Below, piece after piece: positions 1 to 52,974 of a stretch of DNA of 52,974 bases. A program made the position numbers and the translations under genes. Below the pieces are notes generated by a model. That model was not told the origin of the DNA, searched no databases, and was given only the letters and a program-made list of their open reading frames with translations. The stretch is from contig NZ_CAMFLC010000027.1 of assembly GCF_945957465.1 (NCBI RefSeq), positions 1 to 52,974 on the forward strand, read 5' to 3'. This stretch comes from an uncultured Leifsonia sp. GTDB lineage: Bacteria > Actinomycetota > Actinomycetes > Actinomycetales > Microbacteriaceae. Each line of letters begins with the position of its first letter. Within the stretch, counting starts at the first letter, position 1.

Positions 1-1006
<1,006 letters not shown>

Positions 1007-1010
<4 letters not shown>

Positions 1011-1621
1011 CCGCCGTTCCCGCAGGCGCGGCGGAGCAGCGCCGGCTGATCCGGTTCGGCATCGGCCTGGAGGCGGTCACGCTCGGCTGGAACGTGGCCG
1101 GAGTCGTCGTGCTCGCGGTGCTCGCCTACACGAGCGCCTCGGTCGCTCTGCTCGGCTTCGGTCTCGACAGCCTCATCGAGATCGGCGCGAGCACCGTCGT
1201 GATCTGGGAGCTGACCGGAACGGGCGAGCAGCGGCAGCGGATCGCCCTGCGCCTGATCGGCGTGGCGTTCGTGCTGCTCGCCGGCTACCTGCTCGTGCAG
1301 GCGGCCGTCGTGCTGCTCGCCGGCCATCGCGCCACGCCGACGCCCGGCGGCGCGGGCTGGACCGCAGCGACGGCGGTCGTGATGTTCGCGCTGGCGTTCG
1401 GGAAGGCGCGCACGGGTCGCCGCCTCGGCAACCCGGTGTTGATCACCGAAGGGCGTGTGACGCTCGTCGACGGCATCCTGGCCACCGCGGTGCTCGCCGG
1501 CATCGTCCTCGACGGCCTGCTGGGCTGGTGGTGGGCGGATCCGCTCGCCGGGCTGGTGATCGTGGGATACGCCGTGCGCGAGGCCGCTCAGATCTTCCGA
1601 GGCGGCCTCCCGCTCGCGTGA
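1007..1621 (+). CDS. Small CDF-like membrane protein
   Basis: 204 aa, several hydrophobic helices; resembles the membrane domain of a cation efflux protein without the C-terminal cytoplasmic domain. The canonical HxxxD sites are altered: the first looks like DSLIE (in FGLDSLIEIGAS) and the second site is not clear around EGRVTLVDG. The start is the ATG overlapping the stop of the upstream transporter by 4 nt. It could be a partner of the upstream transporter or an independent transporter with changed metal specificity; the sequence does not decide this. Confidence 0.75.
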
Positions 1622-1673
1622 TCCGAGCGAGGCCGCACGACATCGGCGGCGAGGCCACGGCCTCGCCGCCCGG

Positions 1674-1687
1674 GGGACCAAAGACCT
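1674..1687 (+). promoter_or_regulatory. DevR-type box 1
   Basis: GGGACCAAAGACCT, with a TAGCAT -10-like element at 1711-1716, 23 bp beyond the box. Predicted promoter of the DUF1918 gene and the phosphoribosyltransferase fusion gene after it. Confidence 0.65.
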
Positions 1688-1776
1688 GGGCCCCCGGCCG
1701 GCACCCCGCTTAGCATCGGGCCAGCGCAGCGGGTCGGCGTGCGTCGACCCTCGAGCCGCCGGAGGAGTTGAGTGGG

Positions 1777-1986
1777 ATGCAGGCGAAAGCGGGAGACTTC
1801 CTGGTCATCGCGTCGAATCAACTGGAGAAGCCGCCACGGGTCGGCTACATCCAAGAAGTCCACGGGGCGGACGGCGCGCCTCCCTATGTGGTCCGTTGGG
1901 AGGAGGACGGCCGCACCACGATCGTCTTCCCGGGGTCGGATGCCCACATCGAGCAGCGCGGCCGTGACACGGCCGACGCACGGTAG
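1777..1986 (+). CDS. DUF1918-type small protein
   Basis: 69 aa, cytoplasmic, resembles the DUF1918 family (short SH3-like barrel; GDFLVI near the N terminus, PPYVVRWEEDG and FPGSDAHIE near the C terminus). Function unknown in the family. ATG 1777 is chosen over in-frame TTG 1768 because GGAGGAG (1761-1767) abuts the TTG but lies 9 nt before the ATG. It is the first gene behind DevR box 1 and is followed after 15 nt by the phosphoribosyltransferase fusion gene, probably in one transcript. Confidence 0.8.
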   Translation: MQAKAGDFLVIASNQLEKPPRVGYIQEVHGADGAPPYVVRWEEDGRTTIVFPGSDAHIEQRGRDTADAR

Positions 1987-2001
1987 CCGGAGGCGGCCGC
2001 C

Positions 2002-3342
2002 GTGTTCGCCGATCGTTCGGAGGCCGGCCGCCTCCTCGCCGAACGGCTCATCCCGCTCGCGCACGAACATCCTGTGGTGCTGGGGCTTCCGCGGGGAGGC
2101 GTGCCGGTCGCCTTCGAGGTCGCCTCGGCTCTGCACGCTCCCCTCGACGTCCTCGTCGTCCGCAAACTGGGCGTGCCGTACCAGCCCGAACTGGCACTGG
2201 GCGCCATCGGCGAGAACCGGGTGCGGGTCCTGGACGACGACGTGCTCCTGATGACCGGCGTGACGCCGCAGGAGCTCCGCGACGTCGAGAAGCGCGAGCG
2301 AGCGGAACTCGAACGACGGGTCGCCCGCTTCCGCGGCGATCGCCGAAGCGTGCCGCTTACCGGCCGCACCGCACTCATCGTCGACGACGGGATCGCCACG
2401 GGGTCGACCGCACGGGCGGCGTGCCAGGTCGCCCGCGCCCTCGGCGCGACGCGTGTGGTGCTCGCCGCGCCGGTCGGGCCGCCCGACGCCGAGAAGCGGC
2501 TGCATCCCGAGGCCGACGAGGTGATCTGCCTGACGAAACCGGCCGACTACTACGCCGTCGGACAGGTGTACCGCGACTTCACGCAGACCAGCGACGACGA
2601 GGTCGAGAGGCTGCTCGCCCGCGCGGCGGCTCTCGCCGGAACCCCGGCGGACGACTCGCACCCGGCTGACGACTCGCACCCGGCGGACCCGGAGGTCTTC
2701 GTCGAGGCCGGTCCCGTCACTCTGGCCGGATCGCTCACCCTCCCGGACGACCCGACCGGAATCGTCCTGTTCGCCCATGGCAGCGGCAGCTCTCGGCACA
2801 GCCCGCGCAACCGCTCTGTGGCGTCGGTCCTCAACGACCGGGGGATCGCCACCCTCCTGCTCGACCTCCTCACCACCGAGGAGGAGCACGACCGGAGGCT
2901 CGTCTTCGACATCCACCTCCTCGCCGAGCGGCTCGGCGACGCGACGGCGTGGGTGCGGGAGTACGAGAGCACTGCGGGCCTGCCGGTGTGCTATTTCGGT
3001 GCCAGCACCGGAGCAGCTGCCGCCCTGACCGCTGCGGCAGCACCCGGCGCCGATATCGCGGCGATCGTGTCGCGAGGAGGGCGCCCGGACCTGGCCGGCG
3101 CGAGCCTGCCGTCGGTGACCGCACCCACACTGCTGATCGTGGGAGGAGCCGACGAAGAGGTACTGGAGCTCAACCGGCTGGCCCGATCACGCATGCGCGC
3201 CGTCACCCGTCTCGACATCGTGCCGGGTGCCACGCACCTGTTCGAAGAACCCGGGGCGTTGGAGACCGTCGCGAGACTCGCGGGCGCGTGGTTCAGCGAT
3301 CACCTGCCCCCGCACGGCGAGAGCACTGCGTTCGGCGGTTAG
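2002..3342 (+). CDS. Phosphoribosyltransferase - alpha/beta hydrolase fusion
   Basis: 446 aa, two domains. Residues 1 to about 215 form a type I phosphoribosyltransferase-like domain with the PRPP loop (LIVDDGIATGSTA) and an N-terminal GLPRGGVPVA segment. From about residue 230 a dienelactone-hydrolase-like alpha/beta hydrolase follows, with an oxyanion/entry motif (FAHGSGSSRHSPRN), nucleophile elbow GASTGA, a late Asp (VGGADEEVL) and a His near the end (GATHLFEEPG). A short Asp-Ser-His-Pro-Ala repeat links the domains. GTG start, with GGAGG 8 nt upstream. Phosphoribosyltransferase genes belong to the mycobacterial DosR regulon (Rv0571c is one). The substrate is unknown. The gene converges on the BON gene with a 4-nt overlap of the ends. 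Confidence 0.85.
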   Translation: MFADRSEAGRLLAERLIPLAHEHPVVLGLPRGGVPVAFEVASALHAPLDVLVVRKLGVPYQPELALGAIGENRVRVLDDDVLLMTGVTPQELRDVEKRERAELERRVARFRGDRRSVPLTGRTALIVDDGIATGSTARAACQVARALGATRVVLAAPVGPPDAEKRLHPEADEVICLTKPADYYAVGQVYRDFTQTSDDEVERLLARAAALAGTPADDSHPADDSHPADPEVFVEAGPVTLAGSLTLPDDPTGIVLFAHGSGSSRHSPRNRSVASVLNDRGIATLLLDLLTTEEEHDRRLVFDIHLLAERLGDATAWVREYESTAGLPVCYFGASTGAAAALTAAAAPGADIAAIVSRGGRPDLAGASLPSVTAPTLLIVGGADEEVLELNRLARSRMRAVTRLDIVPGATHLFEEPGALETVARLAGAWFSDHLPPHGESTAFGG

Positions 3343-4025
3343 CCGTTGCCGAGGTGCACCACGAGCCGGTTGTGCACCTGCGTCACGTTCGGCGACGACC
3401 ATGCGGTCAGCTCGGCCTCGTGCTTCTCGATCCAGGAGCGCACCGTGCCGGTGAGCGTCAGCTCGTTCCCCTCGGCGGTGACGACGATGTTGCGCGCGTC
3501 GAGGGCGGCGTTACGGATGATCGCCTCGCGGACGCGGTGCTCGACGTCCTGAGCGTCGGGACGCCCGCTGAGCTGGATGCGGTTGTCCACGGCGTGCACG
3601 CCGTCGATCCTGCGCACGGCCTTCGCGGCAGCGGCACGCTGGTAGTTCCAGTCGACCAGGCCGCTCAGGGTGACCAGGTGCCCCTGCACCTCGAGGTGGA
3701 TGCGCTCTGCCGGGATCCCCGACGTCCAGCGGAGCACATCGTTCACCGCCTTGGCCAGTTCGAGACCCTCGGGCTCGCCCAGGATGGAGCGCAGGTGCAG
3801 CTCGTCGTTGACCGCGACCACGCCGACCACCCGCTGGGCGGCCATGACGGCGACGGCGCGCTGGCTCAACGATGTGACCTCGCCGCTCAGCGTGACGACT
3901 CCTCCGTCGACCGCCACCCCGATGTGTGCCGGGTCGTCCAGCCCGGCCTGCCAGCCGAGCTCGGACTGGACGTCGTGACGGACCTTGAGGTCCGCCTCGG
4001 ATTGGGTGACTGTTCTCGTGTTCAT
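3339..4025 (-). CDS. Triple BON-domain protein
   Basis: 228 aa with three consecutive BON repeats (about residues 10-80, 85-150 and 155-225), each with the V-x-L-x-G core (GVVTLSGEV, HLVTLSGLV, NELTLTGTV). BON domains are usually envelope- or lipid-associated in stress proteins, but no signal peptide is seen here, so location is uncertain. Close paralogue of the gene at 19437-20153; both share a VAVDGGVVTL-x-GEV block. The ATG lies 36 nt from DevR box 2 and has no Shine-Dalgarno (preceding bases CAGCCTTGCAGC), so a leaderless transcript is predicted. Confidence 0.88.
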   Translation of the reverse strand: MNTRTVTQSEADLKVRHDVQSELGWQAGLDDPAHIGVAVDGGVVTLSGEVTSLSQRAVAVMAAQRVVGVVAVNDELHLRSILGEPEGLELAKAVNDVLRWTSGIPAERIHLEVQGHLVTLSGLVDWNYQRAAAAKAVRRIDGVHAVDNRIQLSGRPDAQDVEHRVREAIIRNAALDARNIVVTAEGNELTLTGTVRSWIEKHEAELTAWSSPNVTQVHNRLVVHLGNG

Positions 4026-4061
4026 GCTGCAAGGCTGCCGCCCGGGACCCGGTCGTCACGA

Positions 4062-4075
4062 GGGGCGAAAGTCCC
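4062..4075 (-). promoter_or_regulatory. DevR-type box 2
   Basis: GGGGCGAAAGTCCC, 36 nt before the BON gene start at 4025. The -10-like CAGCCT (minus strand) lies at 4032-4037 and would place transcription initiation at or within a few bases of the start codon. Confidence 0.7.
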
Positions 4076-4160
4076 GCCGTTCGAACGCGAGCGAGAGGGC
4101 CGCGATCCGGCCGGAGCGGCGAGCGGAATCGGACGGCCGCCGCCGGGTACCGCCGGACAT

Positions 4161-4195
4161 CCGCGGCACGGGAGCCCCTACACCCCGTGCCGCGG
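4161..4195 (-). terminator. Strong hairpin between the BON gene and adh (terminator or RNA structure)
   Basis: Perfect 12-bp GC-rich inverted repeat, CCGCGGCACGGG (4161-4172) and CCCGTGCCGCGG (4184-4195), with an 11-nt loop and no U-tract on either strand. It could end readthrough from the adh gene (stop at 4389) or form the 3' structure of a small RNA started from the orphan box at 4361-4374. The 4026-4388 gap otherwise holds only boxes 2 and 3 and no convincing reading frame. Confidence 0.5.
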
Positions 4196-4360
4196 ACCGG
4201 TCGCCGATGCGTGAACGATCGCCCCGCCTCGACCGCGGGTGCGAGTCGCACCGACGACTCCGGTCGCGTCGTCGCAGCCCCCCATTCGGAATGCGACGGC
4301 CGTTCGACCGGACGTGTCTCCGGCTTCTTCCATGATGGACGAGAGCGTCGGGAGGCGGTC

Positions 4361-4374
4361 GGGCCTTAAGTCCC
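4361..4374 (-). promoter_or_regulatory. DevR-type box 3 (orphan)
   Basis: GGGCCTTAAGTCCC, one of the best matches to the mycobacterial core. On the minus strand a CATCAT -10-like element lies at 4332-4337 with the same 23-bp spacing as other boxes, but no gene with start signals follows. See the small RNA finding. Confidence 0.65.
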
Positions 4375-4388
4375 TCCGAGCGCGACCC

Positions 4389-5459
4389 TCAGCCGAGGTC
4401 CGGCGTTCCCGCGGCATCCCGCTCCTGCACCTCGACCGGGAGCCCTGAGTCGTAGACGAAGACCAGTCGCGCGGGAACCTCCCCGGCCAGCACGCTCGCC
4501 ACTGCGTCGTTCACATCGCGGATGTCGCGGCGGGCGGCCACCACGCGCGTGCGTCCCGCTGCGTGCAGCGCGAACACCTCGACGAGGTCCTGCCGGGTGC
4601 CGACGATGGACCCGATGATCGAGATCCCCTTGAGCACCGTGTCGAACACCGGCACCGTCAGGGTGCCGTCGGCGGGCAGCGAGACCAGCACGAGCCGGCC
4701 GCCGCGGTTCAGCGAACGGAACGCCTGGTCGAAGACCGTGTCCGCGACGGCCAGGACGATCGCGACGTCGGCGCCGCCCAGGTAGTGAATGGCGGTGGCG
4801 GGGTCGACCTCGCGCGCGTCGATCGCGTGATCCGCGCCGAGCTCGACCGCGAGATCCAGTTTGTCCTGGTCGACGTCGACCGCGACCACCTGTGCGCCCA
4901 CGAGCCGCGCGTACTGCACGGCCAGGTGCCCGAGGCCGCCGATGCCGAAGATCGCGACCCGCTCCCCCGGGACGACGTGCGCGGCCTTCACCGCGGCATA
5001 CGTGGTCACGCCCGCGCAGGTGAGCGGCGCGGCGTCGAGGGGAGAAACCTCGTCCGGAACCGGGACCGCGAACCGGGCATCGGCCAGCGCGTACTCGGCA
5101 TAGCCTCCGTCGACGGAATAGCCGGTGTTGTACTGCTGCTCGCAGAGGTTCTCCCGACCGTCGACGCAGTAGCGGCATTCGCCGCACGCGTGCCCGAGCC
5201 ACGGCATCGCCACCCGCTGGCCGAGCGTGCGGGAGGTCACACCGTCGCCGAGGCGCTCCACGATCCCGACACCCTCGTGCCCGGGGACGAACGGAAGTGT
5301 CGGCTTGACGGGCCAGTCGCCGTCGATGGCGTGGATGTCGGTGTGGCAGAGCCCGCACGCCTCCAGCCGCACGAGGATCTGCCCGGGCCCGGGAGACGGA
5401 ATGGGACGTTCCTCGACGGTGAGGGGCTGGTGGAACTCGGTGACGACGGCTGCGCGCAT
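4389..5459 (-). CDS. Zinc-dependent alcohol dehydrogenase (AdhP-like)
   Basis: 356 aa medium-chain dehydrogenase. Catalytic zinc ligands lie in CGLCHTDIHAIDGDWP and GHEGVGIV; structural zinc cysteines in HACGECRYCVDGRENLCEQQ; the NAD(P) Rossmann motif is GIGGLGHLAVQYARL. Likely ethanol/acetaldehyde or another short-chain alcohol oxidoreduction, which could regenerate NAD+ when respiration is limited (inference). ATG 5459 is preferred over longer forms because AAAGGAG lies just upstream. Transcribed from DevR box 4, divergent from the membrane-protein/MBL operon. Confidence 0.9.
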   Translation of the reverse strand: MRAAVVTEFHQPLTVEERPIPSPGPGQILVRLEACGLCHTDIHAIDGDWPVKPTLPFVPGHEGVGIVERLGDGVTSRTLGQRVAMPWLGHACGECRYCVDGRENLCEQQYNTGYSVDGGYAEYALADARFAVPVPDEVSPLDAAPLTCAGVTTYAAVKAAHVVPGERVAIFGIGGLGHLAVQYARLVGAQVVAVDVDQDKLDLAVELGADHAIDAREVDPATAIHYLGGADVAIVLAVADTVFDQAFRSLNRGGRLVLVSLPADGTLTVPVFDTVLKGISIIGSIVGTRQDLVEVFALHAAGRTRVVAARRDIRDVNDAVASVLAGEVPARLVFVYDSGLPVEVQERDAAGTPDLG

Positions 5460-5512
5460 GGCGGCTCCTTTCGATGTGGCGCCAGTCTCGTCCGCGGCCA
5501 TGCGCCCGGGAT

Positions 5513-5526
5513 GGGCCGAAGGTCCC
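5513..5526 (-). promoter_or_regulatory. DevR-type box 4
   Basis: GGGCCGAAGGTCCC, 53 nt before the adh start. Minus-strand -10-like GAGACT at 5484-5489. Confidence 0.65.
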
Positions 5527-5572
5527 CCGGCAGGTCCTCCGGCGGGTCCTCCGGGCAGGTTCTCCGGGGCAC

Positions 5573-5586
5573 GGGTCTTTCGGCCC
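5573..5586 (+). promoter_or_regulatory. DevR-type box 5
   Basis: GGGTCTTTCGGCCC, 52 nt before the membrane protein start at 5639. -10-like GACGCT at 5610-5615. Confidence 0.65.
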
Positions 5587-5638
5587 TGCGCCCGTCGGCG
5601 GCGGAGGAGGACGCTCGGACGGAGAGATCGGAGGAGTC

Positions 5639-6064
5639 ATGAAACGCTGGATCCGCATCGTCCTGACCGTGCTCACCGCGCTGGTCGGAATCACCGCGAT
5701 CGCCGGCGGCGTCGCTCTGATCATCGGCGCGGCGACCTCGTCGTCCGTCGGAGGCGCCGTCCCCGACCGCTCCTACCTGGGCGGGAGCCCGTTCACCTCG
5801 TTCATCGTCCCCGGCCTCGTGCTGGCCGTGATCGTCGGCGGAACGCACCTGCTCGCCTCCCTGCTCGTGGGGCGCGGGTCGCCGTCCGGGGCGTTCGCGA
5901 CGGCGGTCGCCGGCTTCGGCCTGCTGATCTGGATCTTCGTGCAGATGATGTTCATCCCGTTCAGCGTGCTGCAGGCTATCTACTTCGCGGCGGGGCTGGC
6001 GGAGCTGGGATTCGTGCTGCTCGGGCTGGGGCTGCTCCGGCGCGACCGCGCGGTGACGACGTGA
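5639..6064 (+). CDS. Four-helix membrane protein, unknown function
   Basis: 141 aa with about four hydrophobic segments (residues 5-33, 55-78, 87-108, 112-132) and a short Arg-rich tail. I do not recognise the family. The ATG is preceded by GGAGGAG. The MBL-fold gene follows with a GTGA overlap, so the two are probably translationally coupled and induced together from DevR box 5. Confidence 0.75.
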   Translation: MKRWIRIVLTVLTALVGITAIAGGVALIIGAATSSSVGGAVPDRSYLGGSPFTSFIVPGLVLAVIVGGTHLLASLLVGRGSPSGAFATAVAGFGLLIWIFVQMMFIPFSVLQAIYFAAGLAELGFVLLGLGLLRRDRAVTT

Positions 6065-7482
6065 CCGGGACCCTGCGGTTCCTGGGGGCGACGGACACGG
6101 TCACGGGCTCCCGCTATCTCATCGAGTCCCACGGCCGCCGGGTGCTCGTCGACTGCGGGATGTTCCAGGGGTACAAGGTCCTCCGCGAGCGGAACTGGAG
6201 GCCGTTCCCGGTCGAGCCGTCGAGCATCGACGCCGTCGTGGTCAGCCACGCCCACCTCGACCACACCGGATATCTGCCCGCGCTCGTCCGCGACGGGTTC
6301 CGCGGCCGCATCCATTCGACCCGCGGGACAGCCGAACTGAGCCGGCTGATCCTGGCGGACAGCGGACGGCTTCTGGAGGAGCAGGCCGCGTTCGCCTACC
6401 GGCACCACACCTCCCGGCACTCGCCGCCCCGACCGCTGTACACGGAACAGGACGCCCTCGACGCGCTGGAGCACTTCGATCCGCATCCCTTCGACGAGGA
6501 GGTCGACGTCGCCGGGCTGGCGAGCCGCTTCGTCCCCGCCGGTCACATCCTCGGCGCCGCACAGGTGCACCTCGACGTCGAGGGCACGCGGCTCCACTTC
6601 ACCGGTGACCTGGGACGCCCGGACGACTCGCTGATGAAGCCGCCCCGCGCACTGGAGGCGACGGACGTCCTGGTGTGCGAGTCGACCTACGGCGACCGCG
6701 TGCACCCCGGCACGGACCCGGAGTGGCTGCTCGGCGAGATCGTGCGCGATGTCTGCAGCCACGGCGGCGTGGTGATCATGCCCGCGTTCGCGGTCGGCCG
6801 TGCCGAGACGCTGCTGCTGCACCTCAGCAGACTGCGGGCGCGGCACTCCATCCCGGACGTTCCCGTGTTCCTGAACAGCCCGATGGCCGTGAATGCGGCG
6901 GAGATCTATGCGCGCTACCCGGAGGAGCACCGCATCCCGGCGGCCGAGTTCGAGGCGATGTACCGGCTTGCGACCCTGGTCCGCACAGTCGACGACTCGA
7001 AGCTGCTCAACCTGCGCGGAGGCCCCGCGATCATCATCTCCGCGAGCGGCATGCTCGAGGGCGGCCGGGTGCTGCACCACATCGCCGCCTACGGGAACGA
7101 CCCGCACAATGCGATCGTGCTCACCGGCTTCCAGGCCGGGGGCACGCGCGGCGACGCCCTCCGCCGCGGCGAGCGCAGCCTGCGGATCTACGGCCGCGAT
7201 GTCCCGATCCGGGCGCAGGTGCATTCGCTCGACATGCTCTCGGCGCACGCCGACGCCGGTCAGATCCTGGATTGGCTGCGCACCGCGTCCGCGCCTCCGC
7301 GCGCCGTCTACGTGACACACGGTGAGCCGCACGCGGCCGACGCGCTCCGCACGCGCATCGACCGCACGCTCGGCTGGGAAGCGCACGTGGCCGAGTTCGG
7401 CGAGACAGTGGAGCTCTCGCCGACGACCGGGCCCGCGGCGGAGGTCAGGCCGCCCGCGACGCCCGCGGCGACCGCGTCGTGA
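6061..7482 (+). CDS. MBL-fold / beta-CASP RNA-processing-type hydrolase
   Basis: 473 aa. Metallo-beta-lactamase fold with the two-metal motif SHAHLDHTG (about residue 60) and further ligands AGHILGAAQ and FTGDLGRP, followed by a beta-CASP insert (ASGMLEGGRVLHH, LTGFQAGGTRG) and a C-terminal His region (DMLSAHADAGQ, VTHGEP). This layout is that of RNase J/CPSF-type nucleases and their prokaryotic relatives, suggesting RNA turnover; the substrate is not shown. GTG start overlaps the previous stop by 4 nt. The 3' end overlaps the convergent P-type ATPase by 38 nt. Confidence 0.88.
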   Translation: MTGTLRFLGATDTVTGSRYLIESHGRRVLVDCGMFQGYKVLRERNWRPFPVEPSSIDAVVVSHAHLDHTGYLPALVRDGFRGRIHSTRGTAELSRLILADSGRLLEEQAAFAYRHHTSRHSPPRPLYTEQDALDALEHFDPHPFDEEVDVAGLASRFVPAGHILGAAQVHLDVEGTRLHFTGDLGRPDDSLMKPPRALEATDVLVCESTYGDRVHPGTDPEWLLGEIVRDVCSHGGVVIMPAFAVGRAETLLLHLSRLRARHSIPDVPVFLNSPMAVNAAEIYARYPEEHRIPAAEFEAMYRLATLVRTVDDSKLLNLRGGPAIIISASGMLEGGRVLHHIAAYGNDPHNAIVLTGFQAGGTRGDALRRGERSLRIYGRDVPIRAQVHSLDMLSAHADAGQILDWLRTASAPPRAVYVTHGEPHAADALRTRIDRTLGWEAHVAEFGETVELSPTTGPAAEVRPPATPAATAS

Positions 7483-10090
7483 ACCGCGCGGCCCGGCGCG
7501 CCACCCGGTGCGGGTACGCCCGCTGGCGCACTGTCGGGGCCCGCGGCGCGCTGAGGCGCGCGTAATACCAGACCTTCGCGAGCTCCACCAGCACCAGGTA
7601 GACCAGCACGAGCCCGACGAGGGCCAGGAAGAACAGCGCGGGCAGGGGCGTGAACCCGAGGACCGCGGACACCGGGGAGTAGGGCAGCCAGGCGCCGACC
7701 GCGACGACGGCGAGCACCGAGACCGTCAACGGAACAGAGGCGCGGCTGCGCAGGAACGGCACACGGTGGGTGCGGATGGCGAACACGATGAGCGTCTGCG
7801 TCGCGATCGACTCGATGAACCAGCCCGACCGGAACTCGGGAGGCGCCGCCTGGAACGCGAACAGCATGAGTCCGAACGTCGCGAAGTCGAAGAGCGAGCT
7901 GATCGGGCCGAACAGGAGCATGAAGCGGCGGATGGCGCCGATGTCCCAGTGCGACGGCGCCGTCAGCTGCTCGGCGTCCACGTGGTCGGTCGGGATGGCC
8001 AGCTGGCTGGAGTCGTAGAGCAGGTTGTTGAGCAGGATCTGCCCGGGCAGCATCGGCAGGAACGGGAGGATCACCGAGGCGATCGAGGCGCTGAACATGT
8101 TGCCGAAGTTGCTCGACGTCCCCATCAGCACGTACTTGATGGTGTTCGCGAAGATGCGGCGACCCTCGGTCACGCCGTCGGCGAGCACGTCGAGGTCCTT
8201 GTCGAGCAGCAGGACGTCGGCGGCATCCTTCGCGACGTCCACCGCCGAGTCGACCGAGATGCCGATGTCGGCTCGGTGCAGTGCGAGCGCGTCGTTGACG
8301 CCGTCGCCGAGGAAGCCGACGGCACGCCCCTTCTGACGGAGCGCCAGGATGATGCGGGCCTTCTGCTCGGGCGAGACGCGGGCGAAGATCGTGGACGCCC
8401 GCGCGGCCTCGGCGAGCTCGGCGTCGCCCAGCGCGTCGACACGGTCGCCGGTGAGCGTCCCGAGGGTCGCCATCCCCAGTTGTGCGCAGACGCGCTCGGC
8501 CACGACGGAGCTGTCTCCTGTCGCGATCTTGACCTCGACGCCGAGCTCGGCGAGGCGCTGCAGCGAGGCTCGCGCGTCCGGTTTGACCCCGTCGATGAAC
8601 GCCAGGAACCCGCGCAGCGTCAGACCGGCCTCGTCGTCGGGGCGCAGCGCGGTCAGGCCGCCGGCGGTCCGTGTCGCGATCGCGATGACGCGCGAGCCCG
8701 CCGCATACAGACCTTCGAGCGCGGCAGCGGCCGCCGGGTCGGCGACCGTGCAGAGCGGCAGCACCGACTCCGGCGCGCCCTTCACCACCACGATCGCGGG
8801 CGACCCGGTCGCCGCCACGAGGGCGGCGGCCCGCCGTCGCTCGTGGTCGAAGGGCAGGACGTCCAGCCGGCGATACGCCGAGAGCGGCGCGGAGGCCGCC
8901 TCGTCGCTCTCCCAGAGCGCGGCGTCGAGCGCGTTCAGGCCGACCGTCTGCGGCGCGGACGGGTCGGTGTCGGTGGCGAGGAGGCCGAGCAGCAGCACCT
9001 CGTCCGCTCCGACGCCGTCCAGCGGCACCGGCCGGTCGAACACGATACGGCCGGTGGTGAGCGTCCCCGTCTTGTCGGTCACCAGGAGGTCGAGGTCGCC
9101 GAGGTCTTCGATGCACACCATCCGCTTCACCAGCACCCGCCGTTTCGCGAGCGCGCGCGACCCGGCCGCGAGACTGGTGCTGACCACGGCGGGCAGCAGC
9201 TGCGGCGTGATGCCCACCGCGATGGCGAGCGAGAACAGCAGGGACTCGATCAGCGGCCTGCCGAGCAGCAGCGCGGCCACGAAGATCAGCGTCGTCAGGA
9301 TGAGCGCGACCAGCAGGAGGAATGTCGAGAACTGCCCGAGCCCGCGCTGGAACTCGGTCTGCGGCTCCTGCGCGCCCAGCCCGACCGCGATCCTCCCGAA
9401 CTCGGTCCGCCCTCCGGTTGCGACCACGACGCCGGTTCCGCCGCCGGCGTGCACGACCGTGCCCATGAGCGCGCACGATGCGAGATCGCCGACGCCCGCG
9501 CCTTCGGCCACGGCGCCCACGGCCTTGGCGGTGGCCCGCGCCTCACCGGTCACGATGCTCTCGTCGCATTCCAGCCCGGTGACCTCCACCAGCCGGAGGT
9601 CGGCCGGGACGACCGAGCCGACGGCGAGGACGACCAGATCGCCCGGGACGAGCTCCGTCACGTCGACGCTCCGCCGAGTCCCTCCGCGAACGACCACGGT
9701 CGTGTGCCGCAGCCGGTCGTGCAGGGCGTCCGCCGCCCGCTCGGCCCGGAACTCGTTGACGAAGCCGAGGCCCACGCTGATCACCAGGATCACGGCGATG
9801 ATCGACGCCTCCGCCGCCTGGCCCACGAACGCCGAGATGATCGCCGTCGCGAACAGCAGGATCAGGATGGGACTGCGCACCTGGCGTCCGAGCACCCGCC
9901 AGGGGCGCGCGCGATGACCGCGCACGGCGTTCGGGCCGAAACGGGCGAGCCGGGCCGCGGCCTCCGCGTCGGTCAAGCCGCTCGCGGTGGTCCCTGCGGC
10001 CGCGAGCACGTCCGGCACGTCCTGGCAGGCGGCTGCCCGCACCGGGCTCGGCGTGGCGGCCGGAGCCGCGGTGCCGAGCGCGCCGCTCAT
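7445..10090 (-). CDS. P-type ATPase, Mg2+-transport type (MgtA-like)
   Basis: 881 aa integral membrane pump. Phosphorylation motif DKTGTLTTG, TGES-equivalent VTGEA, hinge GDGVNDALAL, and the MgtA-like sequence SSNFGNMFSA before the C-terminal membrane helices support the P3B magnesium-importing group. Cytoplasmic N-terminal domain about residues 1-65. It follows the USP gene with a 4-nt overlap (ATGA at 10087-10090), so it is the second gene of the operon driven by DevR box 6. Long open frames on the opposite strand are mirror artefacts of codon bias. Confidence 0.88.
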   Translation of the reverse strand: MSGALGTAAPAATPSPVRAAACQDVPDVLAAAGTTASGLTDAEAAARLARFGPNAVRGHRARPWRVLGRQVRSPILILLFATAIISAFVGQAAEASIIAVILVISVGLGFVNEFRAERAADALHDRLRHTTVVVRGGTRRSVDVTELVPGDLVVLAVGSVVPADLRLVEVTGLECDESIVTGEARATAKAVGAVAEGAGVGDLASCALMGTVVHAGGGTGVVVATGGRTEFGRIAVGLGAQEPQTEFQRGLGQFSTFLLLVALILTTLIFVAALLLGRPLIESLLFSLAIAVGITPQLLPAVVSTSLAAGSRALAKRRVLVKRMVCIEDLGDLDLLVTDKTGTLTTGRIVFDRPVPLDGVGADEVLLLGLLATDTDPSAPQTVGLNALDAALWESDEAASAPLSAYRRLDVLPFDHERRRAAALVAATGSPAIVVVKGAPESVLPLCTVADPAAAAALEGLYAAGSRVIAIATRTAGGLTALRPDDEAGLTLRGFLAFIDGVKPDARASLQRLAELGVEVKIATGDSSVVAERVCAQLGMATLGTLTGDRVDALGDAELAEAARASTIFARVSPEQKARIILALRQKGRAVGFLGDGVNDALALHRADIGISVDSAVDVAKDAADVLLLDKDLDVLADGVTEGRRIFANTIKYVLMGTSSNFGNMFSASIASVILPFLPMLPGQILLNNLLYDSSQLAIPTDHVDAEQLTAPSHWDIGAIRRFMLLFGPISSLFDFATFGLMLFAFQAAPPEFRSGWFIESIATQTLIVFAIRTHRVPFLRSRASVPLTVSVLAVVAVGAWLPYSPVSAVLGFTPLPALFFLALVGLVLVYLVLVELAKVWYYARLSAPRAPTVRQRAYPHRVARRAARFTTRSPRASRAA

Positions 10091-10995
10091 CCGACCTCGC
10101 GGTGGGCGCGGGCGATCACGACCGGCACCCGGACGTTGAAGAGCACGTCATGGCTGACCGACCCGAGCATGATCCGTTTGGCGCTGCGTCGATTGTGCGT
10201 TCCCACGACGAGCATTCTGTGGCCTTCCGCGGCCGCGACCAAGCCCCTCGATGGGGAGGCCTCGACGACGTCGGCCCGGACGTCGATCGTCGGCCGCAGC
10301 TCGCGTGCCGCCTCCGCGGCCGCGTCCACGATGCGCTGCCGACGGTCGCCGAGCGACCGCTCCGGAACCAGCCCGGCCAGCAGAGGGTTGGCCTCGTAGC
10401 CGACGCAGACGATCCGCAGGGGCTCGTCGAGCGCAGCCGCCTCCTCGGCGGCGAGCGAGACCGCCGGCTCGGAGGAGAGCTGGCCGTCCACTCCGACGAC
10501 GACACCGATGCCCGACCGGTCCCAGCCGTGCGGAACGACCGCCACCGAGCACGCCGCCGTCGCCGCGACGCGTGTGGCGAGCGATCCCGCGAACGCCCGC
10601 TCCCGATCGGCGCTCGACCGCGCTCCGACCACCAGCAGGTCGGCGTCGCGCGAAGCCCAGGCGAGCTCGGTGCCGACATGGCCGTAGAGGTAGCGTGTCG
10701 AGACGTTCAGCGACGGCCGCGGCGCTGCGTGCGCCTGCGACCCGCTCAGCGCACGAGAGCGCGCCGGCGCCCGTTCCGCGATGCGCAGCGCGGACTCCCG
10801 CGTCGCGTCCAGCAGCGACTTCGCGGCCAGCACGAGCAGGTCGCCCGGCTGGTCGGACGCGTCGCCCCAGCTGCGCTCGATCACGAACACCAGTTCCAGC
10901 CGTGCTCCATCGCGCACGGCGCGCTCGGTCGCCCACGTCAGTGCGGCCCGGTGCTCCGGCTTGCCGTCCACTCCGACCATGATGGTGTCCGTCAT
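10087..10995 (-). CDS. Tandem universal stress protein
   Basis: 302 aa, two Usp domains (about 1-150 and 155-302), each opening with the hydrophobic strand and Asp (TIMVGVDG, GVVVGVDG). The second domain retains an ATP-binding-like end (VVGTHNRRSAKRIMLGSVSH). Cytoplasmic; USPs of this type are prominent DosR targets in mycobacteria. ATG 10995 is chosen because GGGAGGA lies 6-8 nt upstream and the Usp fold starts there. First gene of an operon with the Mg-type ATPase, from DevR box 6. Confidence 0.9.
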   Translation of the reverse strand: MTDTIMVGVDGKPEHRAALTWATERAVRDGARLELVFVIERSWGDASDQPGDLLVLAAKSLLDATRESALRIAERAPARSRALSGSQAHAAPRPSLNVSTRYLYGHVGTELAWASRDADLLVVGARSSADRERAFAGSLATRVAATAACSVAVVPHGWDRSGIGVVVGVDGQLSSEPAVSLAAEEAAALDEPLRIVCVGYEANPLLAGLVPERSLGDRRQRIVDAAAEAARELRPTIDVRADVVEASPSRGLVAAAEGHRMLVVGTHNRRSAKRIMLGSVSHDVLFNVRVPVVIARAHREVG

Positions 10996-11052
10996 CGTGT
11001 CCTCCCGAGGTCTCGTCGGCTCCAGCCTCCCCGTCGCAGCGGCGGCGGCGCA

Positions 11053-11066
11053 GTGCCGAAAGTCCC
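11053..11066 (-). promoter_or_regulatory. DevR-type box 6
   Basis: GTGCCGAAAGTCCC, 57 nt before the USP start at 10995. Minus-strand -10-like GAGGCT at 11024-11029. Its centre is 16 bp from box 7. Confidence 0.62.
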
Positions 11067-11068
11067 AC

Positions 11069-11082
11069 GTGACTTTCGGCCC
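11069..11082 (+). promoter_or_regulatory. DevR-type box 7
   Basis: GTGACTTTCGGCCC, 37 nt before the flavodoxin-like start at 11120. -10-like GACGCT at 11107-11112, consistent with a near-leaderless transcript. Confidence 0.62.
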
Positions 11083-11119
11083 TGGCCCGGCCGAGCCGAC
11101 CCGCGGGACGCTGGACGGC

Positions 11120-11674
11120 ATGAACGAGTCCGCTCCGGTCGCACACGCGGCCATCGTCTACGAGTCCATGTTCGGCAGCACGCGACAGGTGGCCGAGGCC
11201 ATCGCCGAGGGTCTGCGCGAGTCCACGACGGTCACCGTCGTGCGCGTCAAGGACGCGCCGGAGACGTTCCCCGACGTCGACCTCCTGCTGGTCGGTGCCC
11301 CGACCCACGCGCACGGGATGAGCCGGCCCGCCACGCGCGTGGAGGCCGGGAAGTGGAGCGACGACCCGGACCGCTCGCTGGTGCTCGAACCGGACGCCGA
11401 AGGCATCGGCGTGCGCGAGTGGCTGGACACCTGCGGCGAGCCGCCTGCGCGTTTCGCGGCCTTCGACACGCGGGCCGACATGACCGAGCTCTTCACCGGC
11501 TCCGCCGCCTCGGCCATCGACAAGCGCCTGCACCGGCTCGGCTCGCGCCGGCTCGCGCACAAGCACAGCTTCCTCGTCGACAAGGACAGCGTCCTGGTGC
11601 CCGGACAACTCGACGAGGCGCGCGCGTGGGGGCGGGAGCTCAGCGCGGCGCTGCGGTCGGTCGCGATGGTGTGA
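11120..11674 (+). CDS. Flavodoxin-domain protein
   Basis: 184 aa. N-terminal FMN phosphate-binding loop YESMFGSTRQVAEAIA and the LLLVGAPTHAHG strand identify a flavodoxin-like fold, typically a soluble FMN electron carrier or quinone/protoporphyrinogen reductase relative. The C-terminal half keeps FDTRADM and SAASAIDKRL. No Shine-Dalgarno precedes ATG 11120 (GGGACGCTGGACGGC), and the box is 37 nt away, so leaderless translation is predicted. It is transcribed divergently from the USP/Mg-ATPase operon. Confidence 0.85.
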   Translation: MNESAPVAHAAIVYESMFGSTRQVAEAIAEGLRESTTVTVVRVKDAPETFPDVDLLLVGAPTHAHGMSRPATRVEAGKWSDDPDRSLVLEPDAEGIGVREWLDTCGEPPARFAAFDTRADMTELFTGSAASAIDKRLHRLGSRRLAHKHSFLVDKDSVLVPGQLDEARAWGRELSAALRSVAMV

Positions 11675-11705
11675 CGCCCCTCCCGGACGGCCTCGTTCGA
11701 CGGCT

Positions 11706-11754
11706 CCCCGCCGCTCAGACCGACGCCGACCAGACCCCCGCCGCTCAGACCGAC
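11706..11754. repeat. Short direct repeat at the 3' end of a USP gene
   Basis: A 19-nt unit (CCCCGCCGCTCAGACCGAC) occurs at 11706-11724 and 11736-11754, period 30 nt. The right copy contains the stop codon of the minus-strand USP gene (11745-11747) and the left copy lies just beyond it. Confidence 0.7.
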
Positions 11755-12206
11755 CCGTGGATCACCAGCACCGGGCAGTCCGCGTGCTCGACGACCGAGC
11801 GGGAGACCGAGCCGAGGAGGAGCCCGGTGAAGCCTCCGAGGCCGCGGCTGCCGACGATCAGCATCTCGGCGTCCTCGGCCTCGGCGATGAGCTGGCGCGC
11901 GGCCGATCCCGAACGGATGACCGTCGAGTACCAGTCGGGCCGCTTGGTGCCGAACACATCGCTCGCGGCGTCGTCCGCGATCGTGCGGGCATCGCGCTCC
12001 GGGTCCCAGCCGCCCATCACGTAGCCGGGCCACGACGGCGGGTACTCCCACACGGTGACGCCGACGAGGCTGCAGCCGAGCCGTTCGGCCATCCGGGCGC
12101 CGCGCCGCAGAGCGGACAGCGACTCGGCCGAGCCGTCGACGCCGACGACGATGCGCCCCCCGGGGTGGATGCGGTCCTCGGTCTCGGCGATCGGGGTGTC
12201 GGTCAT
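11745..12206 (-). CDS. Single-domain universal stress protein
   Basis: 153 aa, one Usp domain preceded by a short charged N terminus. The ATP-binding signature is canonical (GSRGLGGFTGLLLGSVS), so nucleotide binding is likely. ATG 12206 has GAAGGAG 6 nt upstream. Third gene of the operon USP - split-barrel protein - USP running leftward from DevR box 8. Confidence 0.9.
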   Translation of the reverse strand: MTDTPIAETEDRIHPGGRIVVGVDGSAESLSALRRGARMAERLGCSLVGVTVWEYPPSWPGYVMGGWDPERDARTIADDAASDVFGTKRPDWYSTVIRSGSAARQLIAEAEDAEMLIVGSRGLGGFTGLLLGSVSRSVVEHADCPVLVIHGSV

Positions 12207-12231
12207 CTCGTTCTCCTTCCGGGAGTCGGTC

Positions 12232-12651
12232 TCACCAGCGGTCCGGCTCCGGCTCGCGCCGGAACCGGCGGCCGGTCATCCGGTCGATCTCGATCCGGAC
12301 GTAGCGGTACTTGAGGGTGGGGATCCAGGGTTGGAGCGGCAACGTGTCGGCCTCGTCGATCTCGGCCTGGTGCTCCAGCTGCCTGGCATGCCCGTGGACG
12401 ATGACGCTCCACGCCTCGTCGTCGGTCCAGCCGTCGGTCTCGAACGCCACGGTGTCGTGCACGGTCAGCTCGAGCAGCTTGGTCCCCGGTGCCGTGCGGA
12501 TCAGGATGCTCGACCCGTCCGAATAGAAGTTCACCGGGTAGATGTCGGGCTCGCCGCCCACCGCTGTCGCGAGCCTGCCGAGGCTGGCGCCCTTGAGGAC
12601 TTCGCGGCACTCGTCACGGTCCAGTTCGCGGACCGGGTCATCCGAAGACAT
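12232..12651 (-). CDS. Pyridoxamine 5'-phosphate oxidase-like FMN-binding protein
   Basis: 139 aa split-barrel flavin-binding fold (GRLATAVGGEPDIYPVNFYSD, WSVIVHGHARQLE). Such proteins bind FMN, F420 or heme and are common in mycobacterial stress regulons; the cofactor cannot be told from sequence. Overlaps the preceding USP gene by 14 nt, so translation is probably coupled. A second split-barrel/USP pair occurs at 44609-45996. Confidence 0.83.
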   Translation of the reverse strand: MSSDDPVRELDRDECREVLKGASLGRLATAVGGEPDIYPVNFYSDGSSILIRTAPGTKLLELTVHDTVAFETDGWTDDEAWSVIVHGHARQLEHQAEIDEADTLPLQPWIPTLKYRYVRIEIDRMTGRRFRREPEPDRW

Positions 12652-13552
12652 GGCTCTCTCCTTCCGTCTCCGGCTGCTCCGCGCCGGCCTCTCCGACCGA
12701 CGGGGCGTGTACCACGATCGTCGGCGAGGACAGGTTGAGCAGCACGTCGTAGGCGACAGCGCCGAGGCTGCCGAGTTGCGCCCTCTCGCGCCGCGAGTCG
12801 CCGATCACCAGCAGCTCTGCGGTGCGGGCGAGCTCGTTGAGCGCCGCGCCGGCGGGACGGCGCACCACCCGGCTGCGGATCACGATGCCCGGCTGCCGGG
12901 CACGCGCGCGGGTCACCGCCGATGTCAGCACTCCCCTGGCCTCGTCGTCGCGCCGCAACTGCCAGTCGCGGCGCTCGTCCGCGGCCTCCGCATCGAAGGG
13001 GAGGTGCGCCTCGGACGAGCGCACCGTCGTCAGCTCGCAGTGGTGATCGCAGGCGAGGTCGGCGGCCAGGTCGACCGCGGCCGCCCCCGCCGGGGTGTCG
13101 TCGACACCGACGATCACGCCCCGCCTCATCCGCGAGGCGGCCTCGGGAATGATCGCGACAGGGCCGGTGGCCAGGTTCGCGAGCTGGAGGCTGCGCGAGC
13201 CGAACGCCCGCCCGTAGTGGAATCCGGTCTTGTGGGTGCCGACGACGATCATCGTGCCGGGAACGCTGAAGGAGGCCAGCTCTGCCATGGGGCTTCCCAT
13301 CCGCAACTCGCCCGTGATCTCCACGTCGCCGCCGAGCGAGCGGGCGTAGGCGAGATCGTCCGCCAGGCGTCGCTGGGCGTCATCGTCGACCTCGTCGATG
13401 AGCTGCGAGCCGACCGCCCCCCACTCGTCGTCGGCCACGTGGACGAGCGTCACCCGGGCGCCTCGCCCGCGCGCACCCGCGACCGCCCACCGGATGGCCG
13501 CGCGGGCCGGGACCGATCCGTCCACCCCGACGACGTATCTGCGGATCTCCAT
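12638..13552 (-). CDS. Tandem universal stress protein
   Basis: 304 aa, two Usp domains (RYVVGVDGS at the start, GVIVGVDDT near residue 155). ATP-loop glycines are partly changed in both (GTHKTGFHYGRAFGS, GDSRRERAQLGSLG). ATG 13552 is selected by GGAGG about 8 nt upstream. First gene of a three-gene operon controlled by DevR box 8 and divergent from the second alcohol dehydrogenase. Confidence 0.9.
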   Translation of the reverse strand: MEIRRYVVGVDGSVPARAAIRWAVAGARGRGARVTLVHVADDEWGAVGSQLIDEVDDDAQRRLADDLAYARSLGGDVEITGELRMGSPMAELASFSVPGTMIVVGTHKTGFHYGRAFGSRSLQLANLATGPVAIIPEAASRMRRGVIVGVDDTPAGAAAVDLAADLACDHHCELTTVRSSEAHLPFDAEAADERRDWQLRRDDEARGVLTSAVTRARARQPGIVIRSRVVRRPAGAALNELARTAELLVIGDSRRERAQLGSLGAVAYDVLLNLSSPTIVVHAPSVGEAGAEQPETEGESHVFG

Positions 13553-13599
13553 GACCTGTACCTCCGCTTGCAGTTTCACGGAACGGCCCGCGCCACGAA

Positions 13600-13613
13600 G
13601 GGTCCTTAGTCCC
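13600..13613 (-). promoter_or_regulatory. DevR-type box 8
   Basis: GGGTCCTTAGTCCC, 47 nt before the USP start at 13552. Minus-strand -10-like GAAACT at 13572-13577. Its centre is 16 bp from box 9. Confidence 0.68.
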
Positions 13614-13615
13614 GT

Positions 13616-13629
13616 GGGACCTTCGGCCC
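13616..13629 (+). promoter_or_regulatory. DevR-type box 9, upstream of the devS-devR operon
   Basis: GGGACCTTCGGCCC, 93 nt before the adh start at 13723. -10-like TTGACT at 13652-13657. The operon it leads (adh, usp, sensor kinase, regulator) would make the regulator autoregulated. Confidence 0.68.
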
Positions 13630-13722
13630 GCCGCGCACGGGCGCCGGCCGCTTGACTCGGTCGCGGAACGACGGGGACCCGTGGGGAACGACAGGAACCC
13701 GTGGACGGTCGAGGAGGATGGC

Positions 13723-14715
13723 ATGAGAGCGTGGCGGACGACCGGGGCGGTCGGGGGCCTCGAACAGGCGGAGGCTCCGGTTCCGGAGCCGGGACCCGAC
13801 GAGGTGCTCGTGCGGGTGGAAGTGTGCGGGATCTGCCGCACCGACCTCCACGTGATCGATCACGAGATCCCCGTGCACCGGCCGTCGGTGACACCGGGTC
13901 ACCAGGTGATCGGGACGATCAGCGACGTCGGCGCCACCGTCACCTCCTTCGTGCCGGGCGACCGGGTCGGGGTGGCCTGGCTGCGACGCACCTGCGGTCA
14001 GTGCCGGTTCTGCCGGAGCGGCGCCGAGAACCTCTGCCCGGACTCCGAGTACACCGGCTGGGACGCCGACGGCGGGTTCGCGGACTATCTGGTGGCGCCC
14101 GCCGCCTATGTCTACCCGATCGCGGCGGACGCCGACGCGCTGGAGACGGCTCCGCTGCTGTGCGCCGGGATCATCGGGTTCCGCGCCCTGATGCGGGCGC
14201 AGCTCCCACCGGGCGGCACCCTCGGAATCTACGGGTTCGGGTCGAGCGCGCACGTGACCGCACAGCTCGCCCTGGCCGGCGGCGCCCGCGTGTTCGCGAT
14301 GACCCGGGGGGTGCGCAACCGCGCTCTCGCCCAGGAGCTCGGCCTCGATTTCGTCGGCGAAGAGGAGGAGACGCCTCCCGAACCGCTGGACGCCGCCATC
14401 GTCTTCGCCCCGGCCGGCGGCCTGGTGCCCGTGGCGCTGGAGGCGACCGCCAGCGGAGGGACCGTCGTCCTCGCCGGCATCGAGATGTCCGACCTCCCTC
14501 CGTTGAACTACACCGACTCGCTGTTCCGGGAGCGCGACCTGCGAACCGTGACGGCGAACACCCGCGAGGACGGCGAACGCTTCCTCGCGCTGGCCCGCAA
14601 CCTCCGGTTGCGCCCGACCGTGACGGCTGTGCCGTTCGACGGGCTGGCCGACGCCATCGACGATCTGCGACGCGGGAGGGCCAGCGGTTCGCTGGTGCTC
14701 CGGGTCGCCTCTTAG
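13723..14715 (+). CDS. Zinc-dependent alcohol dehydrogenase family protein
   Basis: 330 aa. Catalytic zinc site in CGICRTDLHVID and GHQVIGTI; structural zinc cysteines in RTCGQCRFCRSGAENLC; a shortened nucleotide-binding motif GIYGFGSSAHVTAQLA. The latter resembles the subgroup of zinc-binding alcohol dehydrogenases with an atypical GxGxxA loop. ATG 13723 sits 5 nt after GAGGAGG. First gene of the operon that ends with the two-component system, 13 nt before the USP gene. Confidence 0.88.
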   Translation: MRAWRTTGAVGGLEQAEAPVPEPGPDEVLVRVEVCGICRTDLHVIDHEIPVHRPSVTPGHQVIGTISDVGATVTSFVPGDRVGVAWLRRTCGQCRFCRSGAENLCPDSEYTGWDADGGFADYLVAPAAYVYPIAADADALETAPLLCAGIIGFRALMRAQLPPGGTLGIYGFGSSAHVTAQLALAGGARVFAMTRGVRNRALAQELGLDFVGEEEETPPEPLDAAIVFAPAGGLVPVALEATASGGTVVLAGIEMSDLPPLNYTDSLFRERDLRTVTANTREDGERFLALARNLRLRPTVTAVPFDGLADAIDDLRRGRASGSLVLRVAS

Positions 14716-14728
14716 AAGGGAACGGGCG

Positions 14729-15628
14729 ATGCCCGCACGCACAGTGGTCTGCTGGAACGGCTCCGCGGCCTCCGAGGTCGCGCTGGCCTGGGCGCTCCGC
14801 CGCTCCCGCGACACCCGCACGACGATCGAGCTCTTCGACGTGGTCGACTCCGCGCTCTTCCTCGGGGACGACAACGCCCGCGACCGGGCGACCGAGCAGG
14901 AGGAGGACCGTCTCGACTCCCGGGTCGAGGAGCTGGCGGTGTCCCATCCCGGCGCCGTGAGCGGCACGGAACTGCTCGTCGGCGACCCGCTCGACCTCCT
15001 GGCGAAGCAGACGCGCGGCGACACCCTGGTGGTCGTCGGCACGCGGCACCGCGTCGGGCCGCGGTTCCGGTACGGCTGGTCGCTCGGTGCGCAGCTGGCG
15101 ACCGCGGCGGCCGGTCCGGTGGCCGTCATCCCGGTCGAGGAACCGGAGGCGGCACAGGCCCGCTCGGGTGTGGTGGCCGGCGTGGACGGCTCCGACATCG
15201 GCCGGCTCGCCCTCGCCTACGCGGCAGCGGAGGCCGAGGCGCTCGGGCAGCCGTTGACGGTCGTCCACTGCTGGGTCGCGCCGTTGTCGGAACAGCCGCT
15301 CGTGGTCCCCGACGACGCGTTCATCACGTCGCAGGAGACCGAACGCCGGGAGTTGCTCGACGACCAGGTGCGTACGGTGCGCGAAGCGCATCCCGGACTC
15401 GCCGTCACCTCCGTGCTCCTGCGCCAGAATCCGATCTCCGGCCTGCGGGTGGAGTCGGAGCACGCCGCCATGCTGGTCGTCGGCAGCAGGAGGCTGACCG
15501 GGTGGAAGCGCGCCTGGCTGGGTTCGGTCTCGCACGGGCTGCTCCTCGACCTGGCGGCGCCGACGATCGTGGTGGGAGATGAGACGGTGGTGCCGGTGCC
15601 GCCGGCGGGGGTTAAACTCAGCGCGTGA
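14729..15628 (+). CDS. Tandem universal stress protein preceding the sensor kinase
   Basis: 299 aa, two Usp domains. The first contains RYGWSLGAQLA, almost repeated in the USP at 20209 (RYDWSLGAQLA), so these two are close paralogues; the second ends with VVGSRRLTGWKRAWLGSVSH. In M. tuberculosis the devR-devS operon also begins with a USP gene (Rv3134c), so this position next to the sensor pair is conserved. The stop is 57 nt before the kinase start. Confidence 0.9.
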   Translation: MPARTVVCWNGSAASEVALAWALRRSRDTRTTIELFDVVDSALFLGDDNARDRATEQEEDRLDSRVEELAVSHPGAVSGTELLVGDPLDLLAKQTRGDTLVVVGTRHRVGPRFRYGWSLGAQLATAAAGPVAVIPVEEPEAAQARSGVVAGVDGSDIGRLALAYAAAEAEALGQPLTVVHCWVAPLSEQPLVVPDDAFITSQETERRELLDDQVRTVREAHPGLAVTSVLLRQNPISGLRVESEHAAMLVVGSRRLTGWKRAWLGSVSHGLLLDLAAPTIVVGDETVVPVPPAGVKLSA

Positions 15629-15670
15629 GGGCGGGCGCCCGCCGACGCCGGCCCGGTCGTAGTCGTCGCC

Positions 15671-15688
15671 GAGAGGAGGCCCGCGATT
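15671..15688 (+). promoter_or_regulatory. Ribosome binding site deciding an ATT start
   Basis: GAGAGGAGG at 15671-15679 lies 6 nt before ATT 15686. The frame is closed upstream by a TGA at 15626-15628 and contains no ATG, GTG, TTG or CTG between that stop and 15686. Confidence 0.5.
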
Positions 15689-17374
15689 CCGGGCGATGAG
15701 CCGATCACGTTCCCCGACGCGCCTCGGGCGGAGCTCGACCGCGCCCTCGGCGAGCTCGTCGAGCAGGCCAGGAAGGTCCTCGACACCCAGGGGCGGCTCC
15801 GCGCCCTGGTGAGGGCCAACCGTGCGGTCGTCTCGCACCTGGAGCTGCCTGTCGTGCTGCGGACGATCGTCGAGGCCGCCGTCGAACTGGTGGGCGCCCG
15901 GTACGGAGCGCTCGGGGTGATCGCCGAGGGCGGCGGGCTGGAGCAGTTCATCCACGTCGGGATGGGTGACGAGGCCGTAGCCCGGATCGGTCACCTCCCG
16001 GAAGGCCACGGACTCCTCGGCGCTCTCATCGACGACCCGCGGCCGATCCGGCTCGACTCGATCGCGGACGACCCGCGCTCCTCCGGCTTCCCCGACGGCC
16101 ACCCGCCGATGACCGCCTTCCTCGGCGTCCCGATCGCCGTTCGCGACACCGTGTTCGGCAACCTCTATCTCACCGATCCGGTGGCGGGCGGGTTCACGGA
16201 GGACGACGAACAGCTCGTGAAGGCCCTCGCCGCCAACGCAGGCTTCGCCATCGACAACGCCAGACTGTTCGCCGAGACCGTCGCCCGCCAGGCGTGGAGC
16301 GCCTCCGCCGCCGAGATGACGACGACCATCCTGGGAAGCGACTCGGCGGGCGCGCACGAGGAGTTCGCCGATCGGGCCGCGACGCTTCTCGGCGCGCGCG
16401 CGGTGTTCGTGCTCGAACCCCGCGGCCGCGACAACGCCTACCGCGTGCTCGCGTCCAGCGACGAGGCCCCGCATCCGGCAGAACTCGTGATCGACAACGA
16501 ACGCGTCCACAGCGCCGTCGAGGGATCCCAGCCCACCCGCCTCGACGAGCTGAGCGGGCTCGGCGCGGCCGGCGGGGGCGAGGCGGGTCCGGCGCTCGTC
16601 GTGCCGTTCGACGGACGGGCGGGCGACCCACAGGTCCTGGTCGTCGTCCGCCGGAGCGATGCCCGTCCGTTCTCGGCTTTCGAGCTCGAACGCGCGGTGT
16701 TCTTCGCCCGGCAGGCGGCCATCGCGATGGAGCTCGCCGACGCACGCGCCGACCGGGAACGGGTGGCGCTGCTGGAGGACCGGGCGCGCATCGCCCGCGA
16801 CCTCCACGACCACGTCATCCAGCAGCTGTTCGGAGCCGGGCTCGAACTGCAGAGCATCGAGTCCGAGCTGCCGCCCGGCCGGGCGGCCGAGCGGATCGAC
16901 GCCACGGTGAAGTCGCTCGACGACACCATCGCGCAGATCCGCACGGCCATCTTCGCGCTCTCACGCCAGCGCGGCGGCGGCGAGAGCCTCCGCCACCGTC
17001 TGCTCGATATCGTGCAAGAGGTCGGCGACGCGCTCCCGCACCCGGCCACCGTGTCGTTCTCCGGCCCGGTGGACGTCGTCTGCGACGCCGAACTGGCCGA
17101 CGACATCGCCGCGTTCGTACGGGAGGGGCTCACCAACGTCGTCCGCCATGCCGGCGCCGACACGGCGACGGTGGAGGTCGTGGCCACAGCGGACCAGATC
17201 ACCGTCGACCTCGCCGACGACGGCACCGGCATGGGCGAGACCCGACGCCGAAGCGGCCTCCGCAATCTGTCCGAACGCGCGGAGAGCAGAGCGGGCGTGC
17301 TCGAGCTGGAGTCGACGCCGCAGGGCACCCGTCTGCACCTGCGCCTGCCCGTGCCGACCGAAGGGGTGCGATGA
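15686..17374 (+). CDS. devS: DevS/DosS-like GAF-domain sensor histidine kinase (predicted ATT start)
   Basis: 562 aa if started at ATT 15686. GAF domain 1 (about residues 50-200) carries FPDGHPPMTAFLGVP; the His, residue 139, aligns with the heme-ligand His149 of M. tuberculosis DosS (from memory of the family), suggesting a heme gas/redox sensor. A degenerate second GAF (about 215-360) follows, then HisKA_3 with phospho-acceptor His374 (RDLHDHVIQQLFG) and an HATPase domain (REGLTNVVRHA, DDGTGMG). The first in-frame GTG (15809) would remove 41 residues and has no Shine-Dalgarno; ATT 15686 has GAGAGGAGG 6 nt upstream and gives the usual family length. The regulator overlaps by 4 nt. Confidence 0.88.
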   Translation: MPGDEPITFPDAPRAELDRALGELVEQARKVLDTQGRLRALVRANRAVVSHLELPVVLRTIVEAAVELVGARYGALGVIAEGGGLEQFIHVGMGDEAVARIGHLPEGHGLLGALIDDPRPIRLDSIADDPRSSGFPDGHPPMTAFLGVPIAVRDTVFGNLYLTDPVAGGFTEDDEQLVKALAANAGFAIDNARLFAETVARQAWSASAAEMTTTILGSDSAGAHEEFADRAATLLGARAVFVLEPRGRDNAYRVLASSDEAPHPAELVIDNERVHSAVEGSQPTRLDELSGLGAAGGGEAGPALVVPFDGRAGDPQVLVVVRRSDARPFSAFELERAVFFARQAAIAMELADARADRERVALLEDRARIARDLHDHVIQQLFGAGLELQSIESELPPGRAAERIDATVKSLDDTIAQIRTAIFALSRQRGGGESLRHRLLDIVQEVGDALPHPATVSFSGPVDVVCDAELADDIAAFVREGLTNVVRHAGADTATVEVVATADQITVDLADDGTGMGETRRRSGLRNLSERAESRAGVLELESTPQGTRLHLRLPVPTEGVR

Positions 17375-18015
17375 CCACGACACCGATCCGCGTCTTCCTG
17401 GCGGACGACCACGAGATCGTCCGCCGCGGCATCGCCGCCCTCATCGACGCACAGGATGACATGGAGGTGGTGGGAGAGGCGGAGACCGCCGCACAGGCGC
17501 GGGCGCGCATCCTCGCCGTGCGACCGGACGTCGCCGTGCTCGACGTGCGGCTCCCGGACGGCAGCGGCATCGACGTCTGCCGCGCCGTCAAGCAAGCCGA
17601 GGCCGGCATCCGCTGCCTGATGCTGACCGCCTACGACGACGAGGACGCGCTGCGGAGCGCCATCATCGCCGGGGCGGACGGCTACGTGGTCAAAGACATC
17701 CGGGCCAGCACGCTGCTGGAGGACATCCGGTCGGCGTTCCGCGGCAAGCGCCTGATCGATCCCCGCATCGCCGGCCGGGTCGCGGCCACGCTGCGCGAAC
17801 CGGCGGACGACCCGCGATTCGCCTCGCTGGGACTCCGGGAGCGGCAAGTGCTCGCGCTGATCGCCGACGGCCGGACCAACCGCCAGATCGCCGAACGCCT
17901 CGGCCTCGCCGAGAAGACGGTCAAGAACTACGTGAGCTCGCTGCTCGCCAAGCTCGGCCTCGTACGGAGGACGCAGGCCGCGGTGCTCCACCTCGAGCAC
18001 CGCGGCCACGCCTGA
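17371..18015 (+). CDS. devR: DevR/DosR-like NarL-family response regulator
   Basis: 214 aa. Receiver domain with acidic pocket D12-D13, phospho-acceptor D58 (VAVLDVRLPDG), T86 and K108, then a linker and LuxR-type HTH. The recognition helix EKTVKNYVSSLLAKLG with RRTQAAV after it nearly matches M. tuberculosis DevR; K182, K185 and N186 correspond to the DNA-contacting Lys179, Lys182 and Asn183 there. This supports it as the protein that reads the GGGNC-type palindromes across the window (inference). Translationally coupled to the kinase (ATGA overlap). No box lies directly in front, so expression depends on box 9. Confidence 0.92.
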   Translation: MTTTPIRVFLADDHEIVRRGIAALIDAQDDMEVVGEAETAAQARARILAVRPDVAVLDVRLPDGSGIDVCRAVKQAEAGIRCLMLTAYDDEDALRSAIIAGADGYVVKDIRASTLLEDIRSAFRGKRLIDPRIAGRVAATLREPADDPRFASLGLRERQVLALIADGRTNRQIAERLGLAEKTVKNYVSSLLAKLGLVRRTQAAVLHLEHRGHA

Positions 18016-18067
18016 GCCGGGCTTCGGGTTCCCGCTCAGTTCCCCCGTTCTCCCCGTCCCCCGGCTC
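18014..18067. terminator. Possible weak bidirectional terminator between devR and the SDR gene
   Basis: GAGCCGGG (18014-18021) pairs with CCCGGCTC (18060-18067) across a long loop, followed by TTAT. It lies between convergent genes but lacks a real U-tract. Confidence 0.25.
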
Positions 18068-18082
18068 TTATCGTGTTCGGGC

Positions 18083-18844
18083 TCAGATCACCGACCAGCC
18101 CGCATCGCTCGGGAGGACGACGCCGTTGACATTGGACGAGTCGTCGCTGAGCAGCCAGGTGATGGCCGCAGCGAGCTCCTCAGCGGTGGCCGGCTGAGGC
18201 ACATTGGTCTGCATGTACGGCGCCATCCGCTCGCCCGCGAAGGCGGAGCGGAACTCCGCCTGGATGTTCGTCATCGTCGCGCCCGGCGCCACCGCGTTGC
18301 AGCGGATGCCCTTCGCTCCGTAGAAGAACGCCGTGCTGCGGGTCAGCCCGTTCACCGCGTGCTTGGAGGCCGTATAGGCCGCACCGGCGGCCGAACCCCG
18401 GAGAGCCGCCTCGGACGAGACGTTGACGATCGTCCCCGAGCCGCGCTCCAGCATGCCGGGCAGAACGGCCCGGGTGAGCCGCATGACCGCCGTCAGGTTC
18501 ACGTTCAGCACGCGGTCCCAGACGGCGTCCTCGACCTCCGCCGGCGGCAGGAAGTCGTCCATGATCCCCGCGATGTTCGCGAGCGAGGTCACCCGTCCGT
18601 CGGCGATCAGCATCAGCTCGGCGACGATGTCCTCGTCGCTCACGTCGCCGGCGAAGGTCACCAGGCGGTCGGACCCGAACTCGTCCGTCAGCGCCGTCAG
18701 GCGCGGCTCGCTGATATCGGTCGCGATGACCGTGGCGCCCTCGGCGAGCAGCCGGACGGCGGTGGCCCGGCCGATCCCGGAGCCTGCGCCCGTCACGATG
18801 ACGCGGGCGTCCGAGAAGCGGCCCTCGACGATGTGCGTCGACAT
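18083..18844 (-). CDS. Short-chain dehydrogenase/reductase
   Basis: 253 aa classical SDR. Nucleotide motif TGAGSGIGRA near residue 20, NNAG-equivalent LANIAGIMDD, catalytic Ser (NVSSEAALRG), YTASK (Tyr and Lys), and the GATMT segment. NAD(P)-dependent oxidoreductase of unknown substrate. Starts 16 nt after the hsp20 stop and has no promoter of its own, so it is probably co-transcribed with hsp20. Confidence 0.88.
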   Translation of the reverse strand: MSTHIVEGRFSDARVIVTGAGSGIGRATAVRLLAEGATVIATDISEPRLTALTDEFGSDRLVTFAGDVSDEDIVAELMLIADGRVTSLANIAGIMDDFLPPAEVEDAVWDRVLNVNLTAVMRLTRAVLPGMLERGSGTIVNVSSEAALRGSAAGAAYTASKHAVNGLTRSTAFFYGAKGIRCNAVAPGATMTNIQAEFRSAFAGERMAPYMQTNVPQPATAEELAAAITWLLSDDSSNVNGVVLPSDAGWSVI

Positions 18845-18860
18845 GGTGCGCGGCCGCCCG

Positions 18861-19292
18861 TCAGGCTTTCGATCCCGCGGTGATCGGGATCTTCGTCGGT
18901 GCGGGCAGCGGCGCGAACGGCACATCGACCTTCAACACGCCCTTGTCGAACGTGGCGGCGATCTTCGCCTGGTCGCTCTGCTGCGGCAGCAGGATGCGAC
19001 GGTAGAAGCTCTGACTGGACTCGCGAACGACGTACTTCTTGTCCTTGTCCTCCTCCTTCTCGTGCTTCTCCGCCTGGATCACGAGCGCTCCCTCGTCGAC
19101 GTTCACGGTGACGTCGCTCTCGTCGAAGTCGGGAAGGTGGACTTCGACGACCAGTTCCTTGTCGTCCTTCGTGTAGATGTCGGTCGTCGGCAGCTTGGTG
19201 CGGCGTGTGCCGAACATGCCGTCCTCGAAGAAGTCCCGCTCCATCCGGCTGAGCTCGGCGAACGGGTCGAAACGGACCAGATTGCGTGCCAT
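18861..19292 (-). CDS. Hsp20/alpha-crystallin small heat-shock protein
   Basis: 143 aa. N-terminal RFDPFAELSRMERDF, alpha-crystallin core (LPDFDESDVTVNVDEGALVI), the conserved ASFDKGVLKV-type motif here as ATFDKGVLKVDVP, and a C-terminal IPI (PTKIPITAG) for oligomer assembly. An ATP-independent holdase, similar in size to mycobacterial HspX, the classic DosR target. ATG 19292 is chosen because GAGAGGA lies about 8 nt upstream; an upstream in-frame ATG at 19310 lacks one. Controlled by DevR box 10. Confidence 0.93.
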   Translation of the reverse strand: MARNLVRFDPFAELSRMERDFFEDGMFGTRRTKLPTTDIYTKDDKELVVEVHLPDFDESDVTVNVDEGALVIQAEKHEKEEDKDKKYVVRESSQSFYRRILLPQQSDQAKIAATFDKGVLKVDVPFAPLPAPTKIPITAGSKA

Positions 19293-19362
19293 GACGGTGT
19301 CCTCTCTCATCGATGTCTGTGAATGACGTCGCTACGCTACGTCGGTGCGCCCGCGGGCCGGA

Positions 19363-19376
19363 GGGCCGAAAGTCCC
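19363..19376 (-). promoter_or_regulatory. DevR-type box 10
   Basis: GGGCCGAAAGTCCC, 70 nt before the hsp20 start. Minus-strand -10 TAGCGT at 19334-19339, a full TANNNT match. Confidence 0.7.
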
Positions 19377-19386
19377 GCGCGCCCAC

Positions 19387-19400
19387 GGGACCTTGGACTC
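19387..19400 (+). promoter_or_regulatory. DevR-type box 11
   Basis: GGGACCTTGGACTC, 36 nt before the second BON gene. -10-like GACCCT at 19424-19429. Its centre is 24 bp from box 10. Confidence 0.6.
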
Positions 19401-19436
19401 ATCCGGCGCCGGGACGTTCGGCGGACCCTGGAGGGC

Positions 19437-20153
19437 ATGAGCATCAGCAACGCACCCGAGTCGCACGCGCCGGCATCCACGCCCGCCGCCCGGACCTTCA
19501 GCGATCTGGCGGTCCGCCGGGCCGTCGAATCCGAGCTCGCCTGGACTCCCGACATCACCGCACCCGGCATCGGGGTCGCCGTCGACGGCGGCGTCGTCAC
19601 CCTCACCGGAGAGGTCGCCACCCTCCACGAGCGCATCGCGGCGGTGGACGCCGCGCAGCGCGTCGCCGGAGTGCGCACGGTCGCCGACGAGCTGCGGCTG
19701 CCCGACACGGCGGCCGAGCCGCACGGCCGCCGTCTGGCGGCGGCCGTCGACGGCATCCTCGCCTGGACAGCCGGTGTGCCGCACGAAGGCATCCGTGCCG
19801 ACGTCGAAGGCAACCACGTGATCCTGACGGGCGAAGTGGAGTGGGACGCGGAGCGCGCGGCGGCCAAGCGTGCGGTCGAGCGCGTCGCGGGCGTCCACTC
19901 GGTCGAGAACCGCATCGAGCTCACCCGCAGGCCGCACGCGGACGACGTCGCAGAGGAAATCCGGAACGCCCTCGTCCGCAACGCGATCCTCGACGCCCGA
20001 CGGATCGTCGTGACGGTCGACGGCGACGAGGTCACCCTGACCGGTGCCGTCAGCTCGTGGACCGAGCACCAGCAGACCATGCGGACCGCCTGGTCGTCGC
20101 CGCACGTGCGGCAGGTGCACGACCGGCTGCGGGTGGAGCCGAAGGAGATCTGA
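19437..20153 (+). CDS. Triple BON-domain protein (paralogue)
   Basis: 238 aa, three BON repeats after an Ala/Pro-rich N terminus (VVTLTGEVAT, HVILTGEVEW, EVTLTGAVSS as cores). Strongly similar to the gene at 3339-4025, including the order and spacing of repeats, so the two arose by duplication. No export signal is visible. ATG 19437 has GGAGGG only 1 nt away, too close for a normal Shine-Dalgarno, and is 36 nt from DevR box 11: predicted leaderless. Confidence 0.88.
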   Translation: MSISNAPESHAPASTPAARTFSDLAVRRAVESELAWTPDITAPGIGVAVDGGVVTLTGEVATLHERIAAVDAAQRVAGVRTVADELRLPDTAAEPHGRRLAAAVDGILAWTAGVPHEGIRADVEGNHVILTGEVEWDAERAAAKRAVERVAGVHSVENRIELTRRPHADDVAEEIRNALVRNAILDARRIVVTVDGDEVTLTGAVSSWTEHQQTMRTAWSSPHVRQVHDRLRVEPKEI

Positions 20154-20174
20154 GCGCGCCGGGCCGGGCGCGCT
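20153..20174 (+). terminator. GC-rich hairpin after the BON gene
   Basis: AGCGCGCC (20153-20160) and GGCGCGCT (20167-20174) with a 6-nt loop, immediately after the BON stop codon and before a convergent USP gene. No U-tract. Confidence 0.4.
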
Positions 20175-20180
20175 GCGGGC

Positions 20181-20211
20181 TCAGAGCCGCGAACTCAGAG
20201 CCGCGAACTCA
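20181..20211. repeat. Tandem 14-nt repeat at a USP stop codon
   Basis: TCAGAGCCGCGAAC occurs twice in tandem (20181-20194, 20195-20208), and the next unit begins with the TCA that is the minus-strand USP stop (20209-20211). Confidence 0.75.
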
Positions 20212-21069
20212 GATCAGGCACTCCGGGGCGACCACGATCGTCGGCACCCGGATCGCCAGGATCAGCGCGTGGCTCACCGAGCCGAGCATCAGCCGGTCGA
20301 GGCCGCGGGCCTGCTCGGTGCCGACCACCAGGAGGGCCGCATCGTCGAGGCTCGACAGGATCGCGTTCCTCGGGTCGTCGCGCACCAGCCGGGCGGTGAC
20401 GGTCAGATCCGGGTTCGCGTCGCGCACCGTGCGTGCGACCGACTGGAGGATCGCGTCGTGCTCGGCTTGGAGGTCGACGCTGAAGCGACCGTCCGGCTGC
20501 TGCACCTCGGGCAGCCCCACGAGCGGCTCCAGCCACGCGTGCACGATCCTCAGCTCACCACCCAGCCGCCTGGCCTCCCGCGCAGCGAAACGCGCCGCCT
20601 TCATCGACACCTCGGACCCGTCGACCCCGACCACCACCGCGGTGCTCCCCTCCTCGGGAACCCCCGGGATGATGGCAACGGCGCCGCGCGCGACCGCGGC
20701 GAGCTGGGCGCCCAGCGACCAGTCGTACCGCACGTGCGGCCAATGCCGCGGACCGGTCCCGACGACGACCAGGGTGTCGGCGCGCGAGAAACCGCGCAAC
20801 TCGTCCCGCCGGTCGCCGGCCATGACGTGCGTGCTGATCCGCAGGCCGTCGTTGGCCTCGGAGACGCGCTGCGCCTCGGCATCCGCCGCGACGTGACGCC
20901 GCGCGACGAGCTCACTGGTGACCACCTGGCCGGGTGCGAGCGCGGCAGGGTCTTCCACGTCGACGAGCACGATGCCGTCGTGCTCCGCCTTCGCCCGCTG
21001 CACCGCCCACTCCAATGCGACGCCCGACTCGAGCGAGCCGTCCCATCCGACGATCGTCCTGTCGCTCAT
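20209..21069 (-). CDS. Tandem universal stress protein
   Basis: 286 aa, two Usp domains. The first contains RYDWSLGAQLA (compare 14729-15628); the second starts at VVVGVDGSEVSM and ends with VVGTEQARGLDRLMLGSVSH. Its start ATG overlaps the stop of the upstream USP gene (ATGA), giving a translationally coupled USP pair behind DevR box 12. Confidence 0.9.
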   Translation of the reverse strand: MSDRTIVGWDGSLESGVALEWAVQRAKAEHDGIVLVDVEDPAALAPGQVVTSELVARRHVAADAEAQRVSEANDGLRISTHVMAGDRRDELRGFSRADTLVVVGTGPRHWPHVRYDWSLGAQLAAVARGAVAIIPGVPEEGSTAVVVGVDGSEVSMKAARFAAREARRLGGELRIVHAWLEPLVGLPEVQQPDGRFSVDLQAEHDAILQSVARTVRDANPDLTVTARLVRDDPRNAILSSLDDAALLVVGTEQARGLDRLMLGSVSHALILAIRVPTIVVAPECLI

Positions 21070-21539
21070 GAGCGGGACTCCTTCGTGGACTTCTGGTCCT
21101 TCTCCGGGCGCACCACGAGCACCGGGCAGTCTGCTTGAGTCGTGCAGTACAGGCTCACCGAGCCGAGGAACGGCGACGCCAGTTCGCTGAGCCCACGGCT
21201 GCCCACGACCAGGACGTCCGCGCCGTGCGAGGCGTCGACCAGCACCTTGCCCGCGTGACCGGGTTCGGCGTGCACGGTCACCCACTCGGGCTGGACGTTC
21301 CCGAACTCCTCCCGCACGAGGTCGTCGAGGATCCCGGCGGCGACCACTTTGGGCGCCCGGGCCGGGTTCGGGAAGTACGCGTCATACATGGACGTGGACG
21401 GCTGCCAGGCCATCACGACGTCGAGCCGCGCATCCAGAGCGCGGGCCAGCCGCACCGCCTGATGGAACGCCCTCTTGGACTGCTCCGAACCATCCACCCC
21501 GCACACCACCGGCGGAGCCGTCATTCGCGACCTCTGCAT
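21066..21539 (-). CDS. Single-domain universal stress protein
   Basis: 157 aa, canonical Usp fold (VVCGVDGSEQSKRAF, then GSRGLSELASPFLGSVS near the end). ATG 21539 is preferred because GGGAGG lies 7 nt upstream; the internal ATG 21524 lacks a good site. First gene of the leftward pair. Confidence 0.88.
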   Translation of the reverse strand: MQRSRMTAPPVVCGVDGSEQSKRAFHQAVRLARALDARLDVVMAWQPSTSMYDAYFPNPARAPKVVAAGILDDLVREEFGNVQPEWVTVHAEPGHAGKVLVDASHGADVLVVGSRGLSELASPFLGSVSLYCTTQADCPVLVVRPEKDQKSTKESRS

Positions 21540-21588
21540 GTTCCGGCCTCCCTCGGCCGACTCTGGCCCGCGCCCGCCAGGCGACACA

Positions 21589-21602
21589 GGGCACAAAGTC
21601 CC
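21589..21602 (-). promoter_or_regulatory. DevR-type box 12
   Basis: GGGCACAAAGTCCC, 49 nt before the USP start at 21539. Minus-strand -10-like CAGAGT at 21560-21565. Confidence 0.6.
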
Positions 21603-21613
21603 GCCGGGCGAGC

Positions 21614-21627
21614 GGGACCTTCTGCCC
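21614..21627 (+). promoter_or_regulatory. DevR-type box 13
   Basis: GGGACCTTCTGCCC, 51 nt before the gene at 21679. -10-like TTGTCT at 21651-21656. Its centre is 25 bp from box 12. Confidence 0.6.
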
Positions 21628-21678
21628 TACAGCTCTGCCTGTTCGAGCGCTTGTCTGGCCGGGACACGAGGAGGAGCC

Positions 21679-23649
21679 ATGTTCACCGATCGCAGCCAAG
21701 CCGGGCATTCGCTCGCGGATCGTCTGCGCGATCTTCGGGATTCCGACGCCGTCGTCCTCGGCCTTCCACGCGGCGGGGTGCCCGTCGCCGCGGTGGTCGC
21801 AGAGGAGCTCGCGCTGCCGCTCGACGTCATCGTGGTGCGCAAACTCGGCATCCCCGGACAGCCGGAGGTCGCGATGGGCGCCATCGGCGAAGGCGGTGCG
21901 GAGGTGTTGAACCCGTCGATCGTCGCTCGCGGCTGGATCTCCGAGGAGGAGGTGGAGGCGGTCGAGGCGAAGGAGCGCGCCGTGCTCGCCCAACGGCTCG
22001 AGCTGCTGCGCGAAGGCCGCGACCCCGTCGACCTGCGCGGGCGGCTGGCGATCGTCGTCGATGACGGGATCGCGACGGGGGCGACCGCGAAGGTCGCCTG
22101 CGTGGTTGCCCGACGGCTCGGGGCGAGGGAGGTGGTCGTCGCCGCGCCCGTGATCTCGCCCAACGCACTGAACGAGTTGGAGGACGCCGACCGGGTCGCC
22201 TGCGTGCTGCTGCCTTCGAGGTTCGAGGCGGTCGGTCAGTACTATCGCGACTTCGGCCAGACCGACGACGAGGAGGTCGTCCGGCTCCTGCACGAGGCGT
22301 CCCTGCGGCCGCGTCGCCCGCGGTTTCCCGAGCCCGACCCGGCCGATCCGCCGGCGATCGCCGAAGTCCAGGCGATGGCGGCACCGCTGCTGACGGAAGC
22401 GGACCTCGAGACCGTCGCCGAGCAGGCGAACCGCGCCCGGTTCATCTGCATCGGCGAGGCGTCGCACGGCACCCACGAGTTCTACACCTGGCGGGCCGCA
22501 CTCACCAAGCGGCTGATCGCGCGAGGAGACGTCCGCTGGATCGGCGTCGAGGGCGATTGGCCCGACTGCTTCCGCATCGACCAGTGGGTCCGCGGTCGCA
22601 CCGAGCAGTGGGAGGACGCCCGGCAACTGCTTTCCGGGTTCGAACGGTGGCCGCGCTGGATGTGGGCGAACACCGAGGTGGCCGACTTTCTGGAGTGGCT
22701 GCACTCCTGGAACCTCGGCCAGGAGCCGAGCAGACGCGTCGGGTTCTACGGCTTGGACGTCTACTCGCTGTGGGAGTCGCTGGAGGCGGTCATCGACTGG
22801 CTCGCGGCGAACGCACCGGACGCCGTCCCGACGGCACTGCGGGCGTGGCGCTGCTTCGAGCCGTACGGGGAGGATCCGCAGGACTACGCCTGGGCCACCC
22901 GGCTGGTGCCGGCCAGTTGCGAGCCCGATGTGATCGCGCTCCTCACGAGCGTGCGCGAGCATGCCGGCCACGCTGCTGCCGGCTTCGACGACGACGAGTC
23001 GCGGCTCGACGTGCTGCAGAACGCGCTGACCGCGGCGGACGCCGAGCACTACTACCGGGTCATGCTGCAGGGCGACCGCGAGTCGTGGAACATCCGCGAC
23101 ACGCACATGGCCGACACCGCAGACCGGCTCGCGGAGCGCGCCGGCCCGGACAGCCGGGGCGTCGTCTGGGCGCACAACACGCACGTCGGCGACGCGCGCG
23201 GCACCACGATGGGCAACGAGGGCATGGTCAACATCGGCGAACTGCTACGGGAGCGGCACGGCTTGGACGATGTCTTCCTCGTCGGGTTCGCCTCCCGGGG
23301 AGGAACGGTGATCGCCGGCGCATCGTGGGGCGCGACGGAGAAGGTGTACCCGCTGCCGAAGGCGAAGGCGGGCAGCCACGAAGATCTGCTCGGGAGGGCG
23401 CTCCCCGCCCCCGCCGTGCTGCGGTTCGCGGCAGCGGAAGGCACCGAATGGCTCACCCGCCAGCGCGGGCACCGCGCCGTCGGCGTCGTCTACGATCCGC
23501 GTCGAGAGACCGGCAACTATGTGCCGACGGTCATGGGGCGCCGCTACGACGCGCTGCTCTGGATCCCGGAGACGACCGCGCTCACCCCGCTGGCCCACGA
23601 GCCCCACCCGGAGTCGCCGGAACTCGAGACGGAGCCGTCGGGGTTCTGA
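21679..23649 (+). CDS. Phosphoribosyltransferase - erythromycin esterase-like fusion
   Basis: 656 aa. Residues 1 to about 215 are a phosphoribosyltransferase-like domain (GLPRGGVPVAAVV, VDDGIATGATAKVA). Residues about 235-640 are an erythromycin-esterase/succinoglycan-biosynthesis-type domain, with GEASHGTHEFY, EGDWPDCF, VVWAHNTHVGDARGTTM and a late VVYDPRRETGNYV. The conserved His/Glu residues of the EreA-type site are present. M. tuberculosis Rv2030c, next to hspX in the DosR regulon, has the same fusion. True substrate unknown; macrolide resistance should not be assumed. Start ATG follows GAGGAGGAG. Confidence 0.9.
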   Translation: MFTDRSQAGHSLADRLRDLRDSDAVVLGLPRGGVPVAAVVAEELALPLDVIVVRKLGIPGQPEVAMGAIGEGGAEVLNPSIVARGWISEEEVEAVEAKERAVLAQRLELLREGRDPVDLRGRLAIVVDDGIATGATAKVACVVARRLGAREVVVAAPVISPNALNELEDADRVACVLLPSRFEAVGQYYRDFGQTDDEEVVRLLHEASLRPRRPRFPEPDPADPPAIAEVQAMAAPLLTEADLETVAEQANRARFICIGEASHGTHEFYTWRAALTKRLIARGDVRWIGVEGDWPDCFRIDQWVRGRTEQWEDARQLLSGFERWPRWMWANTEVADFLEWLHSWNLGQEPSRRVGFYGLDVYSLWESLEAVIDWLAANAPDAVPTALRAWRCFEPYGEDPQDYAWATRLVPASCEPDVIALLTSVREHAGHAAAGFDDDESRLDVLQNALTAADAEHYYRVMLQGDRESWNIRDTHMADTADRLAERAGPDSRGVVWAHNTHVGDARGTTMGNEGMVNIGELLRERHGLDDVFLVGFASRGGTVIAGASWGATEKVYPLPKAKAGSHEDLLGRALPAPAVLRFAAAEGTEWLTRQRGHRAVGVVYDPRRETGNYVPTVMGRRYDALLWIPETTALTPLAHEPHPESPELETEPSGF

Positions 23650-23682
23650 GCCGAGGATCGGTAAGCGGTGTCCCGGACTGCT

Positions 23683-23695
23683 GGGGCGGTGCCCC
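23683..23695 (+). terminator. Short hairpin after the esterase fusion gene
   Basis: GGGGC-GGT-GCCCC followed by a CTCTCTC stretch; only 5 bp, weak. Confidence 0.3.
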
Positions 23696-23738
23696 CTCTC
23701 TCGCGGCGAATGACAGAAGTGGCCGTTACGATCGCTGC

Positions 23739-24272
23739 ATGCCCCGGTTCGACGCGCCCTCTCGTTGCAGCAGCGGGTCGTCCGTCGGGTTCCGCTGGTT
23801 CGGCGTGCCGAGCGCGAACCGAGGCGAGGACCTGCAGGTCGCTACGGAGGCGTTCATGGCTGCGCTGAAGCCCCAGGGGCGCGTCTGGAACCCATTCGCA
23901 GAGCGGATGGCACGCTCGGAGTTCCGGGATCGGGTTCGAGCCGCGGCTCGGGGGGAACTCGAACCGGTGGATGAGGTCAAGCCGGTCGATGTACGCAATC
24001 CGCCGCCGCTGTACGAAATCCGATGGCAGGACATCCCTGTCACTGATCGAGATGGCGACCGCATCGTCCACGGCACGGCTCTGGTGCGGATGTACCACTC
24101 CGAACCGACCGCGGTGCCGGATCACTTCGTCGGACACCACATCCACGAGAAGCTGATCGATGTCGAAGACGTGAACCGTAAGCAGAATGCCGAGATCCGA
24201 GTCGCGCTGTCGTTCTACCGCCTGGGTGAGTCCACCGGTTGGGGGATCGACATCGACACCGGCGGTGTATAG
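23739..24272 (+). CDS. Hypothetical protein, candidate HigB/RelE-like toxin of a TAC module
   Basis: 177 aa, not confidently recognised. The C-terminal half reads LYEIRWQ, then a basic/aromatic strand ALVRMYHSEP, then VGHHIHEKL and QNAEIRVALSFY. That order loosely recalls HigB/RelE toxins (EIRW-type strand, hydrophobic strand with Lys/His, then a helix). It directly precedes an XRE regulator and a SecB-like gene, as in the toxin-antitoxin-chaperone locus Rv1955-Rv1957. A TACGAT -10-like element (23727-23732) ends 6 nt before the ATG, suggesting leaderless expression. Less GC-rich than its neighbours. Toxin role is inference. Confidence 0.55.
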   Translation: MPRFDAPSRCSSGSSVGFRWFGVPSANRGEDLQVATEAFMAALKPQGRVWNPFAERMARSEFRDRVRAAARGELEPVDEVKPVDVRNPPPLYEIRWQDIPVTDRDGDRIVHGTALVRMYHSEPTAVPDHFVGHHIHEKLIDVEDVNRKQNAEIRVALSFYRLGESTGWGIDIDTGGV

Positions 24273-24273
24273 T
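24268..24273 (+). promoter_or_regulatory. -10 element TATAGT before the XRE gene
   Basis: TATAGT overlaps the stop codon of the upstream gene and ends 9 nt before ATG 24283, so transcripts would have almost no leader. No convincing -35 element is visible. Confidence 0.4.
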
Positions 24274-24282
24274 TTTTACTCT

Positions 24283-24654
24283 ATGAACGAGGACGAGGTC
24301 GCGCGAATCGACGCGCTCGCGGAGGATCTGGTGGCCGAGCACCGCATTCTCATGCAGACCCTCGTCGCTCATCGCAAGGCGCATGAGCTGACACAGGAGA
24401 CGGTCGCAGAGCGCATGGGCGTAAGCCAACCGACCGTGGCAGCGTTCGAACGCTACGACGCCAACCCGACTCTCTCGACGATCCGTCGGTACGCGCTGGC
24501 TGTCGGCGCCGGTATCCGCCATCACGTCGACGACCGCTGCAGTGACCCCGAGACCGAGCTCCGGATGATCGCGGCCGGCTCCGACTTCCAATGGCAGCAC
24601 AAGCCGGTGCTGGGGTGGTCTCAGAGCGCGGTCCTGGAGACCAAGCTTGTCTGA
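24283..24654 (+). CDS. XRE-family regulator, candidate antitoxin
   Basis: 123 aa. Helix-turn-helix at about residues 35-90 (LTQETVAERMGVSQPTVAAF) of Cro/C1 type, followed by a C-terminal extension rich in aromatic residues (FQWQHKPVLGW). In TAC systems the antitoxin HigA1 carries a C-terminal chaperone-addiction extension bound by its SecB-like partner; this tail could play that part (inference). Lies 10 nt after the candidate toxin gene and overlaps the SecB-like gene by 8 nt. No Shine-Dalgarno is evident. Confidence 0.8.
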   Translation: MNEDEVARIDALAEDLVAEHRILMQTLVAHRKAHELTQETVAERMGVSQPTVAAFERYDANPTLSTIRRYALAVGAGIRHHVDDRCSDPETELRMIAAGSDFQWQHKPVLGWSQSAVLETKLV

Positions 24655-25105
24655 AGATTCAACCGAGCCCGCCACGGTTGTCCGGTTGGTTCACGACGTG
24701 CAATTGCTGGGCATCCAGCAAACCGAGCTGGCTGCCAGACGCGGCAGCGGTGACGCGATCGAAAACGCTCAGGCGGAGCCTGTGTACGGGCTCAACGTGA
24801 AGGGCGGCGACGGCAGCAACACCTTCCGAGTCGGCCTGCGGACCGAGATCCAGCTAGGCGACGGATCGATCGTGTCAGAGATCGAAGCAGAATACGCCCT
24901 CAGCACGATCCCCTATGCCAGCATCGAGGAGCAGACGAAGATCGACTTCGCCAACGAAGTCGCCATCATGGCAATACTGCCGTTCACACGGCAGGCGATC
25001 GCCGACATCACCGCACGAGTATTCGGCGCAGCGCTCCTCATGCCGATCATTCAGCGCGGGCAGCTCGTCTTCGGCCTTCCCGACTCACGGGAGGCGGAAG
25101 GCTAG
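24647..25105 (+). CDS. SecB-like chaperone protein (TAC type)
   Basis: 152 aa, TTG start overlapping the end of the XRE gene. The central beta strands (YGLNVKGGDGSNTFRVGLR, VSEIEAEYALS) and the terminal part AILPFTRQAIADITARVFGA plus LLMPIIQRGQLVF match the SecB pattern (compare [20 protein letters not shown] in E. coli SecB). Actinobacteria generally lack general secretory SecB and carry SecB-like proteins mostly in toxin-antitoxin-chaperone loci, so the context supports a dedicated chaperone. Identification is from remembered family patterns, not a search. Confidence 0.72.
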   Translation: MSEDSTEPATVVRLVHDVQLLGIQQTELAARRGSGDAIENAQAEPVYGLNVKGGDGSNTFRVGLRTEIQLGDGSIVSEIEAEYALSTIPYASIEEQTKIDFANEVAIMAILPFTRQAIADITARVFGAALLMPIIQRGQLVFGLPDSREAEG

Positions 25106-25154
25106 CAGCGGCTCCGGCGTGTGGCCCATTCACCCACTCCTGTGCTGATCGCAG

Positions 25155-27560
25155 TCACTGCACGGGCTGCGTCTGCGGCTCCACGGCAGCCGCCTCCGCC
25201 GTCGCCACATGCCCGACGGTTCGCAGGAAGCTGTCCGGGTTGAGGGAGATCGAGTCGATGCCGTGGCGCACGAGGAACTCGGCGAAGTCGGGGTGGTCGC
25301 TCGGCCCCTGCCCGCAGATGCCGATCTTGATGCCCGCATCGTGGGCCGTGCGGATGGCCTCCGCGATCATCCACTCGACCGCGGGGTCGCGCTCGTCGAA
25401 CAGCTCGGCGAGCCGCGCGGAGTCGCGGTCGACACCGAGGACGAGCTGCGTGAGGTCGTTGGAGCCGATCGAGAACCCGTCGAACCGCGTCGCGAACTCG
25501 GCCGCGCGGATCACGTTCGAGGGGATCTCGCACATCATGTAGACCTGGAGGCCGTTCTCGCCGCGCACGAGACCGTTCCCGGCCATCTCGTCGAGCACCC
25601 GGTCCGCCTCGCCGGGGGTGCGGCAGAACGGCACCATGACGATGATGTTGCCGAAACCGATCTGCTCGCGCGCCCGCTTCAGCGCGCGGCACTCCAGCGC
25701 GAACGCCTCCCGGTAGGCGGGGTCGTAGTACCTCGACGCGCCCCGGAACCCGAGCATCGGGTTCTCCTCCGGGCTCTCGAACGCTTCGCCTCCGATGAGG
25801 TGCGCGTACTCGTTCGCCTTGAAATCGCTCAGCCGCACGATCACGTCGTGCGGATGGTACGGCGCCGCCAGCTTGGCGAGCCCCCGCGCCAGGGTCTCGA
25901 CGAAGAACTCCTGCGGGTCGTCGAAGCCGGCCGTCAGCGTGCGGATGCGCCGCCTGGTGCGCTCGTCGGTCACCCGCTCAGGATGCACGAGGGCCATCGG
26001 GTGCACGCTGATCAGGTTGTTGACGATGAACTCCATGCGCGCCAGGCCGACACCCGCCGCCGGCAGCCGCCACCAGCGGAAGGCCGCCTCCGGGCTGGCG
26101 ACGTTGACCATCACCCGTGTGCGGGTGGCCGGGATCCGGCGCAGATCGATCTCCGTGCTCTCCTGACTCAGGATGCCGTCGTAGACGTGGCCCACGTCCC
26201 CCTCGGCGCAGGAGAGGGTGACCGGCTGGCCGTCGACGAGCGTCTCGGTCGCGTTCCCCGTGCCCACGACGGCCGGGATGCCCAGCTCGCGGCTCACGAT
26301 GGCGGCATGGCTGGTCGACCCTCCGTGATCGGTGATGATCCCGGAGGCGCGGGTCATGATCGACACCCAGTCGGGATCGGTCATCTCGGCCACGAGCACC
26401 GCGCCGTCTTCGAAATCGGCGATCTGCGCCGGATCGCGGATGACGCAGGCGGTGCCCGACGCGATCGAGTCGCCGATGGCAGCGCCGGACAGCAGCAGCT
26501 CGCCCTTCTCGGTCAGGTGATGCTCGGTGAAGGCGGTGCCGCTCTTGACCGCCTGCACGGTCTCGGGCCGTGCCTGGACGAGGAACAGCCGGCCGTCGGC
26601 TCCGTCACGCGCCCACTCCATGTCCATCGGCCGCCCGTAGTGCTTCTCGACGAGCACCGCCCACCGCGCCAGTTCGAGGATCTCCTCGTCGTTCAGCACG
26701 ACCGCTCGGCGCTTGCGCGCCGGTGTCTCCACGATCCTGGTCCGTTCGGTGCCGCCCTGGCTGTAGACCATCGTGCGCGCTTTCGCGCCGACGGTCCGTT
26801 CGATGATCGGGGCGGCCCCGGGCTGGTCGAGCAGCGGTTTGAAGACGAGGTAGCGGTCGGGGTCGACGGCGCCCTGCACCACCAGTTCGCCGAGCCCCCA
26901 CGCCGCACTGATGACCACCACCCGCGGAAAACCGGTGTCGGTGTCGATGGAGAACATGACGCCGGATCCGCCCAGGTCGGAGCGGACCATGCGCTGCACG
27001 CCGATCGACAGGGCGACGTCGAGATGGTCGAACCCCTTGACCTCCCGGTAGCTGATGGCGCGATCGGTGAAGAGTGACGCGTAGCACCGCCGGCACGCCG
27101 CCAGCAGCTCGCGCTCCCCGACGACGTTGAGGAACGTCTCCTGCGCACCGGCGAAGCTCGCCTCGGGCAGGTCTTCCGCGGTCGCGCTGCTGCGGACGGC
27201 GACGGCGAGGCCCGGCGTGCCGGAGCGCCCCGCGAGCTCGCGGTAGCGCTCGGCGATCGCGTCGGCGATCTCGGGCGGGAACTCCCCGGCCAAGAAGAGC
27301 TCGCGCAGCGCCTCACCCGTCTCCCGCAGCGTCGCGGACCCTTCGCGGTAGCGACGGAGCCGCTCGCGCATCGCCTGCTCGATGCCGTTCGCGGCCACGA
27401 AGGCGCGATAGGCCGCTGCGGTGGTGGCGAAGCCGGCGGGAACACGGATGCCCTCAGCGGCGAGCCCGCGGATCATCTCCCCGAGCGACGCGTTCTTGCC
27501 GCCCACGCGCGCGACGTCGTGCATCCCGACGTCCTCGAACCACACCACGTACTCGTCCAT
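25155..27560 (-). CDS. ppsA: Phosphoenolpyruvate synthase
   Basis: 801 aa, close to the roughly 790 aa of the family. N-terminal ATP-grasp domain (VGGKNASLGEM, RSSATAEDLPEASFAGAQET), phosphohistidine swivel domain with GGSTSHAAIVSRELGIP (catalytic His), and C-terminal PEP/pyruvate barrel (GFSIGSNDLTQLVLG, GICGQGPSDH with catalytic Cys). Converts pyruvate + ATP to PEP + AMP + Pi. Its DevR box (27641-27654) lies inside the 3' end of pfkB, 80 nt upstream; AAAGGGG precedes the ATG. Paired with PfkB, it adjusts the lower glycolytic/gluconeogenic steps. Confidence 0.93.
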   Translation of the reverse strand: MDEYVVWFEDVGMHDVARVGGKNASLGEMIRGLAAEGIRVPAGFATTAAAYRAFVAANGIEQAMRERLRRYREGSATLRETGEALRELFLAGEFPPEIADAIAERYRELAGRSGTPGLAVAVRSSATAEDLPEASFAGAQETFLNVVGERELLAACRRCYASLFTDRAISYREVKGFDHLDVALSIGVQRMVRSDLGGSGVMFSIDTDTGFPRVVVISAAWGLGELVVQGAVDPDRYLVFKPLLDQPGAAPIIERTVGAKARTMVYSQGGTERTRIVETPARKRRAVVLNDEEILELARWAVLVEKHYGRPMDMEWARDGADGRLFLVQARPETVQAVKSGTAFTEHHLTEKGELLLSGAAIGDSIASGTACVIRDPAQIADFEDGAVLVAEMTDPDWVSIMTRASGIITDHGGSTSHAAIVSRELGIPAVVGTGNATETLVDGQPVTLSCAEGDVGHVYDGILSQESTEIDLRRIPATRTRVMVNVASPEAAFRWWRLPAAGVGLARMEFIVNNLISVHPMALVHPERVTDERTRRRIRTLTAGFDDPQEFFVETLARGLAKLAAPYHPHDVIVRLSDFKANEYAHLIGGEAFESPEENPMLGFRGASRYYDPAYREAFALECRALKRAREQIGFGNIIVMVPFCRTPGEADRVLDEMAGNGLVRGENGLQVYMMCEIPSNVIRAAEFATRFDGFSIGSNDLTQLVLGVDRDSARLAELFDERDPAVEWMIAEAIRTAHDAGIKIGICGQGPSDHPDFAEFLVRHGIDSISLNPDSFLRTVGHVATAEAAAVEPQTQPVQ

Positions 27561-27635
27561 CGCGCCGCCCCTTTCGATGTCGGCCGTCGGCTGCGCACCG
27601 GCCGACGCCCACGCTACGTTCGCGCCGCCGCGGCG

Positions 27636-28610
27636 CTACAGGGACTTTCGGCCCGCATCCGCCGCGAGGCCGGCCTCCAGCCGCTCGACGTCCGCGCGGC
27701 GGCAGAGCTCGGAGGCCGGGGTCAGAACGGCGGCGGTCCCGGCGGCGACCGCGGTGCGGAACGCCTCCTCCACCGTGCGCCCCTGCGCGATCCGCAGCAC
27801 GAACCCGGCGAGGAAGCTGTCTCCCGCCCCGACGCTGCTGACCGCCTCCACCGCGGGAGCGGACAGCCGGTAGGTCGCGGTGGCGGAGACGAGCAGCGCG
27901 CCCTCCGAGCCGAGCGTCAGGGCGACGAACTCGGCGGCACCGGCACCGATCAGGGAGGCCGCGGCGTCCACGCGGCTCTGCTCGTCGTCGAGGGTCGCTC
28001 CGACATGGGCCTCCAGTTCCCGGCGGCTCGGCGCGACCAGGAAGGTCCCCTCTGCGAGCGCAGCCGCCAGGGCCGGCCCGGTGGAGTCGACCACGCAGCG
28101 GGCGCCGCCGTCGCGCGCCACCCGGACCACGCGCGCATAGAAGTCGTGGGGCACCCCCGGTGGGAGACTGCCGCTGGCGACGACGATGCCGCCGGGCGCG
28201 ACGGTCTGCTCCACGAAGTCGAGGCAGGAGCGCCACTCGCCCTCACTCAGCTCCGGGCCTTCCAGCACGAACCGGAACTGCGCGCCTCCCGCGCCGTCGT
28301 CGACGGTGAAGCTTTCGCGCGTGCTCCCCTGGATCGGGACGACGACGCCCGGCACGCGCTCGGCCTCCACCAGACGACGGTAGGCCTCCCCGATCGGGCC
28401 GCCTGCCGTGTACAGCGCGAGAGTCCTGCCACCGAGACGGCGCACCACGCGGGACACGTTGACCCCGCCGCCGCCCGGCGCGAGGCGGCTGGTGCTGCAG
28501 CGCAGCTTGTGCTCGGCGACGACCTGCGGGGTCGACGTGCTGATGTCGAGGGCGGGGTTGACGGTCACGGTCAGGATCGGGGCGACCCGCTCATCGGCTG
28601 CATGGTTCAC
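27636..28610 (-). CDS. pfkB: PfkB-type 6-phosphofructokinase / ribokinase-family sugar kinase
   Basis: 324 aa. TVNPALDIS and GGGGVNVSRVVRRLGG at the N terminus and the PfkB signature VSSVGAGDSFLAGFVL (catalytic Asp in GAGDS) at about residue 255. Likely fructose-6-phosphate (or a related hexose phosphate) kinase; M. tuberculosis PfkB (Rv2029c) is a DosR target. Start is GTG 28610: no ATG is in frame and no Shine-Dalgarno precedes it, but TATCCT occupies exactly positions -12 to -7, so a leaderless GTG start is predicted. The last codons overlap the ppsA box. Confidence 0.9.
   Translation of the reverse strand: MNHAADERVAPILTVTVNPALDISTSTPQVVAEHKLRCSTSRLAPGGGGVNVSRVVRRLGGRTLALYTAGGPIGEAYRRLVEAERVPGVVVPIQGSTRESFTVDDGAGGAQFRFVLEGPELSEGEWRSCLDFVEQTVAPGGIVVASGSLPPGVPHDFYARVVRVARDGGARCVVDSTGPALAAALAEGTFLVAPSRRELEAHVGATLDDEQSRVDAAASLIGAGAAEFVALTLGSEGALLVSATATYRLSAPAVEAVSSVGAGDSFLAGFVLRIAQGRTVEEAFRTAVAAGTAAVLTPASELCRRADVERLEAGLAADAGRKSL
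27641..27654 (-). promoter_or_regulatory. DevR-type box 14, inside the pfkB 3' end
   Basis: GGGACTTTCGGCCC, a near-ideal box located within the last codons of pfkB. It drives ppsA 80 nt downstream; minus-strand -10 TAGCGT at 27611-27616. Confidence 0.72.
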
Positions 28611-28645
28611 GGGAGCAGGATAGGCCGGCCGATATGCCGCACCGC

Positions 28646-28659
28646 AGGTCCTTAGACCC
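28646..28659. promoter_or_regulatory. DevR-type box 15, shared by divergent pfkB and acsA
   Basis: AGGTCCTTAGACCC, single palindrome exactly 35 nt from the start codons on both sides (28610 minus, 28695 plus). -10-like TATCCT (28617-28622, minus) and TTGGCT (28683-28688, plus). Confidence 0.7.
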
Positions 28660-28694
28660 TCCCCTTCCGCTCATCCCGCGGCTTGGCTGGCCGC

Positions 28695-30493
<1,799 letters not shown>

Positions 30494-30497
<4 letters not shown>

Positions 30498-31531
30498 AGA
30501 CGACACGGACCGGCAGCGCCCCGGCCGCAGCGCCGGCGGGCACAGCGGCGGGCGCGGCGGCGGGCACCGAGGCCGACTCCGGAGCCCGCCTGCTGAAGTC
30601 GATGCTGCGCGTACGCCGGCTGGAGGAGAAGTGCGTGGAACTCTACAGCGCCGCCAAGATCCGCGGCTTCATGCACGTCTACATCGGCGAAGAGGCCGTC
30701 GCCGCCGGAGTGCTGGCGACGATCGGTCCGGAGGACGCCGTGGTGGCGACCTACCGCGAACACGGGCACGCGCTGCTCACGGGCGTGCCCGCCCGCGCGA
30801 TCCTGGCCGAGATGTACGGGTTCGTCGAGGGCTGCTGCCGCGGCCGCGGCGGCTCGATGCATCTGTTCGACGCCCGGCACCGGTTCTTCGGCGGCAACGC
30901 CATCGTCGCCGGCGGTCTCCCGCTCGCCGTCGGCCTGGCGCTCGCAGACCGGATGGCAGGGCGCGATCACGTCACCGTCTGCTTCTTCGGCGAGGGCGCC
31001 GTCGCGGAGGGCGAGTTCCACGAGGCGCTCAACCTGGCCGCCCTCTGGCAGCTGCCCGTGCTGTTCTGCTGCGAGAACAACCTGTACGCGATGGGCACCG
31101 CGCTGGACCGCTCGGAGTCGCAGACCGACATCGCGCTCAAGGCCGCGGCCTACGAAGTCCCGGCGTGGGCCGTCGACGGGATGGACGCCCTCGCCGTCGA
31201 GGAGGCCGCGCGCCGGGCGGTCGACGCGGTCCGCGCCGGAGGCGGACCGCACTTCCTCGAGCTGCGCACCTATCGCTTCAGGGCGCACTCCATGTACGAC
31301 CCCGAGCTCTACCGCGACAAGGCGGAGGTCGCCGCCTGGATGCAGCACGACCCGATCGACGCCCTGCGCGCCAGGCTGACCGCCTCCGGAACGTTCTCCG
31401 ACGACGACTGGGCCGCCCTGCAGACGGAGGTGGACGCCGAGATCGACGATGCGGTCGCGTTCGCCGAGGCCGGGACGCCCGAGCCGGTCGCCGACCTCAC
31501 CCGGTTCGTGTACAGCGAGGCTCCGCGATGA
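30494..31531 (+). CDS. pdhA: 2-oxoacid dehydrogenase E1 alpha subunit (pyruvate or acetoin type)
   Basis: 345 aa. TPP/Mg2+ motif is [17 protein letters not shown]...CCENN (Glu in place of the usual Asp of GDG). Phosphorylation-loop region [14 protein letters not shown]. An Ala-rich tail of about 25 residues precedes the fold. With the next two genes it forms an E1(alpha2beta2)-E2 complex. Pyruvate is the likely substrate given acsA beside it, but acetoin dehydrogenase is not excluded. The GTG start overlaps the acsA stop by 4 nt. Confidence 0.88.
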
Positions 31532-32505
31532 AGACGACGTATCGGGAGGCCATGCGCGCAGCGATCCGCGAATCGATGCAGCGCGACGACCGGGTGTTCC
31601 TCATGGGCGAGGATGTCGGACGGTACGGCGGCTGCTTCGCGGTCAGCCTCGGTCTCCTCGACGAGTTCGGTCCCGACCGCATCCGCGACACCCCGCTGTC
31701 GGAGTCGGGCTTCGTCGGCGCCGGGATCGGGGCGGCGCTCGGCGGCCTCCGGCCGATCGTCGAGATCATGACCGTCAACTTCAGCCTGCTCGCACTCGAC
31801 CAGATCGTGAACAACGCGGCCAGCCTGCTGCACATGTCGGGCGGCCAGTTCAACGTCCCGATCGTCTTCCGGATGACGACGGGCGCCGGCCGGCAGCTTG
31901 CGGCGCAGCACTCCCACAGTCTCGAGGGCTGGTATGCGCACATCCCGGGTCTGCGCATCCTCACCCCGGCCACCCTGGAGGACGCCAGGGGCATGCTGTG
32001 GACCGCGCTGCAGGACCCCGACCCGGTACTGATCTTCGAGCACGGGTCGCTGTATCCGCACAGTGGCGAGCTGGCGGACGACGCCGGCGCGGTCGACATC
32101 CGCAGCGCCGTCGTCCGGCGCGCCGGATCGGACGTCTCCCTGATCACTTACGGGGGCACTCTTCCCCTGGTCCTCGAGGCGGCGGAGGTCCTCGCCGGCG
32201 ACGGCATCGAGGCCGAGGTGATCGACCTCCGATCGCTGCGGCCGCTCGACGACGCGACCATCGTCGGCAGCGTGACGAAGACCCACCGCGCGGTCGTGAT
32301 CGACGAAGGCTGGCGCAGCGGCAGCATCTCGGCCGAGCTGAGCGCCCGCATCACCGAACACGCCTTCTACGACCTCGATGCGCCCGTGGCGCGGGTCTGC
32401 AGCGCGGAGGTCCCCACCCCCTACGCGCACGACCTGGAGCAGGCGGCCCTGCCGTCGGTCGAGCGCGTCGTCGCCGCCGCACGCGAGGCGGTGGGACGTG
32501 GGTGA
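31528..32505 (+). CDS. pdhB: 2-oxoacid dehydrogenase E1 beta subunit
   Basis: 325 aa transketolase-like beta subunit. [28 protein letters not shown] at the start of the family fold, [18 protein letters not shown], and [22 protein letters not shown]-terminal half carries the regulatory domain with [11 protein letters not shown] and PTPYAHDLE. Pairs with the E1 alpha product. ATG overlaps the alpha stop (ATGA), and the E2 start lies within its last codons, so the complex subunits are translationally coupled. Confidence 0.92.
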
Positions 32506-33790
32506 CTTCGTGATGCCCGCCCTGGGTGCCGACATGGAGCAGGGCACGCTGGTCGAGTGGCTGGTGAAGCCGGGCGACCTGGTGCACCGCGGACAGCTGG
32601 TGGCCGCCGTGGACACCGACAAGTCGGTCATCGACGTCGAGACCTTCGAGGACGGCGTGGTCGCCGAACTGTTCGCGCAGGTCGGCGATGTCGTTCCCGT
32701 CGGGGCCCCGCTCGCGCGGATCACGCCGACACCCGGGCATGAGCCGGCGCCGGCGAGCCCGCCCGTCCGGCGGCTTGCCGAGCGGCTCGGCGTCGACACC
32801 GGAGCGCTCCACGGTACCGGGCACGGCGGGTCGGTGACCCACAAGGACGTCGAGCGTGCGGCGAAGACGGCCCCCGCCCGTCCGGGCGCAGCCGGACACG
32901 GACGCTCCTCGCCGCGCGCCCGCAAGCTCGCCGCCGAGCGCGGCATGGACCTGTCGACGATCGCGGGCTCCGGACCGGACGGCGCCGTCGTCGAGCGGGA
33001 TCTCGCCGGTCCTCCTACTTCCGCTGCGGCAGCCGCCCCGCCGCCCGCCACGGCACCGGCTCCCGCTCCCGCTCCCGCTCCGGCGACTGAGCCCGCACCT
33101 GCTCCCGCGAGCGCCACGCCGAAACGCACCGCCGGCCTCCGCCGCGCGATCGGGGCGCTGATGGCCCGCTCCAAGAAGACCATCCCGCACTACTACCTGA
33201 GCACCACGATCGACCTGAGCGCGGCGACGGCCTGGATGGAGGCGACCAACGCGGGACGCACGGTCTCGGATCGGCTGGTCACCGCGGTCCTCCTGCTCAA
33301 GGCGACGGCACTCGCCGTCCACGATGTCCCCGAGATGAACGGCTATTTCACCGACGGCGGGTTCCGCCACGGCACCGGTGTGCAGCTGGGCACCGTGGTG
33401 GCCCTCCGCGGTGGCGGGATCGTCGCCCCCGCGATCCTGGACGCCGACACGCTCGGGCTCGACGACCTGATGCTCCGACTGCGCGATCTGGTCGCCCGCG
33501 CCAGGGCGGGACGCCTGCAGCGAGCCGAGATGGCCGACGCGACCATCACCGTCACGAACCTGGGCGACCTGGGCGTCGACAGTGTCTTCGGCGTGATCTA
33601 CCCGCCGCAGGTCGCGCTCGTCGGCTTCGGCCGCGTGACCGAGCAGCCCTGGGCGCACGACGGCATGGTCGGCGCACGGCCGGCGGTGATCGCGACGCTG
33701 TCCGCCGACCACCGGGTGAGCGACGGGATGCGCGGAGCCCGGTTCCTGAGTCGCATCGACGAACTCCTGCAGAGACCGGAGGAGCTATGA
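32498..33790 (+). CDS. pdhC: Dihydrolipoamide acyltransferase (E2), one lipoyl and two binding domains
   Basis: 430 aa. Lipoyl domain 1-80 with lipoyl-lysine in [10 protein letters not shown]; first peripheral-subunit-binding domain about 88-120 ([10 protein letters not shown]), second about 135-170 ([11 protein letters not shown]...[11 protein letters not shown]); Pro-Ala linker of about 30 residues; catalytic domain with [16 protein letters not shown] (His and Asp). GTG 32498 chosen by start of the lipoyl domain. No E3 (dihydrolipoamide dehydrogenase) gene is in the operon, so a housekeeping E3 must serve. The acyl group is not set by sequence. Confidence 0.9.
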
Positions 33791-34032
33791 ACACCAACGA
33801 TGCCCGCGCAGCCGTCACGGCGGCCTTCGCGGAGGTCGCGCCCGACATCCTGCCGGACGAGCTCGTCGAGAGCGCGCGCCTCCGGCAGGATCTCGAGATC
33901 GACTCCCTCGACTTCCTGCGCCTCGTCGAACTCATCGCCGAATCCACCGGGGTGGACACGCCCGAGGAGGACTATCGCCGTCTCGACACGGTGGGCGGCT
34001 TCGTCGACTACGTCGCCTCCCACGCCCGATGA
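33787..34032 (+). CDS. Acyl carrier protein
   Basis: 81 aa. Phosphopantetheine attachment site in EIDSLDFLRLVELIAE (Ser about residue 40), acidic helix II and helix IV as in small ACPs. Overlaps the E2 stop (ATGA) and the FtsH start. No fatty-acid or polyketide enzymes are adjacent, so it may accept acyl groups from the E2 complex or serve in lipoate/octanoate supply; both are inference. Confidence 0.88.
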   Translation: MNTNDARAAVTAAFAEVAPDILPDELVESARLRQDLEIDSLDFLRLVELIAESTGVDTPEEDYRRLDTVGGFVDYVASHAR

Positions 34033-35984
34033 GCGTCTCGGGTCCGGAGCCGCGCCGACGCCGGGCGTGGATCGTCTGGGTGCTGTCGGCGCTCCTGCTG
34101 ATCGGCCTGGGGCTGGTGCTCTTCCTCCCGGGCACGTTCGGCCCCTCGACGACGAATCTGACGTACTCGGCCTTCCTGACGGACGTCGAGGGACACAAGG
34201 TGTCCACCGCCGTCATCGACGCGGACGGGACCGTGACCGGCGACCTGACCTCCGGCGCTCCATACACCACGGTCATCCCGTTGCCGCTGGCCGGGCAGCC
34301 GGCGATCGCATCGCTGCGCTCCGCCGATGTCGCGGTCACCTTCGTGGCCGCCGCGCAGGGCTCGATCTGGTCGACCCTGGGCACCTGGCTGCTGATCGTC
34401 GGCCCCATCGTGCTGGTGTGGTGGTTCATGGCGCGCATGGCGCGCCGGGCGGGCGCCTCCGGAGGGATCTTCGGTGTGACGAAATCGTCCGCGAAGCTCT
34501 TCGAGCCGTCGACCAGGACCACGACGTTCGCCGACGTCGCCGGATACGACGGCGTCAAGGCGGAGGTCTCCGAGATCGTCGACTTCCTGCGCAATCCGGA
34601 CCGCTACCGCCGGCTGGGCGCCGCCGCCCCGCGCGGAGTGCTGCTGGTCGGGCCTCCCGGAACCGGCAAGACCCTGCTCGCCCGGGCGGTCGCCGGTGAG
34701 GCGCAGGTGAACTTCTTCTCCGTCGACGGGTCGAGTTTCGTCGAGATGTTCGTGGGCGTCGGAGCCTCCCGGGTGCGGGACCTGTTCCAGACCGTGCGCG
34801 CCAGCGCACCGGCCATCCTGTTCATCGACGAGATCGACGCGATCGGGCAAAGGCGATCGAGCGCGACATCGTACGCGTCGAACGACGAACGCGAGCAGAC
34901 GCTCAATCAGCTGCTCGCCGAAATGGACGGCTTCGAGACCTCCTCCGGCGTGGTCGTGCTGGCGGCGACCAACCGGCCCGACGTGCTCGACACCGCCCTG
35001 CTGCGGCCCGGCCGGTTCGACCGGCACATCACCGTCCCGCTCCCGAACGCGGCCGAGCGGACGGCGATCCTGGCGGTACACTGCCGCGACAAGCCCCTCG
35101 ACCCGGCGCTCGAGCTCGAGACGATCGCACGGGGAACGCCCGGGTTCTCCGGAGCCGACCTGGCCAACCTCGCCAACGAGGCGGCGATCGAGGCGGTCCG
35201 CGCAGGCCGCGAACGCATCGTCGCGTCCGACTTCGGGTCGGCCCGCGACCGCCTCATCCTCGGCCGCCGCGAGAGCTCCGGCGTCCTGCTCGTGGAGGAG
35301 AAGCGCCAGGTGGCCGTGCACGAGTGCGGCCACGCGGTGGTCGCCGCGTTGAGCGAGCACGCCGACCCGGTCGACAAGGTCACCATCCTGCCCGCCGGGG
35401 ACACGCTCGGGGCCACCGAGCAGCTGCCGTTGGCCGAGCACCGCCTCCAGGGCGAGAGTGCCCTCCTCGACCGTCTCACGGTGGCGCTGGGCGGCCGTGC
35501 GGCCGAACTGATCGTCTACGGGGAGGGGTCGACGGGCGCCGCCTCCGACCTCGCCGCCGCCACCGCACTGGCGACCCGCATCGTGCGCGATTTCGGCCTG
35601 TCCCCCGCCCTCGGGCCGGTCGGCTACCCGACCGGGGAAGATGCCGGCGAGAGCGGCGCGACGCTCAACCGGCCGTACTCGGAGGAGACCCAGCGCGCCG
35701 TCGACACCGAGGTCGCCCGGCTCGTGCGCCAGGCGGAGGCCAGAGCCACCGACCTGCTCTCGCACCACCGCACGGCCCTCGACGCTCTGGTCGTCCGCTT
35801 GTTCGACGCCGAGACACTCGACGGCGCCGTCGTGTACGGCGAACTGGGCAGGCCGGTCCCGGAACGGGTCCCCCAGTTGGGCGCCCAGGTCACTCCGCCC
35901 GCGTCCGCGCACGAGCCCGGCGACCTCGGTGCCGGCGACGCCGGGCGACCCAGCGCGCCAGCTCGTCGGCGCCCCACACGATGA
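34029..35984 (+). CDS. FtsH-like AAA+ membrane zinc protease
   Basis: 651 aa. Two N-terminal membrane helices (about 14-35 and 115-138) flank an external domain; AAA+ module with Walker A GPPGTGKT, Walker [10 protein letters not shown] and second region of homology (RPGRFDRHI); peptidase motif HECGH (HExxH) with late acidic ligand region [10 protein letters not shown]. Degrades damaged membrane and soluble proteins. Arg-rich C-terminal tail. Probably a stress paralogue, as a housekeeping ftsH usually lies elsewhere. The last 95 nt overlap the convergent Ca-type ATPase. Confidence 0.92.
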
Positions 35985-38574
35985 CGGGGCACGGCACGAG
36001 CAGCAGCAGCACCCACCACGGCAGCGGAGCCGTGCCGAAGACCGCCTGCAGCGGCGGGAGGTAGCACAGGGCCGCGGCGAACAGCAGCTCCGCGCCGATG
36101 GCGGCGAGCAGCGGACGGTTGCTGAACACTCCGAGCGCCCGCAACGACGCCCGCTCCGTTCGCGCCGCGAACGCCGTGCCGACCTGGCACGCCACGATCG
36201 CCGCGAACGTGGCGGTCGTCGCCTGCAGGTACACCTCGTGAAGGGGGTCGCCGGGGCCGACGGCCGCGCCCGGATGCCACCCGCCGCTCACGAGCACGGC
36301 GAAGAAGACCGCCAGTGCGAGCACCGCCGAGATGCTCCCCATCAGCGCCCAGGCGCGGAACAGCAGGTGGCGCGTGATGAGCTGCTCCGAACGCGGCCGC
36401 GGGCGGCGCGACATCAGATCGGGCTCCGCGCGCTCCCGGCCCAGAGCGAGAGCCGGGAGGATCTCGGTGCCGAGGTCGATCGCGAGGATCTGCAGCACGG
36501 TGAGCGGCAGGGGGATGGCGCCGCCGGACAGGGCGAACAGGGCGAACGGGACGACCTCCGGGACCGCGTGCACGAAGATGTAGAGCACGAACTTGCGCAG
36601 GTTGTCGTACGCGCGCCTGCCCTCGCGCACCGCGGTGACGATGGTCGCGAAGTCGTCGTCGGTGAGGATCATGGTGGCGGCCTCCCGCGCCACGTCCGTG
36701 CCCGAGCGTCCCATCGCGACGCCGATGTCGGCCCGGTGCAGGGCGGGCGCGTCGTTCACGCCGTCCCCGGTCATGGCCACGACGTGGCCCTCATGCTGGA
36801 GCGCCTCGGCGATCCGGAGCTTGCCCTCCGGCGTGCTCCGGGAGAACACGATCTCGCCGGGCCGCGCGAGGAGGTCGTCCAGCTCCGGCTCCGAGAGGGC
36901 GTCGGCTTCCGGGCCGGAGACCACCTGTGCGGCCTCGATCCCGACCTCCCGGGCGATCTCGCTCGCCGTCCGCCCGTTGTCGCCGGTGATGACGTGGATG
37001 GTGATCCCGGCGCTGTGGCACGCGGCCACCGCCTCCGCCACCTCGGGACGTGGGGGGTCGAGGAGGGCGACGAGTCCGAGCAGGCACAGCTCGGACTCCG
37101 CCGCCCCGGCGTCGGGCGGCACCTCGGTCACGCCCCGTGCCGCGAGAGCGAGCACCCGCAGTCCGCGCCGGGCGAAGTCGTCGACGGCGGCGAGCGCCGC
37201 CGCCCGCGTGGAGTCGGTCAAGGGCTCGGCCCCGCGTGCGCCGTTGATCGAGTCGCACAGCGGGATCACTCCCTCGGGCGCCCCCTTGACGCCGACGACC
37301 AGGCCGCCGGCACGACGGCTCACGACACTCATCCGCTTGCGCTCGGGGTCGAACGGGAACGTGGCGACGCGTGGTGCCGCGTCGATCCCCGCCTCCGACG
37401 CCGCGTCGCGGAGGGCGGACTCCATCGGGTCGGCGGCGCGTTCGAGCTGGTTGCAGTCCGCCATCACCTCGGCCAAAGGGGTGAGAGCCCCGCCGTGCTC
37501 GGACGGGTCGTGGTCGCCATCCGCCGTCCACAGCCGGTTCACCCGCATGGCGTTCTGCGTCAGAGTGCCGGTCTTGTCGGTGCAGATCACCGTCGTCGAC
37601 CCGAGCGTCTCGACCGCCGACAGCTGCTTGACCAGAGCGCCTCTGCGCGCCAGCACCCGCACGCCGACCGCGAGCGCCAAGGTGATCGTGGGGAGAAGCC
37701 CTTCCGGCACATTGGCGACCAGGAGCCCGATCGCGAACACGGCGGCCTCCGGCAGGCTCAGCCCGGCGACGAGCCCGAGCGGGAGGAACAGCGCACCGAC
37801 ACCGACCGCCACCGCCGCGATCAGCCACGTGGAGCGGCGCACCTGGCGCTCCAGCGGGCTCGCGACCGGCGCCCCGCGGCGCGAGAGCGCTGCGATCCTC
37901 CCGAGCTCGGTCGCCGAGCCGGTCGCGAAGACCACCGCCCGGCCGTCGCCCGACGTGCACCCGGCTCCGGAGAAGACGGCATCCGGTGCGTCGATGAGCC
38001 GGTCGGCCGTGTCGACGCCGCCCGCCGACCGCACGACCGGAACCGACTCGCCGGTCAGGGCCGACAGGTCGAGCTCGACGCTGCCGTCGATCAGGCGCGC
38101 GTCGGCGCAGACGCGGTCGCCCTCCGAGATCAACAGCACGTCGCCGGTCACCAGATCCGTCGCTGCGATCGTCGTGATCGCGCCGTCGCGCAGCACCCTG
38201 GCCTGCAACGGCAGGTACTGCGCCAGGGCCTCGACGGCCTTCTCGGCCTGACGCTCCTGGAGGAACGCGACGGCGGCGTTGATCGCGATGACGACCAGGA
38301 TCGCCCAGCTGAGCACGGGAGTCCCGCTGACGTACGCCAGCGCAGCGGCCACCCACAGCAGCAGGGCGAGCGGATGCGTGAACTGCCGCAGCAGCTGCTG
38401 CGGCCAGGCGGCGCGGCGAGCGCTCGGCAGCGCGTTCGGCCCCTGCACGGCCAGCCGGCGGGCCGCCTCCCTCGCGCCCAGACCCTCGGCGCTGGTACGC
38501 AGGTTCCGCAGCAGCAGCTCGACCGGTTCGCGCGTCGGCCTCTCCTCCTGCTGCACCGAGCCCGGCTCCTGCAC
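35890..38574 (-). CDS. P-type ATPase, Ca2+/SERCA-like (CtpF-like)
   Basis: 894 aa. N-terminal cation-ATPase domain, TGES, PEGL ([20 protein letters not shown]), phosphorylation motif [14 protein letters not shown] nucleotide site, hinge [12 protein letters not shown], and C-terminal helices with [10 protein letters not shown]. The PEGL/ANVPEG and NDAPAL pattern fits P2-type (Ca2+ or Na+/K+-like) pumps; mycobacterial CtpF (Rv1997) of the DosR regulon is of this type. GTG 38574 has GGGAGGAG 6 nt upstream. Box 16 lies 59 nt away. Confidence 0.9.
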
Positions 38575-38633
38575 AGAACGCTCCTCCCGCCGCCGCTTCG
38601 GACCATCCAGCCAGGCGGTCGCGTGCGGGCACA

Positions 38634-38647
38634 GGGGCTTAAGGCCT
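38634..38647 (-). promoter_or_regulatory. DevR-type box 16
   Basis: GGGGCTTAAGGCCT, 59 nt before the Ca-type ATPase start. Minus-strand -10-like CTGGAT at 38605-38610 (weakest -10 match). Confidence 0.58.
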
Positions 38648-38659
38648 CCCCGGACGCGG

Positions 38660-38673
38660 GGGACCTTCGACTC
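38660..38673 (+). promoter_or_regulatory. DevR-type box 17
   Basis: GGGACCTTCGACTC, 50 nt before the HAD-GH65 gene. -10 TATCGT at 38697-38702 (full TANNNT). Centre 26 bp from box 16. Confidence 0.63.
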
Positions 38674-38723
38674 CCCCGCCGGATCGGGGCCCGGGTTATC
38701 GTGCCCGGGTCGAAGGAGGCTGA

Positions 38724-41700
38724 ATGGAACCGATGCTCCAGCAGCCCGTCTCGGCGGCCGTCCTCGACATGGACGGCGTGCTCACCGACACCCGCGACCT
38801 GCACCAGCGGGCCTGGACCCTGCTGTTCGATGCAGAACTCGGCCGGATCGCGCCGGACCCTGCGCCGTTCACTCCGGCCGACTACGAGCGGTTCGTCGAC
38901 GGCCGGAGCCGCCAGGAGGGCATCCGCACCCTGCTCGCGGCTCGCGGGGTGGCGGCCGGAGCGATCACGCCCGCTCTCGTGGCACGTCTCGCCGAGCGCA
39001 AGCAGCGGCTGTTCGAGGAACAGCTGCGCACGCACGGCGTCACCCTCCTGCCGGGCGCGCTCGAATTCATCGCGGCTCTTCGAACAGCGGGGGTGGGCAC
39101 GGCCATCGCGACGGCGAGCAAGAACGCGCGGGCGCTGCTGGCGGGCACCGGTGCCGCGCCGCTGCTCGACGCGACGGTCGACGGTGTGGACGCGGAGGAG
39201 CTCGAGCTGCCCTCCAAGCCGCATCCCGCCCTGTTCCGGGAGGCGTGCCGGCGACTGGACCGCACTCCCGCCCGGGCGCTCCTCGTCGAAGACTCCGAGG
39301 CGGGCGTGGAGGCGGCATCGGCCGGCGGATTCGCCCTCGTCGTCGGCATCGCCGGCGATCCGGTCAGAGCGGCCGCGCTGCGGCGGGCGGGCGCCGACGC
39401 GGTCGTGGCCGGCCTCGACGAGCTCGGGGTGACGCAGGCAGGCGTGATCGTCCGCGCCGGCGCGCCGGACGAGTGGGTCCTCGGGTTCGACGGGTACGAC
39501 CCTGCGGCCGAGACCACACGCGAGACGCTCTGCACCGTCGCCAACGGATACTGGGGCACCCGCGGGTCGGCCGAGGAGGCCACGACCGGCGCGCACCATC
39601 GTCCGGGCACCTACCTGGCGACCGTGTTCGACGCCGTCGACGACGGCGCGGCTCCCGCGGAGGAGATCGTCGATGCGCCCGACTGGCTGCCGTTGCTGCT
39701 GCGCCCCGAAGCGGGCGACTGGTTCCACGCGGATCGTGCCGAGCTCCTCGACTTCCACCAGGAGATCGACCTGCGCCAGGGCGTCATGCGCCGCACGCTC
39801 ACCTACCGGGATGCGAGCGGCCGCGAGACCGCGATCCGCTACCGCCGGTTCCTCTCGCATGCCGACCCTCGGCTCGGGGCGGTGCAGGCCACGATCGTCG
39901 CGCGCAACTGGTCCGGCTCACTGACGATCCGCAGCGGCATCGACACGGCGGTCCGCAACATCTCCCGCGACACGCCCTCCGTCGGGTCCGGTCGCGGGAG
40001 GAGGCACCTCGTCGTCCGGCCCGCCCGCCCGCTGACGGCCGACAGCCTCCTCGTGGAGGCGGCGACCCGCGCATCGGGAGTCCGGATCGCGCTGGCGCAG
40101 CGCACGCGCGTCTACCGCGGCGACGAACCGGTGGCCGCCCGTCCCGCGTTCGCGGTCCAGCGCGGCTTCGCCTTCCACGAGTCGACGGTCGAGGTCGGCG
40201 AGGGCGAGCCCATCGTGGTCGAGAAGGTGATCGGGGTCAGCACCTCGCGCGACCGCGCCACGGCCTCGCCCGCGTCCGCCGCCGCGGCGACCGCCGCGCG
40301 GTCTCCGCGCTTCGCGGACCTGCTATCCGACCACGCCCGGGAGTGGGAGCGTCTCTGGTCGGCGTTCGCCGTCCAGGTCGTCCCCGCCGGCGACCACAGC
40401 CGGGCGGTGAACGTCAACGCGTTCCACGTACTCCAGACGCTCACCCGCGCGGACCAGGACCTCGACGCGGGGGTGCCCGCGCGCGGACTCCACGGCGAGG
40501 CCTACGGCGGCCACGTCTTCTGGGACGAGCTCTTCGTGTACCCTCTGCTGACCCTGCGCAGCCCGGCGCTCAGCCGTTCGCTGCTCGGCTACCGGCATCG
40601 CCGCCTCGGGCAGGCCTTCCGCGCAGCGGCCGACGCGGGCCACCAGGGCGCGATGTTCCCCTGGCAGAGCGGCACCACCGGGGAGGACGTCACGCCCGGG
40701 CGCCTGTTCAACCCGATCACCGGTCTCTGGATGCCGGACAACTCGCACCTGCAGAGACACGTCGGCCTGGCCATCGCCTACAGCGCGTGGCAGTTCTATC
40801 AGACCACCGGCGACATCGACTACCTGGCCGACGAGGGCGCCGACCTCATCGTGGGCGTCGCCCGGTTCTTCGCCTCGCTCGCCGTGTGGGACGCGGACCT
40901 CGGCCGGTATTCGATCCGCGGCGTGATGGGACCGGACGAGTTCCACGACGGACCGCCGGACGAGCCCGGCGCCGGGCTGACCGACAACGTGTACACGAAC
41001 GTGATGACGGCCTGGACGCTCCTGCGCGCCGCCGACACGGTTCGGCTGCTGACGGCGCGCCCGGATCCAGCCGCCGCCGAGGCACTCGGCGTCACGCCCG
41101 AGGAGCTGGGCCGCTGGGCGCACATCGCGTCGCGCCTGCGGATCGTCTTCAACGCCGACGGAACCCTGTCGCAGTTCGACGGGTACGACGACCTCGCGCC
41201 CATCGACCTCGAGCACTACCGCGGCCGCTACCCGACCTCCGGCCGGCTCGACCTCGTGCTGGCCGCCGAAGGCGACTCCACGAACCGCTACCAGGTGTCG
41301 AAACAGCCCGATTGCCTGATGCTGCTCTACCTGCTCTCGGCGGAGGAGCTGCGCGACCTGCTGGAACGGCTGGGCTACACCCTCGACGCCGCTACCATCG
41401 TGCGAACCGTCGAGCGCTACTCCCGGTCGTCGACCTACGGATCGACGCTCTCGAACGTGGTGCACTCCTGGCTGGAGGCCCGCCGCGACCGCAGCCGCTC
41501 CTGGCAGTTCCTGGAACGCGCCCTGCAGAGCGACCTCGCCGACATCCAGGGCGGCACGACGAGGAACGGCATCCACCTGGCGGCGATGGCCGGCTCGGTC
41601 GACCTGCTCGTGCGGTGCTACACCGGCCTGGAGACGCGCGCGGACGCGCTGTGGTTACACCCGCTGCTGCCCGCGGAGCTCGACTCGCTGCGGTTCATCA

Positions 41701-41852
41701 TCGTCTACCGCTCGCACCGGCTGACGGTGTCGATCACCCGGCGCTCCCTCCATCTCGACTCCGCGGCCGGCGAAGCGAGCCCGGTTCGCGTGATGGTCGA
41801 AGGGCAGCCGGTGCTGCTGCACACGGGCGAGTCACGGACCTTCGCGCTGTGA
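38724..41852 (+). CDS. Bifunctional beta-phosphoglucomutase (HAD) - GH65 disaccharide phosphorylase
   Basis: 1042 aa. HAD domain 1 to about 240: nucleophile [12 protein letters not shown] (Asp15/Asp17), late acidic [13 protein letters not shown]65 part about 245-1042: [11 protein letters not shown] and catalytic acid region [11 protein letters not shown], phosphate-site-type sequence [17 protein letters not shown]65 enzymes split trehalose, maltose, kojibiose or nigerose with phosphate to beta-glucose-1-phosphate, which the HAD half would convert to glucose-6-phosphate, saving ATP. The exact disaccharide is not readable. Resembles the HAD and GH65 parts of M. tuberculosis Rv2006 (a DosR target) without the trehalose-phosphatase domain. 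GAAGGAGG precedes the ATG. Confidence 0.9.
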
Positions 41853-41871
41853 TCGGGCGATTCCTGCGGTG

Positions 41872-42186
41872 TCACGCGTCGAGGGAGGTGAGCCACCAGC
41901 GGCCGCCGTCGCCGTTGAGGACCTCGAAGACATGCCGCTCTCCGGCGACGGAACTGGCGTCGATCCGCCAGCCGGTGACGAGTGCCGGGAACGGCGTCTC
42001 GTCGGGCGTGAACACCACCCTGCCGCGGGGAACGGGTGGCGAGTCGGGGTAGTATCGCACTCCGCTCCAGTCCAGACGCACCGGCACGCCCTCTTCGAGC
42101 ACGAGGGTCACCGGGTCGCGGCGCTCCGTGTCCGTGTCGACGGCCGTGGACCCTCCGCCGTCGCCCGGTCGGTTCCGGGCCCTCAT
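41872..42186 (-). CDS. Hypothetical protein (DUF6504-like?)
   Basis: 104 aa, soluble. Central VRLDWSGVRYYPDSPPVP and a C-terminal HVFEVLNGDGGRWWLTSL end weakly suggest the DUF6504-type fold; not certain. Translationally coupled to the preceding gene (ATGA overlap at 42183-42186) and therefore under DevR box 18. Ends 20 nt from the convergent GH65 gene. Confidence 0.65.
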   Translation of the reverse strand: MRARNRPGDGGGSTAVDTDTERRDPVTLVLEEGVPVRLDWSGVRYYPDSPPVPRGRVVFTPDETPFPALVTGWRIDASSVAGERHVFEVLNGDGGRWWLTSLDA

Positions 42187-42626
42187 CGGCGTACCTCCGC
42201 TGCGGAACGGTCGGCGGGTTCGGTGTAGAGGCGTTCGATCATCGCTCGGGACAGCGAACCGAGCCGTGCCGGGCCGGCGATCCGTTCGTCGTCTCGCCAG
42301 ATCCCCCGGTCGGAGAGGACGACGACCGTCGCCTCGTGCGACACCGCCGCCCAGTCGGAATGCGACTCGACGAGCCGGACGCTGTGCTCGCCGTACCAGC
42401 GGGCGAGCGCCCTGAGGAGATAGCGCTCCGATGCCGACACCGGATGGAGCTGCACGAGCGCGACCGGTCGTCCGGCCGAGAGCGCGCCGACACAGAACCG
42501 GCGCAGCTCGCCGTTCGACACGTGCGGCCCGGCGACGAGCAGGACCGTCCGCGATCCGTGCCGGCCCTCGCCGGCGTGCTCGGTGTCCGGCGCCTTCTGC
42601 TGCCGCGGTTCGTTCCACCTGGTCAT
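42183..42626 (-). CDS. Hypothetical protein, DevR-type promoter
   Basis: 147 aa. Alternating hydrophobic strands (SRTVLLVAGPHVS, RPVALVQLHPVSA, ATVVVLSDRGIW) suggest a Rossmann-like alpha/beta fold; not recognised. No Shine-Dalgarno before ATG 42626; the box lies 35 nt upstream and GATCCT occupies -12 to -7, so a leaderless transcript is predicted. First of two coupled genes. Confidence 0.7.
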   Translation of the reverse strand: MTRWNEPRQQKAPDTEHAGEGRHGSRTVLLVAGPHVSNGELRRFCVGALSAGRPVALVQLHPVSASERYLLRALARWYGEHSVRLVESHSDWAAVSHEATVVVLSDRGIWRDDERIAGPARLGSLSRAMIERLYTEPADRSAAEVRR

Positions 42627-42661
42627 GACCCCAGGATCGGGCGGACGACCACGACGTTCGA

Positions 42662-42675
42662 GAGTCCAAAGTCCC
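42662..42675 (-). promoter_or_regulatory. DevR-type box 18
   Basis: GAGTCCAAAGTCCC, 35 nt before ATG 42626. Minus-strand -10-like GATCCT at 42633-42638. Confidence 0.62.
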
Positions 42676-42858
42676 GTCGGCGACGCCCGCCGCCTTCGAA
42701 AGCGTGCAGGTAGACCGCCGGGGGGTACCCAACGGGCCAGCGCGGTTCTACCCTGGGTGCAACTCGATCGCCGCGCGCTCCGGCAGGCGAGTCCCCTGAC
42801 GTGACCCCTGACGTGACCCCTCTCCCGCGCGACGGCGAGAACCGGGGAAGAAGATCAC

Positions 42859-43086
42859 ATGTTCGAAAGGGTCAGGGAGTTCGAGCGGGGCGGCGCGAGA
42901 TACACGCTCTACCGCGGTGGTTCGTTCACGCTCTTCCGCGAGGAGGACGACGGCGCGACGGGAATCGGCACCATCGACCAGGCCGGCGACGCGTTCGCGG
43001 TCTCGTGCTGGTGGCACCCCGAGGTGAAGCCCGTCGTCGCCTCGCTGGAAGAGGCCCTGGACGTGCTGTTGGAACGGAGCGGTTAG
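42859..43086 (+). CDS. Small hypothetical protein
   Basis: 75 aa, charged, cytoplasmic (FERVREFERGGARYTLYRGG start, CWWHPEVKP near the centre). Not recognised. A GGGGAAGAAG stretch precedes the ATG. No DevR-type box points at it; box 18 faces away 183 nt upstream. Confidence 0.6.
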   Translation: MFERVREFERGGARYTLYRGGSFTLFREEDDGATGIGTIDQAGDAFAVSCWWHPEVKPVVASLEEALDVLLERSG

Positions 43087-43140
43087 CTGCGGATCTCGCT
43101 GCCGGCGTGCCAGGCACCCCGCGCCCCGTCCCCCGAGCAG

Positions 43141-43154
43141 GGGACCAAGGACCC
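43141..43154 (+). promoter_or_regulatory. DevR-type box 19
   Basis: GGGACCAAGGACCC, 90 nt before ATG 43245. -10-like CATGTT at 43179-43184. Confidence 0.62.
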
Positions 43155-43200
43155 TATCGCCGCTGCGGCCGGCCGACCCATGTTGATCGTGTATTTCAGC

Positions 43201-43226
43201 ACGGCCGGCCGCGACCGGCCGGCCGT
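43201..43226 (+). promoter_or_regulatory. Hairpin in the 5' leader of the bactofilin-like gene
   Basis: Perfect 10-bp stem ACGGCCGGCC (43201-43210) / GGCCGGCCGT (43217-43226) with a 6-nt loop, between the predicted transcription start and the ATG at 43245. Could stabilise or regulate the leader. Confidence 0.45.
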
Positions 43227-43244
43227 AGATCAGGGGGTTCCGCC

Positions 43245-44384
43245 ATGAACATTCGCTCGCGTGCTTTCCGGGCCGCTGCCGCGCTGGCCGTGGCCGGGTT
43301 CCTCGGCCTTGCTCTGGGAGGCGCTGCCGCCTCCCCGCCCGGCCAGACGTCGAGCGGAGGCGGCCCGCACTTCTACAGCGGTGTCGCCGTCGACATCACG
43401 GACACGGTCGACGGGGACGTCTACGCCGCAGGGCAGACCGTCACGATCAGCGGCGATGTCACCGGCGACGTGATCGCCGCCGCGCAGACGATCTCCATCA
43501 GCGGCCGTGTCGACGGGAACGTCCGTCTGGCCGCCCAGGACGTCAGCATCACCGGCGACGTCGCACGCAGCGGCACGATCTTCGCCTCGAACCTCGTCGT
43601 CGCCGGTCAGGCATCGGTGGGCAACGACATCGTCGCCGCGGGGAGCACCATCTCCGTCGCCGGGTCCGTCGGCCGGGACCTGGTGGTCAGTGCGGCCGAC
43701 CTCAGCATCGACGGGACGGTCGGCGGCGACGTGACCTACTCCAGCAGCAACACCGCGCACATCGCCGACGGCGCTGTCGCGGGCACGGTCCAGCACATCC
43801 AACCGCAGCAGGAACAGTCGCCCCGGGTGGAGATCTCGCCCTGGGCCGCCGTCCTGGGCTGGTTCCTCGGCGTTCTCTATGCGCTTGTCGCCCTGAGCCT
43901 CCTCACCGTCGCCGCCGGACTGCTCGTGCCGCGCACGCTGAACCGCATCACCGACCGTCTGCTGCCGTCACCGTGGCGCGCGCTGCTGGTCGGGTTCCTC
44001 GCGGCCATCGTCGTACCGATCGGGTTGCTGATCCTCCTCGTGACGATCGTCGGAGCGCCCCTCGCGCTCGCCGGGCTGCTGATCTTCACGGTCCTGACGC
44101 TCGCGACGTTCCTGGTCGGCGCGCACTACCTCGGACGGGTTATCATCCGAGGCTCCATCCACCCGGTGCTGCAGTCGTTCGTCGGCGGGCTGATCCTGAT
44201 CGTGGCGCTCCAGATCCCGCTGCTCAACATTCTGGTGTGGCTTGCGATGGTGTTCTTCGGTCTCGGGGCGGAGCTGCTCGAGATCCACCGGCAGAGCCCC
44301 TGGAGCACGAAGCCCCGCGCCGAGGCGGTCGCACCCGCACCCGAGGCCCAGCCCGCGGTGGCCGCACCACCGCAGCAGTCCTGA
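43245..44384 (+). CDS. Exported bactofilin-like polymer protein with membrane anchor
   Basis: 379 aa. N-terminal signal/anchor (residues 8-30), then a repetitive beta-helix of about 150 residues built from units such as VDGDVYAAGQTVTISGDVTG and SVGRDLVVSAADLSIDG. Then a Gln-rich linker and a C-terminal membrane domain with about four helices. The beta-helix repeats resemble bactofilin/polymer-forming cytoskeletal families, here probably outside the membrane (inference). Ala/Pro-rich tail. Preceded by box 19 and the leader hairpin; Shine-Dalgarno is weak (GGGGG). Confidence 0.8.
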   Translation: MNIRSRAFRAAAALAVAGFLGLALGGAAASPPGQTSSGGGPHFYSGVAVDITDTVDGDVYAAGQTVTISGDVTGDVIAAAQTISISGRVDGNVRLAAQDVSITGDVARSGTIFASNLVVAGQASVGNDIVAAGSTISVAGSVGRDLVVSAADLSIDGTVGGDVTYSSSNTAHIADGAVAGTVQHIQPQQEQSPRVEISPWAAVLGWFLGVLYALVALSLLTVAAGLLVPRTLNRITDRLLPSPWRALLVGFLAAIVVPIGLLILLVTIVGAPLALAGLLIFTVLTLATFLVGAHYLGRVIIRGSIHPVLQSFVGGLILIVALQIPLLNILVWLAMVFFGLGAELLEIHRQSPWSTKPRAEAVAPAPEAQPAVAAPPQQS

Positions 44385-44400
44385 GAGAAGAGGCGCCGGA

Positions 44401-44589
44401 ATGTTCATTCTCACGGTCGCCATGGTGGTCATCACCACGTCCGTCGCGATCGCGATCGTCATCCTCGGGCTGCGATCGCCGAAGCTGAGCTCGTACGAGT
44501 CGCCGCCCCGGGATGGCGTCGCGGCCCGCGTCGCCGTGCCCGCCGCCCCCGACCGGGGCGAGCAGGCGGCTGGCGATCAGCCCGTGTGA
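44401..44589 (+). CDS. Small single-helix membrane protein
   Basis: 62 aa: hydrophobic helix at residues 2-24 and a polar tail rich in Ser, Pro and Arg. Begins 16 nt after the bactofilin-like gene with GAGG upstream, so probably co-expressed. Not recognised. Confidence 0.6.
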   Translation: MFILTVAMVVITTSVAIAIVILGLRSPKLSSYESPPRDGVAARVAVPAAPDRGEQAAGDQPV

Positions 44590-44608
44590 CGCGACGCGCC
44601 GAAAGGGC

Positions 44609-45508
44609 TCACCAGTCGCCGTCATCCGGTGCGTTCGGCACGACGAAGGCGTACTCCTTCGGTGTGACCAGCACCGGGCAGGGCAGGTTCAGCAGCACAT
44701 CGTGGCTGACCGAGCCGAGCAGCGAGGCCATGAAGCGGCCCCTGCCACGTGTCCCCACCACGATGGCCACCGCGCCGGTGCCGTGCTCCACGAGCGCCGC
44801 CGCGGGGTTGAGCCGCACGACGACCGGCACGATGGGAGCCGTCCTCGCGATCGGGATGTCCGCTATCGCCTCGGGGATGACCGCCTGCTCGCGCTCCAGG
44901 AAGGCCGGATCGGCGTTCTCGCCCGAGTCCAGCGCCCGCTGCAGCGCCTCCGGCACGTCCCACGCGTGCACGGCCTCGACCTGCGCTCCCCGCCAGCTCG
45001 CCTCGGTCACCGCCAGCGCCAGCGCGGACCGCGCGAAGCCGGAACGGTCCACGCCGACGACGACGACGTTGCGTTCGGGCGGCGGAGAATCCGGGATCAC
45101 GGCCACCGTGCACTCGGACTTCGCTGCGAGCTTCAACGGGAGGGTTCCGATCCTCGTGCCCGGTCGATCGGGGCGCTTGTCGGTGCCCACCACGAGCAGT
45201 GCCGCAGTACCGGATTCCCGCAGCAGCGCGCCGGCGGGCGGGCCGTCGACCCAGCGGGACTCCACCACGACATCCGGCGCCATCGCGCGCACGTGCCCGG
45301 CCGCCTGACGCAGCTCCACTTCGACGGTGGTCTCGAGGTCGAACCGGGGGCCGAACACGGCGCCGCCCAGACGGGTGTCGATCGCGTGGACGATCTCCAG
45401 GGTGCCGCCGCGTTCCGCGACCCGTGCGGTCGCCCAGTCCAGTGCCCGCCACGCGGACGGCGAGCCGTCGAAACCCACCACCGTTCGCCCGTCGGTCACG
45501 ACGTTCAC
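44609..45508 (-). CDS. Tandem universal stress protein
   Basis: 299 aa, two Usp domains; the second has a canonical nucleotide loop (GTRGRGRFMASLLGSVSH), the first is degenerate (GTDKRPDRPGTRIGTL). GTG 45508 overlaps the upstream stop (GTGA), giving a coupled split-barrel/USP pair; GTG 45499 is an alternative. Driven by the leftward promoter of box 20. Confidence 0.88.
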   Translation of the reverse strand: MNVVTDGRTVVGFDGSPSAWRALDWATARVAERGGTLEIVHAIDTRLGGAVFGPRFDLETTVEVELRQAAGHVRAMAPDVVVESRWVDGPPAGALLRESGTAALLVVGTDKRPDRPGTRIGTLPLKLAAKSECTVAVIPDSPPPERNVVVVGVDRSGFARSALALAVTEASWRGAQVEAVHAWDVPEALQRALDSGENADPAFLEREQAVIPEAIADIPIARTAPIVPVVVRLNPAAALVEHGTGAVAIVVGTRGRGRFMASLLGSVSHDVLLNLPCPVLVTPKEYAFVVPNAPDDGDW

Positions 45509-45996
45509 CACTCCCCCTCTGCGCGCCCGGTCAGGGTGTGCAGGTCCACCCGGAAGACGACGGCTGCCGTCGACGGCCGGCCGAGCGTCGCCTGCGCCTC
45601 GGGGAGGCGAGGGATGTCGAGGGTCCGCATCATGCCCAGCTCGGCGCCCTGGTGGGCGTCGGCGTTCGTGGGGACGAGGGGCCGGAAACGGTCGACCAGG
45701 AGCTCCATCGCCCGCTGCGCGTCCGCTCCGACGAGCTGCTCGAAGTGCCCCCACGCGATCACGCTCCGCCACCGGTCGATGTGGTCGAGTTCGTCCACCT
45801 CGAAGCACACCTCGGAGTGCGACCGCAGCGCCTGCACCTTGCGGCCCTGGGCGCTGTGGCAGTACACGGCGCCGTCGCGGTAGGCGTACGAGATCGGCAC
45901 CACATAGGGCCGGTCCTCGTCGATCAATCCCAGACGGCCGACCAGTGCGGTCGTCAGAAGGTCGTCGATCTCGTCGCGGTTCATCTCGGTGGGCAT
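45505..45996 (-). CDS. Pyridoxamine 5'-phosphate oxidase-like FMN-binding protein
   Basis: 163 aa split-barrel protein (GRLGLIDEDRPYVVPISYAY, WRSVIAWGHFEQL). Likely flavin or related cofactor binding. ATG 45996 has GGGAGGAG 7 nt upstream. Coupled to a USP gene, as is the other split-barrel gene at 12232-12651, although the gene order is reversed. Confidence 0.85.
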   Translation of the reverse strand: MPTEMNRDEIDDLLTTALVGRLGLIDEDRPYVVPISYAYRDGAVYCHSAQGRKVQALRSHSEVCFEVDELDHIDRWRSVIAWGHFEQLVGADAQRAMELLVDRFRPLVPTNADAHQGAELGMMRTLDIPRLPEAQATLGRPSTAAVVFRVDLHTLTGRAEGEW

Positions 45997-46058
45997 GCGG
46001 GGCTCCTCCCGGTCGTCGGCTCGCCTCCGAGCCTGCCGCTCCCCCGGAGACGCCGGTA

Positions 46059-46072
46059 AGGACTTTCGACCC
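46059..46072. promoter_or_regulatory. DevR-type box 20, shared by divergent genes
   Basis: AGGACTTTCGACCC. Leftward: 62 nt to ATG 45996, -10-like CAGGCT at 46030-46035. Rightward: 36 nt to ATG 46109, -10-like TCGAAT at 46097-46102. Confidence 0.65.
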
Positions 46073-46108
46073 TTGCCGAACGCGGGGCGCCGGCGGTCGA
46101 ATGGGCGC

Positions 46109-46411
46109 ATGAGAAACGACATCGGAACGTCCCCGACGGGGATGCACGGCGTGCCCGCATCCGGTCGCGTGCTGGTGGTCGCGGTCGTCGCCTGGAGCCT
46201 CGCCTGGAAAGGGGCGTCGATGTGGCGCGCGGCGCGCAACGGCAGCAAGCCGTGGTTCGTCACCCTGCTGCTGACCAACACCCTCGGCGCCCTCGACGCT
46301 ATCTACCTCTTCGGCGTCGATCGTCGGCACCGCAGGGAGGAGCTCGACGAAGTCACCATCCTGGAGATGACCGGCGAGCCCGAGCAGGAAGGTCACCGGC
46401 AGGAGACGTGA
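46109..46411 (+). CDS. Small membrane protein, DUF5652-like
   Basis: 100 aa, two hydrophobic segments (about 20-35, 48-68) with WKGASMWRAARNGSKPWFVTLLLTNTLGALDAIYLFGV-type signature split across them, resembling DUF5652. No Shine-Dalgarno before the ATG; 36 nt from box 20, so predicted leaderless. Followed after 46 nt by the SulP gene, possibly one transcript. Confidence 0.72.
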   Translation: MRNDIGTSPTGMHGVPASGRVLVVAVVAWSLAWKGASMWRAARNGSKPWFVTLLLTNTLGALDAIYLFGVDRRHRREELDEVTILEMTGEPEQEGHRQET

Positions 46412-46457
46412 GGCACTCGCGCTGACGTGTCGCTCGAGTCCGGGAGGGGGCCTCCTC

Positions 46458-48122
46458 GTGCCGTCGATGTCCGGGCTCCTCCGGGGTCGCGTCCTCGCGG
46501 GGTTGACGCTTCGCTCGCTGCCGCGGGAGCTCCTGGCCGGCGTGACGCTGCTCGCCATCTCGGTGCCGGTGAACATCGGCTATGCGCAGATCGCGGGTCT
46601 CCCGCCGACCGCAGGTCTCTACGCGCTGGTCGTCCCTGCCGTCGTCTACGCGCTCATCGTCTCGTCCCGTCAGCTGGTGGCGTCGCCCGATGCGGCAGCG
46701 TCCGCCCTGGTCGCGTCATCGCTCGGTGGCCTCGCCGTGGCCGGTTCGGCCGGGTACCTTGCGCTCGCGTGCGCCCAGGCCGTCATCGGCGGTCTGGTCT
46801 TCGTGCTCTGCGCGGTCTTCAACCTCGGCTTCCTGGCCGACTTCCTCTCCAAACCGATCCTGATCGGCTTCGTGAGCGGCCTTGCCCTCGACATCCTCGT
46901 GAGCGAGATCGCGACGATGCTGGGCATCACGATCACCGGCAGTGCCGGCTTCATCACACGGGTCTCGGAACTCCTGGGCGGCCTGGGTGATGCGAACGGC
47001 TGGGCGATCGTGATCTCGGCCGCGTCGCTGACCGTGCTGATCGTCGGCCGTCGGCTCGCCCCGCTCGTTCCGTGGGCGTTGATCGTGCTCATCGGCGCCA
47101 CGACGGCGGCGCTCCTCACCGGAGTCGAACGACGCGGAGTCTCGACCCTCGGTCCGGTGGCCTCGGGCGCCCCGACGTTCAGCTGGCCGCTGATCGACTG
47201 GTCGCAATGGCTCGCGCTGGTGCCGTCGGCACTGTCCCTGACCATGGTCGCCATGAGCGAGGGCCTCCTGGTTTCGCGCGCCTTCGGCGAGCGCCGCGGC
47301 TACCGGGTGAACGTGAACAGGGACCTGCTGGCGTTCGGGGCGGCCAACGTCGCCTCGGGCCTCACCGGCGGCTTCACGATCGGTTCGTCGACGTCGCGCA
47401 CCGCGGTGATGGATCACGCGGGCTCGCGCAGTCAGCTGCCCGCGGTCGTGACCGCCGCGGGCACCCTGCTGCTCGTCGTCTTCGGCACGGCGCTGCTCGA
47501 ACACATCCCGTCGCCGGCGATCGGTGCGATCGTCGCCGTCGCCGTGCTGCCGTTGCTCGACGCGCGTGAGTTCGTCTCGCTCTGGCGACTGTCGCGGTTC
47601 GAGTTCGCGATCGCGGTCGCGTGCTTCTTGGCCGCCCTGCTCATCGGACCCGTCGCCGGAATCGTCATCGCTGTCGTGCTCGCCCTCGTCAACCTGGCCC
47701 GCCGGGCGGCGAACCCGGCCATCGACGTGCTGAGCACCACGGACTCTCCCGACCACTCGCTGCTGCCGGTCGAGGGCGAGGTCACTCAGACCGCACCGGG
47801 GCTGATCGTGCTCCGGTTCGCGGCGCCGCTGTTCTTCGCCAACGCCGGGGTGTTCGAGGAGGCGGTCAAGGCCGCGGTCACGGAAGCCGGCCCCGATCGC
47901 CTGAAACATCTCGTCCTCGACCTCGAGGCCGTCACCGACATCGACATCACGGCCGCTGAGCGCTTCCATGCCGTTCAGGACTGGTTGAGCGAGCACGACA
48001 TCCTGCTGCCGTACTCGCGCGTGCGACCGGATCTCGAGCTGAGATTGGAGCACTTCGGCCTGATCGGCGACCGCGACCTCTACGGAACCAACCAGTCGGC
48101 GATCGACGCACTGGGCGGCTGA
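46458..48122 (+). CDS. SulP-family anion transporter with STAS domain
   Basis: 554 aa. About 10-12 membrane helices; SulP motifs [16 protein letters not shown] and [16 protein letters not shown]; a C-terminal STAS domain (about 440-545) with [14 protein letters not shown]. Transports sulfate, bicarbonate or a similar anion; specificity unknown. GTG 46458 is chosen because GGGAGGGGG ends 7 nt upstream. No own DevR box; it may be read from box 20 through the small gene before it. Confidence 0.9.
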
Positions 48123-48140
48123 GCGAGGTCACGACCTCGC
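48123..48140 (+). terminator. Hairpin after the SulP gene
   Basis: GCGAGGTC / GACCTCGC inverted repeat directly after the stop codon, no U-tract. Confidence 0.4.
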
Positions 48141-48208
48141 GAGCGCGCCCCCGACGGCTGGAGCGCGTTCACCATCCGCCTCGCAGGGAGAAATCTTCCC
48201 GCACCGTG

Positions 48209-48237
48209 TTGACAGTCCCGACGACTGTCTGTACTGT
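48209..48237 (+). promoter_or_regulatory. Sigma-70-type promoter of the TetR operon
   Basis: TTGACA (48209-48214), 17-bp spacer, TACTGT (48232-48237). Strong consensus-like promoter, unlike the DevR-type promoters. Confidence 0.75.
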
Positions 48238-48277
48238 TTGGTACACACCAAACCGACCGGTACAGTCCGTACCGGTC
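48211..48277. promoter_or_regulatory. Three inverted repeats, likely TetR operators
   Basis: GACAGTC-N5-GACTGTC (48211-48229) overlaps the promoter spacer; GTTTGGT-N4-ACCAAAC (48236-48253) covers the probable start site; GACCGGTAC-N5-GTACCGGTC (48255-48277) lies in the leader. Placement fits repression by the TetR encoded in the same operon. Confidence 0.65.
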
Positions 48278-48307
48278 AGTACAACTCAGCTCGTGAAGGA
48301 GCCTGTC

Positions 48308-48775
48308 ATGTCTCGTCCCCCGCTTCCCCCGTTCACCGCGGAGACCGCCGCCATCAAGGCCCGGGCCGCCGAGGATGCATGGAACACCCGCGACCCGGAG
48401 CGCATCTCCCTCGCCTACAGTGAGAACAGCTGGTGGCGGAACCGCTCGACGTTCGTCCAGGGCCGACCTGCGATCGTCGAGTTCCTCGCCGGCAAGTGGG
48501 AGCGCGAGCTCGACTACCGCCTCATCAAGGAGGTGTGGGCCTACACCGGCAACGTCATCGCTGTGCGTTTCGCGTACGAGTACCATGACCTCAACGGCCA
48601 GTGGTTCCGTGCCTACGGCAATGAGAACTGGGAGTTCGACGAGGAGGGCCTGATGACCCACCGCCACGCGAGCATCAACGATGTCGCGATCGATGAGTCC
48701 GAGCGCAAATTCTTCTGGGACAACTCGGGCCCCCGCCCGGCCGACCACCCCGGCCTGAGCGAACTCGGGCTGTAA
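48308..48775 (+). CDS. DUF1348 / NTF2-like protein
   Basis: 155 aa. [21 protein letters not shown]-type start split by a helix, [26 protein letters not shown] and [10 protein letters not shown] ends fit the DUF1348 (nuclear transport factor 2-like, SnoaL-type) family; enzymatic role unknown. AAGGAG precedes the ATG. First gene of an operon with its own TetR regulator and an alpha/beta hydrolase. Confidence 0.88.
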
Positions 48776-49341
48776 TGGCCAGAACCGTCCTCGACCGCTC
48801 GGACGTCGTCCTCGCTCTCGCAGGAGTCTTCCGCAAGCGAGGCTTCGACGGCGGGTCCCTGTCAGTAATCCAGCAAGAGACCGGTGTCGGCCGCGGCAGC
48901 CTGTACCACTTCTTCCCGAACGGGAAGACGGACATGGCCGCCGCCGTCCTCGAGCAGGTCAGCGACTGGTTCGAGGAACGCATCTACACCCCGCTGCGCA
49001 CCGCCGAGAACGCCACCCAGGCGATCGAGGCGATGTCGCAGGAAGTAGGGGAGTACTTCATCTCCCGTGAGCGCGTGTGCCTGTTCGCCGCGATCACGAT
49101 GGGTGAAGAGCAGGAAGCGTTCGCCGGCCCGGCCCGGAAATACTTCACGGACTGGGTCGACGCCCTCGCGGACGCGCTCCGCACCGGCGGACTCTCGCCC
49201 GAGGACGCTGCCGATCGCGCGCTCGACGCGGTCGCGACGATCCAGGGTGCACTGATCCTGGCTCGTGCCTACGACGACGACGCAACCCTCCTCGGGATCG
49301 TCGACCGCACCAAGCGGAACCTGCTCGCCTCCGTCCGCTGA
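48775..49341 (+). CDS. TetR-family transcriptional regulator
   Basis: 188 aa. N-terminal HTH (VFRKRGFDGGSLSVIQQETG, GVGRGSLYHFFPNGKTDM) and a ligand-binding C-terminal half. Start overlaps the DUF1348 stop by 1 nt (TAATG). Likely represses this operon through the inverted repeats at 48211-48277 (inference from position). Confidence 0.9.
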   Translation: MARTVLDRSDVVLALAGVFRKRGFDGGSLSVIQQETGVGRGSLYHFFPNGKTDMAAAVLEQVSDWFEERIYTPLRTAENATQAIEAMSQEVGEYFISRERVCLFAAITMGEEQEAFAGPARKYFTDWVDALADALRTGGLSPEDAADRALDAVATIQGALILARAYDDDATLLGIVDRTKRNLLASVR

Positions 49342-49494
49342 GCCCGGGCCCTTCCAAGACCTCCAGCCTCAGCGCTGGTCCCGTCCGCTCCACCCCCTCG
49401 CTGCCACCGTCCCATCCGCACAGCTCGTCGCGGCAACCCCGCCGCGACCTCACCGCCGCCGACCTCGTTCGGCGACCCCGAAAAGGAGTAAGCC

Positions 49495-50334
49495 ATGCCG
49501 TTCGTCACCACCGAAGACGGAACCGAGATCTTCTACAAGGACTTCGGACCCCGCGACGCCCAGCCCATCATGTTCCACCACGGATGGCCGCTGTCCTCCG
49601 ACGACTGGGACAACCAGATCCTCTACTTCCTCGCCAAGGGCTACCGCGTCGTCGCCAGCGACCGCCGCGGACACGGACGGTCCTCCGACATCGGAACCGG
49701 CCACGACATGGACCACTACGCCGGCGACGTCGACGCCGTCGTGCAGCAGCTCGACCTCCGTAACGTCATCCACGTCGGCCACTCAACCGGCGGCGGGCAG
49801 GTCGCCCGCTACGTGGCGAAGTACGGTCAGCCCCAGGGCCGCGTCGCCAAGGCGGTCCTCGTCGCCGCCGTGCCGCCGCTCATGGTGCAGACCCCCGGGC
49901 ACCCCGCCGGCGTGCCCATCACGGTCTTCAACGGCTTCCGCGACGCCCTCGCCGCGAACCGCGCGGAGTTCTACGAGGCCGTCGCCTCCGGGCCGTTCTA
50001 CGGCTTCAACCGCGACGACGTCGCCCTCTCGCAGCCGGTCGTCGACAACTGGGTGCGGCAGGGCCTGACGGGCAGCGCTCTCGCCCACTACGAGGGCATC
50101 AAGGCCTTCTCCGAGACCGACCAGACCGACGACCTCAGGGCCATCACCGTTCCCGTGCTCGTCCTCCAGGGCGACGACGACCAGGTCGTGCCTTACCAGG
50201 AAGCCGCCCTCAAACAGGCCGAGCTCCTGAATGACGCGACCGTGAAGATCTACCCCGGCCTGTCCCACGGCATGCTCACCGTGAACGCCGGCACCGTCAA
50301 CCCCGACATCCTCACCTTCATCCAGCAGCCCTGA
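49495..50334 (+). CDS. Alpha/beta hydrolase, cofactor-free chloroperoxidase/esterase type
   Basis: 279 aa. Oxyanion motif HHGWPLSSDDW, nucleophile elbow GHSTGG, acid Asp in LQGDDDQVVP and His in PGLSHGM. Sequence style is that of non-heme (metal-free) haloperoxidases, which are serine hydrolases with perhydrolase side activity. AAAGGAG precedes the ATG. Last gene of the TetR operon, 153 nt after tetR, ahead of an intrinsic terminator. Confidence 0.92.
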   Translation: MPFVTTEDGTEIFYKDFGPRDAQPIMFHHGWPLSSDDWDNQILYFLAKGYRVVASDRRGHGRSSDIGTGHDMDHYAGDVDAVVQQLDLRNVIHVGHSTGGGQVARYVAKYGQPQGRVAKAVLVAAVPPLMVQTPGHPAGVPITVFNGFRDALAANRAEFYEAVASGPFYGFNRDDVALSQPVVDNWVRQGLTGSALAHYEGIKAFSETDQTDDLRAITVPVLVLQGDDDQVVPYQEAALKQAELLNDATVKIYPGLSHGMLTVNAGTVNPDILTFIQQP

Positions 50335-50347
50335 CCCCGTCGGCGCT

Positions 50348-50401
50348 GACGTCCTGGGCCACCGCCCTTCTCAGGCCGATGGCCCAGGACGTCTTTGTTT
50401 T
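50348..50401 (+). terminator. Rho-independent terminator
   Basis: Perfect 14-bp stem GACGTCCTGGGCCA (50348-50361) / TGGCCCAGGACGTC (50380-50393) followed by TTTGTTTT. The clearest intrinsic terminator of the window; ends the TetR operon. Confidence 0.9.
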
Positions 50402-50464
50402 CCGAGTGCACGGGCACCCTGCGGTGCTTTGATGGCCACGGGAACACCGGATGATCGGAGGCAC

Positions 50465-51040
50465 ATGCGATACGGGCGGATTCCGATAACGGCGCTCGGG
50501 ATCGTCGCTGCCTCTCTGGCGCTGACCGGCTGCGGCGATGACGGCACCTGGGACACGCCTCGCACACCGACGATCAGCCTCACTGTGGCAGCCGGCTGCC
50601 CGACCACTGTGACGCGTCCCAGGGACGTTGCGAATACCGATCCTGGCGACTCGACCCTCCTGCCTGCAGGCTCCATGCCGGACGCCGCCCTGATCTGTGC
50701 CTACAGCGGGCCACTCAACCCGTCAGACGAACACCTGGCGAAGACGCTCAACGCCGACGAAGCACAACGCATCGCCGACGCCCTTCTGCACGTCTCCCTC
50801 GCGCGACCCAGGGGCACAGTCAGTTGCCCGGACGACTCGGGCGCCTTCGCCATCTTCGCCTTCTCCTACCCTCACCATCCCGACGTCAGTCTGTGGTGGA
50901 ACACGACAGGATGCCAATCGATCGACAACGGAAGGATCGGGGCATCTCAGATCGCCTCCCCGAGTTTCAGCGATTTCCAGAACACGTTCGAGGCCGTCGC
51001 GGGCCTACCGGACGGGCCTCGTCTGCCTCGGGCCCCCTGA
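50465..51040 (+). CDS. Putative lipoprotein
   Basis: 191 aa. Signal peptide with lipobox LTGC (Cys about residue 21), so probably membrane-anchored outside the cell. The mature part has several Cys and a DUF3558-like look (DAALICAYSGPL, WWNTTGCQSIDNGR), but I do not claim the family. ATG 50465 chosen by the signal peptide; GGAGG is only 3 nt upstream. Confidence 0.75.
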   Translation: MRYGRIPITALGIVAASLALTGCGDDGTWDTPRTPTISLTVAAGCPTTVTRPRDVANTDPGDSTLLPAGSMPDAALICAYSGPLNPSDEHLAKTLNADEAQRIADALLHVSLARPRGTVSCPDDSGAFAIFAFSYPHHPDVSLWWNTTGCQSIDNGRIGASQIASPSFSDFQNTFEAVAGLPDGPRLPRAP

Positions 51041-51273
51041 CGCGATGCGGCGCGATGCGGCCCGGGAACTGCTTTCCGCGTCGACCTCCCTGGCGCACGG
51101 TGAGCGGTTCGTGTCAGGGGCGGTGTTCGTCCGCCCACTCGGTCGATGTGCTCTGCTTCTCCAGGGGCGTCCGCAATCCGCTCAGTTGCTGCGGCTACTC
51201 GCCGCAGGTACGCCAGCAAGCTGATCCCGGCGAGGACCACCACAACAATGCCGATGAGGAGTACCCAGTCCAT
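50947..51273 (-). CDS. Possible small membrane protein
   Basis: 108 aa: an N-terminal membrane helix (WVLLIGIVVVVLAGISLLAYL) followed by a basic, low-complexity tail. The helix half looks genuine; the tail overlaps the end of the convergent lipoprotein gene by 94 nt and may be unselected sequence. Not recognised. Confidence 0.4.
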   Translation of the reverse strand: MDWVLLIGIVVVVLAGISLLAYLRRVAAATERIADAPGEAEHIDRVGGRTPPLTRTAHRAPGRSTRKAVPGPHRAASRQGARGRRGPSGRPATASNVFWKSLKLGEAI

Positions 51274-51450
51274 CACGCAAACCTAGTCGCATCTGCTGCG
51301 TCCGTTAGGGGATCCTCTACCGAGACGTTGGGCCCGCGGTGGACTGGCTCTGCTCACTCGGGCGGCAAGAATTCGGACTGGGTCGGGCTGGAGCGGAGTT
51401 AGACGACGGGTTACCCAAGCGCGACGACAGCGCTGGCATAGACTCCCGAT

Positions 51451-52191
51451 GTGCCCTCTATTCCGCGGATGGCGGCTACGATCGAGCGCCGACTTCTCGT
51501 CAATTACCGACTCGACCCGCGGGTCGCGCAGGAGATGCTGCCGCGTGGCCTCCGCCCGCAGTTGGTCAGCGGAAATGCCCTCGCCGGTGTTTGCCTGATC
51601 CGGCTGGGAGGCTTCAGGCCGCAATGGTTTCCCCCAAAGATCGGCCACCGCAGCGAAAGCGCGGCTCACCGAATTGCCGTGGAGTGGGATGGTCCCGGCG
51701 GTATCCGCACCGGGGTATATATCCCTCGTCGACATAGCGCATCCCGGCTCGCGCAGCTCGCAGGTGGACGGGTCTTCCCTGGCGTCCATGAACATGCCGT
51801 TGTCACGTCTGTGGAGTCCTCCACTCATCTGAACGTGAAGGTCGAGGCGGCCGATATCTCTGTCGATGTGGATGTAGACGTAGTTCCGCCTGAGCGCTTC
51901 CAAAGCGGGATGTTCACCGATCTGACGGCCGCGTCCGAGTTCTTCCGCAAGGACGCGGTCGGTTGGTCACCAACCCGCGATGGGAGACTTGAAGCGTTGC
52001 GGCTCGACACCGATGCGTGGCGGGTCGAACCGGGTGTGGCGACACGAGTCGAGTCCAGTTTCTTCGACGCACTTCCAGTGGAAGCCGCTGAGCTCGACCA
52101 CGTACTCATCATGCGCGGGGTGCCCGTTGTCTGGAGCAGCCCCGTCGAGGTCGACCCTGACCAGCACGCCACGATGCGCACCACGAAGTGA
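51451..52191 (+). CDS. DUF2071 family protein
   Basis: 246 aa. Opening ATIERRLLVNYRLDPRVAQ and AGVCLIRLGGFRPQWFP fit DUF2071 (acetoacetate-decarboxylase-like fold), function unknown. GTG 51451 is preferred over ATG 51469 because TAGACT (51439-51444) sits at -12 to -7 of the GTG, suggesting a leaderless transcript. Confidence 0.8.
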   Translation: MPSIPRMAATIERRLLVNYRLDPRVAQEMLPRGLRPQLVSGNALAGVCLIRLGGFRPQWFPPKIGHRSESAAHRIAVEWDGPGGIRTGVYIPRRHSASRLAQLAGGRVFPGVHEHAVVTSVESSTHLNVKVEAADISVDVDVDVVPPERFQSGMFTDLTAASEFFRKDAVGWSPTRDGRLEALRLDTDAWRVEPGVATRVESSFFDALPVEAAELDHVLIMRGVPVVWSSPVEVDPDQHATMRTTK

Positions 52192-52260
52192 GATGTTGGG
52201 CTGCCAGCCAGTCACCGTGGACGAGCGGGTAACCACTCCGATCGGATCCATCAGCGGACC

Positions 52261-52288
52261 GGTGAGTAGCGGGGCTTGAACCCGCTAC
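52261..52288 (-). other. tRNA 3'-end fragment (T-arm and acceptor strand), candidate attachment-site remnant
   Basis: On the minus strand the segment forms a T-arm (GCGGG-TTCAAGC-CCCGC) followed by TACTCAC and C. This is the layout of a tRNA 3' end with discriminator C, as in tRNA-His. No D-arm, anticodon arm or complementary 5' acceptor strand is present upstream, so it is not a functional tRNA. Similar fragments are left by elements integrating into tRNA 3' ends. Confidence 0.5.
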
Positions 52289-52338
52289 CTCCCGTGCGAA
52301 CGCCTCCGCAAGCGGATCGGTCTTCGTGCCTTGGATGA

Positions 52339-52884
52339 TCAGTCTGTGATTTTATCCGCGATGATCGCTGCGATATCGGTGACCGGAAGACTAGTGCTGT
52401 CGAGTACCAACTCGTCCGCGAACTCGACGCGTTCGAGGATGTCCGCCAGCTCCGGATGCCGCCTTTCATGCCACTCGAGTTCGCTCCTGTTCTCGCTGTG
52501 TCGCAACCGCAGCCGTGCAATCGCCGCATCAGCGTCCAGAACCAGTCGCAGCATTGGTGGTTGCTTGGATTCAATCGCTCTCGAGCAGCGGTCGAACTGC
52601 TCAGCAGTCTCGACCACGCCGGCAACCACAATTACCTGCGCTCCGCGAGCCCGAAACTGCGTCGAAACGGCTCTGAGGTTCGCCAAGGTCAGTTCGAACT
52701 GGAACGGGTCATCTCGCGGAGCCGGCCACGCGCGACGGAGCCAGTCGATATCGATCACGGCGCCGGGAATGCCGCGCTTCTCGAGCTCTTCGCCGACATG
52801 GTCGGCGGTCGTGGTTTTGCCTGCGCCGACGCTTCCGTTAATCCAGACGGCGTCATAGGCAGGGCGAGTCATAGGCGAAACCAT
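52339..52884 (-). CDS. Small P-loop kinase-like protein
   Basis: 181 aa. Walker A NGSVGAGKTTTADHVGEEL at the N terminus, an Asp-rich DIDWLRRAWP motif and a late Arg/His-rich lid (RLRLRHSENRSELEWHERR) suggest an adenylate/shikimate- or adenylylsulfate-kinase-like NTPase. Substrate unknown. Start ATG 52884 or 52872; neither has a strong ribosome site. Less GC-rich than the DevR locus. Confidence 0.75.
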   Translation of the reverse strand: MVSPMTRPAYDAVWINGSVGAGKTTTADHVGEELEKRGIPGAVIDIDWLRRAWPAPRDDPFQFELTLANLRAVSTQFRARGAQVIVVAGVVETAEQFDRCSRAIESKQPPMLRLVLDADAAIARLRLRHSENRSELEWHERRHPELADILERVEFADELVLDSTSLPVTDIAAIIADKITD

Positions 52885-52974
52885 ACCGCCACACCTGCGG
52901 CGCATTCGTCTGGACGCCCGTGTCCCGCGTCAAGTAGTTGGCAGGGTTTCTTCGATTTCGAAGTTGGGGATGGT

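Follow-up and report, generated by a model that had tools for sequence, protein, structure and literature searches.

Predicted leaderless and leadered genes share one promoter geometry in a probable DosR/DevR-type regulon island of a Leifsonia genome

We analyzed a 52,974-nucleotide stretch of DNA from an uncultured Leifsonia sp. (the window), in which 21 gene starts are linked to DosR-type boxes. Our preferred reading, to which we give a probability of roughly 85%, is that the window carries a DosR/DevR-type regulon island whose starts, predicted to lie at a fixed distance from the box, yield both leaderless and leadered mRNAs, this most likely being general actinobacterial use of leaderless genes and not a dormancy device. 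The regulator encoded at 17371-18015 would bind palindromic boxes whose centres lie some 42.5 bp ahead of the transcription start, and would activate, in a class II manner, weak -10 elements (NANNNT, in many cases lacking the initial T). Because these elements begin 23-25 nt past the box, transcription would start about 35-37 nt past it. In seven genes the start codon would stand exactly at the transcription start, giving a leaderless mRNA; in the other fourteen it would follow 12-57 nt later, in nearly all cases preceded by a Shine-Dalgarno (SD) site. Low oxygen is the presumed inducer, and any translational effect is likewise presumed.

Table 1. Regulatory genes, boxes and predicted leaderless genes of the window. 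Distances run from the box end to the start codon; genes are named by the position of their start.
Feature	Positions	Strand	Details
DevS-like GAF histidine kinase	15809..17374	+	start codon uncertain
DevR/DosR-like response regulator	17371..18015	+	presumed box reader
Box of BON gene 4025(-)	4062..4075	-	36 nt to ATG 4025; -10-like CAGCCT 4037-4032
BON-domain protein, predicted leaderless	3339..4025	-	Pfam BON, 138.3 bits
Box of flavodoxin gene 11120(+)	11069..11082	+	37 nt; -10-like GACGCT 11107-11112
Flavodoxin-domain protein, predicted leaderless	11120..11674	+	Pfam Flavodoxin_1, 41.5 bits, from residue 12
Box of BON gene 19437(+)	19387..19400	+	36 nt; -10-like GACCCT 19424-19429
BON-domain protein, predicted leaderless	19437..20153	+	Pfam BON, 148.7 bits
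One palindromic box common to divergent leaderless 28610(-) and 28695(+)	28646..28659	.	35 nt to either start; TATCCT 28622-28617 (-), TTGGCT 28683-28688 (+)
PfkB-family sugar kinase, predicted leaderless	27636..28610	-	GTG start; Pfam PfkB, 153.5 bits
Acyl/acetyl-CoA synthetase (acs), predicted leaderless	28695..30497	+	Pfam AMP-binding, 257.2 bits
Box of 42626(-)	42662..42675	-	35 nt; -10-like GATCCT 42638-42633
147-aa protein, predicted leaderless	42183..42626	-	no Pfam match
Box common to leaderless 46109(+) and leadered 45996(-)	46059..46072	.	46109: 36 nt, TCGAAT 46097-46102; 45996: 62 nt, CAGGCT
DUF5652 protein, predicted leaderless	46109..46411	+	Pfam DUF5652, 95.1 bits
Box of DUF1918 gene 1777	1674..1687	+	89 nt; SD GGAGGAG
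Two boxes (5513-5526, 5573-5586)	5513..5586	.	divergent 5459(-) 53 nt, 5639(+) 52 nt
Box of USP gene 10995(-)	11053..11066	-	57 nt
Adjacent boxes, centres 16 bp apart	13600..13629	.	13552(-) 47 nt, 13723(+) 93 nt
Box of Hsp20 gene 19292(-)	19363..19376	-	70 nt; second in-frame ATG at 52 nt
Two boxes	21589..21627	.	21539(-) 49 nt, 21679(+) 51 nt
Box of PEP-synthase-like gene 27560(-), name given by reading, no family search behind it	27641..27654	-	80 nt; within 3' end of PfkB gene
Two boxes	38634..38673	.	38574(-) 59 nt, GTG; 38724(+) 50 nt
Box of bactofilin-like gene 43245(+)	43141..43154	+	90 nt

The presumed reader of the boxes is a NarL-type response regulator that is closest to DevR: its best PDB match was M. 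tuberculosis DevR (3c3w, 206.8 bits; the recognition helices are nearly identical), and the runner-up was VraR (141.1 bits). The adjacent kinase has the character of a DevS/DosT-like partner, as its first GAF domain matched 2vzw (161.7 bits) and DevS (2y8h, 153.4 bits); 2vzw, listed in the database as a probable histidine kinase, is a protein that we take to be DosT. With a position weight matrix trained on the window's own boxes, 23 boxes scoring at least 11.5 were found in the window versus 1.5 expected from their density in 400 kb of the same genome. Nineteen of these boxes account for the 21 starts, and by this window-trained matrix the palindromic boxes are clustered at promoters. A lax pattern allowing 3 mismatches gave no excess in the window (121 matches versus 134 in shuffles). 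Genome-wide, GGGACYTTNGKCCC with one mismatch matched 25 times and its reversed control 26 times; since 13 of the 25 lie on this contig, the matches outside it are at chance level. The box-to-(-10) spacing fits a proximal box that overlaps the -35 region about 34 bp from the transcription start, which is itself predicted.

All 21 box-to-start distances were re-measured, and they bore out the split described in the sequence-only reading, with seven starts at 35-37 nt and fourteen at 47-93 nt from a box. That 7 of 21 distances fall inside one 3-nt window has a probability of 7.5e-4 under a uniform null. A NANNNT hexamer starts 23-25 nt past the box in 16 of the 21 promoters (leaderless class 5/7, leadered class 11/14), where shuffling gave a mean of 2.58 and a maximum of 7 in 5000 trials. 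As this -10-like hexamer occupies the same position in both classes, the predicted transcription start falls at the same place throughout the 21 promoters, and in seven genes it is predicted to coincide with the start codon. The -10 had been placed at about -13 to -7 of all seven start codons. This holds for the five with NANNNT, which leaves 6-7 nt to the start codon, but the hexamers of 28695 and 46109 are weaker and degenerate; strict TANNNT occurs in only 1 of the 7. The base preceding the start is C in all seven leaderless genes but also in 9 of the 14 leadered ones, and thus speaks only weakly for our preferred reading. Single-box promoters were seen in 5/7 leaderless and 4/14 leadered genes, numbers that are too small for a claim that class and box number are linked.

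The two classes also differ in their SD signals. Duplex energies, calculated with an assumed anti-SD sequence, ranged from -2.6 to -9.8 in the seven and from -10.2 to -14.1 in the fourteen, with no overlap (p = 1.5e-4); a 16S gene was not found in this draft genome. Between -17 and -6, 12 of the 14 leadered genes carry a core SD tetramer, the exceptions being 27560 and 43245, and none of the seven leaderless genes does; 19437 has a GGAGGG, but its spacing to the ATG is too short. The earlier statements that none of the seven has a properly spaced SD site, and that almost all of the fourteen have a strong one, weakest at the same two genes, were thereby upheld. We considered the possibility that a second, upstream promoter provides the seven genes with leadered mRNA too, the leaderless transcript being just one form. 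In M. smegmatis, leadered transcripts exist as well for 155 of the 1,099 genes that have leaderless ones, according to the available part of the source (PMC6448022). Yet, a leadered form of any of the seven would have no core SD tetramer to use, and we regard this possibility as unlikely.

It might also be that the seven start codons are misassigned, the true starts lying elsewhere behind SD sites and the 35-37 nt being coincidental. Further in-frame ATG or GTG codons are indeed found downstream in 46109, 28695 and 28610, which, like the lack of NANNNT in the first two, counts against our preferred reading; in addition, our home-made gene caller stretched the 11120 gene upstream to 10979, the start at 11120 having been picked by reading. 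Yet, each of the starts 4025, 19437 and 42626 is the only in-frame ATG or GTG within 130 nt of its box, the clustering of the seven distances argues against coincidence, and so does the conservation of the acs start distance across spacer DNA that is largely not conserved (below). Misassignment is thus highly improbable.

The sequence-only reading that one regulator seems to feed both classes was supported at the sequence level: DosR-type boxes precede predicted leaderless and leadered genes alike at one fixed spacing from the -10, and the split recurs in other genomes. Of 80 loci, 24 actinobacterial ones, picked by record title, were used; seven actinobacterial MAG loci (L012, L016, L017, L027, L032, L035 and L062) were left out, though they are included in the in-frame-codon histogram. 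Among box-linked genes elsewhere, 17 of 54 have a start at 34-37 nt (2.0 expected), and so do 10 of the 40 that are not acs (1.5 expected). Two of the 17 also have an SD-led start downstream, which in L076 is, by reading, probably the actual start. An artefact of start choice was considered as the cause of the pile-up and rejected, as a histogram of all in-frame ATG and GTG codons in the other loci peaks at 34-37 nt; the automatic procedure behind it found 18 of the 21 box-linked genes of the window, missing 1777, 11120 and 21679.

In 24 of 52 loci (55 less the three duplicates L008, L009 and L156), acs has a start 34-36 nt from the box, namely at 34 nt (1), 35 nt (18) and 36 nt (5), with none at 33, 37 or 38 nt and 0.5 per position elsewhere. 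This geometry is kept across several families, and spacer identity between lineages is 0.29-0.48 versus 0.31 for shuffles, the spacer DNA having largely diverged. The class of a gene family can differ between loci: a USP (L106) and a Pyridox_ox_2 protein (L060) have the leaderless geometry elsewhere, and USPs and a Pyridox_ox_2 protein are leadered in the window. We further compared 80-kb stretches of three relatives, two of the same genus (one of them G055) and one other of the family, in which few orthologues were found. The leaderless geometry of acs is retained in all three (G055, G213, G191), and a box with leader is retained at Hsp20 in G213 and, in G055, at ADH 5459 and the PEP-synthase-like gene. 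The G055 orthologues of PfkB (within 150 nt), of P-type ATPase 38574 and of the gene at 38724 lack a box, which in the case of PfkB counts against our preferred reading. Gene 21679 has two relatives in G055, one without a box and the other with a box at 51 nt that is weak (8.5). The G213 orthologue of 42626 is ambiguous. The BON protein occurs in 4 of 396 order-level genomes, its own included, a number that permits no conservation test.

The leaderless share among the box-linked starts is 7/21 (95% CI 15-57%). Among the 215 first genes in 400 kb of this genome, as delimited by the home-made gene caller, the leaderless excess is 43 (strict) or 63 (loose), roughly 20-29%, and the regulon showed no excess of leaderless genes over this control (Fisher p = 0.17 and 0.80). 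The class split in the sequence is real, but it is about as frequent as in the rest of the genome and is for this reason mostly ordinary biology of the group.

The leaderless genes had previously been read as a chosen subset, in which leaderless architecture would be selected for translation by dormant or hibernating 70S ribosomes during hypoxia and recovery. The acs geometry, held in several families despite the turnover of spacer DNA, would favor this. So would published observations, in the parts of the papers available to us: leaderless transcript levels rise in starvation, and stress raises them together with ribosome stabilisation factors (PMC3898074, PMC9386245), and in M. tuberculosis starvation and NO had less effect on a leaderless reporter than on one with an SD (PMC8485053). 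Yet, the lack of enrichment, the presence of the USP and Pyridox_ox_2 families in both classes, the leadered acs of Streptomyces loci with a readable box and the absence of a box at the hibernation-factor gene do not support a chosen subset. Moreover, transcripts lacking an SD are robustly translated in growth, too, as stated in the available part of PMC9386245; the published hints on leaderless translation in stress point both ways. We therefore consider such a subset improbable, and general actinobacterial leaderless use, not a mechanism specific to dormancy, is the most likely basis of the class mix. A related proposal is that, in Micrococcales and related groups, DosR-type regulons use leaderless initiation as a selected mode of output: selection on the box-to-start distance would keep acs and a few other genes leaderless, so that they are translated when low oxygen depresses SD-dependent initiation. 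This we consider unlikely.

The fixed spacing makes the transcription start and the leader class of DosR-type genes predictable from sequence alone, and helps in the choice of start codons. If leaderlessness does matter in dormancy, the island would offer a natural test system in which genes of the two classes are paired under the same regulator, 45996 and 46109 even on one box.

The island shares its response regulator, GAF kinase and box type with the M. tuberculosis DosR/DevR regulon. Also shared, as far as the available portions of the papers go, are -10 elements that deviate from TANNNT and, by prediction here, a proximal site over the -35 region with a transcription start about 34 bp downstream (PMC5360333, PMC3029386); the former calls the site 34 bp upstream of the mapped start canonical and describes it as class II-like. 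In contrast, part of the regulon is here predicted to be leaderless, and no statement on leaderless DosR genes was found in the accessible parts of the DosR literature. With OsdR/DevR of S. coelicolor, the island has in common a DevR orthologue, a palindromic AGGGCCGATCGGCCCT consensus and nearby USP genes, as described in the part of PMC5069765 at hand; acs, however, is predicted to be leaderless here and is leadered in the examined Streptomyces loci with a readable box. In three mycobacteria, 22-40% of the genes whose starts have been mapped are leaderless, by the excerpts available (PMC3898074, PMC6448022, PMC8022548). Finally, actinobacterial leaderless (TA-led) genes share a -10 element roughly 12 bp ahead of the start codon and the lack of an SD, according to the available part of PMC3160421, whereas the first T of the hexamer is scarcer here (5/16 box promoters versus about 43/63 estimated in the genome's leaderless signal, p = 0.01), as expected if the promoters need an activator.

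Re-measurement of all 21 box-to-start distances on the window, the entire contig C27 (52,974 bases; GC content 71%) of a draft genome of 4.06 Mb, gave 35, 35, 35, 36, 36, 36 and 37 nt for the seven predicted leaderless starts and 47, 49, 50, 51, 52, 53, 57, 59, 62, 70, 80, 89, 90 and 93 nt for the fourteen leadered ones. The split proposed in the sequence-only reading was thus correct, and for seven of 21 distances to fall within 3 nt of one another, p = 7.5e-4 under a uniform distribution from 20 to 95 nt. That reading had also claimed that the seven starts lack a properly spaced Shine-Dalgarno (SD) site and that almost all leadered genes have a strong one. Both points were borne out: a core SD tetramer at −17 to −6 precedes 0/7 leaderless and 12/14 leadered starts (p = 3e-4), and the two leadered exceptions, 27560 and 43245, are those it had called weakest. 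For the 20 nt preceding the start codon, the duplex energy with the anti-SD, which we take to be the actinobacterial sequence because no 16S gene was found in this draft genome, lay between −2.6 and −9.8 kcal/mol for the seven and between −10.2 and −14.1 kcal/mol for the fourteen (Mann-Whitney p = 1.5e-4). The strongest value among the seven belongs to 19437, where GGAGGG is present but too near the ATG.

With a PWM built from the window's own 21 boxes, each taken in its oriented and its reverse-complemented form, 23 sites scored at least 11.5 in the window, vs 11 across 400 kb of this genome (1.5 per window length); 19 of these 23 sites account for all 21 starts. A lax box pattern (up to 3 mismatches) gave no excess (121 matches in the window vs 134 in shuffles), and GGGACYTTNGKCCC with one mismatch was found 25 times in the whole genome, vs 26 times for the reversed pattern. 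This contig makes up 1.3% of the genome yet holds 13 of these 25 matches, so boxes are truly clustered here; most matches elsewhere may be chance. A single box stands at 5/7 leaderless vs 4/14 leadered promoters, numbers too small for a claim.

The recognition helix of the response regulator encoded in the window is nearly identical to that of DevR, and we infer that this DevR-like protein reads the boxes. The adjoining kinase frame contains GAF, HisKA_3 and HATPase domains; its GAF matches are 2vzw, presumably DosT (161.7 bits), and DevS 2y8h (153.4 bits).

Features of the window, with positions on the contig
Feature	Position	Observation
Response regulator	17371-18012	Best PDB match M. tuberculosis DevR 3c3w, 206.8 bits; next VraR, 141.1
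USP start	21539	Coordinate used for the re-measured distances
Shared box	28646-28659	Common to two divergent genes
Shared box	46059-46072	Common to two divergent genes
84-bp intergenic region	28611-28694	A single palindrome seems to control both divergent predicted-leaderless genes, 35 nt on each side
Box pair	11053-11082	Centres 16 bp apart
Box pair	13600-13629	Centres 16 bp apart
Remaining box pairs		Spacing 24-26 or 60 bp; located between divergent genes
Strong box (score 17.9)	4361-4374	No suitably spaced start codon seen on either strand; possibly a distal site, or the promoter of a small RNA or short unannotated ORF
Three small genes without boxes	23739-25105	Encode one HTH_3 protein and two proteins with no Pfam match; appear to be an insertion in the stress island
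Regulon member	21679-23646	Fused phosphoribosyltransferase and erythromycin-esterase-like protein

A NANNNT hexamer starts 23-25 nt from the box end in 16/21 promoters (5/7 leaderless, 11/14 leadered). When the 34 nt following each box were shuffled 5000 times, the richest window of three offsets contained a mean of 2.58 and a maximum of 7 promoters, and the count of each class taken alone was unmatched. Since both classes carry the hexamer at the same offset, their promoter geometry is identical and the position of the start codon alone differs. The −10 element proposed before all seven leaderless starts held in five, where it ends 6-7 nt before the start codon; the hexamers in the same place at 28695 (TTGGCT) and 46109 (TCGAAT) are poorer. 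If the start codon is taken as +1, a distance of 35 nt places the box at −49 to −36, centred on −42.5.

As background we used 215 first genes from 400 kb of this genome, of which 36 and 12 have TANNNT 6 and 7 nt, respectively, before a candidate start (baseline 2.5 per position). The excess amounts to 43 genes (20%) with TANNNT and 63 (29%) with the looser NANNNT. T occupies the first place in 5/16 regulon hexamers, vs an estimated 43/63 or so in the background (p = 0.01), as expected of promoters needing an activator. We consider it likely (probability about 0.85) that one class II activator geometry yields two leader classes, which would be set by the position of the start codon, the 5' ends being predicted.

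The strongest evidence for these predicted leaderless starts is the acyl/acetyl-CoA synthetase gene acs (28695, plus strand), for which 52 distinct loci were compared (55 given, 3 duplicates dropped, Sinomonas L009 among them). Its start lies 34 (1), 35 (18) or 36 nt (5) from a box scoring at least 5 in 24/52 loci, among them Agromyces (L001, L005), Arthrobacter (L003, L006), a further family (f18) and the genus of the window's own genome; none lies at 33, 37 or 38 nt, and other positions hold a mean of 0.5 loci. Raising the cut-off to 11 left 17/52. Read by eye, Blastococcus L011 agrees, its distance being 36 nt and its box weaker. The distance is kept while the sequence has largely diverged, spacer identity between lineages being 29-48% vs 31% after shuffling.

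At a box score of at least 5, the geometry is absent from the other 28/52 acs loci. The gene lies 39 nt from the box in Agromyces L004, 58-75 nt with a core SD in Streptomyces L024, L060, L075 and L076 and Actinacidiphila L070, and 69 nt without the core tetramer in Streptomyces L052. In L007, L010 and L112, from some Arthrobacter-type genomes, it stands by eye behind an upstream gene with an SD site instead and seems to have no promoter of its own. The rest show no box at a suitable place or are ambiguous. Under strict cut-offs acs is sporadic (3/28 genomes of the genus, 3/199 of the family, 12/396 of the order, 19/245 of family f6), and its presence in 3/28 genus genomes hints that the island, or parts of it, has been gained and lost. 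From its nearest acs relatives, the genome probably belongs to the Microbacteriaceae.

The geometry extends beyond acs. In 67 actinobacterial loci besides the window, we called genes with our own caller, kept those with a box scoring at least 12 and recorded every in-frame ATG/GTG codon, so that no start had to be picked. Among the 54 box-linked genes, the distances peak sharply at 34-37 nt (2, 10, 4 and 1, i.e. 17) vs 2.0 expected from flanking distances, and 10/40 vs 1.5 once acs was removed; in 2 of these 17 genes an SD-led start lies further downstream as well. The window's genome, outside the window, contributes 11 of the 54, 3 with leaderless geometry vs 0.4 expected. Applied to the window itself, the procedure recovered 18/21 genes.

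Few orthologues were found in 80-kb stretches of two same-genus genomes (G055, G213) and another genome of the family (G191). By geometry acs is leaderless in all three; box and leader are kept as in the window for ADH 5459 and the PEP-synthase-like gene in G055 and for Hsp20 in G213. In G055 no box precedes the orthologues of 38574 and 38724, nor that of the sugar kinase PfkB, though PfkB is predicted leaderless in the window (28610, minus strand); regulon membership thus turns over.

The sequence-only reading had further proposed that dormant ribosomes selectively translate the leaderless subset. As far as the available text of these papers goes, one leaderless reporter was less affected than one SD reporter under starvation and NO (PMC8485053), and starvation raises leaderless transcript levels (PMC3898074, PMC9386245). 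This proposal is nevertheless improbable, with no support specific to this locus: the leaderless share of the regulon, 7/21, does not exceed that of the genome's first genes (Fisher p = 0.17 and 0.80), no box lies in the 160 nt upstream of this genome's hibernation-factor gene, and leaderless geometry occurs elsewhere in a USP (L106) and a Pyridox_ox_2 protein (L060), two families with leadered members here. In the passages covered on leaderless genes in connection with DosR or hypoxia, no leaderless subset of a DosR regulon is described, and no paper was found on DosR together with Microbacteriaceae.

The proposed single class II geometry with two leader classes can be set beside mycobacteria. 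In the available portions of the sources, mapped mycobacterial transcriptomes have leaderless shares of 22-26% (PMC3898074), 24% (PMC6448022) and 38-40% (PMC8022548), similar to those predicted for this genome. The corresponding text on DevR target promoters has the proximal site overlapping the −35 (PMC3029386), and that on M. tuberculosis DosR promoters describes −10 elements deviating from TANNNT and a site 34 bp upstream of a mapped TSS, termed canonical and class II-like (PMC5360333). Here, 35-37 nt separate the box from the leaderless start codon, the predicted TSS.
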